Below, one piece after another: positions 1 to 64,000 of a stretch of DNA of 64,000 bases (its first letter is position 1; each line of letters starts with the position of its first letter). This stretch comes from Sphingobium lactosutens DS20. Its GTDB lineage: Bacteria > Pseudomonadota > Alphaproteobacteria > Sphingomonadales > Sphingomonadaceae. The notes under the pieces are model-generated. The model made no database searches, was not told where the DNA came from, and saw nothing but the letters and a program-made list of their open reading frames with translations. Location of the stretch: contig NZ_ATDP01000106.1 in the NCBI RefSeq assembly GCF_000445105.1, positions 124,001-188,000 on the forward strand. Reading direction: 5' to 3'. Position numbers and translations under genes: made by a program.

Positions 1-173
1 GCCTCCAGATAGGCAAGCACATCCTTGTCGGCAACGTCAGGATAGCCGGGATCGCGCAGCCAGGCATAGGGATCGTCCACGGTGATGCCATGATGGGTCA
101 CGCTATGATCCCGGCGCGGGGCGATCGGCGGGGAAAGTTTTGGGGACGGGGCAGGCTGCATAGGGTCGGTCAT
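1..173 (-). CDS. ptrB: Oligopeptidase B (S9A prolyl oligopeptidase), N-terminal part
   Basis: The gene starts at the ATG at 173 and runs off the left edge, so only about 57 N-terminal residues are visible. After a Pro-rich start the protein reads HGITVDDPYAWLRDP, a motif typical of the first strand of the oligopeptidase B beta-propeller, followed by a D-V-L-A-Y-L-E stretch as in that family. The family cleaves small peptides after basic residues in the cytoplasm. The catalytic Ser-Asp-His triad lies outside the window, so activity cannot be judged. It is divergent from the aminopeptidase at 284, which would suit a shared peptide-turnover role. Confidence 0.8.
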   Translation of the reverse strand, partial: MTDPMQPAPSPKLSPPIAPRRDHSVTHHGITVDDPYAWLRDPGYPDVADKDVLAYLE

Positions 174-283
174 TAATTATCCATGTTCCAGACGGGGGCC
201 GCGCTGGTATATGGCGGCGTGCCTCTCTATGTTGTCGACATTGTCGCCGGCGCAAGAGGCCGGAATGATCCAAGGAATGACCA

Positions 284-2065
284 ATGTCCAGTTATGAAGA
301 TCGCCTCAAAGCCCTGCGCGCCCAGCTGGTGCGCCAGAAGCTGGACGGCTTCGTGGTGCCGCTGACCGACGAGCATATGAGCGAATATGTCGGCGCCTAT
401 GCCCAGCGGCTCGCCTGGCTGACGGGGTTTCAGGGGTCGGCGGGCAGCGCCGTGGTGCTGCCGCAGGAAGCCGCGATTTTCGTCGACGGCCGCTACACGC
501 TGCAGGTGCGCGAACAGGTGGACGGGGCGCATTGGCAATATGAAAGCGTGCCGCAGACCTCGATCGCGCAGTGGCTGAAGGATCATGCCGGACAGGGCGC
601 GCGGATCGGCTATGACCCCTGGCTGCACACGCGCAGCTGGGTTCGCCAGGCGACAGAGGCACTGGCCGAACAGGGCGCGGAACTGGTTGCGGTGGACACG
701 AACCCGATCGACGCCGTCTGGCCCGATCGCCCGCTGCCCAGCGATGCGCGCCTGGTCGTTCATGATGATCGGTTCGCGGGGCGGAGCGCGGCGGAAAAGC
801 GCGCCGCGATGGCTGATTGGCTGACGTCGAAAAAGGCGGACGCCGCGATTCTGTCGGCGCTTGATTCGATCGCCTGGACCTTCAACATCCGGGGCAAGGA
901 CGTGGATCGCACGCCCGTCGCTCTGGCCTATGCCATCGTCCATGCCGACGCCACGGCCGACCTTTTCGTCGCGCCGGAGAAAATGGATGATGCCGTCGCC
1001 CAGCATTTGGGCAATGGCGTGCGCATTCATGATCGCGCCGCCTTTGCCGATGCGTTGGCGGACTTGCGGGGCAAGAGCGTCGTCGCGGACCCCGAACGCG
1101 CCGTCGCCGCCATCTTCGAGGCGCTGGAGCAGGGCGGAGCCAAGGTGCTGGCGCTGCGCGATCCGGCGGTTCTGCCCAAGGCGATCAAGAACGACACCGA
1201 AATTGCCGGGCACAAGGCCGCCCAGGCGCGCGACGGCGCGGCGCTCAGCCGGTTTCTCCACTGGCTGTCGGTCGACGCCCCTAAGGGCGGCCTTACCGAA
1301 TTGTCCGCCGCCGACCGGCTGGAGGCCTTCCGCAAGGACACCGGCCTGCTGGAGGACCTGTCCTTCGACACGATCAGCGGCGCCGGCCCCAATGGCGCGG
1401 TGGTCCATTATCGGGTCGAGGAAAAGACCAACCGCCCGATCGAAACCGGCACGCTCTATCTGGTGGATTCAGGCGGCCAATATCGCGATGGCACCACTGA
1501 CGTTACGCGCACCATCGCGGTGGGCGAGCCGACAGCGGACATGCAGCGCCATTTCGCGCTGGTGCTCAAAGGCCATATTGCGCTTGCTCGCGCCATTTTC
1601 CCCAGGGGCACGCGCGGCGGTCAGCTCGACATATTGGCGCGGCAATATCTGTGGGCCGAAGGGCTGGATTACGCCCATGGCACCGGTCATGGGGTGGGCA
1701 GTTTCCTGGCGGTGCATGAAGGGCCGCAGCGTATCGCCACATTTGGCGGCGGCGATGAGCCCTTGGTGCCCGGCATGATCCTTTCCAATGAGCCGGGATA
1801 TTACAAGACTGGCGAATATGGGATCCGCATCGAAAATCTCGTCCTGGTGGAGGAGCGTGCCATTTCGGGCGCGGAGAAGGAGATGCTGGGCTTTGAAACG
1901 CTGACCTTCGCGCCGATCGACCGCGCCTTGATCGCGGTCGACATGCTGAGCGCTGACGAGCGCGCATGGGTCGACGCCTATCACGCCAAGGTGCTGGATG
2001 TGGTCGGCCCGCAACTGGATGGCGACGCGCTTGCCTGGCTCAAGGGCGCCTGCGCGGCGCTGTAA
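284..2065 (+). CDS. Aminopeptidase P family metallopeptidase (M24B)
   Basis: This 593-residue protein removes N-terminal residues that precede proline in peptides. It has the long three-domain form: two creatinase-like N-terminal domains and a C-terminal pita-bread catalytic domain. Metal-ligand motifs are visible: the two Asp in DSGGQYRDGTTDVTRT, His in HGTGHGVGSF, Glu in SNEPGYY and Glu in GIRIENLVLVEE. The ATG at 284 follows an AAGGA box at about 272-276 with good spacing. No signal peptide is seen, so it is probably cytoplasmic. It is divergent from the oligopeptidase B gene. Confidence 0.92.
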   Translation: MSSYEDRLKALRAQLVRQKLDGFVVPLTDEHMSEYVGAYAQRLAWLTGFQGSAGSAVVLPQEAAIFVDGRYTLQVREQVDGAHWQYESVPQTSIAQWLKDHAGQGARIGYDPWLHTRSWVRQATEALAEQGAELVAVDTNPIDAVWPDRPLPSDARLVVHDDRFAGRSAAEKRAAMADWLTSKKADAAILSALDSIAWTFNIRGKDVDRTPVALAYAIVHADATADLFVAPEKMDDAVAQHLGNGVRIHDRAAFADALADLRGKSVVADPERAVAAIFEALEQGGAKVLALRDPAVLPKAIKNDTEIAGHKAAQARDGAALSRFLHWLSVDAPKGGLTELSAADRLEAFRKDTGLLEDLSFDTISGAGPNGAVVHYRVEEKTNRPIETGTLYLVDSGGQYRDGTTDVTRTIAVGEPTADMQRHFALVLKGHIALARAIFPRGTRGGQLDILARQYLWAEGLDYAHGTGHGVGSFLAVHEGPQRIATFGGGDEPLVPGMILSNEPGYYKTGEYGIRIENLVLVEERAISGAEKEMLGFETLTFAPIDRALIAVDMLSADERAWVDAYHAKVLDVVGPQLDGDALAWLKGACAAL

Positions 2066-2068
2066 CAT

Positions 2069-2209
2069 CTAGCGCCGGGACGGGTCGGGCGGGGGCGCAG
2101 CCGGCGCCTCTTCCCGAACCGCGTCCCGGCTTTGCGCCTTGCGCCGGCGCAGATTATCCCGCAACGCCTGCGCCAGCCGCGCCTTTTTCTCGTCCTGCGT
2201 TTCAGCCAT
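2069..2209 (-). CDS. Small basic hypothetical protein (46 aa)
   Basis: A 46-residue protein beginning MAETQDEKKARLAQALRDNL. The first half is a charged, Arg/Lys-rich probable helix and the end is Pro/Ala-rich (APAAPPPDPSRR). The gene is convergent with the aminopeptidase, with only 3 bases between their stop codons. Similar short charged proteins (start, then K-A-R-L-A-x-A-L-R-x-N-L) occur in sphingomonad genomes, which is a memory-based impression. No function can be assigned. Nothing downstream suggests an operon. Confidence 0.55.
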   Translation of the reverse strand: MAETQDEKKARLAQALRDNLRRRKAQSRDAVREEAPAAPPPDPSRR

Positions 2210-2325
2210 AACAGCGGCATAAGCAAAATGCGCCGTCCGCCGCAACCCGCCTTGACATGGGCTGCGTTGGCAGCCATAGGCCCGGCCTCCAACGCGCAGA
2301 TGACGCCTTGGACTGGAAATAGAGT

Positions 2326-2400
<75 letters not shown>

Positions 2401-2675
2401 TTTCTCCTATATCCGCAGACAAAGGCGCGACCGGTGCGAACAGGATTCCGCCACGGTGTGGTGCAGGGCTGTGATTTTTGGCCTGTCGCTGCCCTTGATA
2501 CACCGTTCGGGCAATGCGCCCATTCCAGCCTCTTAGCGTCGGGTATCGCGATATAGGCTTTTTCAATGACGGCCTTTGGCATGCTTCAGAGTACTACCAT
2601 CCTGAAATAGCATGCCATTCACGGCAGCATGAGCAGCATTTTAAGTCTAGAGCATCGTTAGAGAGAGAGTTCTGA
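2401..2675. other. Intergenic stretch after tRNA-Thr, left edge of accessory block
   Basis: No convincing gene, tRNA, or repeat of the tRNA 3' end is seen here. Base composition drops from the GC-rich flank to more AT-rich DNA. The last part carries a GAGAGAGAG ribosome-binding region for the P450 gene. Confidence 0.5.
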
Positions 2676-3899
2676 ATGGGTAATTATCCGACGCCGGAAG
2701 GCTATGATGTTGCGCCCGTATATGGAGAGAATATTTTCGCTCCTGATGCTCTGAAACATCCTTTCAGCCATTATAAAAAGATCAGAGATCTCGGTCCGGT
2801 TGTCCGCCTCCCTACCGATCCGGAGATTTTCGCCCTATCTCGCTTCCATGATATAAAGGAAGCGCTTAATCATCGGGACATTCTGACGTCGAGCAAAGGC
2901 GTGGGATTTAACGACTATGTCAATCGGGAATTTCCCGAACCTCCAACCATTCAGCGCGACGATGAGAGCCATAAGCGGCTGCGTCGCGCTGTTCAGCATA
3001 ATCTGACCCCGGTCGCGCTCAAGCGATACCGGACCATGTTGAAGGAGATCATCGACACGAGGATCAGTGAGGCTGCCAATGGAGAGACGATCGACGCCGT
3101 AACGTCGGTTTCCCAACTTCTTCCGCTCAAAGCCATCAAGCATCTGGTGGGCCTTCCGGAAAACGGACGTGAGCGGATGCTTGAATGGGCCACGGCGACC
3201 TTCAATTCCGGCGGTCCGATCGAAGCCTATGAAGACCGCGAAGCATTCGTGAGGGATGCTGAAATATTGATCGAAGCAATGATGTATGTGCGTCAGGTCA
3301 AGCGAGAGGATCTGGTTGCGGGATCATGGACTTCCGACCTCTTCGACGCGGTAGCCGCAGGCAAGCTGACGATGGGGGAAGCGCATGCCGCGATGAGCGG
3401 GCTCGTTATTCCAAGCCTTGATACAACTATTTTCGCCATGTCGAGCCTTTTATATGCGCTTGGCCAAAATCCTGACCAATATGAAATGCTCAAGCGCGAT
3501 CCAGGTTTGATCTCCGGCGCGGTGTATGAAGCCGTCAGGCATAGCGGTCCTGCCCGATGGTTTTCGCGTTATGCGCTCTCCGACTATGTCGCGGGCGATG
3601 TTTTCATCCCGGCCGGCGCGCGCGTCATGCTGATGTATGCAGCCGCCAATCGCGACGAGCGGCGATATGATGACCCGGATCGCTTTGACATAACGCGCAA
3701 GGCTGGCGATCAACTGGGTTGGGGTGGCGGCCCGCATCTGTGTGGCGGCATGAACCTGGCGAGGCTGGAAATGGAGCTTTTGCTGGAATCGCTCATCGCG
3801 CATGTTGACAGGATTGAGGTGGAAGAGCCGGAATTGAGCGAAAGTCGAGGTCTGTACGGCCTGACCCAGTTGCCTCTCCGCCTGTTCAGGCGCTCATAA
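2676..3899 (+). CDS. Cytochrome P450, CYP199-like
   Basis: A 407-residue soluble bacterial P450. Visible motifs are the I-helix SLDTT (acid-alcohol pair D-T, with Ser where Gly is usual), the K-helix E-A-V-R, and the heme loop WGGGPHLCGG with the thiolate ligand Cys356; the usual Phe of the loop is Trp. Blocks such as SSKGVGFND, FNSGGP and FDITRKAG resemble CYP199 enzymes, which oxidise para-substituted benzoates; that is a recollection-based similarity. No ferredoxin or ferredoxin reductase gene is nearby, so electrons must come from elsewhere. The start ATG follows a GAGAGAGAG stretch. The gene is convergent with the LysR at 3983. Confidence 0.88.
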   Translation: MGNYPTPEGYDVAPVYGENIFAPDALKHPFSHYKKIRDLGPVVRLPTDPEIFALSRFHDIKEALNHRDILTSSKGVGFNDYVNREFPEPPTIQRDDESHKRLRRAVQHNLTPVALKRYRTMLKEIIDTRISEAANGETIDAVTSVSQLLPLKAIKHLVGLPENGRERMLEWATATFNSGGPIEAYEDREAFVRDAEILIEAMMYVRQVKREDLVAGSWTSDLFDAVAAGKLTMGEAHAAMSGLVIPSLDTTIFAMSSLLYALGQNPDQYEMLKRDPGLISGAVYEAVRHSGPARWFSRYALSDYVAGDVFIPAGARVMLMYAAANRDERRYDDPDRFDITRKAGDQLGWGGGPHLCGGMNLARLEMELLLESLIAHVDRIEVEEPELSESRGLYGLTQLPLRLFRRS

Positions 3900-3982
3900 T
3901 CGGGACAGTGGGCGCTGCGGGCAGGGGGGCATGCGGCTTTGACATGCTATGCCGAATGCGGCCAGCGTTTCCGCAACGGGGC

Positions 3983-4891
3983 CTATTCATCATGCTGGTG
4001 ATGGCGTCGCAGATACTCAGCAAACTTCTGCCTGAAAGCCTCGTTCCCTTCGGCGCACACTGCGGCCAAGGGCTGCGGATTATCCCACAGGGGAAAGGGG
4101 ATCGCCACCAGGTCTTTGGAGTCGACCAACGCCTTGACCGCATGCAGCGGGAATATCGACACCATATCAGACTTGAGGACGAAAGTTGATCGGGCCCTGG
4201 CATCGTCTACTTCCAGTGCGATACGTGGACGGCGAACCTTGGCGGCGTCAAACAGGGCGTCGAGGCGATCTCGAAAGATGCTGCCTGGAAAGCCCATGAT
4301 CCATGATGCTCCGCTCAGATCCGCAATGGAGGGTGAAGCCAGATCAGCCAGAGGATGACCCGCGCGGCAATAGACGGAAACAGCGGCATGATCGAAAAAA
4401 ATAGGTTCGGCTTTCAGATCGGCCAATTCGCGTGTCGATGGCATGGGCAGGATAGCAAGATCCAGTCCGCCTTCACGCACGGCTGAGAGTAAGTCGCTAT
4501 CCGACCCGACGATCAGGCGCGCTGCCGTCCTGGGATTGTCATGCGCCAGGTCGGCCAGAGCCTTCGCGAACTGATCCAAAGGGTGAATGGACGATACCCC
4601 GATAGACAATTCTGTTCTCTTCGCAGCCTTGTTGGCTGCAAGACCAGCCTCGGCAGAACGTATCGTGTCCCGTATCTGCCGGGCATGTTCCAGCAATAGC
4701 CGGCCTTCATCGGTAATCTGGATGCCACTTGCATTCCGCAGAAATACCTTCGCACCAATCGCGTCTTCCAACTGGTGTACGGTCCGCGACAAGGCCGGCT
4801 GTGATTTATGCAGCGTCATGGACGCGCGGTTGAATCCTCCCGCGTCATGGATGGCGAGAAAAGTCAGCAGTTGCCCCGGGTCCATTCGCAC
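3983..4891 (-). CDS. LysR-family regulator, copy A
   Basis: A 302-residue LysR protein. The N-terminal winged helix is clear (GGFNRASMTLHKSQPALSRT), followed by a linker helix and a periplasmic-binding-like effector domain. The reading frame opens with GTG at 4891; an in-frame ATG two codons later (4885) is an alternative, and neither has a strong Shine-Dalgarno. The protein is clearly paralogous to the LysR at 21634-22545, sharing DPGQLLTFLAI and GGFNRAS-TLHKSQPAL. It lies downstream of, and in the same direction as, the SDR and flavin reductase genes. It probably regulates part of the catabolic block in response to a pathway compound. Confidence 0.92.
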   Translation of the reverse strand: MRMDPGQLLTFLAIHDAGGFNRASMTLHKSQPALSRTVHQLEDAIGAKVFLRNASGIQITDEGRLLLEHARQIRDTIRSAEAGLAANKAAKRTELSIGVSSIHPLDQFAKALADLAHDNPRTAARLIVGSDSDLLSAVREGGLDLAILPMPSTRELADLKAEPIFFDHAAVSVYCRAGHPLADLASPSIADLSGASWIMGFPGSIFRDRLDALFDAAKVRRPRIALEVDDARARSTFVLKSDMVSIFPLHAVKALVDSKDLVAIPFPLWDNPQPLAAVCAEGNEAFRQKFAEYLRRHHQHDE

Positions 4892-5059
4892 AGTGATATT
4901 GACGACCTATCTGCTGCAGGCTGCGACAAAGGCGCGCCGCGGTTCATTCATGCAGCACTGCAACAGTGTAGGCGTCCTCTCCTTGCTACGCAACCGGGAC
5001 GAAAGCATGGCGCACCTGTTTCAGCCAGTTAGCTATCAAGCAGGCTGACTTAACGGCGA

Positions 5060-5893
5060 TCACACAGTGGCCGGATCAATGAAGATATCTGCCATGAGCG
5101 GATTGCCAGGCGCCGCGGCATAGCAATCAAAGTCGATCACGCCTTCGTCCCGCAATACCGAATCGTCGACCAGGCAATGTCCGGTGAAGGATTTTGCCGG
5201 CTTTGTGATGATTGCATAAGCTGCGTCAGCCATAATTTGCGGCGTTCGCGACTGCCGCAGCATGGCTTCTCCCCCCAGCGCGAATTCCACCGCCGCCGTC
5301 GCGATTGTGGTGCGTGGCCACAAGGTGTTGCAGGCGATGCTATCAGACTGGAATTCGTTAGCCATGCCCATCATGACCATGGTCATACCAAATTTGCTCA
5401 TGGAATAACCCAAATGCGCACCCAGCCATTCGGGGCGCAGATCGAGCGGCGGCGACATGGCGAGAATATGCGGGTTCTCGCTTTTGCGAAGGTGGGGGAT
5501 ACAGGCGCGCGAGACAAGGAAGGTCCCGCGCACGTTGATCTGATGAATAAGATCAAACCGTTTCACGTCAATATCCAGCGACTGTGACAGATCGATCGCT
5601 GAGGCATTATTCACGCAAACATCGATCCCGCCGAACTTGGCGACAGCAGCATTCACCGCAGCCTCAATCGCATCGGCGTCACGCACGTCCAGAACGACCG
5701 GAAGCGCTCTGCCTCCCGCTGCTTCGACTTCTTCGGCGACCGTATAAATCGTGCCGGGCAGGGTGCGATGTGGTTCGGCGGTCTTTGCTGCGATGATCAC
5801 ATTGGCCCCATCGCGCGCGGCGCGCAGAGCGATTGCCTGGCCAATACCGCGGCTGCCACCGGTGATGAACAGCGTTTTGCCTGAAAGTGTCAT
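5060..5893 (-). CDS. Short-chain dehydrogenase/reductase (HSDL2-like)
   Basis: A 277-residue classical SDR. The N-terminal nucleotide site TGGSRGIGQ, the NNAS motif and the catalytic YSMSK (Y-x-x-x-K) are all present, with the upstream Ser in AMSPP. Residues such as P-E-W-L-G-A-H-L-G-Y before the active site recall HSDL2-type SDRs. The start at 5893 is preferred over an upstream in-frame start because GAGAGGGG lies 8-9 bases before it. It shares direction with the flavin reductase (175-bp gap) and LysR A, so a loose operon is possible. The substrate is probably a hydroxy or keto intermediate of the catabolic block. Confidence 0.88.
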   Translation of the reverse strand: MTLSGKTLFITGGSRGIGQAIALRAARDGANVIIAAKTAEPHRTLPGTIYTVAEEVEAAGGRALPVVLDVRDADAIEAAVNAAVAKFGGIDVCVNNASAIDLSQSLDIDVKRFDLIHQINVRGTFLVSRACIPHLRKSENPHILAMSPPLDLRPEWLGAHLGYSMSKFGMTMVMMGMANEFQSDSIACNTLWPRTTIATAAVEFALGGEAMLRQSRTPQIMADAAYAIITKPAKSFTGHCLVDDSVLRDEGVIDFDCYAAAPGNPLMADIFIDPATV

Positions 5894-6068
5894 GGTAAAG
5901 GCCCCTCTCCAATCTTCGATTACACCATCCCGCCGAGCAAATTTGGTCAAATCGTAGGACGATTCGAGACCTTCTATCGTGCAGGTTGCGGAAAAACAAT
6001 GTCCGTCATGCCGCGGAAACAGCGGCGTCCGCCTTTGGGCTGCTCAACGGACTGCAACCAGGACTTTG

Positions 6069-6575
6069 TCAGTTGTCGCACAGGATGGGGAGGTAGGCTC
6101 CGTCTCTGAAACATAGTGCCGAACGCGCTTTGCCACGCACAATGGATGAAACGGTTGCGACGATAATCCTGTGTGAACCGTGATCGACAAATGTTGTTGG
6201 AATTGCGATGATCGACGCCGCAGAGTCAGCCAGTAATGGGACCCCGGTATCGTCATCCCATACCCAATTGCCGATTGTGAAGCGCTCGGGTCCCTTGATC
6301 TCTCCACCGCATGCCCTCGACACTGCTTCATGCTCCGCCGCCAGCATGTTCATCGCAAAGGTCGCGTTATTTTCCATGGCCCGGAACATGCCGTTGGCGC
6401 GATTGATACAAAACAGCATGGATGGCGGGTTCATGCTGACCTCGGCTACGGCCGTCGCAGCCATGGCATAGTCCTGGCCATCCCAGTGGGTCGACATGAC
6501 CCAAACCGGTCGCACTTGCGATCGCAAGGCCCACCGCAGATCTGTGGCGATATCGGTTATTTCACCTGTCGTCAT
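6069..6575 (-). CDS. Flavin reductase domain protein (two-component monooxygenase partner)
   Basis: A 168-residue protein of the HpaC/flavin-reductase-like fold, supplying reduced FMN/FAD to a partner oxygenase. The early motif PVWVMSTHWDG and MAATAVAEVSMNPPSMLFCI match the flavin-binding strand-loop of the family, and a conserved H-R-I-I-V-A-T-V block follows. The start at 6575 has a GAGAGG box upstream. The obvious partner is the acyl-CoA-dehydrogenase-like monooxygenase at 7890-9110, on the far side of the divergent LysR gene. Confidence 0.85.
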   Translation of the reverse strand: MTTGEITDIATDLRWALRSQVRPVWVMSTHWDGQDYAMAATAVAEVSMNPPSMLFCINRANGMFRAMENNATFAMNMLAAEHEAVSRACGGEIKGPERFTIGNWVWDDDTGVPLLADSAASIIAIPTTFVDHGSHRIIVATVSSIVRGKARSALCFRDGAYLPILCDN

Positions 6576-6781
6576 ACTCAATCCTCTCCCCCGCCTCATA
6601 TGGTATGGCAGGATCCGTGGTCGCAGGTGGCACGAATACCGGCACCGCGACGGCAGCATTCCGTTTGGCTATCGTCTTGAGGTCAGGATAGGATGGAACC
6701 TGAAATGAGGGAAATCGGCTGGCGCAATGCCGGCATTGGCAATACCTATTCCGGCACTAACGTGGTGGAGAGGAAACTGGT

Positions 6782-7720
6782 TTGAGAGGGCTCGACCTCA
6801 ATCTGCTTGAACCTCTGGATGCGTTGCTCCAGACCCGAAGCGTTACTGAGGCGGCGCGGCAATTGGGCGTCAGCCAACCGACGATGAGCGGCATGCTGCG
6901 TCGGCTTCGAGATCAATTCTCCGATCCCTTGCTGGTTAGAGTGGGCAAGAGCCTCGTGCTTACGCCGCGTGCGGAAGAAATGGCTGCGGAGGTGCGGCAA
7001 ATCTTGTTGCGGTCGGATCGGCTGATGCAGCCAAAACGCAATTTTACGCCCCAAGACCTGAAGCGCACATTCCGCCTGATGGTATCTGAATATGGGCTCT
7101 GCGTCATATTGCCCGCCGTGTTCCGCAAGATCAGTGCGCTGGCGCCGCAGGTCACTTTCGAAACGGTGCTTCTCGATCAGCCAAATGATAGCGTGTATCA
7201 AGGGCGGGTGGATATGTGCCTGGCAGGCAATCTACCCGGAGGCATATCTAACGAAATTGCGTCCGTTATCAGAATCCGCAAAGTCCTGGACGACCGGTTC
7301 GTGGGAATCGTCGACCAGTCGCATCCGTTGCGAGGGAAGCCGACGCTGGATAAATTTCGACATTTTCCGTATATTGCTCCCAATTTTCCTGGCGTTCACT
7401 GGACGAAAGAAAATGTCGGAGTGGAGGGCTTGCCCCATTATCCACCCTATATCAGCGTGCCCGGGTTTCTCGCCATCGGCCGGCTGGTTTCCGGCACTGT
7501 TTCGGTAGGTATCGTTCCTGAACAGCTTGCCAGCCTCGTGACGACCGAACTGGGTCTGCGGTCGATCGAATTGCCCGAGGCATTTCGCAAGATCGCCATC
7601 AGCCTGCTGTGGCACGAACGTGACGAACAGGATCCGGCGCAGCGGTGGCTGAGGTCGCTCATCGTCGAGGAATGTCGTTCAATCCAGACGCGAACGGTCG
7701 ATCACGGGTCGCCTGACTGA
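6782..7720 (+). CDS. LysR-family regulator, NodD/NahR type
   Basis: A 312-residue regulator starting at TTG; a GGAGAGGA box 7 bases upstream supports this start. The N-terminal LDLNLLEPLDALLQTRSVT followed by SQPTMSGMLRRLRDQF and DPLLVR is characteristic of the NodD/NahR branch, distinct from the two paralogous LysR proteins of this block. It is divergent from the flavin reductase (206-bp gap) and upstream of the monooxygenase, so it is the natural regulator of that two-component enzyme. NahR-type regulators usually answer to aromatic acids; that is inference here. Confidence 0.92.
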   Translation: MRGLDLNLLEPLDALLQTRSVTEAARQLGVSQPTMSGMLRRLRDQFSDPLLVRVGKSLVLTPRAEEMAAEVRQILLRSDRLMQPKRNFTPQDLKRTFRLMVSEYGLCVILPAVFRKISALAPQVTFETVLLDQPNDSVYQGRVDMCLAGNLPGGISNEIASVIRIRKVLDDRFVGIVDQSHPLRGKPTLDKFRHFPYIAPNFPGVHWTKENVGVEGLPHYPPYISVPGFLAIGRLVSGTVSVGIVPEQLASLVTTELGLRSIELPEAFRKIAISLLWHERDEQDPAQRWLRSLIVEECRSIQTRTVDHGSPD

Positions 7721-7889
7721 CAAGCGGCCGGGGCAGGGTGCCGACCGGACATAGATATTGCTGATACCTGCATTGTGCGGGGCGATTTTTCCTCTCGCTC
7801 ATCGCACGATAGGATCACGTCCATGGCCGGGCCCCCAAGGCAGATCGGGACGTGGCCAAGCTGCAAGACATATTGCTTAGGAGAGCGTC

Positions 7890-9110
7890 ATGGCGACCGC
7901 GTATAAAACAAATGACACCACACCCATGATGGCCATGGACGATATTCTGGCCCAGGCCCGATCATTGCGACCAATGTTGGCCGAAAGGGCGGCACAGACG
8001 GAAACGGAAGGGCGCGTCAGCCAAGAGGTGACACAGCTTCTCAAGCAGGCGGGGCTATATCGTCTGGGTCAACCAGCCCGATTTGGCGGCCTTGAGTGCA
8101 CGCCCAGCCAACAGTTTCAACTGGGTTTCGAACTTGCCCGCGGTTGCGGAAGCACGGGTTGGTGCTCCATGCTCGCCAACGGCAATAGCTGGATGGCGTC
8201 GTTCTGGCCCCTTGAGGCGCAGAATGACGTCTGGTTGGAGAACCCCGACAACATCCTGTCCTGCACCTTTTTCCCGACCGGCAAAAGCCAGGCAGCCGAT
8301 GGCGGATATCTGGTAGAGGGCAGCTGGCCGTTTGCAAGCAATTGCGACAATGCCGACTGGTTCTTCGTATCCGCGCCTCTTCCCGAAACCGACGAAGGGG
8401 AGCGCGGGGCAGGATGGTTTCTGGTCCCCCGCAAGGATATCGACATCGATCATGACAGCTGGCGCGTGGCGGGCATGCAGGGCAGCGGCAGCAAGACGCT
8501 GCGTTCGACAGCGCCCATTTTCGTGCCTTCCCACCGGATGATCCGGTTGAACGATGTTGCACGCGGAACCATCCCCGGCCGTGATGTCCCCGGGAACGTC
8601 AATGCAGCCTTCTCCTTTGCGACCTTCGGGTCCATTATGCTCGTTGGCCCATTGCTCGGCATCGCTCAGGCAGCACATGACTGGTATTGTGAGGCGATGC
8701 GGACCAAGGTCAAGGGTGGCCTGAAACCGGGTGCGGCCCTGACGGTCGCTCAAACCCCGCAAGCCCAGGCGAGAGCCGGTGAAGCCCAGGCGAAAATCGA
8801 TGCGGCGATTGCCCTTATCCTGCATGATCTACCGCCGCTGGAGGCGAAAATCCGCAGCGGACAGACTTTGACTCAGGCCGAGAGGGTGAAGGTTCGCCGC
8901 GATGTTGCTTTCGCCGCGCGCCAGGCTAGCGATGCGGTCAATTTGTTGTTTGAAGGCGCCGGCGCAAGTTCGGCGTCTCTGGATGCGCCAATCCAGCGTC
9001 ACTGGCGTGACGTCAATGTGGGGACCCGGCACACGAGCATGGATGTGCAGGCGATCTACGCGATGGTCGGGCAGCAAAGCTTCGGTCTTGAACCGGTGGG
9101 AGTGTATTGA
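7890..9110 (+). CDS. Flavin-dependent monooxygenase of the acyl-CoA dehydrogenase fold (HsaA/IacA-like)
   Basis: A 406-residue protein of the acyl-CoA dehydrogenase fold, group D flavin monooxygenase branch. The GCGSTGWCSMLANGNSW segment matches the GSTGW block seen in HsaA, IacA and related hydroxylases, and the C-terminal domain (GAGASSASLDAPIQRHWRDV, then R-H-T-S-M-D) matches their C-terminus. Such enzymes hydroxylate aromatic or heteroaromatic compounds using reduced flavin from a separate reductase, here probably the product of 6069-6575. The start ATG has AGGAGAG upstream. True acyl-CoA dehydrogenase activity is less likely because of the GSTGW block and the nearby reductase. Confidence 0.85.
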   Translation: MATAYKTNDTTPMMAMDDILAQARSLRPMLAERAAQTETEGRVSQEVTQLLKQAGLYRLGQPARFGGLECTPSQQFQLGFELARGCGSTGWCSMLANGNSWMASFWPLEAQNDVWLENPDNILSCTFFPTGKSQAADGGYLVEGSWPFASNCDNADWFFVSAPLPETDEGERGAGWFLVPRKDIDIDHDSWRVAGMQGSGSKTLRSTAPIFVPSHRMIRLNDVARGTIPGRDVPGNVNAAFSFATFGSIMLVGPLLGIAQAAHDWYCEAMRTKVKGGLKPGAALTVAQTPQAQARAGEAQAKIDAAIALILHDLPPLEAKIRSGQTLTQAERVKVRRDVAFAARQASDAVNLLFEGAGASSASLDAPIQRHWRDVNVGTRHTSMDVQAIYAMVGQQSFGLEPVGVY

Positions 9111-9487
9111 CCATGACTTCCGGCTGCTCGTTGCCAGGCAGCGAGTAGCCGACCCTTTGTTTCATACCCCCGATCACATGAGCGAATGCCAACTGGCGAT
9201 CGAACATGCTACGGGAGCATTTGCACAGGGCTTCCGCTTTGGAAAGCAGCGCTGCCTTGGCTGGCCACGCCGCAGAGCATATAAAGTCGTTCCGCTGAAT
9301 TGGTGATGACCCGATTGCACGCCATTGGGGCAGTGCCCATCCTGTGCGCATAAGGCCATCAGACGTTTCAATTATGGCCTGAGGTGGTCCTGCTTTAGGC
9401 ATAGAAGTGCTTGCGGACCCAAATCTTCATGCAACATATATTCGTGCCATGTCTCAGCAATGAGTGTGGCGACCAATAAGGCGAGAC
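9111..9487. other. 377-bp gap, no gene recognised
   Basis: Nothing with coding character of its own could be recognised on either strand; open frames here are short and lack ribosome-binding sites. The end carries an AAGGCGAGAC box for the next gene. A promoter for the molybdenum hydroxylase genes probably lies here but no convincing -35/-10 pair stands out. Confidence 0.4.
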
Positions 9488-9994
9488 ATGGCTAAGATAA
9501 GCGTGTGCGTGAACGGAGAGAGGATCGACCGCGACGTCGAGCCGCGGCGGTTGTTGGTGGAGTTCCTGCGCGAAGACCTGCGCCTGACGGGCACGCATGT
9601 CGGATGCGACACGACCCAATGTGGCTGCTGTACGGTTCGGCTTAACGGGGACGCGATAAAATCCTGCACGATCCTGGCTGTCCAGGCTGACGGGGGCACC
9701 ATCGAGACGATCGAGGGGGCAGGCACGGTCGATGCGCTGCATCCGGTTCAGCGAGGGTTCCGCGCGTGTCACGCATTGCAATGCGGTTTCTGCACCCCTG
9801 GCATGATCATGAGTTCGGTTGCGCTGCTTGATCGCAATCCTGATCCCAGTGAATCCGAAATCCGCCATGCGCTTGACGGCAATATCTGCCGCTGCACGGG
9901 ATATCAGGGCATTGTGGAGGCCGTACAGTTTGCCGCCAGGGTCATGGCGGGGGAAGATCCGGCTGAATTGGAGGCTGCTCGTGCTGCGCACTGA
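9488..9994 (+). CDS. Molybdenum hydroxylase small subunit, [2Fe-2S] protein (CoxS/XdhA-like)
   Basis: A 168-residue iron-sulfur subunit. The plant-type ferredoxin cluster is bound by Cys40, Cys45, Cys48 and Cys60 ([12 protein letters not shown] then KSC). The second cluster uses Cys in [12 protein letters not shown] and NICRCTGY. It passes electrons from the molybdopterin centre of the large subunit (10037) to the FAD subunit (13536, opposite strand). The ATG at 9488 with AAGG upstream was chosen over an in-frame start 8 codons earlier. Confidence 0.93.
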
Positions 9995-10036
9995 CATTGC
10001 TGCCAGGCCCCTCAACCTTTCGGGGAGCGTGGTTTA

Positions 10037-12451
10037 ATGAATGCACAATCCAATCAGCCATCGCGATATATCGGCAAACCCGTTTTGCGGAAGGAAGACT
10101 TGCGGCTGGTGACGGGCGCCGGGCGGTACAGCGATGATTTCACGCTGCCTGGATTGACCCATGCCGCAATGGTGCGTTCTCCCTACGCCAGAGCGCGAAT
10201 TGTGTCGATAAGTACGGCTGCGGCCTTGGCCTTGCCGGGTGTGCTGGCGGTTTTCACCGGACAAGACGTGATCGCTGCAGGGCTCAAGCCACTGGTGCAT
10301 GACAATTTTCTGATGGGATCGGCCGAAACCCAGAAAAGTGGTGCTGACATCATTCTGGTCAATTCCAGCGGCAAGCCGATCGTTTCGACCCCCCACCATC
10401 TGCTACCGCCCGACATCAGCATTTATTCGGGCGAGGCAGTGGCGATGGTCGTTGCCGAAACCGCTGACATCGCCAAGGCTGCGGCCAGTCTGGTCGACGT
10501 GGAATTTGAAGAATTGCCCTTCGTTGTCGATGCGGTGCAAGCGCTGGAACCCGATGCGCCCCAATTATGGGAAGAATTCCCAGGCAATATAGGCATTGAC
10601 GCGCATGTCGGTGACCAGGACGCTACGGACGCAATCTTCGCGTCAGCGTCCAAGGTTGCGTCGCTCCATACGCATATCCAGCGTGTGACGGGGGTTACGA
10701 TGGAGCCGCGTTCCGCGACCGGGAGTTATGACCCTGAAACCCAACGCTACCAGCTCTATGCCGGCAGCAGCGGCGTATGGCGGCATAAGATCGAGCTGGC
10801 GCTGGTACTGGGAGTCCCGCCTTCTCACGTCAGAGTCATCGCAGAGGATGTCGGTGGGAATTTCGGCACCAAGAACAACCTCTCCGTTGAACTGGCATTG
10901 GTGACATGGGCGGCCAAGGAGGTCGGCCGACCTGTAAAATGGACGGCTGAACGAGGTGAGGCTTTCGCATCCGACTATCAGGGACGGGACCTGACTGTCG
11001 ATGCTGAGTTGGCGCTTGATGACGACGGAAACTTTCTTGCCCTGCGCACGCGCAACATCAGCAATCTTGGCGCGCATTTCGTATCGTTCCAGCCGTTGCG
11101 TAAAGGCGCGAGCCTGATGAGCAATGTCTATGACATACCGGTGGGATCGGTTCGGGCGATCGGCGCGATCACCAATACGGCCTCGACCGCACCCTTTCGC
11201 AGTGCCGGACGCCCCGAGGCGATTTTCGTCATGGAACGATTGGTCGACATTGCCGCGCAGCGCTTCGGCTTTGATCGTATCGAGCTTCGACGTCGAAATC
11301 TGGTCCAACCTTCCCAGTTTCCCTACCGCAATATCGCAGGGATCGAATATGATAGCGGTGATTATGAGGGGGTGATGGACGCCGCTCTGCGGATGATCGA
11401 CTGGGATGGCTTTCCCGCCCGCGCGCAAGATGCCCGCGCGCAGGGAAAGCGCCGTGGGATCGGCATTGCCAACTATGTCGAAATCACCACCGGAATGCCC
11501 AGGGAAAAAGCGGAAATCCGCGTCGATCCAGATGGGATGGTGGAACTCGTCATCGGCACCATGTCCAGCGGCCAGGGGCATGAAACCAGTTTTGCCCAGG
11601 TGGCGGCCGAGTTGCTGGGCATCGGGCTGAATCAGGTTCGGCTGATGGCAGGCGATACAGATCGCCTCACGATCGGTGGGGGATCCATTTCCGGCCGATC
11701 CATGCGCTTTGCCTGCGTCGTCATCAATGAAGCGGTCAATCGAGTGATTGAGCAAGCGTCAAAGGTCGTGGCGCATGTCACCGGTGTCGATAGCTCAGCC
11801 GTGACTTTCGCAAATGGGGTCTTGAAGGCGAGCGAGGCTTCTGAATTCACCATCTTTGATGTGGCCCGCCTCATCCGCGACAGGCCGGACCTTCCCGAGG
11901 AGCTGCGTGCGCCGCTCTATGGCGAGCATGATCATTTCTTTAGCGATGCGTCCTTCCCCTTTGGCGCTCAGGCATGCGAAGTCGAGGTCGACCTCGCAAC
12001 GGGCGCGGTCCGGCTTGTGGACATAGCCGCAGTCGACGATGTGGGCCGGGCTATAAATCCTCTGATCCTGCACGGCCAGACTATCGGCGGATGCGTTCAG
12101 GGCCTGGGCCAGGCGATGATCGAGCACGTTGTTTACGACGAGGAAAGCGGGCAGTTGATGACGGGTTCGCTGATGGACTACGGCTTGCTGCGGGCCGAGT
12201 CCGTTCCGATGTTCAAGGTCGAGATCAGCGAAGTGCCAGCTACCATGAACCCGATGGGCGTGCGATCAGGCGGGGAAGGGGGAACTACGCCCGCCCTGGC
12301 CGTATTCGTCAACGCCGTGGTTGACGCGCTGAAGGAATTTGGCGTCGAGCATATCGAAATGCCGCTGACGCCGCAGAAAGTCTGGAGTGCTATCCACGAG
12401 AAAGCCGGGCTGCCGGAAAACCAGATGCTGCGCGACTTGATGATGCTGTGA
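10037..12451 (+). CDS. Molybdenum hydroxylase large subunit (CoxL/xanthine dehydrogenase family)
   Basis: An 804-residue catalytic subunit that binds molybdopterin-cytosine dinucleotide and hydroxylates a C-H bond with water-derived oxygen. The N-terminal RKEDLRLVTGAGRYSDD, central GGNFGTKN and C-terminal GGEGGTTPALAVFVNAVVDA (catalytic Glu) are present. The active-site loop is PFRSAGRPEA, close to the AYRGAGR of form II enzymes and unlike the AYXCSFR of genuine CO dehydrogenase, so CO is not the expected substrate. It is 42 bp downstream of the small subunit. The missing FAD subunit is on the other strand at 13536. No XdhC or cofactor-maturation gene is nearby. Confidence 0.92.
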   Translation: MNAQSNQPSRYIGKPVLRKEDLRLVTGAGRYSDDFTLPGLTHAAMVRSPYARARIVSISTAAALALPGVLAVFTGQDVIAAGLKPLVHDNFLMGSAETQKSGADIILVNSSGKPIVSTPHHLLPPDISIYSGEAVAMVVAETADIAKAAASLVDVEFEELPFVVDAVQALEPDAPQLWEEFPGNIGIDAHVGDQDATDAIFASASKVASLHTHIQRVTGVTMEPRSATGSYDPETQRYQLYAGSSGVWRHKIELALVLGVPPSHVRVIAEDVGGNFGTKNNLSVELALVTWAAKEVGRPVKWTAERGEAFASDYQGRDLTVDAELALDDDGNFLALRTRNISNLGAHFVSFQPLRKGASLMSNVYDIPVGSVRAIGAITNTASTAPFRSAGRPEAIFVMERLVDIAAQRFGFDRIELRRRNLVQPSQFPYRNIAGIEYDSGDYEGVMDAALRMIDWDGFPARAQDARAQGKRRGIGIANYVEITTGMPREKAEIRVDPDGMVELVIGTMSSGQGHETSFAQVAAELLGIGLNQVRLMAGDTDRLTIGGGSISGRSMRFACVVINEAVNRVIEQASKVVAHVTGVDSSAVTFANGVLKASEASEFTIFDVARLIRDRPDLPEELRAPLYGEHDHFFSDASFPFGAQACEVEVDLATGAVRLVDIAAVDDVGRAINPLILHGQTIGGCVQGLGQAMIEHVVYDEESGQLMTGSLMDYGLLRAESVPMFKVEISEVPATMNPMGVRSGGEGGTTPALAVFVNAVVDALKEFGVEHIEMPLTPQKVWSAIHEKAGLPENQMLRDLMML

Positions 12452-12642
12452 AGACGGGCAGGGATGGGGCGCGCTGCACGGATGGCGAACGCCTCATCAT
12501 CGCCGACGATTGATCGACATAATGCCACTATGGTCTTGCTGACGCCAGAAGATCACCTTTCGTCGCGCCGCATGCCCGCATATGGTAAGCCATATCTTCC
12601 GCAAGTGGCTCTACCGTGAGGCAATAGACATATGTTGGGGCG

Positions 12643-13428
12643 TCACCGACCCCGAAATAGCGGCTTGCGCTTCTCCATATAGGCTCTTGTCCCCTCCTGA
12701 TAGTCTTCGCTCAGGAAACATTGCTCGGCCAATGCGTCGCACTGGTCCAGATCGGCGGAGGGGACGGCGCGGCTGAAAATATTGAGGGTTGCCTTGATGG
12801 CGCGCTGCGTCAGGGGAGCATTGGCCGCCATCTGGGCAGAATAGTCAGCAACATGAGCCAGCAGCTTCTCGCGGGGGACGACCTTACTGATCAGGTGCAG
12901 CCGCAAGGCTTCTTCCGCATCAAAGCGACGACCGCTGAGCATGATATCTCGCGCCGCGGCGATACCGATGACCCGGACAAGCTTGTTGAGGTTCGTAACC
13001 CCATAGCCGAGTCCGACGCGAACCGCTGGGACGGCGAATTGGCTGTCGTCCGAAGCGATCCGCACATCGCAGCACAACGCAAGGGCGACGCCCCCGCCGA
13101 TGCAATAGCCCGAAATCATGGCTATGGTCGGCTGCGGCATGTCAAATAGCCGCTGCATGGCTGCCTCTGCCGTTTGATCATAATATCGTATGTCCGCCGC
13201 GCCGCTGCGCGCCGACTGGAATTCGGAAATGTCCGCGCCTGATACGAACGCCTTGTCTCCTGCGCCGGTCACTATGATGCACCGGATGTCTTCGCCAATG
13301 TCGGCCAGGATTGAATCCAGTTGTTCCCACATGGAAAGGGACATGGCGTTCCGCTTGGCGGGATTGTCGATGATGATTTGCGCGATCGATCCATCCTGTT
13401 CCAGGCGGAGATGTCCTGTTTCCATCAT
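12643..13428 (-). CDS. Enoyl-CoA hydratase/isomerase (crotonase) 1
   Basis: A 261-residue crotonase. The oxyanion-hole segments are visible (FVSGADISEFQ; SGYCIGGGVALALCCDVRIA), and the body runs to the expected family length. The start at 13428 has AAGGA 7 bases upstream. It shares direction with the FAD subunit gene 107 bp upstream and probably lies in its operon. Where many hydratases have Glu in the second acid position, the protein reads VRVGLGYGV, so it may be a hydrolase or isomerase rather than a hydratase. The natural substrate would be a CoA thioester made after the CoA-transferase at 17012. Confidence 0.88.
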   Translation of the reverse strand: MMETGHLRLEQDGSIAQIIIDNPAKRNAMSLSMWEQLDSILADIGEDIRCIIVTGAGDKAFVSGADISEFQSARSGAADIRYYDQTAEAAMQRLFDMPQPTIAMISGYCIGGGVALALCCDVRIASDDSQFAVPAVRVGLGYGVTNLNKLVRVIGIAAARDIMLSGRRFDAEEALRLHLISKVVPREKLLAHVADYSAQMAANAPLTQRAIKATLNIFSRAVPSADLDQCDALAEQCFLSEDYQEGTRAYMEKRKPLFRGR

Positions 13429-13535
13429 TAAGGGTCCTTTGGATTGCGTTCGCATTGACCGACGGGCGATGGTCAGGGGGATGACACGGCGCCCGGATCA
13501 TGAAGAAGTGTGAAGGTAGAGCTGGCGCGACAGGC

Positions 13536-14339
13536 TCAACCGCTCAGCGCGGCGACGACGGCCCGGCGGGTCATGACGCCAATGAGATGCGCGCGATAAT
13601 CCTGCGGGCAGGCGGCTTCATTCATAAGTGTCGCCGGGTCGACTTTCAGATCGCTCAAGGCTTCCGGCCGGAAATCCTGGGCAAGCGCTTCTTCCGCCAT
13701 GCTTAGTCTGAATACGCCGTCCGCCCCTGCGCCAGTGACTGCGACCCGTACCGCGTCGTCATATTGCGCGACGAACACGCCGACAACGGCATAGCCGGAA
13801 GCCATGCTTCTGAATTTGGCATAGGCCGCGCGCTGGGGAATACGGAAACTGACCGAGGTCAGAATTTCGGCAGGGTCGAGCGCGGTGGTGAACAGTCCTT
13901 CAAAAAAGTCGTCTGCCAAAATCACGCGCTTGTTCGTGCTGAGCAGTGCATCAAGGGCAAGACAGGCTGACGGATAATCAGCCGAGGGGTCGTTGTTCGC
14001 GATGGAGCCGCCAATGGTCCCGCGATTGCGCACTTGCACGTCACCGATGCCGCCAGCTAGCGAGGCGAGCGCAGGCAGCTTTTGCATGACCAGTGGATCG
14101 CGTGACACGTCGTAGTGCCGGGTCATGGCTCCGATTGACAAGCGGTCCTGCTGGTAATCGACACCGCGCAATTCCGGCAATTTGGAAAGATCAACCAGGC
14201 GAGACGGTTCATTGAGCCGCAATTTCATCGTCGGCAGTAGCGTCATGCCCCCCGCGATCAGTTTCGCTTCGTCATCCTCGCCAAGAAGAATACTCGCATG
14301 CTCCAGGCTTTCTGGACGAAAATACTCGAAATTCTCCAT
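13536..14339 (-). CDS. Molybdenum hydroxylase medium subunit, FAD-binding (CoxM-like)
   Basis: A 267-residue FAD subunit. The family signatures AGGMTLLPTMKLRL and TIGGSIANNDPSADYPS bind FAD, followed by the CO_deh_flav C-terminal domain. The ATG at 14339 with GAGAGGACGAGG upstream is preferred over a TTG two codons earlier. It should complete the complex with 9488-9994 and 10037-12451, although it is encoded on the opposite strand beyond crotonase 1. In most clusters of this family the three subunit genes are contiguous and codirectional. Confidence 0.92.
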   Translation of the reverse strand: MENFEYFRPESLEHASILLGEDDEAKLIAGGMTLLPTMKLRLNEPSRLVDLSKLPELRGVDYQQDRLSIGAMTRHYDVSRDPLVMQKLPALASLAGGIGDVQVRNRGTIGGSIANNDPSADYPSACLALDALLSTNKRVILADDFFEGLFTTALDPAEILTSVSFRIPQRAAYAKFRSMASGYAVVGVFVAQYDDAVRVAVTGAGADGVFRLSMAEEALAQDFRPEALSDLKVDPATLMNEAACPQDYRAHLIGVMTRRAVVAALSG

Positions 14340-14708
14340 GCCCAACCTCGTCCTCTCCGCAGTGCCACGGCCGGAATCCGATTATGTCCCGGCTTCCGCC
14401 TCGATCCGCGCGTCGCGTGCCTTGTGTGAGACCGGCATAGCAGTGGTGATGCGGGCTTGGCACATAGAATGCTGATATGGCCCCATGCGGGATCGACGCC
14501 GGAAGATTGAGGCAATCGGACAGACTCCATATGTTATCTGTCCGGAGCGGACCCTTATAGGGGCCATAGCAACCGACTTGATCGAAAAATGGTTGAAATC
14601 GCATGGTAGCGCATAACCCCATCTGCCTTTTCGATTATATCTGGCGGTCCATTTCACCGATGAATTTCAAAACAGCGGAGCATTGCTCCTTGGGGTGGAG
14701 TTTGAAAG
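14340..14708. promoter_or_regulatory. Divergent control region between the FAD subunit and crotonase 2
   Basis: A 369-bp gene-free region feeding two outward-facing transcription units. It contains an inverted repeat with 8-bp perfect arms, CGGACAGA at 14517-14524 and TCTGTCCG at 14537-14544, whose centres are 20 bp apart (two helical turns). A -10-like TTATAG lies just to its right. This spacing suits a dimeric regulator such as LysR or TetR. The regulator is not identified. Confidence 0.4.
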
Positions 14709-15446
14709 GTGATGGAGGACAGGATATTGGCCGTTCACGACGGCGACATTCTGCGGGTGACTTTAAACCGGCCCGAAGAGGGCAATATATTCACCAATCA
14801 GATGATCGGTGAACTACGCGATATCATCCAAGACGTGCCTGACACGTGCAAGTTGATCGTCTTGCGTGGCAACGGGCCCGACTTCTGCCTTGGCCGCGAC
14901 ATCAAGTCGGTGGACATGTCCGGCCCCTTGCCGGAAGCCCTTGCCATGCGTCGCCAAAATGAGGTGATATTTGACTGTTATGGGTGCCTGCGTTCAGCGA
15001 AGGTCCCCGTCGTTGCCGTGGTGCAGGGGCGCGCGCGGGGCTTTGGGTGCGCTCTGGCTGGCGCGGCTGACATTACGATTGCAGCCGACGATGCAGTGTT
15101 CCAGCTGCCGGAAATGGGGCATGGCGTCATGCCAGGAATGGCGATGGCAGCGCTGGTGGATCGCGTGCCGCGCAAAGGATTCTATTATCTCTTTCTGACG
15201 GGCCAGGCGGTGGATGCCGAGCGTGCCATATCTTTTGGCCTTGCCAGTGATGTCACGCCAGCGGCAAACCTGAATGCGCGCGTTGCGGAACTTGAGCGGG
15301 CCTTGTTGCGCCCCGCCCGCGTTGCCACAGAAGCGGTGCGCCAATATGCGCGCTCGGCGATTGGCCTTGATGCAGCTGCGGCAACCGATCTTGCGCGCAA
15401 TCTTCACGCGACGCTGAATTCCTCCTCGGAGCTGAAGTCGCACTGA
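14709..15446 (+). CDS. Enoyl-CoA hydratase/isomerase (crotonase) 2
   Basis: A 245-residue crotonase. LGRDIKSVDM and QGRARGFGCALAGAADITIAA form the two oxyanion-hole peptides, and F-Q-L-P-E-M-G-H-G-V-M-P is the usual active-site strand. The start is GTG (14709), with GGAG 8 bases upstream; the adjacent ATG at 14712 is an alternative. It heads a rightward series with the hydrolase (15595), CoxG-like protein and CoA-transferase. It may hydrate, or hydrolytically open, a cyclic CoA intermediate. Confidence 0.88.
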   Translation: MMEDRILAVHDGDILRVTLNRPEEGNIFTNQMIGELRDIIQDVPDTCKLIVLRGNGPDFCLGRDIKSVDMSGPLPEALAMRRQNEVIFDCYGCLRSAKVPVVAVVQGRARGFGCALAGAADITIAADDAVFQLPEMGHGVMPGMAMAALVDRVPRKGFYYLFLTGQAVDAERAISFGLASDVTPAANLNARVAELERALLRPARVATEAVRQYARSAIGLDAAAATDLARNLHATLNSSSELKSH

Positions 15447-15594
15447 ACAACAGGCAAGTGGTTGGTGTTCAATTGGGCCCGACTGATAGGGTAATGTAAA
15501 TAATCGATTTGTGGCTCGATCACCGGTCGCATCATATCGACATAAAGGAATTGGGCGCCGTTACGAGAAGGGCCCTCCCATGAGAGGATAGCGG

Positions 15595-16347
15595 ATGCTG
15601 GCATATGAACGCTTTGGCCATGGCGACCAAAAAATACTCGCCTTGCATGGATGGATGGGAGACGAACATTTGCTCGATCCCATGCGCCATGCACTCGACC
15701 AAAGCGCCTTTGAGTTCGTTGTCCCGGCCTACCGGGGCTATGGCGCTTCCGCGCATATGCGCGGCGTCTATGATCTGGACGAAATTGTTTCTGACCTGGG
15801 TGAATTGATCGAAAGCCTGGGCTGGAATGAGTTTCTCGTGATCGGCCATTCCATGGGTGGTTTGATCGGGCAGCGCTTATTGGCCTTATATCCGGACAGA
15901 TTGATCAAGCTTGCCTGTGTTGCGTCCGTTCCGCCTTCTGGCGCGCAGTTTGATGATCAGACGTTCAGCATGTTTCATGCTGCTGCTGACAATCTGGAGG
16001 TGCGTCGCGGACTGCTCGATTTCTCGACCGGCCATCGCCTTCCCTCCGCATGGCTCGACCATGTCATCAGCCAAACCGCTTCGGCGCAGCCCGAGGCCAT
16101 GCAGGGCTATTTGGAGATGTTTGCGCGGTCTGACCTCACTCCGCTTGTCACAGGCATAGAAACGCCGATCCTGGTGCTGGCCGGCGGCAAAGAGCCGATG
16201 GACGTCGAGACTGTCTTCAAGGACACGTTCGCGCAGGCATATCCAAATGCGACATTCGAGATGTTGGCGGAAACCGGCCACTGCCCGATCGACGAAGCGC
16301 CGATCTATGTCGCGGGCGCTGTCCAGGGATTTTTCAGGGCGCAGTGA
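15595..16347 (+). CDS. Alpha/beta hydrolase 1
   Basis: A 250-residue alpha/beta-fold hydrolase. HGWMGDEH is the oxyanion-hole loop, GHSMGGLIG the nucleophile elbow with catalytic Ser, and ETGHCPIDEAP carries the catalytic His. There is no signal peptide. An AGAGGATA box precedes the ATG. Such enzymes in catabolic clusters hydrolyse ring-fission products, lactones or esters; the substrate here is unknown. It is codirectional with crotonase 2 (148-bp gap) and the CoxG-like gene. Confidence 0.88.
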   Translation: MLAYERFGHGDQKILALHGWMGDEHLLDPMRHALDQSAFEFVVPAYRGYGASAHMRGVYDLDEIVSDLGELIESLGWNEFLVIGHSMGGLIGQRLLALYPDRLIKLACVASVPPSGAQFDDQTFSMFHAAADNLEVRRGLLDFSTGHRLPSAWLDHVISQTASAQPEAMQGYLEMFARSDLTPLVTGIETPILVLAGGKEPMDVETVFKDTFAQAYPNATFEMLAETGHCPIDEAPIYVAGAVQGFFRAQ

Positions 16348-16389
16348 GGCAAGGCGCTGCCGCATCGCCTTCAGGAAGGACATACCGTA

Positions 16390-16857
16390 ATGGCAGTTGA
16401 AATGAATGGCAGCGTTGACCTTGGCGCTCCGCCGGAAGTCGTGTGGAAAAAACTCAACGATCCTGAGACGCTGAAATCCTGCATTCCGGGCTGTGAAACG
16501 CTGGAGCTGGATGGAGCAAACGCTTTCGTCGCGGCCGCAGTTTTGAAAATTGGCCCGATGAAGGCCAAGTTTAAGGGGCGTGTGGAACTGTCAGATCTCG
16601 ATCCTCCGCACGGCTATCGCATATCTGGCGAAGGGCAGGGCGGCATCGCCGGATATGCCAAGGGCGGCGCCGTGGTCCGGTTGACCCCGCTGGGTGCGGA
16701 ATCGACCACGCTGAGTTACGAGGTGACGGCGAATGTTGGCGGAAAAATTGCGCAACTGGGCGCCCGCCTTTTGGACTCCGTCGCGAAAAAATATGCCGAC
16801 CAGTTTTTTGCGTCTTTCGCCGCGACTATGCCGTCTATCGAACCTCATGTCAGCTGA
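16390..16857 (+). CDS. CoxG-like SRPBCC protein
   Basis: A 155-residue protein of the CO dehydrogenase subunit G family (SRPBCC/START fold). It begins with the typical GSVDLGAPPEVVWKKLNDPE and CIPGCETL blocks, with the conserved G-P-M-K-A-K-F-K-G strand. CoxG proteins are linked to membrane attachment or maturation of molybdenum hydroxylases. Its presence ties this rightward operon to the CoxS/L/M subunits of the same block. It starts 42 bp after the hydrolase. Confidence 0.9.
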   Translation: MAVEMNGSVDLGAPPEVVWKKLNDPETLKSCIPGCETLELDGANAFVAAAVLKIGPMKAKFKGRVELSDLDPPHGYRISGEGQGGIAGYAKGGAVVRLTPLGAESTTLSYEVTANVGGKIAQLGARLLDSVAKKYADQFFASFAATMPSIEPHVS

Positions 16858-17011
16858 ATAAGCAACGCATCCAGTTGCGATTGATGGTTTCCAATATACG
16901 ATTTGTTCTTAGGGAGTGATGCTCCTGATTGAATATAATAAATCCGATGACGGGCGAAGATGAGCCTGTGCGGAGAATTAGCTTATAGATCTCTATTTTT
17001 TGGATCCGGCC

Positions 17012-18187
17012 ATGACACCTCTACCGCTTTCCCATTTGCGCGTGCTTGACCTGTCGCGAGTCAGGGCGGGTCCCACCTGCGTCAAATTTTTCGGTGACTT
17101 TGGCGCTGATGTCATAAAGATAGAGCGGACCGATGGCGGCGGAGACCCGATGGGCGACAATCGCCTGTCTTCGGACTATGTGAATGCGCAGCGCAACAAG
17201 CGGGGCATCACGCTGGACCTGAAACGGCCGGAGGGCGTGGCCGTGCTCAAGCGGCTGGTCGAGACAGCGGATATTCTGGTGGAAAATTTCCGGCCGGATG
17301 TAAAAACGAAGCTGGGCATTGACTATGACAGCCTGTCGGCGGTCAACCCGCGGCTGATCTACACATCCGTTTCGGCCTTTGGTGAAACCGGACCCTACCG
17401 AACCCGTCCCGGATTCGATCTCATCGCGCAAGGCATGGGCGGATTGATGTGGCTGACCGGTTATGAAAATCAGGGGCCGCTGCGGGTCGGAATGTCACCG
17501 GCTGATATGAGTGCCGGTATTTTCGCTGCGATGGGCACGTTCATCGCCTTGGCCGAGCGGGAACGGTCCGGCAGGGGGCAATGGGTGCAGACCAATCTCC
17601 TGTCTTCCCAGATCATGATGCTGGACTATCAGGCGATGGCCTGGTTAATGGACAAGCGTATTCCCCAGCAACGCGGCAACGACCATCCTCAGATCGTGCC
17701 GACCGGTGTCTATGAATCATCGGATGGCTACTTCACCCTCTCGACCGTAGGGAATGATAGTTATCACCGGCTGTGCCGGGCGATCGGTGCTCCCGAATTG
17801 ATTGACGATGCCCGATTTACAGATGCGCGGCTGCGGGAGCAAAATAGGGACGCCATGAACGCGGCCATAAACGATGCGACGCGCGCGAAGACGGCAGCGG
17901 AGTGGGTGGATATCTTGAACGCCGCGGGGGTGCCGGCGGGGCCGATTTACAAGCTGGACGAGATGTTCGAAGACCCACAAGTCCAGGAAACCGGGATCGC
18001 GACTAAGCTTGATCACCCTGTTCTGGGCGAAATAGAGATACTGGGGCAGCCGATTACACTCAGCCGGACGCCGGCCAGCTTTCGCAACGCACCGCCGGAA
18101 CTGGGGCAGCATACGGAGGAGGTCCTTGCGGCGGCTGGGTATGACAGCGATGAAATTGCCCGGCTCAGGCGCGAGAACATCATCTGA
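17012..18187 (+). CDS. CaiB/BaiF type III CoA-transferase
   Basis: A 391-residue family III CoA-transferase that moves CoA from an acyl-CoA donor to a carboxylic acid through an aspartyl-CoA thioester. The N-terminal LRVLDLSRVRAGPTCVKFFGDFGADVIKIE and the RPGFDLIAQG loop with the nucleophilic Asp (about residue 136) are present, as is the family C-terminus. The ATG at 17012 is chosen over a TTG four codons earlier; the ribosome-binding site is weak. It is the only CoA-activating enzyme in the block, so it probably forms the thioester used by the two crotonases. Confidence 0.92.
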   Translation: MTPLPLSHLRVLDLSRVRAGPTCVKFFGDFGADVIKIERTDGGGDPMGDNRLSSDYVNAQRNKRGITLDLKRPEGVAVLKRLVETADILVENFRPDVKTKLGIDYDSLSAVNPRLIYTSVSAFGETGPYRTRPGFDLIAQGMGGLMWLTGYENQGPLRVGMSPADMSAGIFAAMGTFIALAERERSGRGQWVQTNLLSSQIMMLDYQAMAWLMDKRIPQQRGNDHPQIVPTGVYESSDGYFTLSTVGNDSYHRLCRAIGAPELIDDARFTDARLREQNRDAMNAAINDATRAKTAAEWVDILNAAGVPAGPIYKLDEMFEDPQVQETGIATKLDHPVLGEIEILGQPITLSRTPASFRNAPPELGQHTEEVLAAAGYDSDEIARLRRENII

Positions 18188-18321
18188 TGCGTTCATGCCA
18201 TGAGGCGTAATCAATGCCCTGGCGGTTAGGTATCTGGCGGGAATGGTCGCAGGTTGCGTTGAACAACTGAGCGACTGAACGCGTGCGCCGTCGATTCCGC
18301 GGCGCTTCAGGGAGTAAAGCT

Positions 18322-18609
18322 ATGCCTGCATATTTTGTCGCGATCCGCAATTCGGTACATGATGCGGATGAGATGGATATTTACCGGGACATGGCCCGGG
18401 CAGCGGCCGCGGGCCATTCCTTCAAACGTCATGCGTCCTATGGGCGGGTACGCAGCACCGAAGGGGAACCGGTGGAGGGTGCAGTCATCCTCGAGTTTCC
18501 GACATTTGAAGCGGCAGAGGCCTGGTATGATAGCCCTGAATATCAGGCGGCCATGGCGCATCGTCGTGCAGGTGCGGATTACCGGACCTTCATCATCGAC
18601 GGGATCTGA
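18322..18609 (+). CDS. DUF1330-like small protein 1 (95 aa)
   Basis: A 95-residue dimeric alpha-beta barrel candidate. It starts MPAYFVAIRNSV and contains the EFPTFEAAEAWYDSPEYQAA motif characteristic of DUF1330/EthD-like proteins. GGGAG lies upstream of the ATG at 18322. A second protein of exactly 95 residues with the same organisation is at 22580. Roles proposed for the fold include binding or rearranging small aromatic intermediates; none is proven here. It closes the rightward operon before a convergent TonB receptor. Confidence 0.8.
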   Translation: MPAYFVAIRNSVHDADEMDIYRDMARAAAAGHSFKRHASYGRVRSTEGEPVEGAVILEFPTFEAAEAWYDSPEYQAAMAHRRAGADYRTFIIDGI

Positions 18610-18814
18610 GCGAAACAGCGCACAAGACGCTCTCGATCGGGCCAGCCAGCCCATTCCTATAGGCGAGTAATGGGTCTCGGCGTGCCACAGGATTGGGCGG
18701 GTGTCCGCGCATGCTGGCCAGCGGGCGGGATGCTGGTCGATCGCCGTCATAAGGCTACTTGTAACTGCGCTATTGGCAGTCGTTACCTACTATCATCTTG
18801 GTTTTCTATCGGTT

Positions 18815-18854
18815 CACAGGCTCTGAACGATCGAACTATCGTTCAGAGCCTGTG
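18815..18854. terminator. Perfect 17-bp inverted repeat, probable bidirectional terminator
   Basis: The left arm CACAGGCTCTGAACGAT (18815-18831) is repeated exactly in reverse complement at 18838-18854 around a 6-base loop CGAACT. It sits between convergent genes: the DUF1330-like gene ends at 18609 and the TonB receptor ends at 18877. There is no T-run on either side, so it is either a structured bidirectional transcript end or a relic of an inverted repeat. Confidence 0.55.
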
Positions 18855-18876
18855 TCCTGCCAATCCCAGACCCCGA

Positions 18877-21222
18877 TCAGAATGAGAAGGAGGCCCTTAC
18901 ACCATAGGAGCGAGGGCGACTGACGGAATTACAGCGCAAAGCCGACCTGCCCGTGGCGGGGTCGACGACGCCCAGCAAGCCACCAAGGGCTTGATAGGTA
19001 TATGACGTGCAGTATCCAGTATCCGTCAGATTGTCTCCGAAGACGGAAACGCTCCATCGATCATCCTTCCCGTACAATGTCGCGCGGGCGCTCAGCAATT
19101 GATAGGCCGGCTGGACGGTATACGGGTCTGCATTGTTGATCTGGTTGATGTTGGCTGAAGAAACGAATGACACATCACTGCGAAATAGGAACCGCATTCC
19201 CCCCGATATGTCATGGCGGAATTCAGCGCCCAGGCTGCCGGACCATTTTGGAGCAAATGTCGGCCGTTCGCCCGTGATGTCGCGCGTGCCGGTCTGGCCT
19301 GGAAGGGCGGTCGCCGTCGGGTAGGAGGTGAAGACGGCATCCAGATAGCTGACAGACGCGTTGAAGCGCAAAACTTCGCTGAGGCGAAGCTGCATGTCCG
19401 TTTCGACCCCCTGGTTTCGAAGATCGCCGGCGTTGACGACGCGAAACGCGATGCCATTTGTCAGCCGATCCTGGAAATTCTTCACCTTCATGCGAAACAA
19501 GGTGACGTTGAGTTGAAGCAGTTTGTCGAACAGCTCCGACTTCATCCCGATTTCGGCGCTGCGCACGGTTTCCGGCTTCAAGGTCCGATCAAGCAATGTA
19601 CCGGGAGGGGCCGGGGGAAGCGCGCCAGTCAATGTGCTGGAATCAAAGCCGCCGGATTTGTACCCGGTCGAATAGGAACCAAAGAACAGCAAATTGTCGG
19701 TCGGTCGCCAGTTGAGATTGGTTCGGTACGTGAAGCGCTCATTGGCCAGGGCCAGACGGCGGTCTTCCGGCAGAGCGAAATTCGCGCCCAAAGACCTGTT
19801 CACCACCTGGATGGCGTGCCCCGATTTTTCGTCGCGGGTCCAGCGACCGCCCAGAACCAGGTCAACCGTCGGCAGAAGCTTGAAGGTCGTCTGGGCATAG
19901 GCGGCGTAGCTGTCCGTCACCTGGGTGAAGCGGCGATTGAACAGGTCTGTGTTGGTCTGGCCGGGGCAAACCGCGCCCGGAGGTCCAGCAGGAAACAGCA
20001 GCCTGCACCCATCGGTGTAAATTTGATAGGCATCGTCGCTGAGCCAGCTCTCATGGAAATAATAAAGGCCTGCCACAAAGCTCAACCGACCATCGAGCAA
20101 CCTGTCCGTTGGCGAAATCAGTTGCAATTCATGGCAATGGCTTTTGCTTTTGTAGGAAAGGAAATCGGAAAGCGTTGGTGTTTCGACGCCGAAAACATTG
20201 GTCAGCGCAGTAGAATTTTCCCAATATTGATAGGCGTCGATAAGCTTCAGGCTGAACCCTGAATCAAAATCCCACTGCAGCGTGGAATTTACGCCCCATT
20301 GAGTGTCATCCACATGGTCGCCGACATATTGGTTGAATCTGTGGTCGAACGGCGTCAAATCGACATCATTGGAGCCGATCGTCGCCAAACGGGCCAGGAA
20401 GCCCGGCAGCCTTCCGTCAGGTATCGAACTTGTCAGCAGCGCGCCCATTGCCGCTTCATTGCCATTCCGGCGAGCAACATTGCCCCGCACGATCCAGCTA
20501 AGGTTGCTGCTGAGATCAAACTTGCCGGACAGTCGCAGCGCGAAGCTGTCCGAAGCCCCATAATGTTTGTCGTCCAGACGGTTGTACCACAAACCGCGAT
20601 TGAGTTCGCCAAAGCCCGCCAGTCGGAGGGCAGCCCCGTCACTGATCGGCACGTTGACATAGCCTTCGGTCCGATAGCGTTCGCCATTTCCGATCTCGGC
20701 GGCCAGATTGCCGGAAAACGTATCTTCCGGCAGAGCCGACCGCAAATTGATTGCGCCGACTGACGCATTGCGGCCAAACAGCGTCCCTTGCGGACCGCGA
20801 AGCAGTTCCAGTCCTTGCAAATCGAGATAGGCGCCCACCATCTGGGCTTCGCGCGGGATGTAAACGCCGTCCAGGAATCCTGCCACGCTGGGTTCGATCG
20901 CGGTCCCGCCCTGCGAACCGACGCCACGAACGATGACACGGGCGCGCGTTGCGCCGATACCCGTATCGACGCGCAGGCTCGGCGCGACGCGAGGAAGATC
21001 GTAAATTGTCACGATGTTGGAATTCTTCAACATCGTATTGTTGAGCGCTGTGATGGAAATCGGCACGTCCTGAACATTTTCTGCCCGGCGCTGCGCTGTC
21101 ACGATGATGTCTTCAGAGCTATTCTGTGTCTCGGCTTCAACTGCTGCCTCCTGCGCAAACGCAGTAAAAGGCGTCAGCAAGCAAATTGCTGCGACGGAAC
21201 TAGCCAGCACGATTTTATTCAT
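18877..21222 (-). CDS. TonB-dependent outer-membrane receptor
   Basis: A 781-residue outer-membrane receptor. A signal peptide (MNKIVLASSVAAICLLTPFT, cleavage after FAQ) is followed by a TonB-box/plug start EDIIVTAQRRAENVQDVPIS. A plug with RVIVRGVGSQGG and LRGPQGTLFGRNA comes next, then a beta-barrel ending GVRASFSF with the terminal Phe of outer-membrane proteins. The start at 21222 has GGGGAGGA upstream. Sphingomonad receptors of this class import varied organic substrates, not only iron. In this setting it probably imports the compound degraded by the block. It is divergent from LysR copy B. Confidence 0.93.
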   Translation of the reverse strand: MNKIVLASSVAAICLLTPFTAFAQEAAVEAETQNSSEDIIVTAQRRAENVQDVPISITALNNTMLKNSNIVTIYDLPRVAPSLRVDTGIGATRARVIVRGVGSQGGTAIEPSVAGFLDGVYIPREAQMVGAYLDLQGLELLRGPQGTLFGRNASVGAINLRSALPEDTFSGNLAAEIGNGERYRTEGYVNVPISDGAALRLAGFGELNRGLWYNRLDDKHYGASDSFALRLSGKFDLSSNLSWIVRGNVARRNGNEAAMGALLTSSIPDGRLPGFLARLATIGSNDVDLTPFDHRFNQYVGDHVDDTQWGVNSTLQWDFDSGFSLKLIDAYQYWENSTALTNVFGVETPTLSDFLSYKSKSHCHELQLISPTDRLLDGRLSFVAGLYYFHESWLSDDAYQIYTDGCRLLFPAGPPGAVCPGQTNTDLFNRRFTQVTDSYAAYAQTTFKLLPTVDLVLGGRWTRDEKSGHAIQVVNRSLGANFALPEDRRLALANERFTYRTNLNWRPTDNLLFFGSYSTGYKSGGFDSSTLTGALPPAPPGTLLDRTLKPETVRSAEIGMKSELFDKLLQLNVTLFRMKVKNFQDRLTNGIAFRVVNAGDLRNQGVETDMQLRLSEVLRFNASVSYLDAVFTSYPTATALPGQTGTRDITGERPTFAPKWSGSLGAEFRHDISGGMRFLFRSDVSFVSSANINQINNADPYTVQPAYQLLSARATLYGKDDRWSVSVFGDNLTDTGYCTSYTYQALGGLLGVVDPATGRSALRCNSVSRPRSYGVRASFSF

Positions 21223-21633
21223 GTCCGATCCTCCCCTGACGTCGAACGTCATCCGTTATTTCGCACCGCCCTTTTTGAGTATCATTCGGAAACTCTCCCA
21301 CGGGGGGGAGCCTGTCTCGGAAATATGGGTCCGGCTTATTGTCAGCCGATGTCAGATCATACTCTGCATGGCCTAATAGAAATGTCTGATTGGCGGAGCG
21401 GGGATATGACGGGGGCGTTGCTTGATATGGGTATGACTGATTTTGATAAGATAAGTGTTGCCGGCTCCTTTATTGAGTGAAGAGAAATTGCTTGCAGAGA
21501 GGATGGGCGCGGGGACCGAGTGGAGGCGCGGCTTGGGGCGCCGTATTTCGCTGGTCTAAATCTGGCGGGAACTTATGAAGGACGAGCTAAAGGCAGCTTG
21601 CATCACGCCAAGCCAGAAGAGCAGGGGGCCACA
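21223..21633. promoter_or_regulatory. Divergent control region between the TonB receptor and LysR copy B
   Basis: A 411-bp region without a convincing gene. Right next to the receptor's ribosome-binding site is a palindrome, TGACGT-CGA-ACGTCA at 21237-21251. AT-rich tracts occur at about 21430-21470. LysR regulators usually bind such divergent regions, so this is a likely site of autoregulation and receptor control. The exact promoter elements were not resolved. Confidence 0.4.
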
Positions 21634-22545
21634 ATGGTGACGCGGATTGATCCGGGGCAATTGCTGACATTTCTTGCGATTTATGAGGCTGGTGGCTTCA
21701 ATCGGGCCTCGTCCACACTGCATAAATCTCAGCCAGCGCTGACCCGAACCGTTCACCGACTGGAAGATATGAGCCAGACCAAGGTGTTCACGCGCAACGT
21801 AAATGGCGTGGAGTTGACGACAGACGGGAAAATGCTTCTGGCGCACGCGCGGGTCATACGAGCCAGCCTGAAGGAAGCCGAGCGTGGACTGGCTCGCCTC
21901 ATGGAAGGGCGACCTGTCCAGATCATCATTGGCACCGCGCCGGTTCATCCGCTCAATATTTTTGCCAATGCCGTATCTGATCTGATGGCTGAAAGGCCAG
22001 AGATGGATGTCAGGCTGCTAAGCCAATCGGAGTCCGGCCTGTTGTCCTCCCTGCGCGACGGAGACATTAATTTCGCCGTTCTCCCGATGCCCGGTCCACA
22101 ACAGGTCGCGGAGTTTCACATTCAGCCCGTTTTTGAAAATCGCGTCGCGATCTTCTGCCGACCGGACCATCCTCTCGCCCAGAATGAAAATCCCACCATC
22201 GATGATTTGAGTTCGGCCGGCTGGATTCTGGGTCCGTCCGGCAGCGTATTGCGCGACAGGCTGGAGGCATTGTTTGCCAGCGAAGGGCGACAACCGCCCG
22301 ACATCGTCTTGGAGGTGGAGGACCAGCGGATACGGCGCATGTTGCTTGTCGAAAGTCCGTATCTTTCCGTCTTTGCGCGACACAATGTCGTAGAGTTGGT
22401 TCAGTCGAAACAACTTGTCGAAATTCCATTTTCGTTCGCGCAAGCGCCAAGACCCGTGGTGGCGCTCGCCTTGAAGGAGAACGAGCATATGGAAAATTTT
22501 GTCCGCCATCTGCGCCGACATTATGAAAAGAGCATGTTCCCATGA
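21634..22545 (+). CDS. LysR-family regulator, copy B
   Basis: A 303-residue LysR regulator paralogous to copy A (3983-4891). Both share IDPGQLLTFLAI/MDPGQLLTFLAI, GGFNRAS-TLHKSQPAL and a similar effector domain with A-V-L-P-M-P-related blocks. The start at 21634 has AGGGGG upstream and gives a protein aligned with the paralogue's N-terminus; a longer in-frame opening from 21520 is not supported. It is divergent from the TonB receptor and followed 34 bp later by the second DUF1330-like gene. Confidence 0.92.
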   Translation: MVTRIDPGQLLTFLAIYEAGGFNRASSTLHKSQPALTRTVHRLEDMSQTKVFTRNVNGVELTTDGKMLLAHARVIRASLKEAERGLARLMEGRPVQIIIGTAPVHPLNIFANAVSDLMAERPEMDVRLLSQSESGLLSSLRDGDINFAVLPMPGPQQVAEFHIQPVFENRVAIFCRPDHPLAQNENPTIDDLSSAGWILGPSGSVLRDRLEALFASEGRQPPDIVLEVEDQRIRRMLLVESPYLSVFARHNVVELVQSKQLVEIPFSFAQAPRPVVALALKENEHMENFVRHLRRHYEKSMFP

Positions 22546-22579
22546 TCTATACACAATAATGTTAGGGGAATAATATAAT

Positions 22580-22867
22580 ATGCCCGCATATATGATGCTG
22601 CAAATGAAAGTTATCAGCGAGGAAGGTTTATTGGAATATCGCAAAGCGGTTAAGCCTTTGATGGAAAAATTCGGGGCAAAGCCGATCATACGCGGTGCAA
22701 AGATAGACTTGCTGGAGGGGCAAGGCGCGGATCGTCCAATTTCGCTGTTCGAATTTCCATCCATGCAGGCCTTGCATGATTTCTGGGAATCGCCGGAATA
22801 TGCTGCAATCAAGCCTTTGCGCGCTGGATCTGCGGACATCGATATCTGGGCCATCCCAGGATTGTAA
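22580..22867 (+). CDS. DUF1330-like small protein 2 (95 aa)
   Basis: A 95-residue protein starting MPAYMMLQMKV with FEFPSMQALHDFWESPEYAA, the same layout as the 18322 gene (MPAY start, F-E/F-P block, SPEY). It probably forms a dimeric alpha-beta barrel. TTAGGGGAA lies upstream of the ATG. The gene leads a small operon with hydrolase 2 and SDR 2. Confidence 0.8.
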   Translation: MPAYMMLQMKVISEEGLLEYRKAVKPLMEKFGAKPIIRGAKIDLLEGQGADRPISLFEFPSMQALHDFWESPEYAAIKPLRAGSADIDIWAIPGL

Positions 22868-22967
22868 CCGACGTCTGCCTAGCGAAACTGATCCGCCGTC
22901 CCCCAATCGACCGGGTTATGCCGCGTACAAATTTCCTGCCTTCACCATCCAAAAACGGGAGATAGCG

Positions 22968-23867
22968 ATGCCCTTCATCGACACCCCTGACTGTTCGCTC
23001 TATTATGAAGAAACCGGCAGTGGAGTGCCGATCATCTGGATCCACGAATTTGCTGCTGATTGCCGCACCTGGGAAGCGCAGGTGCGCCGGTTCAGTCGCG
23101 ACCACCGTTGCATCACCTATAACGCCAGGGGCTATCCGCCTTCTTCCGTGCCTGAGGATGGAAAGGCATATACCTATGTTCGACAGCGGGACGATCTGCT
23201 GGCGATCATGGATGCCCTGGACATTGAAAAGGCGCATCTCGTCGGGTTGAGCATGGGTGCTTACACCGGTCTTCAGTTCGCGATGTCATATCCCGGACGC
23301 GTTCTGTCGCTGGTTTTTTCCAGCGGCGGATCGGGCGCGCCCAAGGGGGACCGCGAGGCTTTCAAGGTCGAGACATATAAGGGCGCCGACCGCATGTTGA
23401 ACGAAGGGATGGTTGCGGGCGCTCATGGGCTTGCGATGGGGGCAACACGGGTACAACTTCTCAACAAGGATCCGCGCGGATGGCAGGAGTTTCGACAACA
23501 GATGGCGGAACATTCCGCGCTGGGATCGGCACTCACCCTGAAAAATTTCCAGGCAATCCGGCCCTCCTTGCATGATTTCGAGGATGAGTTGCGTAAATTG
23601 GATGTGCCAGTCCTGTTGGCGGTCGGCGATGAGGATGATCCGGTAATTGATGCCAATATCTTCCTCAAACGGACCATGCCGCGTGCAGGGCTTTGGATTC
23701 ATCCCAAGACCGGGCATGGCCTCAATCTTGAGGAGCCGGACGAATTCAACCATCGTGTCGCCGCTTTCCAGATTGCCGTGGAACGAGGCAAATGGCCGAG
23801 GAGAGATGCGCGGGCCAACCCCAACCAGTCCATTTTTATGGGAGACAAGTCGGAAGGGGCGCCGTGA
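22968..23867 (+). CDS. Alpha/beta hydrolase 2
   Basis: A 299-residue alpha/beta hydrolase. The nucleophile elbow is GLSMGAYTG, the acid residue lies in VGDEDDPV and the catalytic His in KTGHGLNLEEP. The oxyanion loop reads HEFAAD rather than the common HG-containing loop. GGGAG precedes the ATG at 22968. Its TGA overlaps the ATG of the following SDR (TGATG), so the two are translationally coupled. It probably hydrolyses an ester, lactone or C-C bond in the pathway. Confidence 0.88.
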   Translation: MPFIDTPDCSLYYEETGSGVPIIWIHEFAADCRTWEAQVRRFSRDHRCITYNARGYPPSSVPEDGKAYTYVRQRDDLLAIMDALDIEKAHLVGLSMGAYTGLQFAMSYPGRVLSLVFSSGGSGAPKGDREAFKVETYKGADRMLNEGMVAGAHGLAMGATRVQLLNKDPRGWQEFRQQMAEHSALGSALTLKNFQAIRPSLHDFEDELRKLDVPVLLAVGDEDDPVIDANIFLKRTMPRAGLWIHPKTGHGLNLEEPDEFNHRVAAFQIAVERGKWPRRDARANPNQSIFMGDKSEGAP

Positions 23868-24610
23868 TGGATCTGGGCCTTGAAGGAAGGGTCGCGCTGG
23901 TCACGGGTGCGTCGCAAGGTATTGGGGCAGCTACCGCGATGCAGCTGGCGGAGGCGGGCTGCGACATCATTCTTGCCGCCAGATCGGAAGGAAGGCTGCG
24001 ACGCGTAGCGGACGACATTGTCGCGCGCTTCGGGCGCAAGGCTGACATATTTGCGGCTGATCTTTCGTCGTCGAAGGCTGTCGCCGCGCTTGCCGATCGT
24101 GCCGGAGCAGTGGACATTCTTGTCAATAATGCGGGTGCTGTTCCAGGCGGCAGGCTGGAGGATATTGGCGAGGATGAATGGCGGGCGGCGTGGGACCTCA
24201 AGGTCTTTGGCTATATCAATCTGACACGCCTGATCTACCCGCAGATGGCATCCCGCGGAAATGGTGTGATCGTCAATGTGATTGGCGCCGCCGCCCAGAT
24301 ACGCAACCCCACCTACATATGCGGCGTCGCTGGCAATGCGGCCTTGACGGCATTCACCATGTCCATCGGCAGCGATAGTCATCGCAACGGTGTGCGCGTC
24401 GTCGGCGTCAGCCCGGGACCGGTCGCGACAGAGCGTCTCGATAATCTGGGTGAGGCAGCGGTCAAGCAGGACGCTATGCCCTTTGGTCGTGCCGCGGACC
24501 CTGAAGAAATCGCGTCAGCCATCGCATTCCTGGCGTCGCCTCGATCAGGCTACACCTCTGGAACGGTCCTGATGGTGGATGGCGGAATGTCGGCTCGCGC
24601 GGCTGGATGA
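23867..24610 (+). CDS. SDR-fold protein lacking the usual catalytic tetrad
   Basis: A 247-residue Rossmann-fold SDR protein. The nucleotide site TGASQGIG and the NNAG motif are intact and the C-terminal SGTVLMVDGG is typical. The active-site region reads YICGVAGNAALTAF: when GNAAL is aligned with the usual SKAAL, both Tyr and Lys of Y-x-x-x-K are replaced, and no catalytic Ser is seen upstream (NVIGAAA). Related SDR proteins with A/G-G-N-A-A-L are known to me in catabolic gene sets, but their reaction is unclear. The start overlaps the upstream hydrolase stop. It is the last gene of the accessory block. Confidence 0.85.
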   Translation: MDLGLEGRVALVTGASQGIGAATAMQLAEAGCDIILAARSEGRLRRVADDIVARFGRKADIFAADLSSSKAVAALADRAGAVDILVNNAGAVPGGRLEDIGEDEWRAAWDLKVFGYINLTRLIYPQMASRGNGVIVNVIGAAAQIRNPTYICGVAGNAALTAFTMSIGSDSHRNGVRVVGVSPGPVATERLDNLGEAAVKQDAMPFGRAADPEEIASAIAFLASPRSGYTSGTVLMVDGGMSARAAG

Positions 24611-24776
24611 CAGCAAGGCGCGGTCTGTGTCCCGCGACGCAGCAGTCTCAAACCCTGTTTCCGACATGATCTGCCGTTAAGTCCCTTCTCGCGTCACGCA
24701 GATCAATCTCGATGCGCGCCAACAAAATCGCAGTGCGGCATTTTCGCGCCGCGCAAAATGCTCTAGGTCGCGCGCC

Positions 24777-26657
24777 ATGCTGAACCTCAATGCCATCACC
24801 GTGCGCCTGGGCGGCCGCACCATTCTTGATCGCGCCGCCGCCACCTTGCCGCCGCGCAGCCGCGTGGGCCTTATCGGCCGCAATGGCGCTGGCAAATCGA
24901 CGCTGATGAAGGTGATGATCGGCCAGATCGACCCGGACGAAGGGTCGTGCGACATGCCGCGCGACACGCGCCTTGGCTATATCGCGCAGGAAGCGCCGTC
25001 GGGCACCGCCACGCCGTTCGACACCGTGCTGGCCGCCGATACCGAGCGCGCCGCGCTGATGGCCGAAAGCGAAACGACGGAAGATCCCGATCGGCTGGGC
25101 CATATCTACGAGCGGCTGACCGCGATCGACGCCTATACCGCGCCAGCCCGCGCTGCCCGCATCCTCGTCGGCCTCGGCTTTGACGAGGAGATGCAGGGCC
25201 GCCCGCTCGACAGCTATTCGGGCGGCTGGAAAATGCGCGTTGCTCTCGCCGCCCTGCTCTTTTCCAATCCCGACCTTTTGCTGCTCGACGAACCGTCGAA
25301 CCATCTCGACCTCGAAGCGACCTTGTGGCTCGAAAATTTCCTCAAGGCCTATCGCGGCACCGTGGTCGTCATCAGCCATGAGCGCGACCTGCTCAACAAT
25401 GTCGTCGACTATATCCTGCATCTGGAAGGCGGGAAGGTCACGCTCTACCCCGGCGGCTATGACGCGTTCGAACGCCAGCGCGCCGAACGCCTCGTCCAGC
25501 AGGAAGCGGCCCGCGCCAAGCAGCAGGCGGAGCGCGAGAAGTTGCAGGACTATGTCGCCCGCAATTCCGCCCGCGCCTCGACCGCGAAACAGGCGCAGTC
25601 CCGCGCGAAGGCGCTGGCAAAGATGCAGCCCATCGCCGCCGCGATCGAGGACCCGACGCTGCATTTCGGCTTTCCCAGCCCCGCCGAACTGCGTCCGCCG
25701 CTCATCACCATGGATATGGCCGCGGTTGGCTATACCGACACGCCGATCCTGCGCCGCATCAACCTGCGGATCGACCCCGACGACCGGCTGGCGCTGCTCG
25801 GCCGCAACGGCAATGGCAAGACAACGCTCGCCCGCCTCATCGCCGCGCAACTGAAGCCGATGGAGGGCGACATGGCCTCCAGCCCCAAGATGAATGTCGG
25901 CTATTTCACCCAATATCAGGTGGAGGAACTCGACGTCACCGACACCCCGCTCGAACATATGACCCGCGTGATGAAGGGCGCGACGCCGGGCGCGGTGCGC
26001 GCGCAGCTGGGCCGCTTCGGCTTTTCTGGCGAGCGCGCGACACAGAAGGTGGGGAGCATGTCCGGCGGTGAGCGCGCCCGTCTGGCGCTCGCGCTCATCA
26101 CCCGTGACGCGCCGCACCTCCTCATCCTCGACGAACCGACCAACCACTTGGACGTCGACAGCCGCGAGGCGCTGGTGCAGGCCCTGAACGATTATTCGGG
26201 CGCGGTGGTGATCGTCAGCCATGATCGGCACATGATCGAACTGGTTGCCGATCGTCTGGTGCTGGTCGACAATGGCACCGCCCAGCCGTTCGACGGCAGC
26301 CTCGACGATTATACCGACATCATCCTGCGCAAATCCGATGGCAATGGCGCGGATGGGGCAGGGGGCGGTGACGCACCCAAGGTCGATCGCAAGGCGGAAA
26401 AGCGCAACGCGGCCCAGTGGCGCGAAAAGCAGAAGGCGGCGAAGAATGCGGTCAGCAAGGCGGAAAGGGACATGGCCGCGCTGGCCGCTGAACGCAGCCG
26501 CATCGACCAGGCGCTGTTCGACCCCAAGTCCGCGACCGGCGCGGAAGCGAAGATGACCACCAGCGAACTGATGGTGAAGCGGGCCGCGATCGAAAAGAAG
26601 CTGGAAACGGCCGAGGAAGTGTGGATGGAGGCGAGCGCGGCGCTGGAGGATCTCTGA
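24777..26657 (+). CDS. ABC-F family ATPase (YheS/Uup-like)
   Basis: A 626-residue soluble protein with two ABC ATPase domains and no membrane segments. Walker A motifs are GRNGAGKST and GRNGNGKTT, signatures SYSGGWKMRVALAALL and SMSGGERARLALAL, and Walker B LLLLDEPSNHLD and LLILDEPTNHLD. The C-terminal 100 residues are charged and helical, as in YheS or Uup. ABC-F proteins act on the ribosome or translation factors. The YSGGWKMR signature is closer to YheS. This gene marks the return to GC-rich core DNA. Confidence 0.93.
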   Translation: MLNLNAITVRLGGRTILDRAAATLPPRSRVGLIGRNGAGKSTLMKVMIGQIDPDEGSCDMPRDTRLGYIAQEAPSGTATPFDTVLAADTERAALMAESETTEDPDRLGHIYERLTAIDAYTAPARAARILVGLGFDEEMQGRPLDSYSGGWKMRVALAALLFSNPDLLLLDEPSNHLDLEATLWLENFLKAYRGTVVVISHERDLLNNVVDYILHLEGGKVTLYPGGYDAFERQRAERLVQQEAARAKQQAEREKLQDYVARNSARASTAKQAQSRAKALAKMQPIAAAIEDPTLHFGFPSPAELRPPLITMDMAAVGYTDTPILRRINLRIDPDDRLALLGRNGNGKTTLARLIAAQLKPMEGDMASSPKMNVGYFTQYQVEELDVTDTPLEHMTRVMKGATPGAVRAQLGRFGFSGERATQKVGSMSGGERARLALALITRDAPHLLILDEPTNHLDVDSREALVQALNDYSGAVVIVSHDRHMIELVADRLVLVDNGTAQPFDGSLDDYTDIILRKSDGNGADGAGGGDAPKVDRKAEKRNAAQWREKQKAAKNAVSKAERDMAALAAERSRIDQALFDPKSATGAEAKMTTSELMVKRAAIEKKLETAEEVWMEASAALEDL

Positions 26658-26661
26658 CCCT

Positions 26662-29553
26662 TTATCGACCGATCAGGATGAACGGCGCCCAGATAAAGGG
26701 CTGCGCCGCGTCCGGCCGGCCGGACCGCATCAGCTTGAGCATCGCCTTTTGCAACGCCACCGCGCGCGTCAGCCCACGGTCCGCGCCCTTCACCGTTTCC
26801 AGCGTCACGAAGGCGCTGGCATCGTCGCGCACCGGCCAGTGCGACACCAGCAGCGCGCCCGCACCGGCATAGCGGAACGCTTGCGCCAACCCTGAATAAG
26901 CGGGCGCCTGCGCCGTCTCCCCCGCCGCCGTGTTGCAGGCGGACAGGATCACCCAGTCCGCGCCGATCCGCATCGTCGCCACTTCCGACGCAGTCAACAG
27001 CCCGTCATCCGTTCCGTCGGGAGACAGCAACAGCGCCGGTTCGGTCAACCCCTCTATCTCGCCGCTGACCAGCCCGTGCGTCGCGAACAGCATGACGCCG
27101 TAGGACGTGAGATCGTTTCGCCGCAGCGCCGCCTCGGTGGCTTGCGCGCCTGTCAGCAGCGTGGCCCGCGCCCGACCGAACTGATCCGCCACCGCCTGCA
27201 ATTCCGCTGACGATCCGGGCAGGGCTGGCAGCGCCGAAAGCGTCGCCGCTGCCCCACCGCGAAACGGGCCGCCCGCCGTGGTCGCCAGCATCAATGCCGC
27301 GCCGGGGCCATTGGGTGCGCCAATGCCCAGGAAACGCTGACCCTTCAACGCTGTCAGGCGTGTTGGCGCAGGGGTGGTGAGGAAGCCGGGCTGCACCGTC
27401 AAGGCAAAGCGACGGATCAGCCAGGGGGTGTCCGGGCGCGCCATTGTCACCTGCTGTTGCGTCAGCATGGCAAAGGGGAGCGAGGCAAAGGCGCCGGTCG
27501 GGACGATCCGCAAGGACCGGGTTCTGGCAAGCACGGCCTCTATACCCGGCGTCAGGATGTGCGCATGGAGCTGATAGGCGGCCTGTCCGTCAAAGCCCTC
27601 CGGTGATAGCCCGTCGCGCAGTCGCCCCACCAATGCGACCAGATCGGCCCGGCTCCTCTTCGCGCGCTCGATCCGCACGGCGTCATGGCTTATGGCCAGC
27701 ATGTAGACACCACTGAAGCCTGGCATAACCGCCAGATAGGCTTCCCGCTTGCCCAGTTCGCGGCGCAGCGCCGCCAGGTCCGGTTGCTCCGCCCCGCGTG
27801 CTTCCGCCCAGCGGGGAAAGTCGCGGGCGATCGCGCTCTGTTCGGCCGCCATGGCCGCAGCGGCGGCCGCACGCCGGTCGCGCGCGTCGGCAACGCCGCT
27901 ATCGACCGCCAGCGCCTTCAGCAGGGCGCGGTCCGCTTCTTCCAACGCTCTGCCGCGATCCTGCAAACCCCGTACCCGGGCCGCTAACGCAGGATCCTGG
28001 ACCAGTCGCTGCGCGACCAGCCGGTTGGCCTGGGCAATGCGCGAAGCGGCCATGACGGCCATCGCGTTCAGCGCGAGTTCGCCGTCCTCGGTCGTTGCTG
28101 CCGCCTCCAACGCCATGTCGAGCGCCAGCCGCTGTTCCTCATCCAATTCCCCGTCATTGTTGACCGCAGCATCGGCGCGCACCACCGCCACGACCCGTCG
28201 CGCGCTTTCGCCGATATTCCGCCCCTCCGGCGCGGTCCGCGCCACCAGCATCGCCGCCATTGCCAGTGGCAAGGCAGGCGCGTTGTCCAGCTGGGCGCTT
28301 TCCGTCGCATAGGCGGCGGCGGCGTCGCGCGCCGCATCCATCCGCCCCGCCTCGACCAAAGCGGCGATGAGATAGGGGTAGGCGCGCTGGCCGATATCCC
28401 TGTCCTTGTCGGACCCGGCCTTCACTCGGTCCAACGCGGCGCTCAGCCTTGTGATCGCTTCGTCGTGACGCCCTTCGGCAAGGCTTGCCGCGCCAGCCCA
28501 GGCAAGCGCGCGCGCGGATTGCGGGCTATTCTCGCCCTCCAGCGCCCGAAAGCCGCGCTCGGCCTCCATGAACAGTGGCCCGGCGTCGGCATAACGCTCC
28601 ATCGACAACAGCACGGACCCCAGATTTTGCAGGGCGAAGTGAAAATACAGGCTGTCCGTCCCCACCGTCTCCCGCTTGATGGCGATGGCGCGCCGTAGAT
28701 AGTCGAGGCTCTCGGCGCGTCGCCCGGTCCGCGACAGCAACAGCCCCAGCGCCTCCAGCGCCCGGGCATAATTGGGATGCTTGCGGTCGACATGATCGGT
28801 CCCGATCTCGACCGCCAACCGCGCATAATGTTCGGCCTCCTCGATTCGGTCGACGCGCTGGAGCATCTGGGCGTAGGTATAATAAGCGCCAAGCGCGTCG
28901 GCGCTGTTCGGCCCCACCGCCGCGATGCGCGCGTCCATGCAGGCCTTCTGCGCCACCACCGCTTCGGCATTGCGGCCAAGGCGCATCAGCGCCTGCGCGT
29001 GGATGAAGGCGATGTTGGACCGCAGCATGTGCACGTCCCGGTCGATCCCTTCAGGGGGCAGACTGGCGACATAGCCGTCCATGGCGCGGCTGGCCTGCGC
29101 CAGCGTCTCCGCGCCGCCCGATACGTCGCCCAGCGCCATTTGCGCATAGCCCTTGACCGACTGCCCCTGCATCCAGGCGATGGGATAGGCGTCCGCAAAG
29201 GGTGCCAGCAGGGTCAGGCTCTCGCTCGATCGGCGCAGCGCATCGGCATTTTTGCCGTCCAGCTGGTCCATCGATGCCAGCATGACGAGCGCGACACCGC
29301 CAAGCGGATGGGGGTGCCCTTTGACCCGGCTCTTGAGCGCGGCGTCATGCAGCCGCATCCACGCGTCGCGGGTCCGCTGCGACATGGACAGCGCATAATC
29401 GTCGCTATCATAGAGGGTCGATGCGGCCGCCTCCAGCCGGTAAAGCGCCGCGTGACGGGGATCGCTCGTCGAAAATGCCGGCGTCTTCGCCAGGGTCGGC
29501 GACGCAGCCAGCAATGATCCCAGCAATAGCCCAAGGCGCGTCAATCGCTTCAT
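26662..29553 (-). CDS. Secreted TPR-CHAT domain protein
   Basis: A 963-residue protein with an N-terminal signal peptide (MKRLTRLGLLLGSLLAASPT, cleavage near TLA). A long tetratricopeptide-repeat region covers roughly residues 40-450, followed by a helical linker and a C-terminal CHAT caspase-like domain. The catalytic dyad is visible: His in LFATHGLVSGE (about 826) and Cys in ILSACNTAAGE (about 873). CHAT peptidases can be switched on through their repeat regions. The signal peptide implies a periplasmic location, unlike the cytoplasmic CHAT proteases of defence systems. The ATG at 29553 follows a GTG that is less likely to be used. Its target is unknown. Confidence 0.88.
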   Translation of the reverse strand: MKRLTRLGLLLGSLLAASPTLAKTPAFSTSDPRHAALYRLEAAASTLYDSDDYALSMSQRTRDAWMRLHDAALKSRVKGHPHPLGGVALVMLASMDQLDGKNADALRRSSESLTLLAPFADAYPIAWMQGQSVKGYAQMALGDVSGGAETLAQASRAMDGYVASLPPEGIDRDVHMLRSNIAFIHAQALMRLGRNAEAVVAQKACMDARIAAVGPNSADALGAYYTYAQMLQRVDRIEEAEHYARLAVEIGTDHVDRKHPNYARALEALGLLLSRTGRRAESLDYLRRAIAIKRETVGTDSLYFHFALQNLGSVLLSMERYADAGPLFMEAERGFRALEGENSPQSARALAWAGAASLAEGRHDEAITRLSAALDRVKAGSDKDRDIGQRAYPYLIAALVEAGRMDAARDAAAAYATESAQLDNAPALPLAMAAMLVARTAPEGRNIGESARRVVAVVRADAAVNNDGELDEEQRLALDMALEAAATTEDGELALNAMAVMAASRIAQANRLVAQRLVQDPALAARVRGLQDRGRALEEADRALLKALAVDSGVADARDRRAAAAAAMAAEQSAIARDFPRWAEARGAEQPDLAALRRELGKREAYLAVMPGFSGVYMLAISHDAVRIERAKRSRADLVALVGRLRDGLSPEGFDGQAAYQLHAHILTPGIEAVLARTRSLRIVPTGAFASLPFAMLTQQQVTMARPDTPWLIRRFALTVQPGFLTTPAPTRLTALKGQRFLGIGAPNGPGAALMLATTAGGPFRGGAAATLSALPALPGSSAELQAVADQFGRARATLLTGAQATEAALRRNDLTSYGVMLFATHGLVSGEIEGLTEPALLLSPDGTDDGLLTASEVATMRIGADWVILSACNTAAGETAQAPAYSGLAQAFRYAGAGALLVSHWPVRDDASAFVTLETVKGADRGLTRAVALQKAMLKLMRSGRPDAAQPFIWAPFILIGR

Positions 29554-29612
29554 CACCGCCCCCGCTCAGTGATTTGACCCCTTCGTCCTTTGCGGCCGCG
29601 CTGCCCCCGCCG

Positions 29613-31133
29613 TCAAGCGCCGAGCGCAGGCCGCCAGTCCCAGCGCAGCGGGTCGCCGTCCATCACTTCAATGCCTTGCGCGACCAACTCATCCCTGATC
29701 CTGTCCGACAGGGCAAAATCCTTGTTCGCGCGAGCGGCCGAGCGGCGTTCCAGTTCCGCATCCACCTGATCGGCGGTCAACAGCGCATCTTTAGGGCGCA
29801 CCCGCAGGTCCGCGCGCGCCAGGCTCAGCAGATTTAGGCCCAGCGCCTGGTCGAACGCGGCGATGAGGCAGAGCTTTTCATCCGCCGGCACTTTTTTCAC
29901 CGCAATCGCCTCTTCCAGCAACGGCAGTGCGCGAGGCGTCATCAGATCATCGCTAATGGCCGCGTCGAACTGTTCGAGCAGCGGCGTCAGCTTGGGATGC
30001 AGATTGGCGCGCAGATAGTCGAGCCGGGGCGACTGCCAAGTCACCCCTTCCGCGCGCGACTTCAATCCCTCCACGCCCATCACCAGCCGCTTTAGCCGCG
30101 TGAGGGCGGCCGCCAGATTGTCGCCGCTGAACTCCAGTTCGCTGCGATAATGCGCGCCCAGGCACAGCAGGCGATAGGCGAGGGGGTGCACGCCCGCGTC
30201 GATCAGGCTGAACAGCGTCGTGAAGCCGCCCTTGGACTTCGACATCTTCCCCTGTCGATCGACCAGGAAATTATTGTGCATCCACCAGCGCGCCCCGGTG
30301 AAACCCGCTTCGACAGCGCCAACCTCCGGGCCGCAGCAGACGTGGAAGGCCTGATTCTGCGCGATCTCATTGGGGTGATGGATTTCGCGATGGTCGATGC
30401 CGCCGGTATGAATGTCGAAGGGCTGGCCAAGGCGCGCCTGGGACATGACCGAACATTCCAGATGCCAGCCGGGCGCGCCCTTGCCCCATGGGCTGTCCCA
30501 TTCCATCTGCCGCTGTTCGCCCGGCGGCGATTTGCGCCAGATCGCGAAATCGCTGGGGTTGCGCTTGCCCGCGACGGGGTCGATCCGCGCATGCGCCGCA
30601 TCGTCGCGGCCCCCGGCCAGCGCGCCATAGTCGGGCACGCTGCTGCTGTCGAAATAGAGGCCGCTGTCCAGCTCATAGCAATGATCGGGCGCGATTTTTT
30701 CCGCGAACGCGATCATCTGCGGGACATAGTCCGTCGCGACCGTCCATTCGCTGGGTGCAATGATATTGAGGTCAGCGACATTCTGCTTGAACGCTTGCGT
30801 ATAATGGGCGGCGATGTCCCAAATGCTCTGGGCGCTGGCCCGCGCGGCCGCCTCCATCTTGTCATCGCCCGCGTCGGCGTCGCTGGTCAGATGGCCGACA
30901 TCGGTAATGTTGATGATGTGCGTGACCGCCAGCCCTTTCCACAGCAGCGCCCGGCGCAACGTGTCGGTGAAGACATAGGCGCGCAAATTTCCGATATGGG
31001 CATAGTTATAGACGGTGGGGCCGCAGCTATAGACGCGCGCATGGCCGTCCTCGATCGGAGCGAACGGCGCGATGGCCCGCGTCAGGCTGTTGAACAGGCG
31101 CAGCGGCGCAGCGATAGGCTGGTCATCGGACAT
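29613..31133 (-). CDS. cysS: Cysteinyl-tRNA synthetase
   Basis: A 506-residue class I synthetase that charges tRNA-Cys. The HIGH-type motif is CGPTVYNYAHIGNLRAY, with the first zinc-binding Cys; HTGGIDHREIHHPNE holds further zinc ligands, and KMSKSKG is the KMSKS loop. The start at 31133 (MSDDQPIAAPLRL) is chosen; an in-frame ATG four codons earlier (31145) is possible and neither has a clear Shine-Dalgarno. The upstream gene on the same strand is absent; it is divergent from the Bax-inhibitor gene. Confidence 0.97.
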   Translation of the reverse strand: MSDDQPIAAPLRLFNSLTRAIAPFAPIEDGHARVYSCGPTVYNYAHIGNLRAYVFTDTLRRALLWKGLAVTHIINITDVGHLTSDADAGDDKMEAAARASAQSIWDIAAHYTQAFKQNVADLNIIAPSEWTVATDYVPQMIAFAEKIAPDHCYELDSGLYFDSSSVPDYGALAGGRDDAAHARIDPVAGKRNPSDFAIWRKSPPGEQRQMEWDSPWGKGAPGWHLECSVMSQARLGQPFDIHTGGIDHREIHHPNEIAQNQAFHVCCGPEVGAVEAGFTGARWWMHNNFLVDRQGKMSKSKGGFTTLFSLIDAGVHPLAYRLLCLGAHYRSELEFSGDNLAAALTRLKRLVMGVEGLKSRAEGVTWQSPRLDYLRANLHPKLTPLLEQFDAAISDDLMTPRALPLLEEAIAVKKVPADEKLCLIAAFDQALGLNLLSLARADLRVRPKDALLTADQVDAELERRSAARANKDFALSDRIRDELVAQGIEVMDGDPLRWDWRPALGA

Positions 31134-31433
31134 GCGGCCAGCCATGTCGCGAGACGCGGGCGGGGTCAATCCTCCGAACTGGAATGCGCCTTTGTAATAT
31201 AATGTTGCGAGAGCGCGCGACATCTTGCGGCGGTGCATGTCGTGCCCGATATTGTCTGTGCGGGCCGGGCCCCTCTGGCGACGCGGATGTTCACCCCCTT
31301 GCATCCCGTCGCGATGTCGGACCGCATCGGGTGTGCCCGGTGCAGGTTTTGTGGCGTTTTGCCCCCTCACTTGCCACAGAAGACCGCGCCGGGCTCACTC
31401 GAACCAGTTCGATTGGATGGAGTGAGTTTGCAC
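31134..31433. promoter_or_regulatory. Divergent region cysS / Bax-inhibitor gene
   Basis: A 300-bp gene-free stretch. An AT-rich TGTAATATAATG tract at about 31193-31204 could supply a -10 region for leftward cysS transcription. A GGATGGAGTGAG sequence before 31434 is the ribosome-binding region of the rightward gene. No other structure was recognised. Confidence 0.35.
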
Positions 31434-32144
31434 ATGAATAATCCCGTTCGCATGCCGGGCTATGGCGCCAGCCGGTCGGTCGACACCGATGCCGGTCTGC
31501 GCGCGCATATGCTGGGCGTTTTCCGCAACATGGGTCTTGGCCTGGTCATCACCGGTCTGGTCGCCGCACTGGTCGGCAATACCCCGGCGCTCGCCGCCGC
31601 CATCTACGGCACGCCGCTCAAATGGGTGGCGATCTTCGCGCCGCTCGCCTTCGTGTTTTTCTTCAGCTTCCGCATCGAAAAGATGACGACATCAGGCGCG
31701 CGCACCGCTTTCTGGGCCTTTGCCGCGGTGATGGGCGTGTCGCTGGGCAGCATCTTCCTCGTCTTCACCGGCGGCAGCATCGCGCAGGCCTTTTTCTCGG
31801 CCGCAGTCATGTTCCTCGCCATGGCGCTGTGGGGCTATACGACGCAGCGTGACCTGACGAAGATGGGCAGCTTCCTGATCATGGGCCTGATCGGCATTAT
31901 CGTCGCCAGCCTCATCAACCTTTTCATCGGCTCGTCGGCAATGGCGATGGTCATCTCGATCATTGGCGTGGTGGTCTTCACCGGCCTCACCGCTTGGGAC
32001 GTGCAGCGCATCAAATCGGACTATTTCTACTATGCGGGCCAGGAAGTCGCGCAGAAGATGCAGGTCATGGGCGCGCTGTCGCTTTACCTAAACTTCGTCA
32101 ATCTGTTCCAGATGCTGCTCAGCCTGACGGGTGAGCGCGAATGA
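31434..32144 (+). CDS. Bax inhibitor-1/YccA family inner-membrane protein
   Basis: A 236-residue polytopic inner-membrane protein with about seven hydrophobic segments, beginning near residue 32 (NMGLGLVITGLVAALVG). The later GVVVFTGLTAWDVQRIK and YLNFVNLFQMLLSL segments match the conserved C-terminal core of the BI-1 family (ion/proton leak channels; E. coli YccA modulates FtsH). The start at 31434 has GGAG upstream, though spaced widely. Its stop codon overlaps the start of the zinc-ribbon gene. Confidence 0.92.
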   Translation: MNNPVRMPGYGASRSVDTDAGLRAHMLGVFRNMGLGLVITGLVAALVGNTPALAAAIYGTPLKWVAIFAPLAFVFFFSFRIEKMTTSGARTAFWAFAAVMGVSLGSIFLVFTGGSIAQAFFSAAVMFLAMALWGYTTQRDLTKMGSFLIMGLIGIIVASLINLFIGSSAMAMVISIIGVVVFTGLTAWDVQRIKSDYFYYAGQEVAQKMQVMGALSLYLNFVNLFQMLLSLTGERE

Positions 32145-32428
32145 TGCGGGACGCGGCGCAGGTGTCCGCCATGCTCTGCCCGGTTTGTCATGTCGGCCTC
32201 GCCATGACGGATCGGCAGGGCGTAGAGATCGACTATTGCCCGCAATGCCGAGGCGTGTGGCTGGACCGGGGCGAACTGGACAAGATCATCGAGCGATCGG
32301 CGGCCGGCATGACGCCGCCTGCGTCTGCCGCCCAACCCAGCTACCGCCCCGACCGCGCGCATTATGATCATGGTCCAGGCTTCCAGAAGAAGCGCAAGAA
32401 AAGCTTCCTCGAAGAATTGTTCGATTAA
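32141..32428 (+). CDS. zf-TFIIB-type zinc-ribbon protein (95 aa)
   Basis: A 95-residue protein with one zinc ribbon: LCPVC near residue 12 and YCPQCRGVWLDRGELDKI about 20 residues later. This CPxC-(x)n-CPxCxGxWLDxGEL pattern defines the bacterial TFIIB-type zinc-ribbon family. The tail is Lys-rich (KKRKKSFLEELFD). ATG 32141 overlaps the stop of the membrane protein, so the two are translationally coupled and likely act together. The biochemical role is unknown. Confidence 0.88.
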   Translation: MMRDAAQVSAMLCPVCHVGLAMTDRQGVEIDYCPQCRGVWLDRGELDKIIERSAAGMTPPASAAQPSYRPDRAHYDHGPGFQKKRKKSFLEELFD

Positions 32429-32455
32429 GCCGCGTCCGTCGATGGGCAGGCAGTG

Positions 32456-32818
32456 TTAGCGGGTCGGTTCTAGCCGCAGGCGCGCTGCCTGGTTCATCAT
32501 GTCCTCGATCCGCGCGGCGCCATCGACATTGGCGCGGATGATTTGCCAGGGATCGACGCTCTGCGCGAACCGCATGCCGCACAGATCACCGCGCGACCAC
32601 ATGATACGCGCTTCCATGTCGATATCCTTGGCCTTCAGCCGCACCGTGTTGCCGATGCGGAAGCCGTCGCGATGTTCCAGCAGGCACCCGCCGGCCGACA
32701 CATCGCCCACGATAACCTTGCGGCAATCGTCGCCCTCGATCAATTCTGCTTCGAACGCGGTGACGAAGCGCGCATGACGACGCCGATCGAAACGTGCCGC
32801 CAAATCCGTGATAGTCAT
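32456..32818 (-). CDS. PilZ domain protein 1
   Basis: A 120-residue single PilZ domain, a candidate cyclic-di-GMP receptor. Both binding motifs are present: the Arg-rich DRRRHARF (R-x-x-x-R) and DVSAGGC (D/N-x-S-x-x-G). The start at 32818 has GGAGG 9 bases upstream. It is convergent with the zinc-ribbon gene. PilZ proteins of this small size usually act as adaptors on motility, polysaccharide or secretion targets; none is adjacent. Confidence 0.88.
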   Translation of the reverse strand: MTITDLAARFDRRRHARFVTAFEAELIEGDDCRKVIVGDVSAGGCLLEHRDGFRIGNTVRLKAKDIDMEARIMWSRGDLCGMRFAQSVDPWQIIRANVDGAARIEDMMNQAARLRLEPTR

Positions 32819-33004
32819 CGTTCCGCACCTCCGAAAATACGCCGGCAGCCCATAGGCGCCATAGTGGCAAGGCCGCGAATCTGCCAATCAATCCTTAACA
32901 ACTGGTAACTTCGCGCGATTGTCGCGGCCGGTCGAGTGTCTGGCGCGGGCAGGCGAAAAAGCGCCATGAAACGACGCTGCTGATGGCTCAGCCGCCGGAA
33001 CCTG

Positions 33005-33060
33005 CCGAGATAATCTCGGTCAAAAAGGAACTGATCGCGCCCTGATCGCTTCTGCGATCA
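33005..33060 (+). promoter_or_regulatory. Two perfect dyads in the leader of the quinoprotein gene
   Basis: CCGAGAT-A-ATCTCGG (33005-33019) and TGATCGC-TTCT-GCGATCA (33043-33060) lie 30-85 bp before the ATG at 33089. Either may be an operator or an RNA hairpin in the 5' leader. No regulator gene is adjacent to the dehydrogenase. Confidence 0.4.
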
Positions 33061-33088
33061 TCCCCCCAGACACAAAGGAGCAACAAAT

Positions 33089-35485
33089 ATGGGCAGCGCG
33101 CGTCCCATGGGCCGGACATCCATCGCGGCCATGATCCTGGGCGGGGTCATCGCCCTTATAGGTCTGGTGCTGGCTGGGGGCGGAGCATGGCTGCTGATCG
33201 AGGGGGGCTCTGCTTATTACCTGATCACCGGCGTCGCGATGCTGATATCGGGCGTGCTGCTGATCCGCGGGCGCATGGCGGGCGCTTGGCTGTATGTCGC
33301 CATCTTCCTTGCCACGGTGGTCTGGGCCTTGTGGGAAGTGGGAACAAGTCCGTGGGCGCTGGTGCCGCGCGTCGTTGCCCCGCTGGTGCTGCTGGTCGCC
33401 GTGCTGCTGGTCATGCCGACATTGACCCGGAGGCCGGGGCGCTGGACATGGGCTGGCATTGGCGTAGTCGGGACTATTGCGATCGCCACGATCTTCGGCT
33501 GGAGCATTGCGGGCAATTATATCCCGCCAGTCAATGGCCAGTTGCCCGGCGCGCGCTATGCCATGACCGATCCGTCGCTGGGGCAGGTGGGCAATGACTG
33601 GCCGGCCTATGGCGGCACGTACAGCGCGCGCCGCTATTCGCCGCTGGCGCAGATCACGCCGGCCAATGTCGGCGAACTGAAGCGGGCCTGGACCATCCAT
33701 ACCGGAGATATGCCCAGCGCTGCGGCGAAGGGCACCTATGGCGCGGAAACGACGCCACTCAAGATCGGCAATACGCTTTATCTGTGTACGCCAAAAAGCA
33801 TGGTGCTGGCGCTCGATCCGGTGACGGGCAAGCAGAAATGGCGCTTTGACCCGGGCGTCAAGGACGACGCCATTCCCTATACTGCCGCCTGCCGTGGCGT
33901 GAGCTATTATCAGGTGCCCGGCGCAGCGGCCGATACGCCCTGTGCGCAGCGCATCATTCTGGGCACGCTGGACGCGCGGATCATCGCGCTCGATGCACGG
34001 ACGGGTCGGCAATGCCGGGATTTCGGGCAAAATGGCCAGGTGCGCATCACCGACGGTATGGGGCAGGTGAGCCCCGGCTATGTGTCGATCAATTCGCCGC
34101 CCACTATCGTGCAAGGCGTGGTCGTGACCGGCCATCAGGTGCTTGACGGCCAGAGCCGCTGGGAGCCATCGGGCGTCATTCAGGCCTATGATGCGGTGAC
34201 GGGCAAAATGCGCTGGGCCTGGGACATGATGCACCCTGAACGCAGCGGTCCGCCGCCCGCCGGCCAGACCTATACGCGCGGCACGCCAAATATGTGGACC
34301 ATCGCATCGGGCGACGAGAAACTGGGTCTTGTCTACCTGCCGATGGGCAATGCGTCGGCCGACTATTATAGCAGCCTGCGCCGCCCGGAGGAAAATCGCT
34401 ATGCGACGTCGCTGGTCGCGATCGACGTCAAGACGGGGAAACCGCGCTGGACCTTCCAGGCGGTGAAGAAGGATGTGTGGGACTATGATTTCGGCGCGCA
34501 GGCGACGCTGGTTGACTTTCCCACGTCCAACGGATCGGTGCCCGCGATGGTGCTGCCCAGCAAGCAGGGCGACATCTACGTGCTTGATCGCCGCACCGGC
34601 CGGCCGCTGACGCCGATCGGCCAGATCAAGGCGCCAGGCGGTGGCGTCGAGCCGCAGGATCGCGCCCCGACCCAGCGAGTGTCGCTCTATCATAATCTGC
34701 GCAAGCCCGACCTCACCGAAAAGGATATGTGGGGCATGTCGCCGATCGACCAGATGATTTGCCGCATCCAGTTCCGCAAGGCGAGCTACAAGGGCTTCTT
34801 CACGCCGCCCGAGGCCGACCGACGGTCGATCGAATATCCCGGCTATAATGGCGGGACCGACTGGGGCGGTATCGCAGTCGACCCGGCGCGTGGGGTGATC
34901 GTCGCCAATTATAACGACATGCCCAACTATGTCCGGCTGGTGCCGCGCGCCAAGGCCAATGAACTGGGCTGGGCGCCGCGCAATCAGGCGCGGGGCAAGA
35001 TTGGCGGCGCGGAAGGGGCTGGCGACCCGCAGGCGCATACCCCTTATGCGATCGACGTCAATGCGGGCTGGCGGCTGAAATTTACCGGCATGTTGTGCAA
35101 GCAGCCCCCTTATGGCGGCATCCGGGCCATCGATTTGGCCACCGGCCGCACCATCTGGGACCGCCCATTCGGCACGGCGCGCACCAATGGCCCCTTCGGC
35201 ATCCCCTCCATGCTGCCGCTGACCATTGGCACGCCCAATAATGGCGGCGCGGTCGTCACCAAAAGCGGCCTCATCTTCATCGCCGCCGCCACCGACAATC
35301 TGATCCGCGCCATAGACCTGCGAACCGGCAAGACGCTGTGGTCCGATACGCTGCCGGGCGGCGGGCAGGCGACGCCGATGACCTATAGCCAGAATGGCAA
35401 GCAATATCTGGTCATCATGGCGGGCGGACATCATTTCATGGAAACGCCGGTCAGCGATCAACTGGTCGCCTATGCTCTGCCCTGA
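33089..35485 (+). CDS. gcd: Membrane-bound PQQ-dependent dehydrogenase (glucose/quinate/shikimate family)
   Basis: A 798-residue quinoprotein. The N-terminal 140 residues hold about five membrane helices (for example MILGGVIALIGLVLAGGGAW and LVPRVVAPLVLLVAVLLVMP). The periplasmic PQQ beta-propeller starts near NDWPAYGGTYSARRYSPL and ends NGKQYLVIMAGGHHFMETP. These enzymes oxidise sugars or cyclic polyols in the periplasm and feed ubiquinone. AAGGAG precedes the ATG. Glucose is the default substrate; quinate or shikimate cannot be excluded. No PQQ biosynthesis genes are in the window. Confidence 0.93.
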   Translation: MGSARPMGRTSIAAMILGGVIALIGLVLAGGGAWLLIEGGSAYYLITGVAMLISGVLLIRGRMAGAWLYVAIFLATVVWALWEVGTSPWALVPRVVAPLVLLVAVLLVMPTLTRRPGRWTWAGIGVVGTIAIATIFGWSIAGNYIPPVNGQLPGARYAMTDPSLGQVGNDWPAYGGTYSARRYSPLAQITPANVGELKRAWTIHTGDMPSAAAKGTYGAETTPLKIGNTLYLCTPKSMVLALDPVTGKQKWRFDPGVKDDAIPYTAACRGVSYYQVPGAAADTPCAQRIILGTLDARIIALDARTGRQCRDFGQNGQVRITDGMGQVSPGYVSINSPPTIVQGVVVTGHQVLDGQSRWEPSGVIQAYDAVTGKMRWAWDMMHPERSGPPPAGQTYTRGTPNMWTIASGDEKLGLVYLPMGNASADYYSSLRRPEENRYATSLVAIDVKTGKPRWTFQAVKKDVWDYDFGAQATLVDFPTSNGSVPAMVLPSKQGDIYVLDRRTGRPLTPIGQIKAPGGGVEPQDRAPTQRVSLYHNLRKPDLTEKDMWGMSPIDQMICRIQFRKASYKGFFTPPEADRRSIEYPGYNGGTDWGGIAVDPARGVIVANYNDMPNYVRLVPRAKANELGWAPRNQARGKIGGAEGAGDPQAHTPYAIDVNAGWRLKFTGMLCKQPPYGGIRAIDLATGRTIWDRPFGTARTNGPFGIPSMLPLTIGTPNNGGAVVTKSGLIFIAAATDNLIRAIDLRTGKTLWSDTLPGGGQATPMTYSQNGKQYLVIMAGGHHFMETPVSDQLVAYALP

Positions 35486-35578
35486 GCGGTTGTTTCCGGC
35501 GCTTTGCTGCGCCACATAGGCGTGACGATGCGCGGGGATGGCGTTACCCCCCCCCCGCTTGGCCAATCAGGAGATCGC

Positions 35579-36325
35579 ATGACAGACAGGACCGTCCTCA
35601 TCACCGGCGCGACCGCAGGCATTGGTGAAGCAGCTGCGCGCGCTTTTGCCCAGGCGGGATGGCGCGTGATCGGTACGGGCCGTCGGGCGGATCGGCTGGA
35701 GGCGCTCGCGGCGGAGATCGGCCCGCAGATGCACAGCCTAGCCTTCGACATGCGTGATGAGGCGGCGATCGATGAGGCGCTGGCGTCGCTGCCGCCGGAA
35801 TTTCAGGGCATCGACCTGTTGATTAATAACGCGGGACTGGCGCTGGGGACCGCGCCTGCGCAGCAGGCGGACTTGGCGCAATGGCGGCAGATGATCGACA
35901 CCAATATCAGCGGCCTTATCGCCATGACTCACAAGCTGCTGCCGCGTCTGGTCGAGCGCACGGGCGCGATCATCAACCTGAGCTCAGTGGCGGCGACCTA
36001 TCCCTATCCCGGCGGCAATGTCTATGGCGGGACCAAGGCGTTCGTGCAGCAATTTTCGCTGGGCCTGCGATCCGATCTGCACGGCACGGGGGTGCGTGTC
36101 ACCTCGATCGAGCCGGGCATGGTCGAAACCGAATTTACCCTGGTGCGCACCGGCAGCCAAGCCGCGTCCGACACGCTTTACGGTGGCGCTGACCCGATGA
36201 CGGGGGAGGATATTGCCCAGACCCTGCTTTGGGTCGCAACCCTGCCGCCCCATCTCAACATCAATCGGCTGGAACTGATGCCGGTCAGCCAGTCCTTCGC
36301 CGGATTTCAGGTCGCGCGGGAGTAA
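35579..36325 (+). CDS. SDR family oxidoreductase (YdfG-like)
   Basis: A 248-residue classical SDR with TGATAGIGEAA, NNAGLAL, the Ser of NLSSVAA and the catalytic YGGTK. The sequence LINRLELMPVSQSFAG at the end (reading NINRLELMPVSQSFAG) matches the YdfG branch, which reduces or oxidises short 3-hydroxy acids with NADP. AGGAG lies 7 bases before the ATG at 35579. A 10-base C-run at 35547-35556 lies in the leader. Confidence 0.92.
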   Translation: MTDRTVLITGATAGIGEAAARAFAQAGWRVIGTGRRADRLEALAAEIGPQMHSLAFDMRDEAAIDEALASLPPEFQGIDLLINNAGLALGTAPAQQADLAQWRQMIDTNISGLIAMTHKLLPRLVERTGAIINLSSVAATYPYPGGNVYGGTKAFVQQFSLGLRSDLHGTGVRVTSIEPGMVETEFTLVRTGSQAASDTLYGGADPMTGEDIAQTLLWVATLPPHLNINRLELMPVSQSFAGFQVARE

Positions 36326-36344
36326 TAGGCTGGGCCGGTTGCAG

Positions 36345-36563
36345 TCAGGCGCAAAGCCCCTCCGCCTCCTCGACATGCAGCGGTTCCTGCTCCTTGGGCA
36401 TGGTGAGCGCCTTGCCATAGGGAAAGTGCAGGCCGGAAACCTGTAGCGCCTGCGCATAGAAGTCCCACCACTGCATCGTCATCTGCCAGGGCATTTGCCA
36501 AAGCTGAAAGAGCGGGCTCCAGCCGTCAGCAGCAGGATCATCCTCGAAACGGGCTATGGTCAT
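36345..36563 (-). CDS. Small Trp-rich hypothetical protein (72 aa)
   Basis: A 72-residue protein with five Trp between residues 15 and 33 (GWSPLFQLWQMPWQMTMQWW), which could form an amphipathic, membrane- or granule-surface-associated helix. It has a strong ribosome-binding site (AAGGAGACGACGC before the ATG at 36563), so it is very likely expressed. Its stop lies 20 bp from the stop of the convergent SDR. The family is not recognised. Confidence 0.65.
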   Translation of the reverse strand: MTIARFEDDPAADGWSPLFQLWQMPWQMTMQWWDFYAQALQVSGLHFPYGKALTMPKEQEPLHVEEAEGLCA

Positions 36564-36696
36564 GCGTCGTCTCCTTGTGAGTCGTACTTATATCATGACC
36601 GGAAGGCGGCCCGACCTATGATGTTCCCCATATCCCCAAAAAATCGGATGGCCCGAGGGGGTGAGCGCGTATTCTGGTCCAAAACGGAGCAAATTG

Positions 36697-36711
36697 CCGC
36701 CAATTTGGCGG
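36697..36711. promoter_or_regulatory. 15-bp palindrome upstream of the interrupted zinc-ribbon gene
   Basis: CCGCCAA-T-TTGGCGG is a perfect dyad 21 bp before the ATG at 36733. Its position suits an operator or a hairpin in the leader. The binder is unknown. Confidence 0.3.
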
Positions 36712-36732
36712 TAAGGGCGATAAGGTCGCGCC

Positions 36733-36960
36733 ATGCCACTCTCCGGACCGATCCGCCACGCTTATATCTGCCATATCTGTGGCAGCGATCATGTGGCGCG
36801 CGATGCGCGGGCCATTTGGGATGTCGCGGCATAGAATTGGGTGATCGAAACGCTGTTCGATCAGGCCCATTGCCATCATTGTAACGATCGTACGCAGGCA
36901 CAGCGTGTCGTGCTGAGCAGTCCAAACACCTTTGCGGCGCCCGAGCGGGGCGGCGATTGA
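36733..36960 (+). pseudogene. Small zinc-ribbon protein gene interrupted by an in-frame amber codon
   Basis: Reading from ATG 36733, the frame gives 33 residues (including AYICHICGSDHVARDARA and IWDVAA), then TAG at 36832-36834. It continues in the same frame for 41 more codons (NWVIETLFDQAHCHHCND and onward) to TGA at 36958. The two halves together make a 75-codon protein with two CxxC knuckles (CHIC, CHHC), as in short alphaproteobacterial zinc-ribbon proteins that read C-x-x-C-G-S-x-x-V, W-D-x-x-x-Q-x-W-V, F-D, C-x-x-C. The TAG falls exactly where those proteins carry Gln or Glu, consistent with a single-base change. It is either a recent pseudogene, a sequencing error, or a read-through site. 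Confidence 0.7.
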
Positions 36961-37159
36961 AGTTGTGACCATGCTATGGGCGCACCGGGCACGCTCCTTC
37001 CCTCGGTCGCTGGGCGCAGGCCGTTCTGACCCATTGTAGAGTAAGGCAAAGCCAGTTCGCACTGTCCCTTGCCTGAACAGTCGGTTTTGTGACGTTCATG
37101 CAACATGTTTCAAAAGCGGGAGTTCTCAACCCATGACATGATTCAAGGAGCTTCGAGCC

Positions 37160-37759
37160 ATGATGAACCCGTTCAAGCGCGTCCTTGCGGCGCTGTCTCT
37201 GGGCGCAATGACCCTGACCGGCATCACCGCCGCGCCTGCACTGGCCCAACCGGGCCACAAGGCACGCGAGCATCGCAGGGATGTTCGCGATGCCCGCCGG
37301 GATTATCGCCGCGACAGTCGCCAGGCGCAGCGGCGCTATGTGCAGGATCAACGCCGCGCGCAGCGTGACTATCGCCGGGACGTGCGTGAGGCGCGACGCG
37401 ACTGGCGGGGCGACCGTCGCGCCAACTACCGCCGGCCCGGCCGCGTCGTCTATCGCTATGATTGGAACCGGCCTGACCCGCGCTATGGTCGCTTCTATCG
37501 TCCGGACCGCTATTATCGGACCGGCTACGCGCCGATCCGGGTCGATCGCCGCACGCGCATCTATCGCGGTTATGACGATCGCTATTATTGCCGCCGTTCG
37601 GACGGAACGACCGGCCTGATTGTCGGCGCCGCGCTCGGCGGCTTGCTGGGCAGCCAGATCGACCGGGGTCAGTCCAACATAGCGGGCGTTCTCATCGGCG
37701 GTGGCGCTGGCGCCCTGCTAGGCCGGGAAATTGATCGGGGCGGATTGAACTGTCGCTGA
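37160..37759 (+). CDS. Arg-rich periplasmic protein with C-terminal glycine zipper
   Basis: A 199-residue protein. A signal peptide (residues 1 to about 29, ending ALA-QPGHK) is followed by a low-complexity Arg/Asp/Tyr region (repeats like RRDVRDARRDYRRD), a Tyr-rich middle, and a glycine-zipper 2TM segment (GLIVGAALGGLLGSQIDRG and VLIGGGAGALLGREIDRG). Glycine-zipper proteins of this kind sit at the inner or outer membrane. AAGGAG is upstream. The Arg/Asp-rich body resembles the two RcnB-like proteins at 51327 and 52755. Function unknown; envelope stress or metal handling is a guess. Confidence 0.8.
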   Translation: MMNPFKRVLAALSLGAMTLTGITAAPALAQPGHKAREHRRDVRDARRDYRRDSRQAQRRYVQDQRRAQRDYRRDVREARRDWRGDRRANYRRPGRVVYRYDWNRPDPRYGRFYRPDRYYRTGYAPIRVDRRTRIYRGYDDRYYCRRSDGTTGLIVGAALGGLLGSQIDRGQSNIAGVLIGGGAGALLGREIDRGGLNCR

Positions 37760-37804
37760 GGCGACGGCGCGAGAAGGGGTCGGGTTTCGTGACGCCTTCC
37801 CGCT

Positions 37805-38398
37805 TCAACACCAGGGATGGCGCGCGCCATCCCATTCTCGCGCCAGCCCCTCGGCGACCAACATGCCCCCGATCGACTCTCCGCTGCGCGTGACGATGCG
37901 GAGCGAGCGGCCATAGCGATCCGTGTCGCGCTCGCCCCGCTCCAGCGAAAATGCGCCCGCGTTCATCAGGCTCTGCAATCGGCGAGTCGCTTGCGCGCCC
38001 AGCGCCGCTTCGGCCGGGCAGCGGGGGCCATGGGTTTCAGGCGTGTCGATATCGGCGATGCGATATTTCGTCCCCTGAAACCAGAATGTGTCGCCATCGA
38101 CGACACAATTGATGCCGCCGCCGCTGTGGCATAAACCGAAGGTTGCGGTCAGCATGTCGGGAGGTGCGGCGAGGGAGACGGCAGGACTATCATTTTGCCA
38201 AGTCATGTCCAGCCAGACCGGGCCATACCAGCCAAGCAGCAGGCCGATGCACAGCATATAAACGACCGACGGTCCGCTGACCCCTCGTTCGACCCGCCTC
38301 GGGCGAAGCCTGGCAGCGGCCCCGCTGCGTGACCAGATGTCGCGATGATTGTCGGCAAGCCGATGCCGTTTATTGTTGCGAGAAAATCCTGTCGCCAT
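37805..38398 (-). CDS. Thermonuclease (SNase-like) family protein
   Basis: A 197-residue protein with one N-terminal membrane segment (about residues 44-64, VVYMLCIGLLLGWYGPVWL) and a C-terminal staphylococcal-nuclease-like domain. The motifs VVDGDTFWFQGTKYRIADID, TPET and the Arg-containing D-R-Y-G-R-S-L are intact. It would cleave nucleic acids outside the cytoplasm. The start at 38398 is a best guess; a TTG nine codons earlier is possible. It is convergent with the glycine-zipper gene. Confidence 0.82.
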   Translation of the reverse strand: MATGFSRNNKRHRLADNHRDIWSRSGAAARLRPRRVERGVSGPSVVYMLCIGLLLGWYGPVWLDMTWQNDSPAVSLAAPPDMLTATFGLCHSGGGINCVVDGDTFWFQGTKYRIADIDTPETHGPRCPAEAALGAQATRRLQSLMNAGAFSLERGERDTDRYGRSLRIVTRSGESIGGMLVAEGLAREWDGARHPWC

Positions 38399-38572
38399 GG
38401 TCCCGCTTTGCCATGGCAGGACCAAATAAGGCGTTAAGACCGCGCCATCTTAACGCCAGCATGGGTGGGACCGGGGAGATGCGGCATGATATCTGCCCGG
38501 CGCCGTGTGCGCGCCGCTGCGCAAGCATCCAAAATGGACGAGAACGGCAATCCCGCCTCCCCCTTGGGATGC

Positions 38573-38881
38573 TTAAGGCATTCCATCCTCATCGCCCGCG
38601 TCTTCCGTCGCGCCCAGAATGTCTTCTTCATCGTCCATCTGCGGCTCGCCGGCATAGGCATCCATGTCGATCCGGCCCGAGCGGTTCATCGCGTTCATCT
38701 TTTCCACCAGATCCTCTTTATCGTCGGGCACCAGCTGCGCCGGATCGGTCCTGCCGCCGCGTTCGCTGTCTTCGCTGAGGTCGATGCTGCGGGTGGCGGC
38801 GTCATCGGCCACATCCTGCGCTTGGGTGCCGGCTTCGGCCTGTTCGCTATTCTCTTCCAGCTCGCGCTCGGGGCGGTCCAT
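38573..38881 (-). CDS. Acidic conserved hypothetical protein (102 aa)
   Basis: A 102-residue, strongly acidic, probably disordered protein. The C-terminal half (DLVEKMNAMNRSGRIDMDAY, then AGEPQMDDEED) looks like the conserved part. The start at 38881 has AGGAG upstream. An EcfG-type stress promoter (38915-38939) reads into it, with the -10 box 33 bases before the start codon. I recall related short proteins in other sphingomonads. A role in the general stress response is inferred from the promoter alone. Confidence 0.72.
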   Translation of the reverse strand: MDRPERELEENSEQAEAGTQAQDVADDAATRSIDLSEDSERGGRTDPAQLVPDDKEDLVEKMNAMNRSGRIDMDAYAGEPQMDDEEDILGATEDAGDEDGMP

Positions 38882-38914
38882 GATGCGTCTCCTGTCAACT
38901 ATACGGCCTTCATG

Positions 38915-38939
38915 AACGGCCGGCAGCGGCCGCTGTTCC
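38915..38939 (-). promoter_or_regulatory. EcfG (general stress response) type promoter
   Basis: On the minus strand GGAAC (38939-38935) and CGTT (38918-38915) are separated by exactly 16 bases. This equals the alphaproteobacterial EcfG consensus GGAAC-N16-17-CGTT. It faces the acidic protein gene starting at 38881. By chance about half a perfect N16 hit would be expected in 64 kb on both strands, so position matters as much as the match. Confidence 0.6.
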
Positions 38940-39016
38940 GGGAAAAGCGCTGGACAGCGAAGGGAGGAGGGGGCAAAGCGCCTCGCGATCCTTTCGCACT
39001 GCAGCAGGAAACCCCC

Positions 39017-39397
39017 ATGCCTCGCCAGCTCATTTCCTCCGGCTCGCCTTTCGAGGCGCAGGTCGGCTATTCGCGTGCCGTCGTCCAGGGCGATTGGTGT
39101 TTCGTCGCCGGCACGACCGGCACGGACCCGAACACCAAGACGATGCCTGATGACGTGGTCGAGCAAGGGCGCAACGCGCTGCGGACTATCGGAAGGGCGC
39201 TGGAGGAGGCGGGCTTTTCCTTCGCGGATGTGGTGCGCGTCACTTATTATATCACCGACGCCGCCTATTGGGACGTGATGGGCGACATCGCCGGCCCCGT
39301 CTTCGGCGACATCCGTCCCGCGGCAAGCTGCGTCATCGCAGGGCTGGTCAAGCCGGAAATGAAGATTGAGATCGAAGTCACCGCGTTCAAAGGGTGA
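39017..39397 (+). CDS. RidA family protein
   Basis: A 126-residue RidA/YjgF-type protein, a trimeric enamine/imine deaminase fold. SPFEAQVGYSRAV, VAGTTGTDP, and the C-terminal RPAASCVIAGLVKPEMKIEIE with Glu are family features. AGGAA precedes the ATG at 39017. It is followed 15 bp later by the Spx/ArsC-like gene, so both are probably cotranscribed. RidA proteins remove reactive enamines formed by PLP enzymes; the canonical Arg appears as the R of RPAASC. Confidence 0.92.
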   Translation: MPRQLISSGSPFEAQVGYSRAVVQGDWCFVAGTTGTDPNTKTMPDDVVEQGRNALRTIGRALEEAGFSFADVVRVTYYITDAAYWDVMGDIAGPVFGDIRPAASCVIAGLVKPEMKIEIEVTAFKG

Positions 39398-39412
39398 CAG
39401 GAGCACAGCATC

Positions 39413-39769
39413 ATGATTACCATGTACGGCATCAAGAATTGCGACACCATCAAGAAGGCCCGCAACTGGCTGGACAATGAGCGCGTCCCCTACAGCTTCC
39501 ACGACTATAAGGTGTCGGGCGTCGACAAGGGCCGGCTGGAGGAATGGGTGATGGAGCATGGCTGGGAAACCATCCTCAACCGCTCCGGCACGACCTTCAA
39601 GGCGCTGGATGCGGGCGACAAGGCGCATATCGATGCGGACAAGGCGATCTTGCTGATGATGGCCAACCCCTCCATGATCAAGCGCCCGATCCTGGACACT
39701 GGCAAGGGCACGATCGTCGGGTTCAAGGCGACGACCTATGAAAATGCGCTGCACGGCGTGAAGGCGTGA
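39413..39769 (+). CDS. ArsC/Spx family protein (YffB-like)
   Basis: A 118-residue thioredoxin-fold protein of the ArsC/Spx/YffB family. It has MYGIKNCDTIKKARNWL with a single active-site Cys; Spx-type CxxC is absent. The FKALDAG and MIKRPIL segments are typical of YffB. It is more likely a glutathione-dependent reductase than an arsenate reductase. AGGAG is upstream. The stop TGA lies 2 bases before the next ATG at 39772. Confidence 0.88.
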   Translation: MITMYGIKNCDTIKKARNWLDNERVPYSFHDYKVSGVDKGRLEEWVMEHGWETILNRSGTTFKALDAGDKAHIDADKAILLMMANPSMIKRPILDTGKGTIVGFKATTYENALHGVKA

Positions 39770-39771
39770 GC

Positions 39772-40818
39772 ATGCGGGGGCTGGCGCAATTAGGGCTGAT
39801 TGTTCTGATGAGTCTCCTCCCTTTCTCGATGCTTCGGGCGGCGCCGGGCGCTGAACCCATCATCATCGCACATCGCGGCGCGAGCGGCGAGCGGCCCGAA
39901 CATACGCTGGCCGCCTATGAGCGCGCGATCGACCAGGGCGCGGATTATATCGAACCCGATCTGGTGCTGACCAAGGACGGGGTGCTGGTCGCCCGCCATG
40001 AAAATGAGATTGGCGGAACGACGGACGTCGCCGATCATCCCGAATTTGCCGATCGCAAGACGACCAAGGTCATCGACGGCGTCGAAATGGCGGGCTGGTT
40101 CATCGAGGATTTCACCTTGGCGGAACTGCGCACATTGCGCGCGCGCGAACGCCTTCCCGACCTGCGTCCGGCCAACAAGCGCTATGATGCGCTCTACCAA
40201 ATTCCGACATTCGAGGAGATTCTGAAGCTGGTCCGCGCCAAGGAGGCGGAGACTGGCCGGCGTATCGGCCTCTATCCCGAAACCAAGCATCCCAGCTATT
40301 TTGCGGGCATCGGTCTGCCCCATCAGGCGCCCTTGCTCGATCTGCTCAGCCGCTATGGCTATATGACGCAGGCCGATCCGGTCTTCATCCAGTCGTTCGA
40401 GGTCGGCAATCTGAAGGCGCTGCGCGCCGCCACGCGGCTGCGCCTTATCCAATTGGTCGATGCGCAGGGCGGGCCAGCCGATATGCCCGGCACTAGCTAT
40501 GACGACATGCTGACGGTGCAGGGCCTGACGGAGATTGCGACCTATGCCGACGGCATCGGCCCGTCCGCCGCGCTGGTGATCGCACCCGAAGGCGCGACGG
40601 CGCTGGTCGGCCGCGCGCATGACGCAGGCTTGCAGGTCCATGTCTGGACGCTGCGAATGGAAAACCCCTTCCTGCCCGCCCAATATCAGCGCGGCGACGA
40701 TCCCGAAGGGCGCGGCGACTTTGCCGGCTATGTGCGTGCGATCGTCGCGGCCGGGGTCGACGGCTTGTTCACCGACTTTCCGGAGCAGGCACGCGCGGCG
40801 ATGACGGCCGCGCCCTAA
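39772..40818 (+). CDS. Periplasmic glycerophosphodiester phosphodiesterase
   Basis: A 348-residue GlpQ-type enzyme that releases glycerol-3-phosphate from glycerophosphodiesters. A signal peptide (MRGLAQLGLIVLMSLLPFSM, cleavage near RAA) is followed by the catalytic IAHRGASGERPEHTL and YIEPDLVLTKDG with its metal-binding Glu/Asp and the second His in RHENEI. The ATG at 39772 has AAGG 7 bases upstream. The product could feed the glpD enzyme encoded at the right edge of the window. Confidence 0.93.
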   Translation: MRGLAQLGLIVLMSLLPFSMLRAAPGAEPIIIAHRGASGERPEHTLAAYERAIDQGADYIEPDLVLTKDGVLVARHENEIGGTTDVADHPEFADRKTTKVIDGVEMAGWFIEDFTLAELRTLRARERLPDLRPANKRYDALYQIPTFEEILKLVRAKEAETGRRIGLYPETKHPSYFAGIGLPHQAPLLDLLSRYGYMTQADPVFIQSFEVGNLKALRAATRLRLIQLVDAQGGPADMPGTSYDDMLTVQGLTEIATYADGIGPSAALVIAPEGATALVGRAHDAGLQVHVWTLRMENPFLPAQYQRGDDPEGRGDFAGYVRAIVAAGVDGLFTDFPEQARAAMTAAP

Positions 40819-40857
40819 GCGCTTGTCAAAAGGCGGTAGGGCGCGAATAACGGGGCC

Positions 40858-41283
40858 ATGCTGTCCCAGAAGACCCGTTACGCCATCCGCGCCCTCCAGC
40901 ATCTTGCCGACCGCTACCGCCAGGGCCCCGTGCCGTTGAACGAGATCGCGACGCAGCAGAATATTCCGGCCAAATTCCTGACCGTGATCCTGTCCGAATT
41001 GTCGCGTGAAGGGCTGGTGGCGACGCAGCGGGGCAGGGACGGCGGCTATTGGCTGGCGCTGGCGCCGGTCGATGTGAGCTATGGCGATATCGTCCGGCTG
41101 ACCCGCGGCTCTCTGGCTCTGACCCCCTGCGCCAGCCGCTTCGCGCATGAAAGCTGCACCAACTGCCTGCCCGAAAGCGAGTGCCGGCTCCATCGGATCA
41201 TGCTGCGCGTGCGCGACGAGACGGCCAAGGTGCTGGACGGCATCAGCCTGGCCGAGCCGATCCCGCTGGGGGCGGAGGGCTGA
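40858..41283 (+). CDS. Rrf2 family transcriptional regulator, four Cys
   Basis: A 141-residue winged-helix Rrf2/IscR-type regulator. The N-terminal LSQKTRYAIRALQHLA and IPAKFLTVILSELSREGLV, then GRDGGYWLA, are canonical. Cys91, Cys100, Cys103 and Cys109 sit in the cluster-binding region (CASRFAHESC, TNCLPESEC), so it may bind an Fe-S cluster or sense sulfur or nitric oxide; the spacing is not that of classical IscR. It is immediately upstream of the metallo-beta-lactamase hydrolase (39-bp gap), its probable target. Confidence 0.9.
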   Translation: MLSQKTRYAIRALQHLADRYRQGPVPLNEIATQQNIPAKFLTVILSELSREGLVATQRGRDGGYWLALAPVDVSYGDIVRLTRGSLALTPCASRFAHESCTNCLPESECRLHRIMLRVRDETAKVLDGISLAEPIPLGAEG

Positions 41284-41321
41284 CCCTTGCGCCGCGCGCG
41301 TGGTTTCGCCACATCGGGGGC

Positions 41322-41981
41322 ATGACCAACCCGCCGCTCAAAGCCGCCCTGATCCCCGTCACACCGTTGCAGCAGAATTGCACGCTCTTCTGGTGCACGG
41401 ACACGATGCGCGGCGCTTTCGTCGATCCGGGCGGCGACCTGCCGATGCTCAAGAAAGCGGCGCAGCAGCATGGCGTGACCATCGAAAAGCTGCTCATCAC
41501 CCATGGCCATATCGACCATTGCGGCCAGGCGGGCGTTCTGGCGCGCGATCTGGGGGTTCCGATTGAGGGGCCGCATGAGGAGGACCGGTTCTGGATCGAG
41601 CGGCTGGCGCAGGATGGCGAGCGCTGGAACGTGCCGGGGGAGAGTTTCGAGCCTGACCGCTGGCTGGCGGATGGCGACCAGGTGACGGTCGGCCATCTGA
41701 CGCTGGACGTCTATCATTGCCCTGGCCACACGCCCGGCCATGTCGTGTTCCACCATGCGCCCAGCAAGCTGGCGATCGTGGGCGACGTGCTGTTCCAGGG
41801 GGCGATCGGCCGCACCGATTTCCCGCGCGGCGATCATCAGCAATTGATCGACGCCATCACCGGCAAATTATGGCCGCTGGGCGGCGAAACCGCTTTCGTC
41901 CCCGGTCATGGGCCGATGAGCAATTTCGCCCATGAACGCCGCACCAATCCGTTCGTCGCCGATTCGGTGCTGGCGCGCTGA
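41322..41981 (+). CDS. Metallo-beta-lactamase fold hydrolase (glyoxalase II-like)
   Basis: A 219-residue MBL-fold hydrolase. The metal motif THGHIDHCGQ is intact, with further His in CPGHTPGHVVF, Asp in VGDVLFQGAIGRTD, and His in VPGHGPMS. The C-terminal region is shorter than classical glyoxalase II. Substrates of this class are thioesters or persulfides. The stop lies within 2 bp of the stop of the convergent MAPEG gene. Confidence 0.9.
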   Translation: MTNPPLKAALIPVTPLQQNCTLFWCTDTMRGAFVDPGGDLPMLKKAAQQHGVTIEKLLITHGHIDHCGQAGVLARDLGVPIEGPHEEDRFWIERLAQDGERWNVPGESFEPDRWLADGDQVTVGHLTLDVYHCPGHTPGHVVFHHAPSKLAIVGDVLFQGAIGRTDFPRGDHQQLIDAITGKLWPLGGETAFVPGHGPMSNFAHERRTNPFVADSVLAR

Positions 41982-41982
41982 C

Positions 41983-42414
41983 CTAGACCTGCGCGGCCAA
42001 AGCGGGCGGCACGGGAACCTCGCGGGTCTGCTGATAGGCCAGAGCCAGCGCTGCGCCTGCGAGCACCAGCATGACGCCCCAGGTGACGAGCGCTCCACCC
42101 GCGCGCCAGGCGGTCGGCTTGTCCGCGTCCATGCCGATGCCATGGGCGACACGCGCCAATATATAGGCCAACGCCCCCATCCACAGCCAGAGCGAAGGCC
42201 CGGCCGCCAGTTCGATCAACGCAAAGAGGATGAGGACGATCGGCGTATATTCGATGAAATTGGCATGCGCCCGCATCCGTTTGGCGAGCAGCGCGTGACC
42301 GGCGTCGCCATGCATGATCTTGTCCGAAATGCGGAACCGCGCGCAGCGAATCGCAAGCCACAGATTGAGCAGCGCGCAGGCGGCGGCAAAGGTCAATGTG
42401 ATCGGCAACAGCAT
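41983..42414 (-). CDS. MAPEG family inner-membrane protein
   Basis: A 143-residue protein with four hydrophobic segments, including LPITLTFAAACALLNLWLAI and TPIVLILFALIELAAGPSLW. The RMRAHANFIEYTPI motif is the conserved glutathione-binding block of MAPEG proteins (membrane-associated eicosanoid/glutathione metabolism), and the AR-VAHGIGM segment is also typical. GGGGGA lies upstream of the start at 42414. Bacterial members are usually glutathione transferase or peroxidase-like. Confidence 0.9.
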   Translation of the reverse strand: MLLPITLTFAAACALLNLWLAIRCARFRISDKIMHGDAGHALLAKRMRAHANFIEYTPIVLILFALIELAAGPSLWLWMGALAYILARVAHGIGMDADKPTAWRAGGALVTWGVMLVLAGAALALAYQQTREVPVPPALAAQV

Positions 42415-42491
42415 CCGGCATTCCCCCTGTATCTGGATGCGCGCACCCTATCGCGCGGGCCAGGCCGGGCAAGCGCAAAGGAAGGAAGGGG

Positions 42492-42519
42492 TTGCGTGAC
42501 CGGCAAAAAGCGCTATAGG
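42492..42519 (+). promoter_or_regulatory. Sigma-70-type promoter candidate for rpmF-plsX
   Basis: TTGCGT (42492-42497) and TATAGG (42514-42519) are separated by 16 bp. They lie about 115 bp upstream of rpmF and face it. TATAGG-like -10 boxes recur in this genome window. Confidence 0.45.
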
Positions 42520-42634
42520 CGCATGGCTTCGCGATCACCCGGGCCGCATGGGTCTGCGGCGCCGTTGGCGTCGGCATCCCATCGGAAACCGGCCAGTCGC
42601 ACAACCAGATCATTATACGGAACAAGGTGCCGAC

Positions 42635-42814
42635 ATGGCTGTCCCCAAGCGGAAAACTTCTCCCTCCCGTCGCGGCATGCGCCGCAGCCATGACGCGCTG
42701 CGCGTCGAGGCTTATCAGGAATGCTCCAACTGCGGTGAACTCAAGCGTCCGCACAATCTGTGCGACGCCTGCGGGCACTATAACGGCCGCGAAGTCGTCG
42801 CCGTCGGGGCCTGA
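42635..42814 (+). CDS. rpmF: 50S ribosomal protein L32
   Basis: A 59-residue L32 starting [20 protein letters not shown], the universal L32 start. Four Cys remain (CSNC and CDAC), so this is a zinc-binding C+ version. It is followed by plsX and fabH, the conserved rpmF-plsX-fabH order that links ribosome and lipid synthesis. AAGG precedes the ATG. Confidence 0.97.
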
Positions 42815-42849
42815 GCCCATTCTCTACTCCGCAAAGGGGTGACCTGACA

Positions 42850-43908
42850 GTGTCCAGACAACCGCGAATCGCAATCGACGCGATGGGCGGGGACGAAGGC
42901 GTGCGTGTGATGATGGCCGGGGCCGCTTTGGCCCGCCATCGTCACGAAGGCCTGCGGTTCACCCTGTTCGGCGACGAAGCGCGGATCAAGGCCGCGCTCG
43001 ACCGTCATCCCAATTTGCGGGCGGCGTCGGATGTAGTGCATAGCGACAGCGTCGTGGATGGGTCGGACAAGCCAAGCGTCGCTGTTCGCAAAAAGACCAG
43101 CTCCATGGCGATGGCGATCGCCGCAGTGAAGGCGGGCGAGGCCGGCGCGGCAGTGTCCGCCGGCAATACCGGCGCGCTGATGGCGATGGCGAAGCTGGCG
43201 CTGCGCACCATGCCCGGCGTCGACCGGCCAGCGCTGGCGGCAATGCTGCCCACGCTGGGCGACAATGACGCCATCATGCTGGATCTGGGCGCGAACACCG
43301 AATGTGATGCGCGCAACCTCGTCCAGTTCGCGGTGATGGGCGCAGCCTATGCCCGGATCGCCTTCGACCTTGACCGGCCCCGAGTGCGCCTGCTCAACAT
43401 CGGCACCGAGGAGCTGAAGGGCACCGACGAAATTCGCGATGCCGCCGCCGTGCTGCGCGCCGCCAATGACCTCTCGCTCCAGTTCGACGGCTTCACCGAA
43501 GGCGACAAGATCGCGCGCGGTGACAGCGACGTGATCGTGTGCGACGGTTTTTCCGGCAATGTCGCGCTCAAGACGGCTGAAGGCACGGCCCGCTTCGTGA
43601 CCGATGTGCTGCGCAAGGCCTTTACCAGCTCGATCCGGTCCAAGATCGGCTTCCTGATTTCAAAGCCGGCCATGTATATGCTCAAGCATCATCTGGACCC
43701 GAATAATCATAACGGCGCGGTGTTCCTGGGCCTCAACGGCGTCGTGGTGAAAAGCCATGGCAGCGCGGACGAAAAGGGCGTCGCCAATGCCGTCCATGTC
43801 GCGGCGCGCCTGCTGGAAGAAGATATCACCCGCCGCATCGCCGCCGATATGGCGGGCGTCGAAGGACTGGGCGCCGTCGCATCGAAGCTGGAGCAGCCCG
43901 TCAAGTGA
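42850..43908 (+). CDS. plsX: Phosphate acyltransferase PlsX
   Basis: A 352-residue enzyme making acyl-phosphate from acyl-ACP for phospholipid synthesis. It begins [12 protein letters not shown] and contains [19 protein letters not shown] and [13 protein letters not shown], all family hallmarks. The start is GTG at 42850. Its TGA overlaps the GTG start of fabH, so the two are translationally coupled. Confidence 0.97.
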
Positions 43909-44885
43909 TCCGTCGTTCCATTCTCCTGGGGACAGGTTCCGCCCTGCCCAAGCGTGTCGTCACCAATGCCGAACTGACCGAGACGGTGGACACCAGCGAC
44001 GAGTGGATTGTCGAGCGCACGGGCATCCGCATGCGCCATATAGCGGGCGAGGGGGAAACCACCGCCACGCTGGCGACTGACGCCGCCAAGGCCGCGCTCG
44101 ACGCTGCTGGCCTCGCCGCGCAGGACGTCGACCTCATCATCCTGGCGACTGCGACGCCCGACCAGACCTTTCCCGCCACCGCGACCAAGGTGCAGGCAGC
44201 GCTGGGCATTGATGATTGTGTCGCCTTCGACGTCGCGGCGGTGTGTTCGGGCTTTCTTTACGCCGTCACCGTCGCTGACAGCATGATCCGGTCCGGCGCG
44301 GCCCAGCGCGCACTGGTGATCGGATCGGAAACCTTCAGCCGGATTCTCGACTGGGAAGACCGTACGACCTGCGTCCTGTTCGGCGACGGCGCGGGCGCGA
44401 TCGTGCTGGGGGCGGAGGAAAGCGCCACCACTGATCCCCGTTCCGCGCGCGGCATCCTGGCATCGAAACTGCATGCCGATGGCCGGCACAACCAGCTTCT
44501 CTACGTCGATGGCGGCCCGTCGACCACTGGCACGGTCGGCAAGCTGCGCATGAAGGGGCAGGAAGTGTTCCGCCATGCCGTGGTCAATCTGGCGTCGGTG
44601 CTGAACGAAGTCATGAGCATGGCTGGCCTGGCCGCAAGCGACATCGACTGGCTGGTGCCGCATCAGGCCAATGCCCGCATTCTCGATGCGACCGCCCGCA
44701 AGCTCAAGCTGCCTGCCGAGCGTGTGATCGTGACGGTCGATCGGCACGCCAATACATCGGCCGCGTCGGTTCCGCTGGCGCTTGACCTGGCTATGCGCGA
44801 CGGGCGGATCAAGGCGGGTGACCTTGTCGTGCTGGAAGCCATGGGCGGCGGCTTTACCTGGGGTGCCTGCGTCCTTCGCCTATGA
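43905..44885 (+). CDS. fabH: 3-oxoacyl-ACP synthase III (KAS III)
   Basis: A 326-residue condensing enzyme that starts fatty acid synthesis from acetyl-CoA and malonyl-ACP. The triad is visible: Cys114 in [10 protein letters not shown], His in PHQANARI and Asn in HANTSAAS. It starts at GTG 43905, overlapping the plsX stop by 4 bases. ihfA follows after 94 bp. Confidence 0.97.
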
Positions 44886-44979
44886 CCATTGGTGCGGCTT
44901 GCCGAATCAGCGGGAATCGGTCAAATTTGCCGCTGGTCATCGGGGGGTGACTGATGCAATCGGTCGAGAGGGGACCAAT

Positions 44980-45270
44980 ATGGGCGAAACAAGCACATTG
45001 ACGCGGGCGGATCTGGCGGAAAGCCTCAATCGCCATGTCGGATTGTCGCGCGCGGAAGCGGCGGCGTTGGTCGAATCCATCCTGGACCATATGTCTGACG
45101 CGCTGGAGCGCGGCGAAAATGTGAAGATTTCCAGCTTTGGCACGTTCGTGCTGCGGGACAAGACCCAGCGCATGGGCCGCAATCCCAAGACCGGTGTCGA
45201 AGTGCCGATCGAGCCGCGCCGGGTGCTGACGTTCCGCGCCAGTCAGACCATGCGCGACCGCGTCGCCTGA
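44980..45270 (+). CDS. ihfA: Integration host factor alpha subunit
   Basis: A 96-residue DNA-bending protein of the HU/IHF family. [20 protein letters not shown] and [20 protein letters not shown] followed by [18 protein letters not shown] match IHF-alpha, including the intercalating Pro arm. GAGAGGGG precedes the ATG at 44980. The fabH-ihfA-merR order is common in alphaproteobacteria. Confidence 0.95.
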
Positions 45271-45358
45271 CAAGCGCAGGATTATCCGCCGCTTTTCCCT
45301 GCCAGACGCCGTCGGTTGCAGTTGACGCCCCTGCGTGGTTGGGTGCACCATTGCCGGC

Positions 45359-45700
45359 ATGGAAAAGGCGGAGGGGGCATTTCTGACGATCAGCGAGTTG
45401 TCCGCTGAACTCGACGTGCCCCAACATATCCTGCGCTATTGGGAAACGCGTTTCCCCGCGTTACGGCCGCTGCAACGCGCGGGCAACCGCCGCTATTACC
45501 GACCCGACGACGTGCAACTGGCACGGCGCATCCATCATCTGTTGAGCGTCGAGGGCTTCACGGTCAAGGGCGCGCAAAAGGCGCTAAGCGAGGGGGAGGG
45601 GCGCACGCCGCCGCCTCCGCCAAATGATGTTGCACCCGAAACCCTGCTCAGCCAGTTGGAAATGGTGCGCGCCATGCTGGCGCGGGCGCTTGGTGTCTGA
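45359..45700 (+). CDS. MerR family transcriptional regulator
   Basis: A 113-residue MerR-type protein. The winged helix reads FLTISELSAELDVPQHILRY, WETRFP, and NRRYYRPDDVQLARRI, and a short helical C-terminus follows. It lacks metal-binding Cys. The ATG at 45359 has no clear Shine-Dalgarno; an upstream in-frame start is possible. This regulator normally follows ihfA in alphaproteobacteria. Its target is not known. Confidence 0.93.
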   Translation: MEKAEGAFLTISELSAELDVPQHILRYWETRFPALRPLQRAGNRRYYRPDDVQLARRIHHLLSVEGFTVKGAQKALSEGEGRTPPPPPNDVAPETLLSQLEMVRAMLARALGV

Positions 45701-45717
45701 CCGACCGGCGCGCTGGC

Positions 45718-46260
45718 TCAGCGTGTCTCTGGCCCCAGCGCAGGATCAAGGTCCCGCGGCCGCGTGAAGCTCTTGAGCGTGGCGACGCCGGGCCGCGCAT
45801 CGGTCCAGCGGTCGATCGCCAGTTCCATGACGGCCAGGCTGGCGGTGGGGAATTTGACCTCCACATCATCGCGTAGCGCGCTGTCACCATCGTCGGGCAC
45901 CAGATCGAGGATCAGTTCCTCAAAGCCGGGATTGTGACCTGACATGAGCGCGGCCTCGACCGTCTCCGGCAGGTCGCGGACCACATCGAACAGCGTCGCG
46001 GACGAGGCCAGATAGATGCGCCGGTCCCAGCGCGCCTCCAGCGTTTCGCCATAGCCGGTGAAAAAAGCGTCCAGCGTCTGCACCACGCGTTCCGCGGGGG
46101 AGGCTACCAGCAGGTCGAAACGCATCGACTGGCGGGCGGCGAACTGCCCCATCAGTCGTGCGGCCTTTTCGCCACGCTCGTTGAGCGGGCGATCGAAATC
46201 GCGCGCGACCGGATCGTCCCAATCGGACTTTGCGTGGCGCAACAGGGTCAGCCGCTTCAT
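45718..46260 (-). CDS. SixA-like histidine phosphatase
   Basis: A 180-residue histidine phosphatase with the LLRHAKSDWDD active-site motif (R-H-x-K) and the second His in MSGHNPGFEEL. It resembles SixA, which dephosphorylates phosphohistidine. The ATG at 46260 lies 2 bases after the stop of the upstream helicase, with GGAG inside that stop region, so the pair form one operon. It is convergent with the merR gene. Confidence 0.9.
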   Translation of the reverse strand: MKRLTLLRHAKSDWDDPVARDFDRPLNERGEKAARLMGQFAARQSMRFDLLVASPAERVVQTLDAFFTGYGETLEARWDRRIYLASSATLFDVVRDLPETVEAALMSGHNPGFEELILDLVPDDGDSALRDDVEVKFPTASLAVMELAIDRWTDARPGVATLKSFTRPRDLDPALGPETR

Positions 46261-46262
46261 TA

Positions 46263-49010
46263 TCACTCCTGTCGGGGCAAGCCGGATTCGTGCCCCTGAT
46301 GCCCGATGGCGGCGCGTTCGCCAAGGCTTTCGCTTCGGGCCGATCGGCTGACGGCGATAATCGCTTCGTCCAGGGTCAGCCGGCGCACGGGTGTTCCGGG
46401 CGGAAAGGCGGAGAGCAGGCGGCTGGGCATGGCGGCGGACAGAATGACGAAGCTGCCCCGATCTTCGGCCCGGCGGATCAGGCGGCCAAAGGCCTGCGCC
46501 AGCCGGGCGCGGATCAGCCGATCGTCATAGGCGCTGCCCCCGCCCGCCAGCCGTCGCGCGGCATGCAGCACCGTGGGCTTGGACCATGGCACGCCCTCCA
46601 TCACCACCAGCCGCAGCGAATGGCCCGGCACATCGACCCCGTCCCGCAAGGCGTCCGTGCCCAGCAGCGACGCACGCGGGTCGTCACGAAAAATGTCGAC
46701 CAGCGTGCCGGTGTCCATCGGATCGACATGCTGGGCGTAGAGCGGCAGGCCCGCGCGGGCGAGCCGGTCGGCGATGCGGGCATGGACCGCGCGCAGCCGG
46801 CGAATGGCCGTGAACAGGCCCAGCGTCCCACCGCCCGCCGCCTCGATCAACCGGCCATAGGCGCCCGACAGGCCCGCAATATCGCCGCGCTTGATGTCGG
46901 TGACGATCAGCACTTCGGCCCGTTCGGGATAGTCGAACGGGCTGCTTGCCTCGAACCGTTGCGCGCCATGGGGCAAGTGGATCGCGCCGGCGCGGGCTTC
47001 GGCATTGTCCCATTCACCCCCGCCCTTGAGCGTGGCCGAGGTGATGAGCACGCCCTGCGCGGGTTTCAGCACGGTTTCGGCGAGGGGGCGGGTCGGGTCC
47101 AGCCAATGGCGGTGGATGCCGATATCATATTCGCGCCCTTCGACCCGGTCGACGGTCATCCAGTCGACAAAGTCGGGATCGGCCGGGCCGCCGATCCGTG
47201 CCAGCAGCGCCAGCCAGGCGGCGATCAGGTCGCGCCGCCAGCCCAGCGATGCGATCGCGCCTTCGACCCGCGCCCGCGCCGCGCCATCCAGCCAGTCCGG
47301 CGCATCCTCGATGACCGCTTCCAGCCGGCGGGCGAGGCGCACCAGCGGCTTGATCAGCGCATCGAGCGCCAGCGCCGCTTCCTGCGCCGCTTCCACCAAT
47401 ACGCCGTCGGGTTCGGCCAGTTCGGTTTCCAGCCCGTAGCCGGCGTCCGCTTCGCCTGCATCGGCGGCGCGGGTGTAGACGGTGCCGCGCACCGCCGCGA
47501 GCAGCGCCTCCAATGGCCCGAATGGCTCGCCCGCCACCACCCGTTTCAACCAGTCATCGGCGGGCAGCGCCTGCGCCGCGTCGATGGCGGCGCGGATCGC
47601 CTGACCGCCTTCCTCATCATAGCTGGCAAGATCGGACAGGCGCGCGGCAAGGCCCCGCCTGCGGCCACGCGATCCGCCCTCAGGCCCCATGATCCACCGG
47701 CGCAGCTCGATCGCTTCCTGGCCCGACAGCGCCACCGAAAAGGTCGAATCGGCTGCGTCGAACAGATGATGGCCTTCGTCGAAGACGATGCGCTGCGGCC
47801 GCTGTCCCGTTTCGCGCCCGCGCGCGGCGTTGATCATGACCAGCGCATGATTGGCGATGACGATGTCCGCGTCCGCGCTCGCCCGGGCCGAGCGCTCGAT
47901 GAAGCATTTGCGATAGTGCGGACAGCCGGCATAAATGCACTCGCCGCGCCGGTCGGTGAGCGCGGTGGAGCCGTTGCGGCGGAACAGCGTCGGCAGCCAG
48001 CCGGGAAGATCGCCGCCCACCATGTCGCCATCCTTGGTAAACGCCGCCCATCGCGCCACCAGTTGCGCCAAGATCGCCGCGCGCCCGGCAAAGCCGCCTT
48101 GCAACGCATCCTCCAGATTGAGGAGGCAGAGATAATTTTCGCGTCCCTTGCGGACGACGACGCGCCTCGCCGCCAGTGCCGGATCGGGAAACAGCCGCAG
48201 GGATTCGCGATCAAGCTGGCGTTGCAGCGCCTTGGTATAGGTCGACACCCATACCGTCCCCTGCGCTTCGCTGGCCCATAGCGACGCGGGCGCGAGATAG
48301 CCCAGGGTCTTGCCGATGCCCGTGCCCGCTTCGGCCAGCAGCATATTGGGCTGATCGCGATGGCGTTTGGGGGTGAAGGCTGCGCTGGCGGCGGCGGCAT
48401 AGGCGCGCTGGCCGGGGCGTGGCTCGGCCGCAGCGCCGGTCAGCGCGTCGAGCCGGGCCAGCACCTGATTCTCGTTCAGGGTGATGGTGCGCGGGGCAGG
48501 GCGGGGCTGCGCCTCCTCCCATTCGGGCAATTTGGAAAAAAGCCAGCGATCCGCATCCTTGGGGCGCGGGATGCGCGGCACAACCAGTGGCGACCAGGGC
48601 CAGCGCAGCCGATGCAGCGCCTGCGCCGCGGTCCAGCCGCCTTCCCGCTCCGGCCAGTCGGATGCCTCCAGCCGTTCCAGCAGCAGCGTCGCGGCCTGTT
48701 GCAGCAAGCCGGGGATCTCGCCTTCCTGCGCCGGCGCGGGCAGATTCAGCGCCGCCGCCAGCCCCTTGGGCGTTGGCACCAGGAAGCGGGCGGGGTGGAG
48801 GAAGGCCCAAAGCTCCAGCAGGTCAAGGCCATTGAGTTCAGGATAGCCCAGTCGCTGGCCGGTCAACGGGGCATTGAGCAGTAGAACCGGTGTTTCGGCC
48901 GCGCGGGCGATGGCCTGCCCCTTGGCAAGGCCCATGGTGCGGCCGTCTTCGCGAAGCCAGATGCCGCCATGGCTGGCGTGGAGCGCTGGCAGGGAGGCGG
49001 GATCAATCAC
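46263..49010 (-). CDS. DinG-type XPD-like ATP-dependent DNA helicase
   Basis: A 915-residue superfamily 2 helicase. Walker A is EAGTGIGKT, the DEAH-equivalent box is VFDEGHHLFD, and four Cys for a 4Fe-4S cluster are seen (C in YLCLLNL, then ECIYAGCPHYRKC). Helicase motifs V/VI (GTDALRDGVDVPG and QAFGRLIRRAEDRGSFV) close the C-terminal domain. An N-terminal extension of about 200 residues is present beyond the standard core. It probably unwinds DNA structures or R-loops. It is followed directly by the SixA-like gene. Confidence 0.93.
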   Translation of the reverse strand: MIDPASLPALHASHGGIWLREDGRTMGLAKGQAIARAAETPVLLLNAPLTGQRLGYPELNGLDLLELWAFLHPARFLVPTPKGLAAALNLPAPAQEGEIPGLLQQAATLLLERLEASDWPEREGGWTAAQALHRLRWPWSPLVVPRIPRPKDADRWLFSKLPEWEEAQPRPAPRTITLNENQVLARLDALTGAAAEPRPGQRAYAAAASAAFTPKRHRDQPNMLLAEAGTGIGKTLGYLAPASLWASEAQGTVWVSTYTKALQRQLDRESLRLFPDPALAARRVVVRKGRENYLCLLNLEDALQGGFAGRAAILAQLVARWAAFTKDGDMVGGDLPGWLPTLFRRNGSTALTDRRGECIYAGCPHYRKCFIERSARASADADIVIANHALVMINAARGRETGQRPQRIVFDEGHHLFDAADSTFSVALSGQEAIELRRWIMGPEGGSRGRRRGLAARLSDLASYDEEGGQAIRAAIDAAQALPADDWLKRVVAGEPFGPLEALLAAVRGTVYTRAADAGEADAGYGLETELAEPDGVLVEAAQEAALALDALIKPLVRLARRLEAVIEDAPDWLDGAARARVEGAIASLGWRRDLIAAWLALLARIGGPADPDFVDWMTVDRVEGREYDIGIHRHWLDPTRPLAETVLKPAQGVLITSATLKGGGEWDNAEARAGAIHLPHGAQRFEASSPFDYPERAEVLIVTDIKRGDIAGLSGAYGRLIEAAGGGTLGLFTAIRRLRAVHARIADRLARAGLPLYAQHVDPMDTGTLVDIFRDDPRASLLGTDALRDGVDVPGHSLRLVVMEGVPWSKPTVLHAARRLAGGGSAYDDRLIRARLAQAFGRLIRRAEDRGSFVILSAAMPSRLLSAFPPGTPVRRLTLDEAIIAVSRSARSESLGERAAIGHQGHESGLPRQE

Positions 49011-49051
49011 CCCGCTGGCTTAGAGCAGCGGGAACAAAAGGAAAACCTGTT

Positions 49052-49399
49052 TCAGCCCATGCGGCGGCCAAAACCGACGCCCTGCACGCGCGGCGGCACG
49101 CTCATCGCCTCGGTGCGCGCCGCGCGCGCCAGCATCAGCTTGTCGAACAAGGGGCCTTCGACAAGCGGATAAGGGAAACGGATGCCCATGCGATCCTCTT
49201 CGGACCAGCGCACCAGTCCGAAGGTGATATGACCATCCAGATCCAGCTGGCAGGATGTCCCCGCAGGCAGGGAACATCCCGACACCTGCGCGCCGCCCTC
49301 ACTCAGATCGATGACCACTCCGTCCTGACAATCCAGAACGGTCGTCACGATAACAGGTATCTCGACAGACACGCGTTGATGGCCGCGTTGTACGTGCAT
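49052..49399 (-). CDS. PilZ domain protein 2
   Basis: A 115-residue single PilZ domain. QRGHQRVSVEIP carries the R-x-x-x-R pair and DLSEGGA is the second c-di-GMP motif. GGAGG precedes the ATG at 49399, which is preferred over an upstream in-frame opening. It is codirectional with the helicase (41-bp gap) and may precede it in transcription. A TATAGT -10-like box is upstream. Confidence 0.86.
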   Translation of the reverse strand: MHVQRGHQRVSVEIPVIVTTVLDCQDGVVIDLSEGGAQVSGCSLPAGTSCQLDLDGHITFGLVRWSEEDRMGIRFPYPLVEGPLFDKLMLARAARTEAMSVPPRVQGVGFGRRMG

Positions 49400-49527
49400 A
49401 TCGCCTCCACTTCGCGCAACTATAGCATATTGTACATCGACGACGCAAAGCGGCGCATGCTTCCTGTCGACCTTTGTCATCAAAAGGCGTTTTCTTTCCT
49501 TGCCGTCGGGACTAGGGGCTGTCCATC

Positions 49528-51108
49528 ATGACTATGCCCGATCCGCTCCGTATCGCCGCTCAGGCGTCCAAGGCCTGGCCCTATGAAGAAGCGCGCAAGC
49601 TGCTGAAGCGCTATCCCAATGGCGCGCCGGACAAAGGGCATATCCTGTTCGAAACCGGCTATGGTCCATCGGGTCTGCCGCATATCGGCACATTTAACGA
49701 AGTGCTGCGCACGACGATGGTGCGCAATGCCTATCACGCGCTGTCGGATATTCCGACGCGCCTGGTGGCGTTCAGTGACGACATGGACGGGCTGCGCAAG
49801 GTGCCCGACAATGTGCCCAACCAGGCGATGCTCAATGCGCATCTGGGAAAGCCGCTGACGCAGGTGCCCGATCCGTTCGAAAAGTTCGAAAGTTTCGCCC
49901 ATCATAATAATGCGATGCTGCGGGAATTTCTCGACCGCTTCGGTTTCGATTACGAGTTCGTGTCGGCGACCGAGCAATATCGCGCGGGCGCTTTCGACGG
50001 CGCGCTGCGGCAGGTGCTGCGGCGCTACCAGGCGATCATGGACATCATGTTGCCGACGCTGCGCAAGGAGCGGCAGGCGACCTATTCGCCCGTCCTGCCG
50101 ATCAGCCCCAGGAGCGGCATCGTCCTTCAGGTGCCCGTCGAGGTGATCGACGCAGAAGCGGGCCTGGTGCGCTTCGAGGATGATGGCGAGACGATCGAAC
50201 AGTCTATCCTGTCGGGCGGCGCCAAGCTGCAATGGAAGGTCGACTGGGCGATGCGCTGGTATGCGCTGGGCGTCGACTATGAAATGGCGGGCAAGGACCT
50301 GATCGATTCTGTCACGCAATCGTCCAAGATTTGTCGCGCGCTCGGCGGACGCCCGCCCGAAGGCTTCAACTACGAGATGTTCCTCGACGAAAAGGGCGAG
50401 AAGATTTCCAAGTCAAAGGGCAATGGCCTCAGCCTTGAGCAATGGCTGACCTATGGCCCGCAGGAAAGCCTTGCCTTCTACGCTTATCGCGAACCCAAAA
50501 AGGCCAAGCAGCTGCACATGGGCGTGATCCCGCGCGCTGTGGACGAATATTGGCAGTTCCGCGGCAATTATCCGCGCCAGACGATCGATCAGCAACTCGG
50601 CAACCCGGTGCATCATATCCATGACGGCAAGCTGCCGCAGGGCGAGCTGCCCGTAACCTTTGGCCTGCTGCTGAACCTGGTCGGCGTCATGGGCGATGCG
50701 AGCCGCGAACAGGTCTGGGGCTATCTGCAAAATTATGTGCCGGGCGCCAGCGTCGATACCTATCCCGAACTCGATGCGCTGATCGGTCATGCACTCGCCT
50801 ATCATCGCGATTTCGTTGCGCCGACGCTCCGGCGCCGCGCGCCCGAAGCGCATGAGGCGGTGGCGCTCAAGCGGCTCGACGAGGAATTGGCGGCGCTGCC
50901 CGCCGACGCATCTGCGGAAGACATCCAGAATATCGTCTACGCTATCGGTAAGGACGACGCATTCGGATTTGCCGAACTGCGTGACTGGTTCAAGGCGCTG
51001 TATCAGACGCTGCTGGGCGCGGATCAGGGGCCGCGCATGGGCAGTTTCATCGCCCTTTACGGCATCGAAAACAGCCGCAAGCTGATCGCGGAGGCGCTGG
51101 CCGCCTGA
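49528..51108 (+). CDS. lysS: Class I lysyl-tRNA synthetase
   Basis: A 526-residue LysRS of class I, the archaeal/alphaproteobacterial type, structurally unrelated to the common class II LysRS. The HIGH equivalent is PSGLPHIGTFNEVLR and the KMSKS equivalent is EKISKSKGNGLS. The remainder fits the family, including an anticodon-binding alpha-bundle at the C-terminus. The start is ATG 49528; an ATG two codons in is equally possible. Confidence 0.96.
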   Translation: MTMPDPLRIAAQASKAWPYEEARKLLKRYPNGAPDKGHILFETGYGPSGLPHIGTFNEVLRTTMVRNAYHALSDIPTRLVAFSDDMDGLRKVPDNVPNQAMLNAHLGKPLTQVPDPFEKFESFAHHNNAMLREFLDRFGFDYEFVSATEQYRAGAFDGALRQVLRRYQAIMDIMLPTLRKERQATYSPVLPISPRSGIVLQVPVEVIDAEAGLVRFEDDGETIEQSILSGGAKLQWKVDWAMRWYALGVDYEMAGKDLIDSVTQSSKICRALGGRPPEGFNYEMFLDEKGEKISKSKGNGLSLEQWLTYGPQESLAFYAYREPKKAKQLHMGVIPRAVDEYWQFRGNYPRQTIDQQLGNPVHHIHDGKLPQGELPVTFGLLLNLVGVMGDASREQVWGYLQNYVPGASVDTYPELDALIGHALAYHRDFVAPTLRRRAPEAHEAVALKRLDEELAALPADASAEDIQNIVYAIGKDDAFGFAELRDWFKALYQTLLGADQGPRMGSFIALYGIENSRKLIAEALAA

Positions 51109-51122
51109 TCCGGCAACATGGG

Positions 51123-51147
51123 GGAACAATGGCCGCAAAACGGCGTT
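51123..51147 (+). promoter_or_regulatory. EcfG-type promoter downstream of lysS
   Basis: GGAAC (51123-51127) and CGTT (51144-51147) are separated by exactly 16 bases, the alphaproteobacterial EcfG consensus. It points right, away from lysS, into a stretch with no annotated gene and toward the palindrome at 51271-51312. Confidence 0.5.
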
Positions 51148-51153
51148 TGCCCC

Positions 51154-51312
51154 TGTGGTCCACCCCCCTTTCGGACTGATGATGCGCTTCGCGCGCATTA
51201 TCGGCCGCGTGCGCCCGGCAACGGGCGGCGCGGCCAAGGGCGGAATGATGCCAATCTGAATAATATGCGCAGCAAAGCGGCCCCGCTCCATATGGAGCGG
51301 GGCCGCTTTGCT
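51154..51312 (+). ncRNA. Candidate stress-induced small RNA (possible 26-aa ORF)
   Basis: This is inferred from a stress-type promoter at 51123-51147 and a strong 42-bp palindrome at 51271-51312, which could be start and end of a transcript of about 160 nt. It contains an open frame of 26 codons from ATG 51179 to TGA 51257 (MMRFARIIGRVRPATGGAAK and onward), without a clear ribosome-binding site. No known RNA family was recognised. Confidence 0.3.
51271..51312. terminator. 42-bp perfect palindrome, bidirectional terminator
   Basis: Arm one is 51271-51291 and arm two 51292-51312; they are exact reverse complements meeting at CCATATGG, with an extremely GC-rich stem (GCGGCCCCGCTCC). It lies between convergent lysS (+) and the RcnB-like gene (-), so it probably terminates both. 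The stem flanks AGCAAAG/CTTTGCT give short A/T tails. Confidence 0.7.
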
Positions 51313-51326
51313 ATTGGTCTGCCGGC

Positions 51327-51797
51327 TTACCAGAAGAAGCCGCGATGCACCTGCATCACCCGTCCGGTGCGGACGTTCACCAGCAGCACGTCGTTATAGT
51401 GGCGGACCCAGCGCAGGTTCGCGCCCGGGCGGGGCAGGCGATAGCGATAGGGGTCGGCGATATAATAGCGTGAGCTGTAATAAGCCGGACGCAGCCGCGC
51501 GCCGGTGTTCCAGGCGGTGTAGCGGAAGGGCGCGCGCCAGTTGCCGCCGCGATAGACGTTGCGATGGCTGCGGCGATAGTCGCGCCAGTCCTCGCGCACT
51601 TCGCGACGGGCTTCGCGCACGTCGCGGCGCTGTTCGCGCACGTCGCGGCGATCGCCATAACGCTGCGCCTGGCGCAGATCGCGCTTTTCCTCGCGCAATT
51701 GCCGCTCGCTGCGGCGCGCTTCGCCATAGGACTGGGCCGAAGCGACACTGGGGGCGACGGTGGCGGCCAGCAGGCCCAATAGAATCAGTTTACGCAT
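51327..51797 (-). CDS. RcnB-like Arg-rich periplasmic protein, short form
   Basis: A 156-residue secreted protein. The signal peptide is MRKLILLGLLAATVAPSVAS (cleavage after ASA), followed by an Arg/Glu/Asp-rich region (REQRRDVREARREVREDWRD) and a C-terminal RcnB domain ending VLLVNVRTGRVMQVHRGFFW. RcnB of E. coli is a periplasmic nickel/cobalt homeostasis protein. GGGAG precedes the start. The upstream region carries a near-EcfG promoter (GGAAC-N17-GGTT, 51851-51826 on the minus strand). It is paralogous to the 52755 gene. Confidence 0.88.
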   Translation of the reverse strand: MRKLILLGLLAATVAPSVASAQSYGEARRSERQLREEKRDLRQAQRYGDRRDVREQRRDVREARREVREDWRDYRRSHRNVYRGGNWRAPFRYTAWNTGARLRPAYYSSRYYIADPYRYRLPRPGANLRWVRHYNDVLLVNVRTGRVMQVHRGFFW

Positions 51798-51948
51798 CTT
51801 TGGTCTCCCATTCAGCTTGGCGTCGAACCCTTGGCTTGGCTTGCCGGTTCCTGCGCCAGTAAGGAGAGATATGGCCCCGCGCGGCTGAACGGATCGGGAA
51901 TGGTGCCGTCAGATTCCAGTCATTTATGTCGCAATATGTATCAGGCGA

Positions 51949-52638
51949 TCAGCGCCATGGCCGCTCGCGAAACCATTTGGTGACGACATATTTGGTCCCG
52001 CGCTCCACGGGCCGGGCGGCGTGCAGGCTGAAGCGATTGGGGGCGCCGTCCCTGTCCATATTGTTCCAGATCAGGATCATGCCCTCGACCGGCGGCACCA
52101 TGAATTCGCATTGCGGAAAATGGGTTTCTCCCCCGGCGTCCACCGCGGACAGATAGATCATCGCCGTCCAAGTCCGTTGCCCCCCGGTGCCACGCATCCT
52201 CTGCCAATAATCCGCCGCGACCGGGAAATAGTCGCAATGGACCTTATATTCCTGGCCCTGGGTGTAGCGCTGGCCCTGCAAGGTTTCGCCATGGGCGGCG
52301 GGCAGGCCCGTGAGGGCGCAGATCCGCGCGGTGATGGTTTCGACCAGCGGGTCCCATGGCGACAAGTTACCGCTGTGGCTGGTGCGATAGTCGGCATTGG
52401 CGCTGCCGGAAAACAGCGTCGAGGGCTGCGCATGGGCGTCGATCAGGCTGCGCAGCCCCGCGCATTCGTCTTGGCTGAGAAAATCCTGTCGGCCGAATAT
52501 GTCGAGATGCGGCGTTTCGATACGGCTCACCATCGGATTGCGTTCCAGCCGTGCACGCACGGCATCGCCTATGGCTGCACGCGTTGGGGAAGCGATACCG
52601 CCATCATCGGCGGGGTCTGCGTTAAATGAGGCGGTCAT
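51949..52638 (-). CDS. 2OG-Fe(II) oxygenase (prolyl 4-hydroxylase type)
   Basis: A 229-residue oxygenase. The iron ligands are His and Asp of YKVHCDYF and the distal His in SLHAARPVERGTKYVVTKWF, where the Lys binds 2-oxoglutarate. The fold matches bacterial prolyl 4-hydroxylase-like proteins that hydroxylate protein side chains. A terminator for the upstream RcnB-like gene lies between them. Nothing in the context fixes the substrate. Confidence 0.88.
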   Translation of the reverse strand: MTASFNADPADDGGIASPTRAAIGDAVRARLERNPMVSRIETPHLDIFGRQDFLSQDECAGLRSLIDAHAQPSTLFSGSANADYRTSHSGNLSPWDPLVETITARICALTGLPAAHGETLQGQRYTQGQEYKVHCDYFPVAADYWQRMRGTGGQRTWTAMIYLSAVDAGGETHFPQCEFMVPPVEGMILIWNNMDRDGAPNRFSLHAARPVERGTKYVVTKWFRERPWR

Positions 52639-52670
52639 GCCTTTTCCCTGCCACAGGGAGGCGGGCCATG

Positions 52671-52702
52671 AAAAGACCCCGACGCGTCACCGCGCCGGGG
52701 TC
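52671..52702 (-). terminator. Rho-independent terminator after the long RcnB-like gene
   Basis: Read on the minus strand, the hairpin GACCCCGGCGCG-GTGA-CGCGTCGGGGTC (one mismatch) is followed directly by TTTT. It lies 53 bp beyond the stop of the 52755-53681 gene. Confidence 0.75.
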
Positions 52703-52754
52703 AGGGACTCCTGAAGGCCAGTTCAGGAAGCCGTATGTTCACACCAACAGAGCC

Positions 52755-53681
52755 TCACCAGAAGAAGTCGCGAATGACATCAACGACATAGCCGTCGCGA
52801 ATATCGACCAGCAGCGCATCGTCATAATAGCGGATCCAGCGCAGCGAGCCATATGCTGGTGGCAGACGATAGGCGTAGGGATCGTTGATCCAGTAATTAT
52901 TGGCGTAGAGCAGATCGTTCAGGAAAAAACCGACTGAGAAAGACCGATAGCCATAGGACCACCCGCGCGGCGCATAATAGCGACCGACCCGGTAGCGATC
53001 GCCATAGCGGTTGCGATAGCTGCGCCAGTCGTAACGACGGTCCTGACGCCAGCCATTGTCCCAGCGGCGCTGGTTGGTCCACCGCGTGCGATTGTCGTAA
53101 CGGCGCACGTCGACGCGCTCACGCCCGCCCGTCCAGCGCCAGTCACCCGGACGAGAGTCACCTGGTCGAGCGTCGCGGCGATCACTGCGCCAATCGGCCC
53201 GATCATCGCGTCGGTCGGAGCGCCAGTCGCGGCGATCGTCACGGCGATCCTGCCGGTCATCGCGACGATCCGCGCGCCAGTCCTGCCGGTCGTCGCGACG
53301 TTGATCCCGTTGATCCGAACGCCAGTCCCGACGATCCTCGCGCCGGTTGTCGAGGTCCGCGCGGCGTTCGGCACGCCCGGCCTGCCACTGATCGCGCCGC
53401 TCGCGCGCCTGATCGACGGCACGGGCGGCGTCGCCGCGCAGGCGATTGTCGGGCCTGACCGGCGCCATCTGACGCGGCTGTTCGGCCCGCGGTTGCGCTC
53501 TGGGCGCGCGGTTTGCGTCGCCGCGCGGCTGGCTCATGCGATTTCCCCGCGACATGGCGGCGCCATCCTCATTGCGAACACCCCGTTCGCCACGTGGGGC
53601 ACGCTCCTGCGCATAAGCGGGCGCAATGCCGCCCAGCACCGTGGCGCTCATCAATCCTGCCAGCATGATCTTCTTGAACAT
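52755..53681 (-). CDS. RcnB-like protein with long Arg/Asp repeat region
   Basis: A 308-residue secreted protein. The signal peptide MFKKIMLAGLMSATVLGGIA (cleavage after AYA) is followed by a 200-residue low-complexity region built on Arg/Asp units such as DRRDDRQDWRADRRDDRQDR. The C-terminal domain (YGSLRWIRYYDDALLVDIRD, ending VIRDFFW) matches the 51327 protein and RcnB. A region with equal Arg and Asp could bind metals or polyanions or act as a disordered spacer; this is not established. It is divergent from the heme oxygenase gene. Confidence 0.85.
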   Translation of the reverse strand: MFKKIMLAGLMSATVLGGIAPAYAQERAPRGERGVRNEDGAAMSRGNRMSQPRGDANRAPRAQPRAEQPRQMAPVRPDNRLRGDAARAVDQARERRDQWQAGRAERRADLDNRREDRRDWRSDQRDQRRDDRQDWRADRRDDRQDRRDDRRDWRSDRRDDRADWRSDRRDARPGDSRPGDWRWTGGRERVDVRRYDNRTRWTNQRRWDNGWRQDRRYDWRSYRNRYGDRYRVGRYYAPRGWSYGYRSFSVGFFLNDLLYANNYWINDPYAYRLPPAYGSLRWIRYYDDALLVDIRDGYVVDVIRDFFW

Positions 53682-53921
53682 GGGTCCAGCACTTTCTTCT
53701 AAAGGGACACTTTGCCCCTGATGATCGGTCTATATCCGGGATACAGTGAGCGACGGCTGAACCTTGATGTCAGCAATATGAAAGAATCTCGCTCCCCAAT
53801 ATGGCTTTTGGGGCAGGTAACGCTTAAAACGAAGGGCTAGTGTGTCGAAACGGCCTGCACGGCTTTGCTGTGCCTGATTCAGATTAAAGACATTGTTTCC
53901 CATCCCCCTTAGGACTGCCGA

Positions 53922-54461
53922 GTGACGAAATCCCCCGATGCTGGCCGCACCCGTCAGGCCTTGCGAGACGCGACGATGGCGAGCCACGACCGGGTCGATT
54001 CTCTGTTCGCCGGTTTTTCCCTCGATCAGCCTGATGATTATGCCGATTTTTTAAGTGCGCACAGCCGCGCCCTGTCGGCGCTGGAGCCGGTCGCGCGTCC
54101 GGATCAGGCGCGTATGCCGTTGCTGGCGCAGGACCTTGCGGCCTTGGGCGTTACGCAGCCGCAACCGCTCAGCCTGACGGCTGAACCAAGTGACGGCTAT
54201 CGCTGGGGCTTGCTCTATGCGCTGGAAGGGTCGCGATTGGGCGGCGCGTTCCTTGCGCGTCGGGTAGGGGCCGGGCTGCCCAGCGCCTATCTGTCCGCGA
54301 CCCATGGCAAGGGCGACTGGTTGGCCTTCCAGCGCGCGCTTGACGGTGCTGCGGCGGAGGGCGGCGAAGGCTGGCTGAACGATGCCGTGCAGGGCGCGCT
54401 CGCCGCCTTCGCCCTTTTTGCCGAAGGCGCGACAGCGCAGAAGGCGGTGGCGCATGGCTGA
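53922..54461 (+). CDS. bphO: Heme oxygenase (biliverdin-producing)
   Basis: A 179-residue heme oxygenase-like protein that opens heme to biliverdin, the chromophore of the phytochrome encoded next. The N-terminal DATMASHDRVDSLF gives the proximal His (residue 22), and WGLLYALEGSRLGGAFLARR is the distal helix. The start is GTG at 53922 with AGGA upstream. Its stop overlaps the phytochrome start by 8 bases, so the chromophore and apoprotein are made in a coupled way. Confidence 0.92.
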   Translation: MTKSPDAGRTRQALRDATMASHDRVDSLFAGFSLDQPDDYADFLSAHSRALSALEPVARPDQARMPLLAQDLAALGVTQPQPLSLTAEPSDGYRWGLLYALEGSRLGGAFLARRVGAGLPSAYLSATHGKGDWLAFQRALDGAAAEGGEGWLNDAVQGALAAFALFAEGATAQKAVAHG

Positions 54462-57030
54462 AGGCGATCCTGGCGACAAGGCGACCGGTCCCGACTTCGC
54501 GGTCGATCTGGGCAATTGCGACCGTGAGCCGATCCATATTCTGGGCGCGGTGCAGCCGTTCGGTTTTCTCATCGCGCTGACGGCCGATTGGTTGGTGGCG
54601 CGAGTGTCGGCCAACAGCGCGCAATTTATCGGCCTGTCGCCCGACGAAATGCTGGGCCGCCCGATCGCGGACATATTCGAAACCGATGCCATCCACGCGC
54701 TGCGCAACCGCATCACCCTGTTGCGCGGGCCGGACTCGGTCGAGCGGCTCTTTTCCATTCCGCTGATCAAGGACGGGCCCGAATTTGACGTGGCCGTTCA
54801 TTTTTCCGGCCAGTCGGTCATCGTCGAAGCGGAACCGGCCAGCCATGACGAAATGGAGGCGAGCAGCACCGTCCGCTCCATGGTGTCGCGTCTGGCGCAA
54901 GCCGAAACCATGTCCGCCTTCCTGCGCGATGGCGCGCGGCAGGTGCGCGCCTTGACCGGTTTCGACCGCGTCATGGTCTATCGCTTCGCCGATGGCGGTG
55001 ATGGCGAAGTGGTCGCAGAAGCCTTGCGGCCGGGTATCGAAAGCTTCTTTGGCCTCCATTATCCCGCCTCCGACATCCCGGCGCAGGCGCGTGCCCTCTA
55101 TTTGCGCAATATCTTCCGCATTATCGCCGATGTGCAGGCGGATCCGGTGCCGGTCATGCCGGCGCTCGACCCTCATGGCGCGGCGCTCGACATGTCGCTG
55201 TGCCTGACGCGCGCAGTGTCGCCCATCCATATCGAATATCTGCGCAACATGGGCGTCGGCGCGTCGCTGTCGACTTCCATCATCGTCGGTGGCAAGCTTT
55301 GGGGGCTGTTCGCCTGCCATCATTATGCGCCGCGGCTGCCGACCTTTGCTCAGCGCAGCGCCGCTGAACTGTTCGGCCAGATATTCTCGATGATGCTCGA
55401 AAGCCGCGAGCGCGCGGAAACGGCGCATTATGAAGGGATGGCGCGGCAGGTGGCCGACCGGCTGCTGTCGGCGGTGGCGCAGGATCATGAACTATTGTCC
55501 AACGCGCGCTGGCTGGGCGACATCATGTTCGACACCATCCCCGCCGATGGCGTGGGCGTCTATATCGACGGGCATATCAGCCTGTCGGGTCTGACGCCGG
55601 ATGAGACAGCCTTCGCCGCGATCGTGTCGATGCTCAACCGGACGGCGGCCAGCCAGATATTCACCACCGACAATCTGACGCGCCTCATTCCCGATGCGGC
55701 CCGTCATGCCGACCGGGCTGCGGGGCTGCTCGCCATTCCGATTTCGCGGCGGCCGCGCGACTATGTCGTGCTGTTTCGCGCCGAACAGCTGCGATCCGTG
55801 CGGTGGGCGGGCAAACAGGACAAGCATATCGAATATGGCCCCAACGGCCCGCGTCTGACGCCGCGCAAGAGTTTCGAGGAATGGTCGGAACTGGTAAAGG
55901 GCACGGCGCGGCCGTTCGCTCCTGCCGAATTGCGGGTGGCCGAAGCGATGCGCACCGCGCTTTTGGAGGTGATCCTGCGCCTGTCCGATTCGGCCGACGC
56001 CGAACGGCAGCGGGCAAACGAAAAGCAGGAATTGCTGATCGCCGAACTCAATCACCGCGTCCGAAACATCCTGTCGCTCATTCGCGGGCTGATCTCCCAG
56101 ACGCGCGAGAGTGCTCAGTCGGTCGACGATTTTATCGGCACATTGGAAAGCCGCGTGCACGCATTGGCCCGCGCCCACGACCAAATCACCGCCGATCGCT
56201 GGAGCCCGGCGCGGCTGATCGACCTTATTGAGGTGGAAGCCGGCGCCTATCTGGCCGAACGCAGCGATCGCGTGCGGCTGACAGGTCCCAATGTGCTCCT
56301 GACGCCCGGATGCTTCACCGTCCTGGCGCTCGTCATCCACGAAATGCTGACCAACGCCGCCAAATATGGCGCGCTGTCCGATGGCGGCATCGTTGCGATC
56401 GACTGGCGAGTGGACGAAGATGGCAGCCTGCTGATCGACTGGACCGAAAGCGGCGGTCCGCCCGTCGTCGCGCCAACCCGGCGCGGGTTCGGCTCGACCG
56501 TGATCGAGCGGTCCATCCCCTATGATCTGGGCGGGAATGCCGAAATCAATTACCGGCTCGCGGGGATAGAGGCGCATTTCTGCATCCCCTCGCGCCATGT
56601 CGTGTCGGTGCTGCCCGACAGTGTCGGGCGCGATCGCGCGGCGCCGATTGTCGCCGCCACACCGGGTTTGCTGCGCAATCGCCATGTGCTGCTGGTCGAG
56701 GATAATATGATCATCGCCATGGATGGCGAGGATGCGCTGCGCGACCTGGGCGCGGAAGTCTTCACCGCCGCCAGCGTCGGACGCGCGCGCGAAGCGATTG
56801 CGCTCCAGCCCGTCGATCTGGCCGTGCTGGACTTCAACCTGGGCCATGAGAACAGCCTGGCCATTGCGGACCTTCTGGTGGAGAGGGGCGTGCCCTTCAT
56901 CTTTGCCACCGGCTATGGCGACGGGCTGGAATTGCCGCCACGTTTTCAGCATGTGACGCTGGTCAAGAAACCCTATTCGGGCGCGACGCTGGCGCAGGCG
57001 CTGGAGCCGGTGATCGGCAAGCGGGATTGA
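54454..57030 (+). CDS. bphP: Bacteriophytochrome hybrid histidine kinase (HWE type) with receiver
   Basis: An 858-residue red/far-red light sensor. Cys22 in DLGNCDREPIHIL is the biliverdin attachment site. PAS, GAF (HYPASDIPAQARALYLRNIF) and PHY (PRKSFEEW tongue) domains fill residues 1 to about 510. The kinase is of the HWE/HisKA_2 class: H-box AELNHRVRNILSLIRGL with His534, N-box IHEMLTNAAKYGALS and the W-x-E-SGGP motif. A C-terminal receiver ends the protein with phospho-acceptor Asp793 (LAVLDFNLG). It overlaps bphO and is convergent with the [2Fe-2S] gene. Output is unknown; no separate response regulator is adjacent. Confidence 0.95.
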   Translation: MAEGDPGDKATGPDFAVDLGNCDREPIHILGAVQPFGFLIALTADWLVARVSANSAQFIGLSPDEMLGRPIADIFETDAIHALRNRITLLRGPDSVERLFSIPLIKDGPEFDVAVHFSGQSVIVEAEPASHDEMEASSTVRSMVSRLAQAETMSAFLRDGARQVRALTGFDRVMVYRFADGGDGEVVAEALRPGIESFFGLHYPASDIPAQARALYLRNIFRIIADVQADPVPVMPALDPHGAALDMSLCLTRAVSPIHIEYLRNMGVGASLSTSIIVGGKLWGLFACHHYAPRLPTFAQRSAAELFGQIFSMMLESRERAETAHYEGMARQVADRLLSAVAQDHELLSNARWLGDIMFDTIPADGVGVYIDGHISLSGLTPDETAFAAIVSMLNRTAASQIFTTDNLTRLIPDAARHADRAAGLLAIPISRRPRDYVVLFRAEQLRSVRWAGKQDKHIEYGPNGPRLTPRKSFEEWSELVKGTARPFAPAELRVAEAMRTALLEVILRLSDSADAERQRANEKQELLIAELNHRVRNILSLIRGLISQTRESAQSVDDFIGTLESRVHALARAHDQITADRWSPARLIDLIEVEAGAYLAERSDRVRLTGPNVLLTPGCFTVLALVIHEMLTNAAKYGALSDGGIVAIDWRVDEDGSLLIDWTESGGPPVVAPTRRGFGSTVIERSIPYDLGGNAEINYRLAGIEAHFCIPSRHVVSVLPDSVGRDRAAPIVAATPGLLRNRHVLLVEDNMIIAMDGEDALRDLGAEVFTAASVGRAREAIALQPVDLAVLDFNLGHENSLAIADLLVERGVPFIFATGYGDGLELPPRFQHVTLVKKPYSGATLAQALEPVIGKRD

Positions 57031-57054
57031 TCTGCCGCGCGGCCCGGCGACGGG

Positions 57055-57615
57055 CTAAGGCTGCTGCTTGGCCGGACTGGCCGATCGACCCAGCGCTGGC
57101 ACGGTGCGCGCTGCTTCCTCCGGCGTGATGCCCGGCGGCGGGGCTGCGGCGATCCGTTCCTCCCCCCGCATGATCCGGCCCGCGCGCTTGATCGCGCCCC
57201 GCAGCCGGGGATAGATGCCGCAGCGGCAGATATTGGTGATCGCAGTGTCGATCTGCTCGTCGGTCGGATTGCTGTTTCGCCGCAGCAGGACCGAAGCCGC
57301 CATGATGACGCCCGGCACGCAATAGCCGCATTGCGACACATTGTCGGCGGCAAAGGCCTGTTGCAGCGGGTGGCCGCGATCGGGTGACAGCGCCTCGATG
57401 GTGGTGACGAACCGTCCTTCGGCATTGGCGATGCTGATCTGGCAGGATCGCACCGCTTCCCCGTCAATATCGACCGTGCAGGCGCCGCAGTCGCCCGTGC
57501 CGCACCCATATTTCGTGCCGGTGAGGTTCGATGCGTCGCGCAGCGCCCATAGCAACGGCGTGTCGGGGTCCATGCGATATTGGACCGGGCGATCGTTGAC
57601 GGTAAATTTCGTCAT
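57055..57615 (-). CDS. Orphan [2Fe-2S] small subunit (IorA/molybdenum hydroxylase type)
   Basis: A 186-residue two-cluster iron-sulfur protein like isoquinoline 1-oxidoreductase alpha. The first cluster is bound by GCGTGDCGACTVDI and a later Cys (VRSC); the second by SQCGYCVPG and NICRCG. Only the small subunit is present; no molybdenum or FAD subunit adjoins it. Its ATG overlaps the stop of the DUF2721 gene (ATGA), so they are coupled. It has an Ala/Pro-rich tail not seen in the subunit at 9488. Confidence 0.9.
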   Translation of the reverse strand: MTKFTVNDRPVQYRMDPDTPLLWALRDASNLTGTKYGCGTGDCGACTVDIDGEAVRSCQISIANAEGRFVTTIEALSPDRGHPLQQAFAADNVSQCGYCVPGVIMAASVLLRRNSNPTDEQIDTAITNICRCGIYPRLRGAIKRAGRIMRGEERIAAAPPPGITPEEAARTVPALGRSASPAKQQP

Positions 57616-58115
57616 GCGCCGGTCGGGGCCTCGCTATCATCCTCATCCTCGACCTGGTGGAACAGCACTTCGTTGCGGATGTGAATGGTGCGAGACGCGA
57701 GCCTTATTTCCTGGATGAAGGTGGCAAAGGCGGCGGTCTGAAGCAGCATCGCGAAGATGAAGATCAGCGCGATCGCGGTGCCCAGATGCGCGTTGAACAG
57801 TTCTGCGGCGAACAGCAGCATGACAACCAGACAAATGGCGCAGCCAGACGCCACCGACAGGAAGATCGCGCCGTTGACCACGCTCATCCGCTTGTCGAGC
57901 ACGCGGATTTCCGCGACCAGTCGGTCATGTTCACCTCCGCGTGTCACCAGCACGCTTTGTTCGACCTTGCGCGCCCGGTCGATCACCCGCGCCAGCCGCC
58001 CGGCGCAGACATTGAGGAACGCGCCCAGGCCCGCCAGCATGAACACCGGCGCGACCGCCAGTTGGATGGTTGCCGCCACCTGGCTGACCTGGGGAAGCAG
58101 GATCATGCCGCTCAT
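57612..58115 (-). CDS. DUF2721 membrane protein
   Basis: A 167-residue protein with an N-terminal hydrophobic helix (VAATIQLAVAPVFMLAGLGA), a charged linker (RVIDRARKVEQSVL) and two further membrane helices (FLSVASGCAICLVVMLLFAA; LGTAIALIFIFAMLLQTAAF). This is the DUF2721 layout. GGAG precedes the start. It overlaps the [2Fe-2S] gene downstream and lies 22 bp after the aminotransferase on the same strand. Function unknown. Confidence 0.85.
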   Translation of the reverse strand: MSGMILLPQVSQVAATIQLAVAPVFMLAGLGAFLNVCAGRLARVIDRARKVEQSVLVTRGGEHDRLVAEIRVLDKRMSVVNGAIFLSVASGCAICLVVMLLFAAELFNAHLGTAIALIFIFAMLLQTAAFATFIQEIRLASRTIHIRNEVLFHQVEDEDDSEAPTGA

Positions 58116-58137
58116 GCCGTCACTCCACCGCCTCGGG

Positions 58138-59349
58138 TCAGGCCGCGCCTTTCGACGACGGCGTGTTGATTCCCATCGACTTCAGATAGGCTTTGATGTT
58201 GCGCGCCGCCTGTCGCAGTCGCTGTTCATTTTCCACCATTGCAATGCGCACGAAACCCTCGCCGTCCTCGCCATAGCCCACGCCCGGCGCAACCGCGACC
58301 TTGGCGTGGGTAAGCAGCTGCTTGGAAAATTCCAGGCTCCCCATGTCCTTCAGCGCCGGCGGCAAGGGCGCCCAGCAGAACATCGACGCGCGCGCGGCGG
58401 GAATGTCCCATCCGGCGCGGCCGAAGCTTTCAACCAGCACGTCGCGGCGCTTGTGGTAGAGCAGGCGGTTCTTCTCGACAATATCCTGCGGGCCGTTGAG
58501 CGCGGCGCAGGCGGCCGCCTGGATGGGCGTGAAGGCGCCATAGTCGAGATAGGATTTCACCCGCGTCATCGCCGCAATCAGCTTGGCGTTGCCCACGGCA
58601 AAGCCCATGCGCCATCCGGCCATGGAATAGGTCTTGGACAGCGATGTAAACTCGATCGCCACGTCCTTCGCGCCGGGCACTTGCAGGATCGACGGCGTGG
58701 GATTGCCGTCATAATAAAGCTCGGAATAGGCAAGGTCGGACAGGATCCAGACCTTGTTCTCCTTGGCCCAAGCGACAAGGCGCTCGTAAAAGGCGAGGTC
58801 CACCGTCTCCGCCGTCGGGTTGGAGGGGTAATTGACCACCAGGATCGAGGGGCGCGGCACGGTGAAGGCCATGGCGCGGTCGAGCGACCGGAAATAATTT
58901 TCGTCCGGCGTCGTGGGCACCGAGCGGATCGTCGCGCCCGCGATGATGAAGCCGAAGGTATGGATCGGATAACTGGGATTGGGGGCCAGCACGACGTCGC
59001 CTGGCTCGGTGATCGCGGTGGCGAGGCTCGCCAGCCCCTCCTTCGATCCCATGGTGACGACGACCTCGGTTTCCGGGTCGATGTCGACGCCAAAGCGCCG
59101 GCCGTAATAATTGGCCTGCGCCTTGCGAAGGCCAGGGATGCCGCGCGACTGGCTATAGCCATGGGCGCTTGGCTTGCGCGCCACTTCGACCAGCTTGTCG
59201 ATGACATGATCGGGCGGCGGCAGGTCAGGATTGCCCATGCCAAGGTCGATAATATCCTCCCCCGCCGCGCGCGCCGCGGCCCGCATCGCATTGACTTCTG
59301 CGATGACATAGGGCGGCAGGCGCTTCATGCGGTAGAATTCTTCGGACAT
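58138..59349 (-). CDS. PLP aminotransferase (AlaC/alanine transaminase-like)
   Basis: A 403-residue class I/II aminotransferase. RMKRLPPYVIAEVNAMRAAA and DLGMGNPDLPPPDHVIDKL start the enzyme, and the PLP lysine lies in SLSKTYSMAGWRMG. The closest recalled group is AlaC-type alanine transaminases of alphaproteobacteria, with LL-diaminopimelate aminotransferase an alternative. The start at 59349 is chosen because homologues begin M-x-E-E-F-x-R-M-K-R-L-P. It is divergent from phaC. Confidence 0.92.
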   Translation of the reverse strand: MSEEFYRMKRLPPYVIAEVNAMRAAARAAGEDIIDLGMGNPDLPPPDHVIDKLVEVARKPSAHGYSQSRGIPGLRKAQANYYGRRFGVDIDPETEVVVTMGSKEGLASLATAITEPGDVVLAPNPSYPIHTFGFIIAGATIRSVPTTPDENYFRSLDRAMAFTVPRPSILVVNYPSNPTAETVDLAFYERLVAWAKENKVWILSDLAYSELYYDGNPTPSILQVPGAKDVAIEFTSLSKTYSMAGWRMGFAVGNAKLIAAMTRVKSYLDYGAFTPIQAAACAALNGPQDIVEKNRLLYHKRRDVLVESFGRAGWDIPAARASMFCWAPLPPALKDMGSLEFSKQLLTHAKVAVAPGVGYGEDGEGFVRIAMVENEQRLRQAARNIKAYLKSMGINTPSSKGAA

Positions 59350-59482
59350 TATTGGGGCTTTCCTGAAAGCATCCTGTAGGGAATAGTGCGTGACGCGCCT
59401 CTGGCGTGTCATAATCGGGCTATAACCGGCCGGATCGGGACATGCCAGCGAAAGCCGCGACGCGTGCAATGCCAGGAAGAGG

Positions 59483-61231
59483 ATGGTGGCCATGGAAAAA
59501 AGCAACGTCATGGAGCCCCGCCTGCCGACCCTCGAAGAGATGCAGCAATGGACGCAGGTGCTGGGCCGTGCCCAGCAATTGATGCTGGAGCAGGCGGCAG
59601 GATCGACCGGCCATGCGCTGCCGTTCGATCCAGCGCTGGTCGCACGCATCCAGACCAGCTTCGCGGACGAAGGCCTGGCGCTGTGGCAGCGTTTTCTGGA
59701 TGCCGGCGGCCGGCTGCGCGAACGGCCCGATCCCGCGCCGGAGACCAGTCCGGCCGCCGCCAAGGACCGGCGCTTTTCCGACCCGGCCTGGACCGAGCAT
59801 CCCTTCTATGACCTCATTCGCCAAAGCTATCTGCTGCTGTCCGATTATCTGATGAAGATGGCCGATGCGGTCGACGGCGTCGATCCCAAGCAAAAGGCCA
59901 AGCTGCGCTTTGCCACGACCGGTCTGCTCGACGCCATGGCGCCCAGCAATTTCCCGCTCACCAATCCACAGGTCATGCGCAAGACGATCGAAAGCGGCGG
60001 CGAAAATCTGCTCACCGGCCTTAAGCATATGCTGGCCGACATGGAGAAGGGACAGCTCACGCACACCGACGGCACGAAGTTCGAGCTCGGCCGCAATATC
60101 GCCGCGACGCCGGGCAAGGTGATCCATGAAACCCCGCTCTACCAGCTGATCCATTATGCGCCTTCGACTGAAGAGGTGCTGGAAACCCCGCTCATCATCT
60201 TCCCGCCATGGATCAACCGCTTCTATATTCTCGACCTTTCGCCCGAAAAAAGTTTCGTCAAATGGGCGGTGGATCAGGGGATCAGCGTGTTCCTCGTGTC
60301 CTGGAAATCGGCCGACGCGTCGATGAAGGACCTGATCTGGGACGATTATATCCTGGGCGGCCAGATCGACGCGATCGATACCGTGCGCGACCTGCTGGCC
60401 GTGGAGAGCGTGCATACGATCGGCTATTGCGTGGCGGGCACGACGCTGGCCGCGACGCTGGCGCTGCTCGCCGCAAGGGGCGAAGCGGACAAGGTGGCAA
60501 GCGCGACCTTCTTCACGGCGCAGGTGGATTTCAGCCAGGCCGGCGATCTCAGCCTGTTCGTCGATGATGAGCAGATGAAACTGGTCGACCAATTGTCGGC
60601 GCAAGGCTTTCTCGACGGGCGCTACATGGCGGCGACATTCAACCTGTTGCGCGGGCGCGATCTCATCTGGAACTATGTCGTCAACAATTATCTGCTGGGC
60701 ATGGATTATCCGCCGTTCGACCTGCTCTATTGGAATGGCGACACCACCAACCTGCCCGCGCGCTGGCACAAGGATTATCTGACACAGCTGTATCGCGACA
60801 ATTTGCTGGTCACACCCGGCGCCATCAGCGTCGCGGGCACGCCGATCGACCTGCGCGCCATCCGCACCCCGGCCTATGTTCAGGCGGGCAAGGAGGATCA
60901 TATCGCGCCGCTGGAAAGCGTGTGGAAGCTGACCGAGCATTTTGGCGGCCCGATGCGTTTTCTGCTGGCCGGATCTGGTCATATCGCGGGCGTGGTCAAT
61001 CCCCCGGCGACTGGCAAATATCAATATTGGGCGTGCGAGGAGGCCCAGCCCACACTTGCGCAATTTTTGGAAAAGGCGGTCGAGACCAAGGGTAGCTGGT
61101 GGCCGGACTGGCGCGCCTGGCTGGGCGAGATCCATTCAAGGATGGTGCCGGCCAAGGGCGCGCGCATACCCGGCAAGGGTCCTTTTAAGCCAATTGAGGA
61201 TGCACCGGGTCGCTACGTGAAATCGCGCTGA
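59483..61231 (+). CDS. phaC: Class I polyhydroxyalkanoate synthase
   Basis: A 582-residue PHA synthase that polymerises 3-hydroxyacyl-CoA into storage granules. The lipase-like box is IGYCVAGTTLAATL with nucleophile Cys316; Asp and His of the triad lie in AGKEDHIAPLESVWKL and AGSGHIAGVVNPP. The class I C-terminal domain is complete. ATG 59483 is used; ATG 59492 has a better-spaced purine box. The phasin gene follows after 140 bp on the same strand. Confidence 0.96.
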   Translation: MVAMEKSNVMEPRLPTLEEMQQWTQVLGRAQQLMLEQAAGSTGHALPFDPALVARIQTSFADEGLALWQRFLDAGGRLRERPDPAPETSPAAAKDRRFSDPAWTEHPFYDLIRQSYLLLSDYLMKMADAVDGVDPKQKAKLRFATTGLLDAMAPSNFPLTNPQVMRKTIESGGENLLTGLKHMLADMEKGQLTHTDGTKFELGRNIAATPGKVIHETPLYQLIHYAPSTEEVLETPLIIFPPWINRFYILDLSPEKSFVKWAVDQGISVFLVSWKSADASMKDLIWDDYILGGQIDAIDTVRDLLAVESVHTIGYCVAGTTLAATLALLAARGEADKVASATFFTAQVDFSQAGDLSLFVDDEQMKLVDQLSAQGFLDGRYMAATFNLLRGRDLIWNYVVNNYLLGMDYPPFDLLYWNGDTTNLPARWHKDYLTQLYRDNLLVTPGAISVAGTPIDLRAIRTPAYVQAGKEDHIAPLESVWKLTEHFGGPMRFLLAGSGHIAGVVNPPATGKYQYWACEEAQPTLAQFLEKAVETKGSWWPDWRAWLGEIHSRMVPAKGARIPGKGPFKPIEDAPGRYVKSR

Positions 61232-61295
61232 GCGCCAGCATTTCGTAACGTCGGATCATCTTTCGTCAAAAATGCGACGAACCGTTGATCCAATT

Positions 61296-61358
61296 TTGCT
61301 GCACCGCACAATAAGCCTTGCAAAGCCCGACTTCATTCTCTATTGTGCAGTGCAACAA
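61296..61358 (+). promoter_or_regulatory. PhaR-like dyad upstream of the phasin gene
   Basis: TTGCTGCACCGCACAATA (61296-61313) and TATTGTGCAGTGCAACAA (61341-61358) are inverted copies with 2 mismatches in 18 bases, with centres 45 bp apart. They precede the phasin ribosome-binding site. Known PhaR repressors of phasin genes bind TGC-rich sites, so this is the likely operator; the regulator gene is not in the window. Confidence 0.6.
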
Positions 61359-61371
61359 ACGGAGGATGGTC

Positions 61372-62172
61372 ATGGCCGATACCCCCAAGGGACCGAGGAC
61401 TACAGCGCGCGCGAAAGCCGGGTCGACCACTATGTCGGCTGCCGAAGCCTTGATGGCGGCAGAAGCCGCGATCGGCGCGGAACCGGCGCGTAAGAAGCCG
61501 GCGCCGCGCAAAATGGCCAAGGAGGCGCCGGAAGGTGCGCTCAAGCCGGTTGAAACCAATCCGCAGTCGGAACCTGCGCCAAAGCCTGCGCCGCCTCCTG
61601 CACCCCCGCCGCCGCCAACCGCGCCCGCCTCCACCATGATCAAGAGCCCGACAGAAATGGCCGCAACCGCCACCACCGATCCGCTGCCCGCGACAGAAGG
61701 AACCAAGATGATGAACGACGTTATGGAAACCGGAAAGAAGTTCGCCGAAGATGCCAAGGCGAAGTTTGAAACCGCTTATGCGGACTTCAACGACAAGGCC
61801 AAGGCCCATGTCGAAAAGTCGACCAAGGCGGTCGAGGAAATGAGCGATATGGCCAAGGGCAATATGGAAGCCATGGTCGAATCCGGCAAGATCGCCGCCA
61901 AGGGCATGGAAATGATGGGCCAGGAAGCCGTCGATTTCACCCGCAAGAATTTCGAAAAGGCGACCGCTTCGTTCAAGAGCCTGGCCACCGCCAAGACGCC
62001 GACCGAATTTTTCCAGCTGCAGAGCCAGCTTTTCTCCAGCAGCTTCGATGACTTCACCAAGGAAGCTGCGAAGAACAGCGAAGCGATGATGAAGCTGGCC
62101 GGCGACGTCGCCCAGCCGCTGACCGCGCGCATGTCGCTGGTCACCGACAAGGTGAAGTCGATCGCCGCCTGA
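61372..62172 (+). CDS. phaP: Phasin family protein
   Basis: A 266-residue granule-surface protein. An N-terminal Ala/Pro/Lys-rich low-complexity region, including a Pro run (PKPAPPPAPPPPPTAP), covers residues 1 to about 105. The phasin domain follows, with GKKFAEDAKAKFETAYADFN and TPTEFFQLQSQLFSSSFDDF. GGAGG lies 6 bases before the ATG at 61372, favouring it over an ATG two codons upstream. It is a common phasin form in sphingomonads, next to phaC. Confidence 0.93.
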   Translation: MADTPKGPRTTARAKAGSTTMSAAEALMAAEAAIGAEPARKKPAPRKMAKEAPEGALKPVETNPQSEPAPKPAPPPAPPPPPTAPASTMIKSPTEMAATATTDPLPATEGTKMMNDVMETGKKFAEDAKAKFETAYADFNDKAKAHVEKSTKAVEEMSDMAKGNMEAMVESGKIAAKGMEMMGQEAVDFTRKNFEKATASFKSLATAKTPTEFFQLQSQLFSSSFDDFTKEAAKNSEAMMKLAGDVAQPLTARMSLVTDKVKSIAA

Positions 62173-62203
62173 TCGGCGCGATCCGCCTGAAAATATCAGA
62201 TCG

Positions 62204-62246
62204 AGGGCGTCCTCTTCCATAGGGAAGGGGGCGCCCTAGTCTTTTT
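62204..62246 (+). terminator. Rho-independent terminator after the phasin gene
   Basis: A 15-bp stem (62204-62218 with 62223-62237, two G-U wobbles) and a 4-base loop are followed by a run of five T at 62242-62246. It ends the phaC/phasin transcript 32 bp beyond the stop. Confidence 0.8.
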
Positions 62247-62283
62247 GGGGGGAGGGTAGATCGGCAAACGCCCCGTCGCCCCC

Positions 62284-62312
62284 TTGCCATATCGAGGCGA
62301 ATCGCCATATCC
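62284..62312 (+). promoter_or_regulatory. Promoter candidate for clpS
   Basis: TTGCCA (62284-62289) and ATATCC (62307-62312) are separated by 17 bp. The -10 ends 9 bases before the ATG at 62322, so transcription would begin almost at the start codon (near-leaderless message). Confidence 0.4.
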
Positions 62313-62321
62313 TTGCGCATC

Positions 62322-62696
62322 ATGAACAGTCTCATCACCGCATCATGGCCCGTGAACATGGCGGGCCGGGACCAGGACGATCAGGGCGAGGGCCCCGGCG
62401 GACCCAATGTCGGCATCGCCACCCGTACGCGCACCCGCACCAAGAAGCCGTCGCTCTACAAGGTGCTGATGCTCAACGATGATTACACCCCGATGGAATT
62501 TGTGGTGCATGTCCTTCAAAGCTTCTTTCGCATGGACATGGAGGAAGCCACGCGCGTCATGCTGCATGTCCATCAACGCGGCGTCGGCATTTGCGGCATC
62601 TTCAGCTATGAGGTTGCCGAAACTAAGGTGAACCAGGTGATGGATTTCGCCCGTCAAAACCAGCATCCGCTCCAGTGCACGCTGGAAAAGGCCTGA
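62322..62696 (+). CDS. clpS: ATP-dependent Clp protease adaptor ClpS
   Basis: A 124-residue adaptor that delivers N-degron proteins to ClpAP. The core [20 protein letters not shown] and [21 protein letters not shown] are the conserved substrate- and ClpA-binding segments. The N-terminus is long and disordered ([14 protein letters not shown], then [11 protein letters not shown]). ATG 62322 lacks a Shine-Dalgarno; ATG 62358 (MAGRDQDD) is an alternative start. clpA is not adjacent on the visible side. Confidence 0.93.
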
Positions 62697-62786
62697 ACCG
62701 CTTTCGGCATTGCCTGCATCTTGGGCTGACGGGGTACTGACGCTCCGCTCTTTCCACGCCCGTCGCGTCTGCCTACACCCAGCGGT

Positions 62787-64000
62787 GTGACGCAGGAGAG
62801 CCAAACCGTTACCCCCTATGACCTTGCCGTGATCGGCGGTGGGGTGAATGGCTGCGGCATCGCGCGCGATGCGGCGGGCCGGGGCGCGAAGGTGCTACTG
62901 CTGGAGCAGGGCGATCTGGCGCAGGGCACCTCGTCCGCCTCCACCAAGCTGATCCATGGCGGGCTGCGTTATCTGGAACATCGCGAATTCGGCCTGGTCC
63001 GCGAGGCGCTGGCCGAGCGGGAACGACTTTGGCGGATCGCGCCGCACATCATTCATCCGATGCGGTTTGTCCTTCCCTGGACCCCAGGCCTGCGCCCGCG
63101 CTGGCTGCTGCGCCTGGGTCTGTTCGTCTATGATCATCTTGGCGGGCGGCGGGCCTTGCCGGCGACGCAAAGTATCGACCTGCGCCGCCATGTCGCCGGG
63201 GAGCCACTGAAACCGGGTTTTTCCAGTGGCTATTGCTATTCCGACGGCTGGGTCGATGATGCCCGGCTGGTGCTGCTCAACGCGCGCGACGCTGCGGATC
63301 GTGGCGCGTCCGTCCGGACTTGGACTCAAGTCGTCGGGCTGAAGCGGGAGGAGGGTCTGTGGGCGATCGATGCGCGAACGGCGGATGGCGTAGCGCTGAC
63401 CTTTCATGCGCGCGCGATCGTCAACGCCACCGGCCCATCGGTTCTGGCTCTGCCGGGCGCGGAGGAAGGGCTGGCAGGCCGAAGAATGCGGCTGGTGCGC
63501 GGGTCGCATATCGTCGTGCCTCGTCTGTTCGATCATAATTTTGCCTATTTCTTCCAATTGCCCGACCGCCGCATTTTCTTCGCCATCCCCTATGAGCGCG
63601 ATTTCACGTTGATCGGCACGACCGACCAGGATCATGACAGCGAAAACGACAGGATCGCGGCAAGCGCGCAGGAGGTTGCCTATCTTTGTGACGCCGCCAG
63701 CCGCTATTTCGCCCGACCAGTCACACCGGGCGAGGTGGTGTGGAGCTATGCCGGCGTCCGGCCGCTGATCGACGATGGCTCCGATCGGCCGGAAGCGGCA
63801 ACGCGGGGCTATCAGCTGGAGCTTGACGAAGGCGGGGAGGGCAAGGCCCCGGCGCTGCATGTGCTGGGTGGAAAGATCACCACCTACCGGCATCTGGCGG
63901 CCGAGGCTGTCGAGAGACTCCAGCCGCTGCTCCCCATGCTCCGTGGTGGCGACTGGACCGCGGATGCGCCATTGCCCGGCGGTGATTTCGCGATGATGGG
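62787..64000 (+). CDS. glpD: Glycerol-3-phosphate dehydrogenase, N-terminal part
   Basis: At least 404 residues are visible before the window ends. The FAD-binding start DLAVIGGGVNGCGIARDAAG, SSASTKLIHGGLRYLE and LIGTTDQDH are hallmarks of the FAD-linked respiratory enzyme GlpD, which oxidises glycerol-3-phosphate and reduces quinone. The start is taken as GTG 62787 (MTQESQTVTPYDLAV); no strong ribosome-binding site is seen. It may use glycerol-3-phosphate released by the phosphodiesterase at 39772. Confidence 0.92.
   Translation, partial: MTQESQTVTPYDLAVIGGGVNGCGIARDAAGRGAKVLLLEQGDLAQGTSSASTKLIHGGLRYLEHREFGLVREALAERERLWRIAPHIIHPMRFVLPWTPGLRPRWLLRLGLFVYDHLGGRRALPATQSIDLRRHVAGEPLKPGFSSGYCYSDGWVDDARLVLLNARDAADRGASVRTWTQVVGLKREEGLWAIDARTADGVALTFHARAIVNATGPSVLALPGAEEGLAGRRMRLVRGSHIVVPRLFDHNFAYFFQLPDRRIFFAIPYERDFTLIGTTDQDHDSENDRIAASAQEVAYLCDAASRYFARPVTPGEVVWSYAGVRPLIDDGSDRPEAATRGYQLELDEGGEGKAPALHVLGGKITTYRHLAAEAVERLQPLLPMLRGGDWTADAPLPGGDFAMM

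Follow-up and report, generated by a model that had tools for sequence, protein, structure and literature searches.

A putatively acquired catabolic block beside a tRNA-Thr gene of Sphingobium lactosutens DS20, with genes related to those on carbofuran-degrader plasmids

In a 64,000-nucleotide stretch of the S. lactosutens DS20 genome (the window), a 22-kb block of oxygenase, CoA-pathway, transport, and regulatory genes lies between tRNA-Thr(GGT) and an ABC-F gene. The locus raises the question of how this block came to be there and which compound its enzymes would degrade.

Borders, composition, and distribution of the block

The borders were located by comparison with ten relatives per side, eight genomes being common to both sides.

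2326..2400, + strand: tRNA-Thr(GGT), left border; homology with 10 of 10 relatives stops at 2400-2408
24748..24776, no strand: right border, before the ABC-F gene; homology resumes at 24748-24775 in 10 of 10 relatives

The preliminary description had reported an AT-rich block at this position and had proposed windowed GC and codon usage as a check. When these were computed, GC was 0.575 in the block versus 0.650 in the left and 0.643 in the right flank, and mean GC3 was 0.65 inside (14 long ORFs) versus 0.74 outside (21 ORFs). The strongest AT-rich segment of the window, determined by a maximal-segment computation, was 2184-24798, in close agreement with the span from tRNA-Thr to ABC-F, and a segment as extreme was obtained in none of 1000 shuffles of 500-bp blocks. 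Extent, composition, and border positions thus agree with what had been described.

Homology with relatives breaks at both borders, but a clean empty site was not found. The locus is rearranged in the relatives, in all ten of which an ABC-F match is absent from the 15 kb downstream of tRNA-Thr, so that the expected junction was not seen. No integrase was present among the 20 Pfam-scanned block ORFs, no duplicated tRNA 3' end was found in the window, and the longest border repeat (8 bp) was the same as in shuffles. A survey of integrases found them in all 11 genomes and, among the rows listed, none on the window's contig, which decides nothing.

Of 94 genomes of the genus, 3 have a relative of the HsaA-like monooxygenase at E<=1e-80 and 4 a relative of the P450 at the same threshold; in the family, 10 of 397 genomes have the HsaA relative, the DS20 genome being counted in each case. 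Searched as DNA at megablast sensitivity, the block matched none of 72,556 plasmid records. Conservation across the genus was not seen, and the block is rare among the genus and family genomes. Deviant composition, sharp borders at a tRNA gene, and sporadic distribution in relatives are features of genomic islands; the block looks acquired, presumably by horizontal transfer.

Gene content and enzyme assignments

The Pfam scan covered 20 block ORFs, and the following genes were assigned.

2676..3899, + strand: cytochrome P450 (PF00067), distant from CYP199
3983..4891, - strand: LysR1 regulator, 47% identity to LysR3
5060..5950, - strand: SDR1, PRK08278 subfamily (443 bits, cut-off 250)
6069..6659, - strand: flavin reductase (PF01613); match to the HsaB model below its cut-off
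6782..7720, + strand: LysR2 regulator, a relative of which adjoins HsaA in 6 of 10 fetched relatives
7890..9110, + strand: HsaA-like flavin monooxygenase, oxygenase component (HsaA)
9464..9994, + strand: molybdenum hydroxylase [2Fe-2S] subunit, CoxS type
10037..12451, + strand: molybdenum hydroxylase large subunit, CoxL type
12643..13455, - strand: ECH1 crotonase, PRK06127 subfamily
13536..14345, - strand: molybdenum hydroxylase FAD subunit, CoxM type
14709..15446, + strand: ECH2 crotonase
15595..16347, + strand: ABH1 alpha/beta hydrolase
16390..16857, + strand: CoxG-like SRPBCC protein (PF06240, 127 bits)
17000..18187, + strand: CoAT3 family III CoA-transferase; start probably 17012 (391-aa form)
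18283..18609, + strand: DUF1330 protein, single copy seen
18877..21252, - strand: TonB-dependent outer-membrane receptor
21520..22545, + strand: LysR3 regulator, 47% identity to LysR1
22968..23867, + strand: ABH2 alpha/beta hydrolase, serine type; start moved from 22776
23867..24610, + strand: SDR2, PRK06125 subfamily (314 bits, cut-off 261)

The gene mix given in the preliminary description was recovered for the P450, the HsaA-like enzyme, the molybdenum hydroxylase, the type III CoA-transferase, the two crotonases, the two hydrolases, the TonB receptor, and the LysR genes (three), but not for the DUF1330-like pair, as one DUF1330 gene was found in the 20 scanned ORFs. Missing from that list were CoxM on the minus strand, CoxG, the flavin reductase, and the two SDRs. 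The molybdenum hydroxylase is complete, with CoxS, CoxL, and CoxM plus CoxG. The stop codon of ABH2 overlaps the start codon of SDR2 (TGATG). The scanned block ORFs include neither a ferredoxin nor a ferredoxin reductase gene apart from the P450, and the 20 contain no CoA ligase; a ring-cleavage dioxygenase was likewise not observed within the block.

The P450 had been called CYP199-like, and an aromatic or heterocyclic carboxylate had been proposed as the substrate. Its best PDB matches are indeed CYP199A2/A4, which favors a carboxylate route opened by this enzyme, yet at R92, S95, R243, and S244, which we take to be the carboxylate contacts of CYP199A4, it reads E, T, S, and G. With three of the four contacts lost (R92, R243, and S244), we rejected the CYP199 assignment and regard an aromatic carboxylate route begun by the P450 as very unlikely. 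The lack of a CoA ligase among the scanned ORFs also disfavors an aromatic carboxylate, as does the class of the flavin enzyme: characterized HsaA-type two-component monooxygenases act on phenols by hydroxylation, and IppA1A2 of this type hydroxylates 2-isopropylphenol (PMC12442392).

Like HsaAB and IppA1A2, which are two-component group D flavin monooxygenases, the window encodes an oxygenase of the same family and a separate flavin reductase, the latter being the likely partner of the former. Unlike HsaA proper (3-HSA monooxygenase), the oxygenase stays below the equivalog cut-off of NCBIfam NF045629 (291 of 450 bits), and that assignment was rejected. Aerobic CO dehydrogenase was likewise rejected for CoxL (TIGR02416, 461 of 991 bits); quinoline 2-oxidoreductase is its third-best PDB match, and its relatives among the matches listed are without an assigned aromatic substrate. 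ECH1 has Ala at both catalytic glutamate positions, so plain hydration or dehydration by this crotonase is doubtful. The best PDB match of CoAT3 is succinate--hydroxymethylglutarate CoA-transferase.

Relation to the plasmids of carbofuran degraders

The preliminary description had found no pathway to name. No characterized pathway matched gene by gene, but several genes matched a run on plasmids of carbofuran degraders: identity to Sphingobium CFD-1 plasmid genes is 72% for ABH2 (compared with plasmids and the 397 family genomes), 77% for CoAT3, 50% for ECH1, and a weak 32% for DUF1330. The counterparts form the contiguous run FAAH-VOC-ABH-ECH-CoAT-DUF1330 on pCFD-1-4 and pCFD-2-4, and the C-terminal tail of ABH2 is common to the window and the CFD hydrolase. 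The CFD-1 segment also holds an HsaA-type oxygenase and a VOC protein, and that of CFD-2 an FAD monooxygenase. In the cfd cluster, CfdE belongs to the glyoxalase family and CfdI to the TfdB family (PMC4498121). The CFD segment is presumably the carbofuran-phenol (cfd) cluster, in which the HsaA-type oxygenase, the VOC protein, and, in CFD-2, the FAD monooxygenase would all be expected; the HsaA-type gene of CFD-1 would be CfdC of the CfdC/CfdX pair.

Although an HsaA-type oxygenase is present in both the CFD cluster and the window, the two share only 26% identity. The VOC protein, FAA hydrolases, IS6100 copies, and contiguous gene order are features of the CFD plasmids, whereas the P450, molybdenum hydroxylase, SDRs, and TonB receptor are features of the window, in which the cfd-like genes lie dispersed on the two strands; the CFD stretches have no annotated P450 or molybdenum enzyme. 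Neither the window nor the 20 kb on either side of it matched IS6100, VOC, or FAAH (IS6100 itself matches twice in L169). A CfdE-type dioxygenase also gave no match in that region, in a search with a self-match control, or in the DS20 genome, in a search run without a positive control.

According to PMC8292978, the operon of strain KN65.2 does not belong to a mobile element, and therefore IS6100 flanks are not a strict requirement of cfd. The same source proposes for KN65.2 a route from the ring-fission product to 3-hydroxy-3-methylbutanoate and gives a different first step, to 4-hydroxycarbofuran phenol, for CFD-1; the 3-hydroxy-3-methylbutanoate route is therefore ascribed to KN65.2. As a target for CoAT3, 3-hydroxy-3-methylbutanoate is plausible. 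CoAT3 is not tied to carbofuran, because many closer relatives occur elsewhere: among the matches listed, its own entries aside, 33 entries of at least 80% rank above the CFD-1 protein, and the closer relatives include Sphingobium MK2, Bradyrhizobium sp. 200, and Sphingopyxis, Phenylobacterium, and Rhodoblastus MAGs. Looser relatives of CoAT3 (E<=1e-120) occur in 20 of 106 class genomes, that of DS20 included.

Candidate routes and substrates

The classes HsaA, SRPBCC, CoxMLS, CoA-transferase, ECH, and hydrolase co-occur on pRLCBG43 of Rhodococcus erythropolis BG43 and in Sphingobium estronivorans AXB. Identities to the window are 48-51% for HsaA and 37-40% for the CoA-transferase but only 28% for CoxL and 29-32% for the crotonase against ECH1. 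BG43 and AXB carry an extra M24 protein, which went unmatched in the window and its 20-kb flanks, and no ring-cleavage dioxygenase is named among the listed genes of the BG43 stretch. No publication on this operon was apparent from titles and abstract starts, and a quinolone or estrogen reading was thus not adopted. For the enzyme combination of the block, a literature search turned up one paper, which to judge by its listing concerns phenanthrene in Stenotrophomonas.

The co-occurrence in BG43 and AXB, together with the complete CoxSLM and CoxG set and the quinoline 2-oxidoreductase match, makes degradation of an N-heterocyclic or other heteroaromatic compound conceivable: the molybdenum hydroxylase would hydroxylate beside the heteroatom, HsaA would add another hydroxyl, and ring opening would fall to the CoA-transferase, crotonases, and hydrolases, with no dioxygenase involved. 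We consider this route rather unlikely, as CoxL is distant from the BG43/AXB enzymes, the M24 protein is unmatched, the CoxL relatives listed carry no assigned aromatic substrate, and the 72-77% carbofuran-plasmid matches would be left unexplained.

The block could instead be a patchwork of at least two short catabolic modules gathered beside the tRNA gene (P450/LysR1; reductase/LysR2/HsaA; Cox; CoAT/ECH/ABH). Frequent strand changes and the presence of three LysR genes, two hydrolases, and two crotonases are consistent with this. In 6 of the 10 fetched relatives, HsaA and LysR2 occur together while Cox, CoAT, and ECH are unmatched, and Roseivivax, Octadecabacter, and Azospirillum have a CoAT-ECH pair but not the other oxygenase genes. 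Such an origin is nevertheless doubtful, as composition is fairly even over 19 genes (GC 0.55-0.62, GC3 0.58-0.70) and HsaA, CoxL, and CoAT3 probably recur together elsewhere. Among the matches listed, relatives of HsaA (80%), CoxL (74%), and CoAT3 (84%) each lie on a metagenome contig of 17,386 bp from source lgn, and the equal length and source make it probable that the three are linked again on one contig. The HsaA relative P0004 and the CoAT relative P0266 may likewise share a contig, of 2,799 bp, but this could be coincidence and we do not rely on it.

The CFD matches and the HsaA-type monooxygenase together suggest an alkylated phenol, not a carboxylate. Building on the observed gene content, borders, rarity, and plasmid matches, we tentatively prefer, at somewhat less than an even chance, an acquired catabolic set that would act on a phenolic compound bearing an alkyl or branched side chain and whose lower part is related to cfd. 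Against it, among 80 loci around HsaA relatives, a molybdenum hydroxylase was matched in 3, a CoAT in 3, and both in 1. The substrate class, every enzyme activity, and the order of steps are predicted. The compound would be taken up by the TonB receptor, the P450 and SDRs would oxidize the substituent, and the HsaA-like oxygenase with the flavin reductase would hydroxylate the phenol ring. Ring opening may be catalyzed by a dioxygenase encoded elsewhere or may follow from hydroxylation by the molybdenum enzyme and subsequent hydrolysis. ABH2 would hydrolyze the opened product to a branched acid, CoAT3 would form its CoA thioester, and the crotonases would pass the thioester to central metabolism, under presumed regulation by the three LysR proteins. 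The molybdenum hydroxylase is also compatible with a heterocycle as the substrate.

A more specific and improbable version holds that the cfd lower pathway was recruited from a pool of which this block is a natural relative and that the ring is opened without a dioxygenase: the molybdenum hydroxylase and HsaA would over-hydroxylate it, ABH2 and the glutamate-less crotonase would cut it, and CoAT3 would activate the branched fragment.

The block is a testable candidate for an as yet unassigned aromatic pathway, and part of it is linked to genes of bacteria that degrade a synthetic insecticide. Should its substrate prove to be a naturally occurring branched phenol, this would suggest where relatives of the carbofuran genes live that do not serve xenobiotics.

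Composition and borders of the block

The preliminary description placed an AT-rich block between tRNA-Thr(GGT) and an ABC-F gene, and its reality was confirmed. The GC content of the block is 0.575, whereas the flanks have 0.650 and 0.643, and GC3 is also lower; in the window, the maximal AT-rich segment spans 2184–24798, and none of 1000 block shuffles was equally extreme. The features discussed below are as follows:

2326–2400, + strand, tRNA-Thr(GGT)
2401–24776, the AT-rich block
7890–9110, + strand, HsaA, an HsaA-like flavin monooxygenase
12643–13455, − strand, ECH1, crotonase
17000–18187, + strand, CoAT3, family III CoA-transferase

Ten relatives were compared at each border, with eight genomes common to both sets. 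DNA homology stopped at 2400–2408 downstream of tRNA-Thr in 10/10 relatives and started at 24748–24775 at ABC-F in 10/10. The ABC-F region had no match in the 15-kb stretches downstream of tRNA-Thr in the ten relatives, and the only block genes matched in these stretches were distant Cox, TonB, LysR, SDR, and flavin reductase relatives (24–44%). In the ten ABC-F stretches, none of the block genes had a match at E ≤ 1e-10. A terC RNA (RF03067; 56 bits, above the gathering score) was located at 31257–31329 of the window.

The pepP gene was present in all 61 genomes searched. Of 30 fetched loci, the own one among them, 29 had tRNA-Thr near pepP. ABC-F was remote or on a different contig in the relatives with both genes placed (G029 and G032 left out). 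In several relatives a PaoABC-like molybdenum oxidoreductase is found downstream of tRNA-Thr, whereas the own genome has it inverted and upstream of pepP; this difference in place and orientation shows that the locus has been rearranged. In L162:13447–17625, tRNA-Gly and the PaoABC-like unit are upstream of pepP, while in several relatives they are downstream of tRNA-Thr and inverted. The source assembly has a total length of 5.35 Mb over 110 contigs and is estimated to be 7.8% contaminated, and the draft may be misassembled at this locus.

Enzymes encoded in the block

The oxygenase at 7890–9110 matched the HsaA model with 291 bits, below the cut-off of 450, and a flavin reductase gene is located 1.2 kb from it on the opposite strand. 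The molybdenum hydroxylase has all three subunits and the SRPBCC protein CoxG, encoded on both strands; its large subunit, CoxL, scored 461 bits with the CO dehydrogenase model, short of the cut-off of 991. ECH1 passed the PRK06127 subfamily cut-off (338 bits against 291) and has alanine at both glutamate positions of short-chain enoyl-CoA hydratase (5z7r) and 3-hydroxypropionyl-CoA dehydratase (5zai). Both catalytic glutamates were alanine in four of the five ECH1-group members compared (window, CFD-1, Roseivivax, and Octadecabacter), and one was retained in the Azospirillum relative. ECH1-type crotonases adjoin family III CoA-transferases in several alphaproteobacteria. The alpha/beta hydrolase ABH2, which probably starts at 22968, carries GLSMG as the serine nucleophile motif; its stop and the start of the adjoining SDR2 overlap. 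Two LysR paralogues (LysR1, 3983–4891, and LysR3, 21520–22545; 47% identical) lie near opposite block ends. Among the block ORFs scanned, none was recognised as a ring-opening dioxygenase.

Distribution and relatives

The 397 genomes searched are a sample of the family, and the best two to five candidates were scored per genome. CoxL (E ≤ 1e-200), CoAT3 (E ≤ 1e-180), and ABH2 (E ≤ 1e-60) were each found only in the own genome (1/397), and HsaA relatives (E ≤ 1e-80) in 10/397 family and 3/94 genus genomes, own counted in both. P450 relatives at E ≤ 1e-80 occurred in 4/94 genus genomes, including the own; the others were 39–48% identical. Megablast of the block DNA gave no match in plasmid records.

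Around the best 80 of at least 245 confirmed HsaA relatives, a molybdenum hydroxylase was matched at three loci, a CoA-transferase at three, and both at one, so their association with HsaA is not the rule. HsaA with a LysR2 relative directly beside it, lacking Cox, CoAT, or ECH matches, was found in 6/10 fetched relatives. In Rhodococcus erythropolis BG43 (plasmid pRLCBG43) and Sphingobium estronivorans AXB, HsaA, SRPBCC, CoxMLS, CoA-transferase, ECH, and hydrolase genes also occur together, as in the window; their CoxL is only 28% identical to that of the window, and an extra M24 protein is present. The set common to BG43 (L138:3404–22274) and AXB (L063:8652–20771) comprises the HsaA-type oxygenase, SRPBCC/CoxG, CoxMLS, alpha/beta hydrolase, CoA-transferase, ECH, and M24, the last 65% identical between them. 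The best plasmid relatives of CoxL are rhizobial (49–51%), with a UbiD decarboxylase beside CoxL in the one rhizobial region read.

Among the matches listed, the closest HsaA (80%) and CoxL (74%) relatives and one of the three closest CoAT3 relatives (84%) were all given as from a 17,386-base contig of the same source. Taken as a single contig, these entries apparently represent conserved linkage. HsaA (66%, P0004) and CoAT (81%, P0266) relatives each came from a 2,799-bp contig of identical source, which may reflect neighbouring genes or coincidence.

Relation to carbofuran degraders and a candidate pathway

The best matches of CoAT3 (77%), ABH2 (72%), and ECH1 (50%) in the plasmid collection were on plasmids of the carbofuran-degrading Sphingobium strains CFD-1 and CFD-2. 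These carry FAA hydrolase, VOC, alpha/beta hydrolase, ECH, CoA-transferase, and DUF1330 genes in a single run, with IS6100 copies close by; on the basis of strain, gene families, and gene order, we interpret this run as the cfd cluster for carbofuran phenol. CfdE belongs to the glyoxalase family, and CfdI is a monooxygenase of the TfdB type (PMC4498121); a search of the own genome for CfdE, run without a positive control, gave no match. PMC8292978 describes operon cfdABCDEFGH in KN65.2, with 3-hydroxy-3-methylbutanoate and 2-oxopent-4-enoate as end products of the proposed route, a two-component hydroxylase (CfdC and CfdX) in strain CDS-1, and a different first product, 4-hydroxycarbofuran phenol, in CFD-1 itself. 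An acyl-CoA-dehydrogenase-type gene of the CFD-1 plasmid is HsaA-like (239 bits); it is equal in enzyme class to the window HsaA but only 26% identical.

In the large protein database, at least 33 full-length CoAT3 entries besides the own were at ≥80%, all outranking the CFD-1 protein (77%) among the matches listed. They include Sphingobium MK2, isolated as a phenanthrene degrader according to PMC11812290. As these closer relatives outrank CFD-1, CoAT3 alone does not name the substrate.

The block is very probably acquired and catabolic, and a phenol carrying an alkyl or branched side chain is put forward tentatively as its substrate class. HsaA and the flavin reductase would hydroxylate the phenol ring, ABH2 would hydrolyse the ring-opened product, and CoAT3 and the crotonases would process the released branched acid; the P450, molybdenum enzyme, and SDRs may act on substituents or the ring. 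The block is real and rare, catabolic by gene content, and related in part to carbofuran-degrader plasmid genes; catabolic blocks of this kind are common among sphingomonads.
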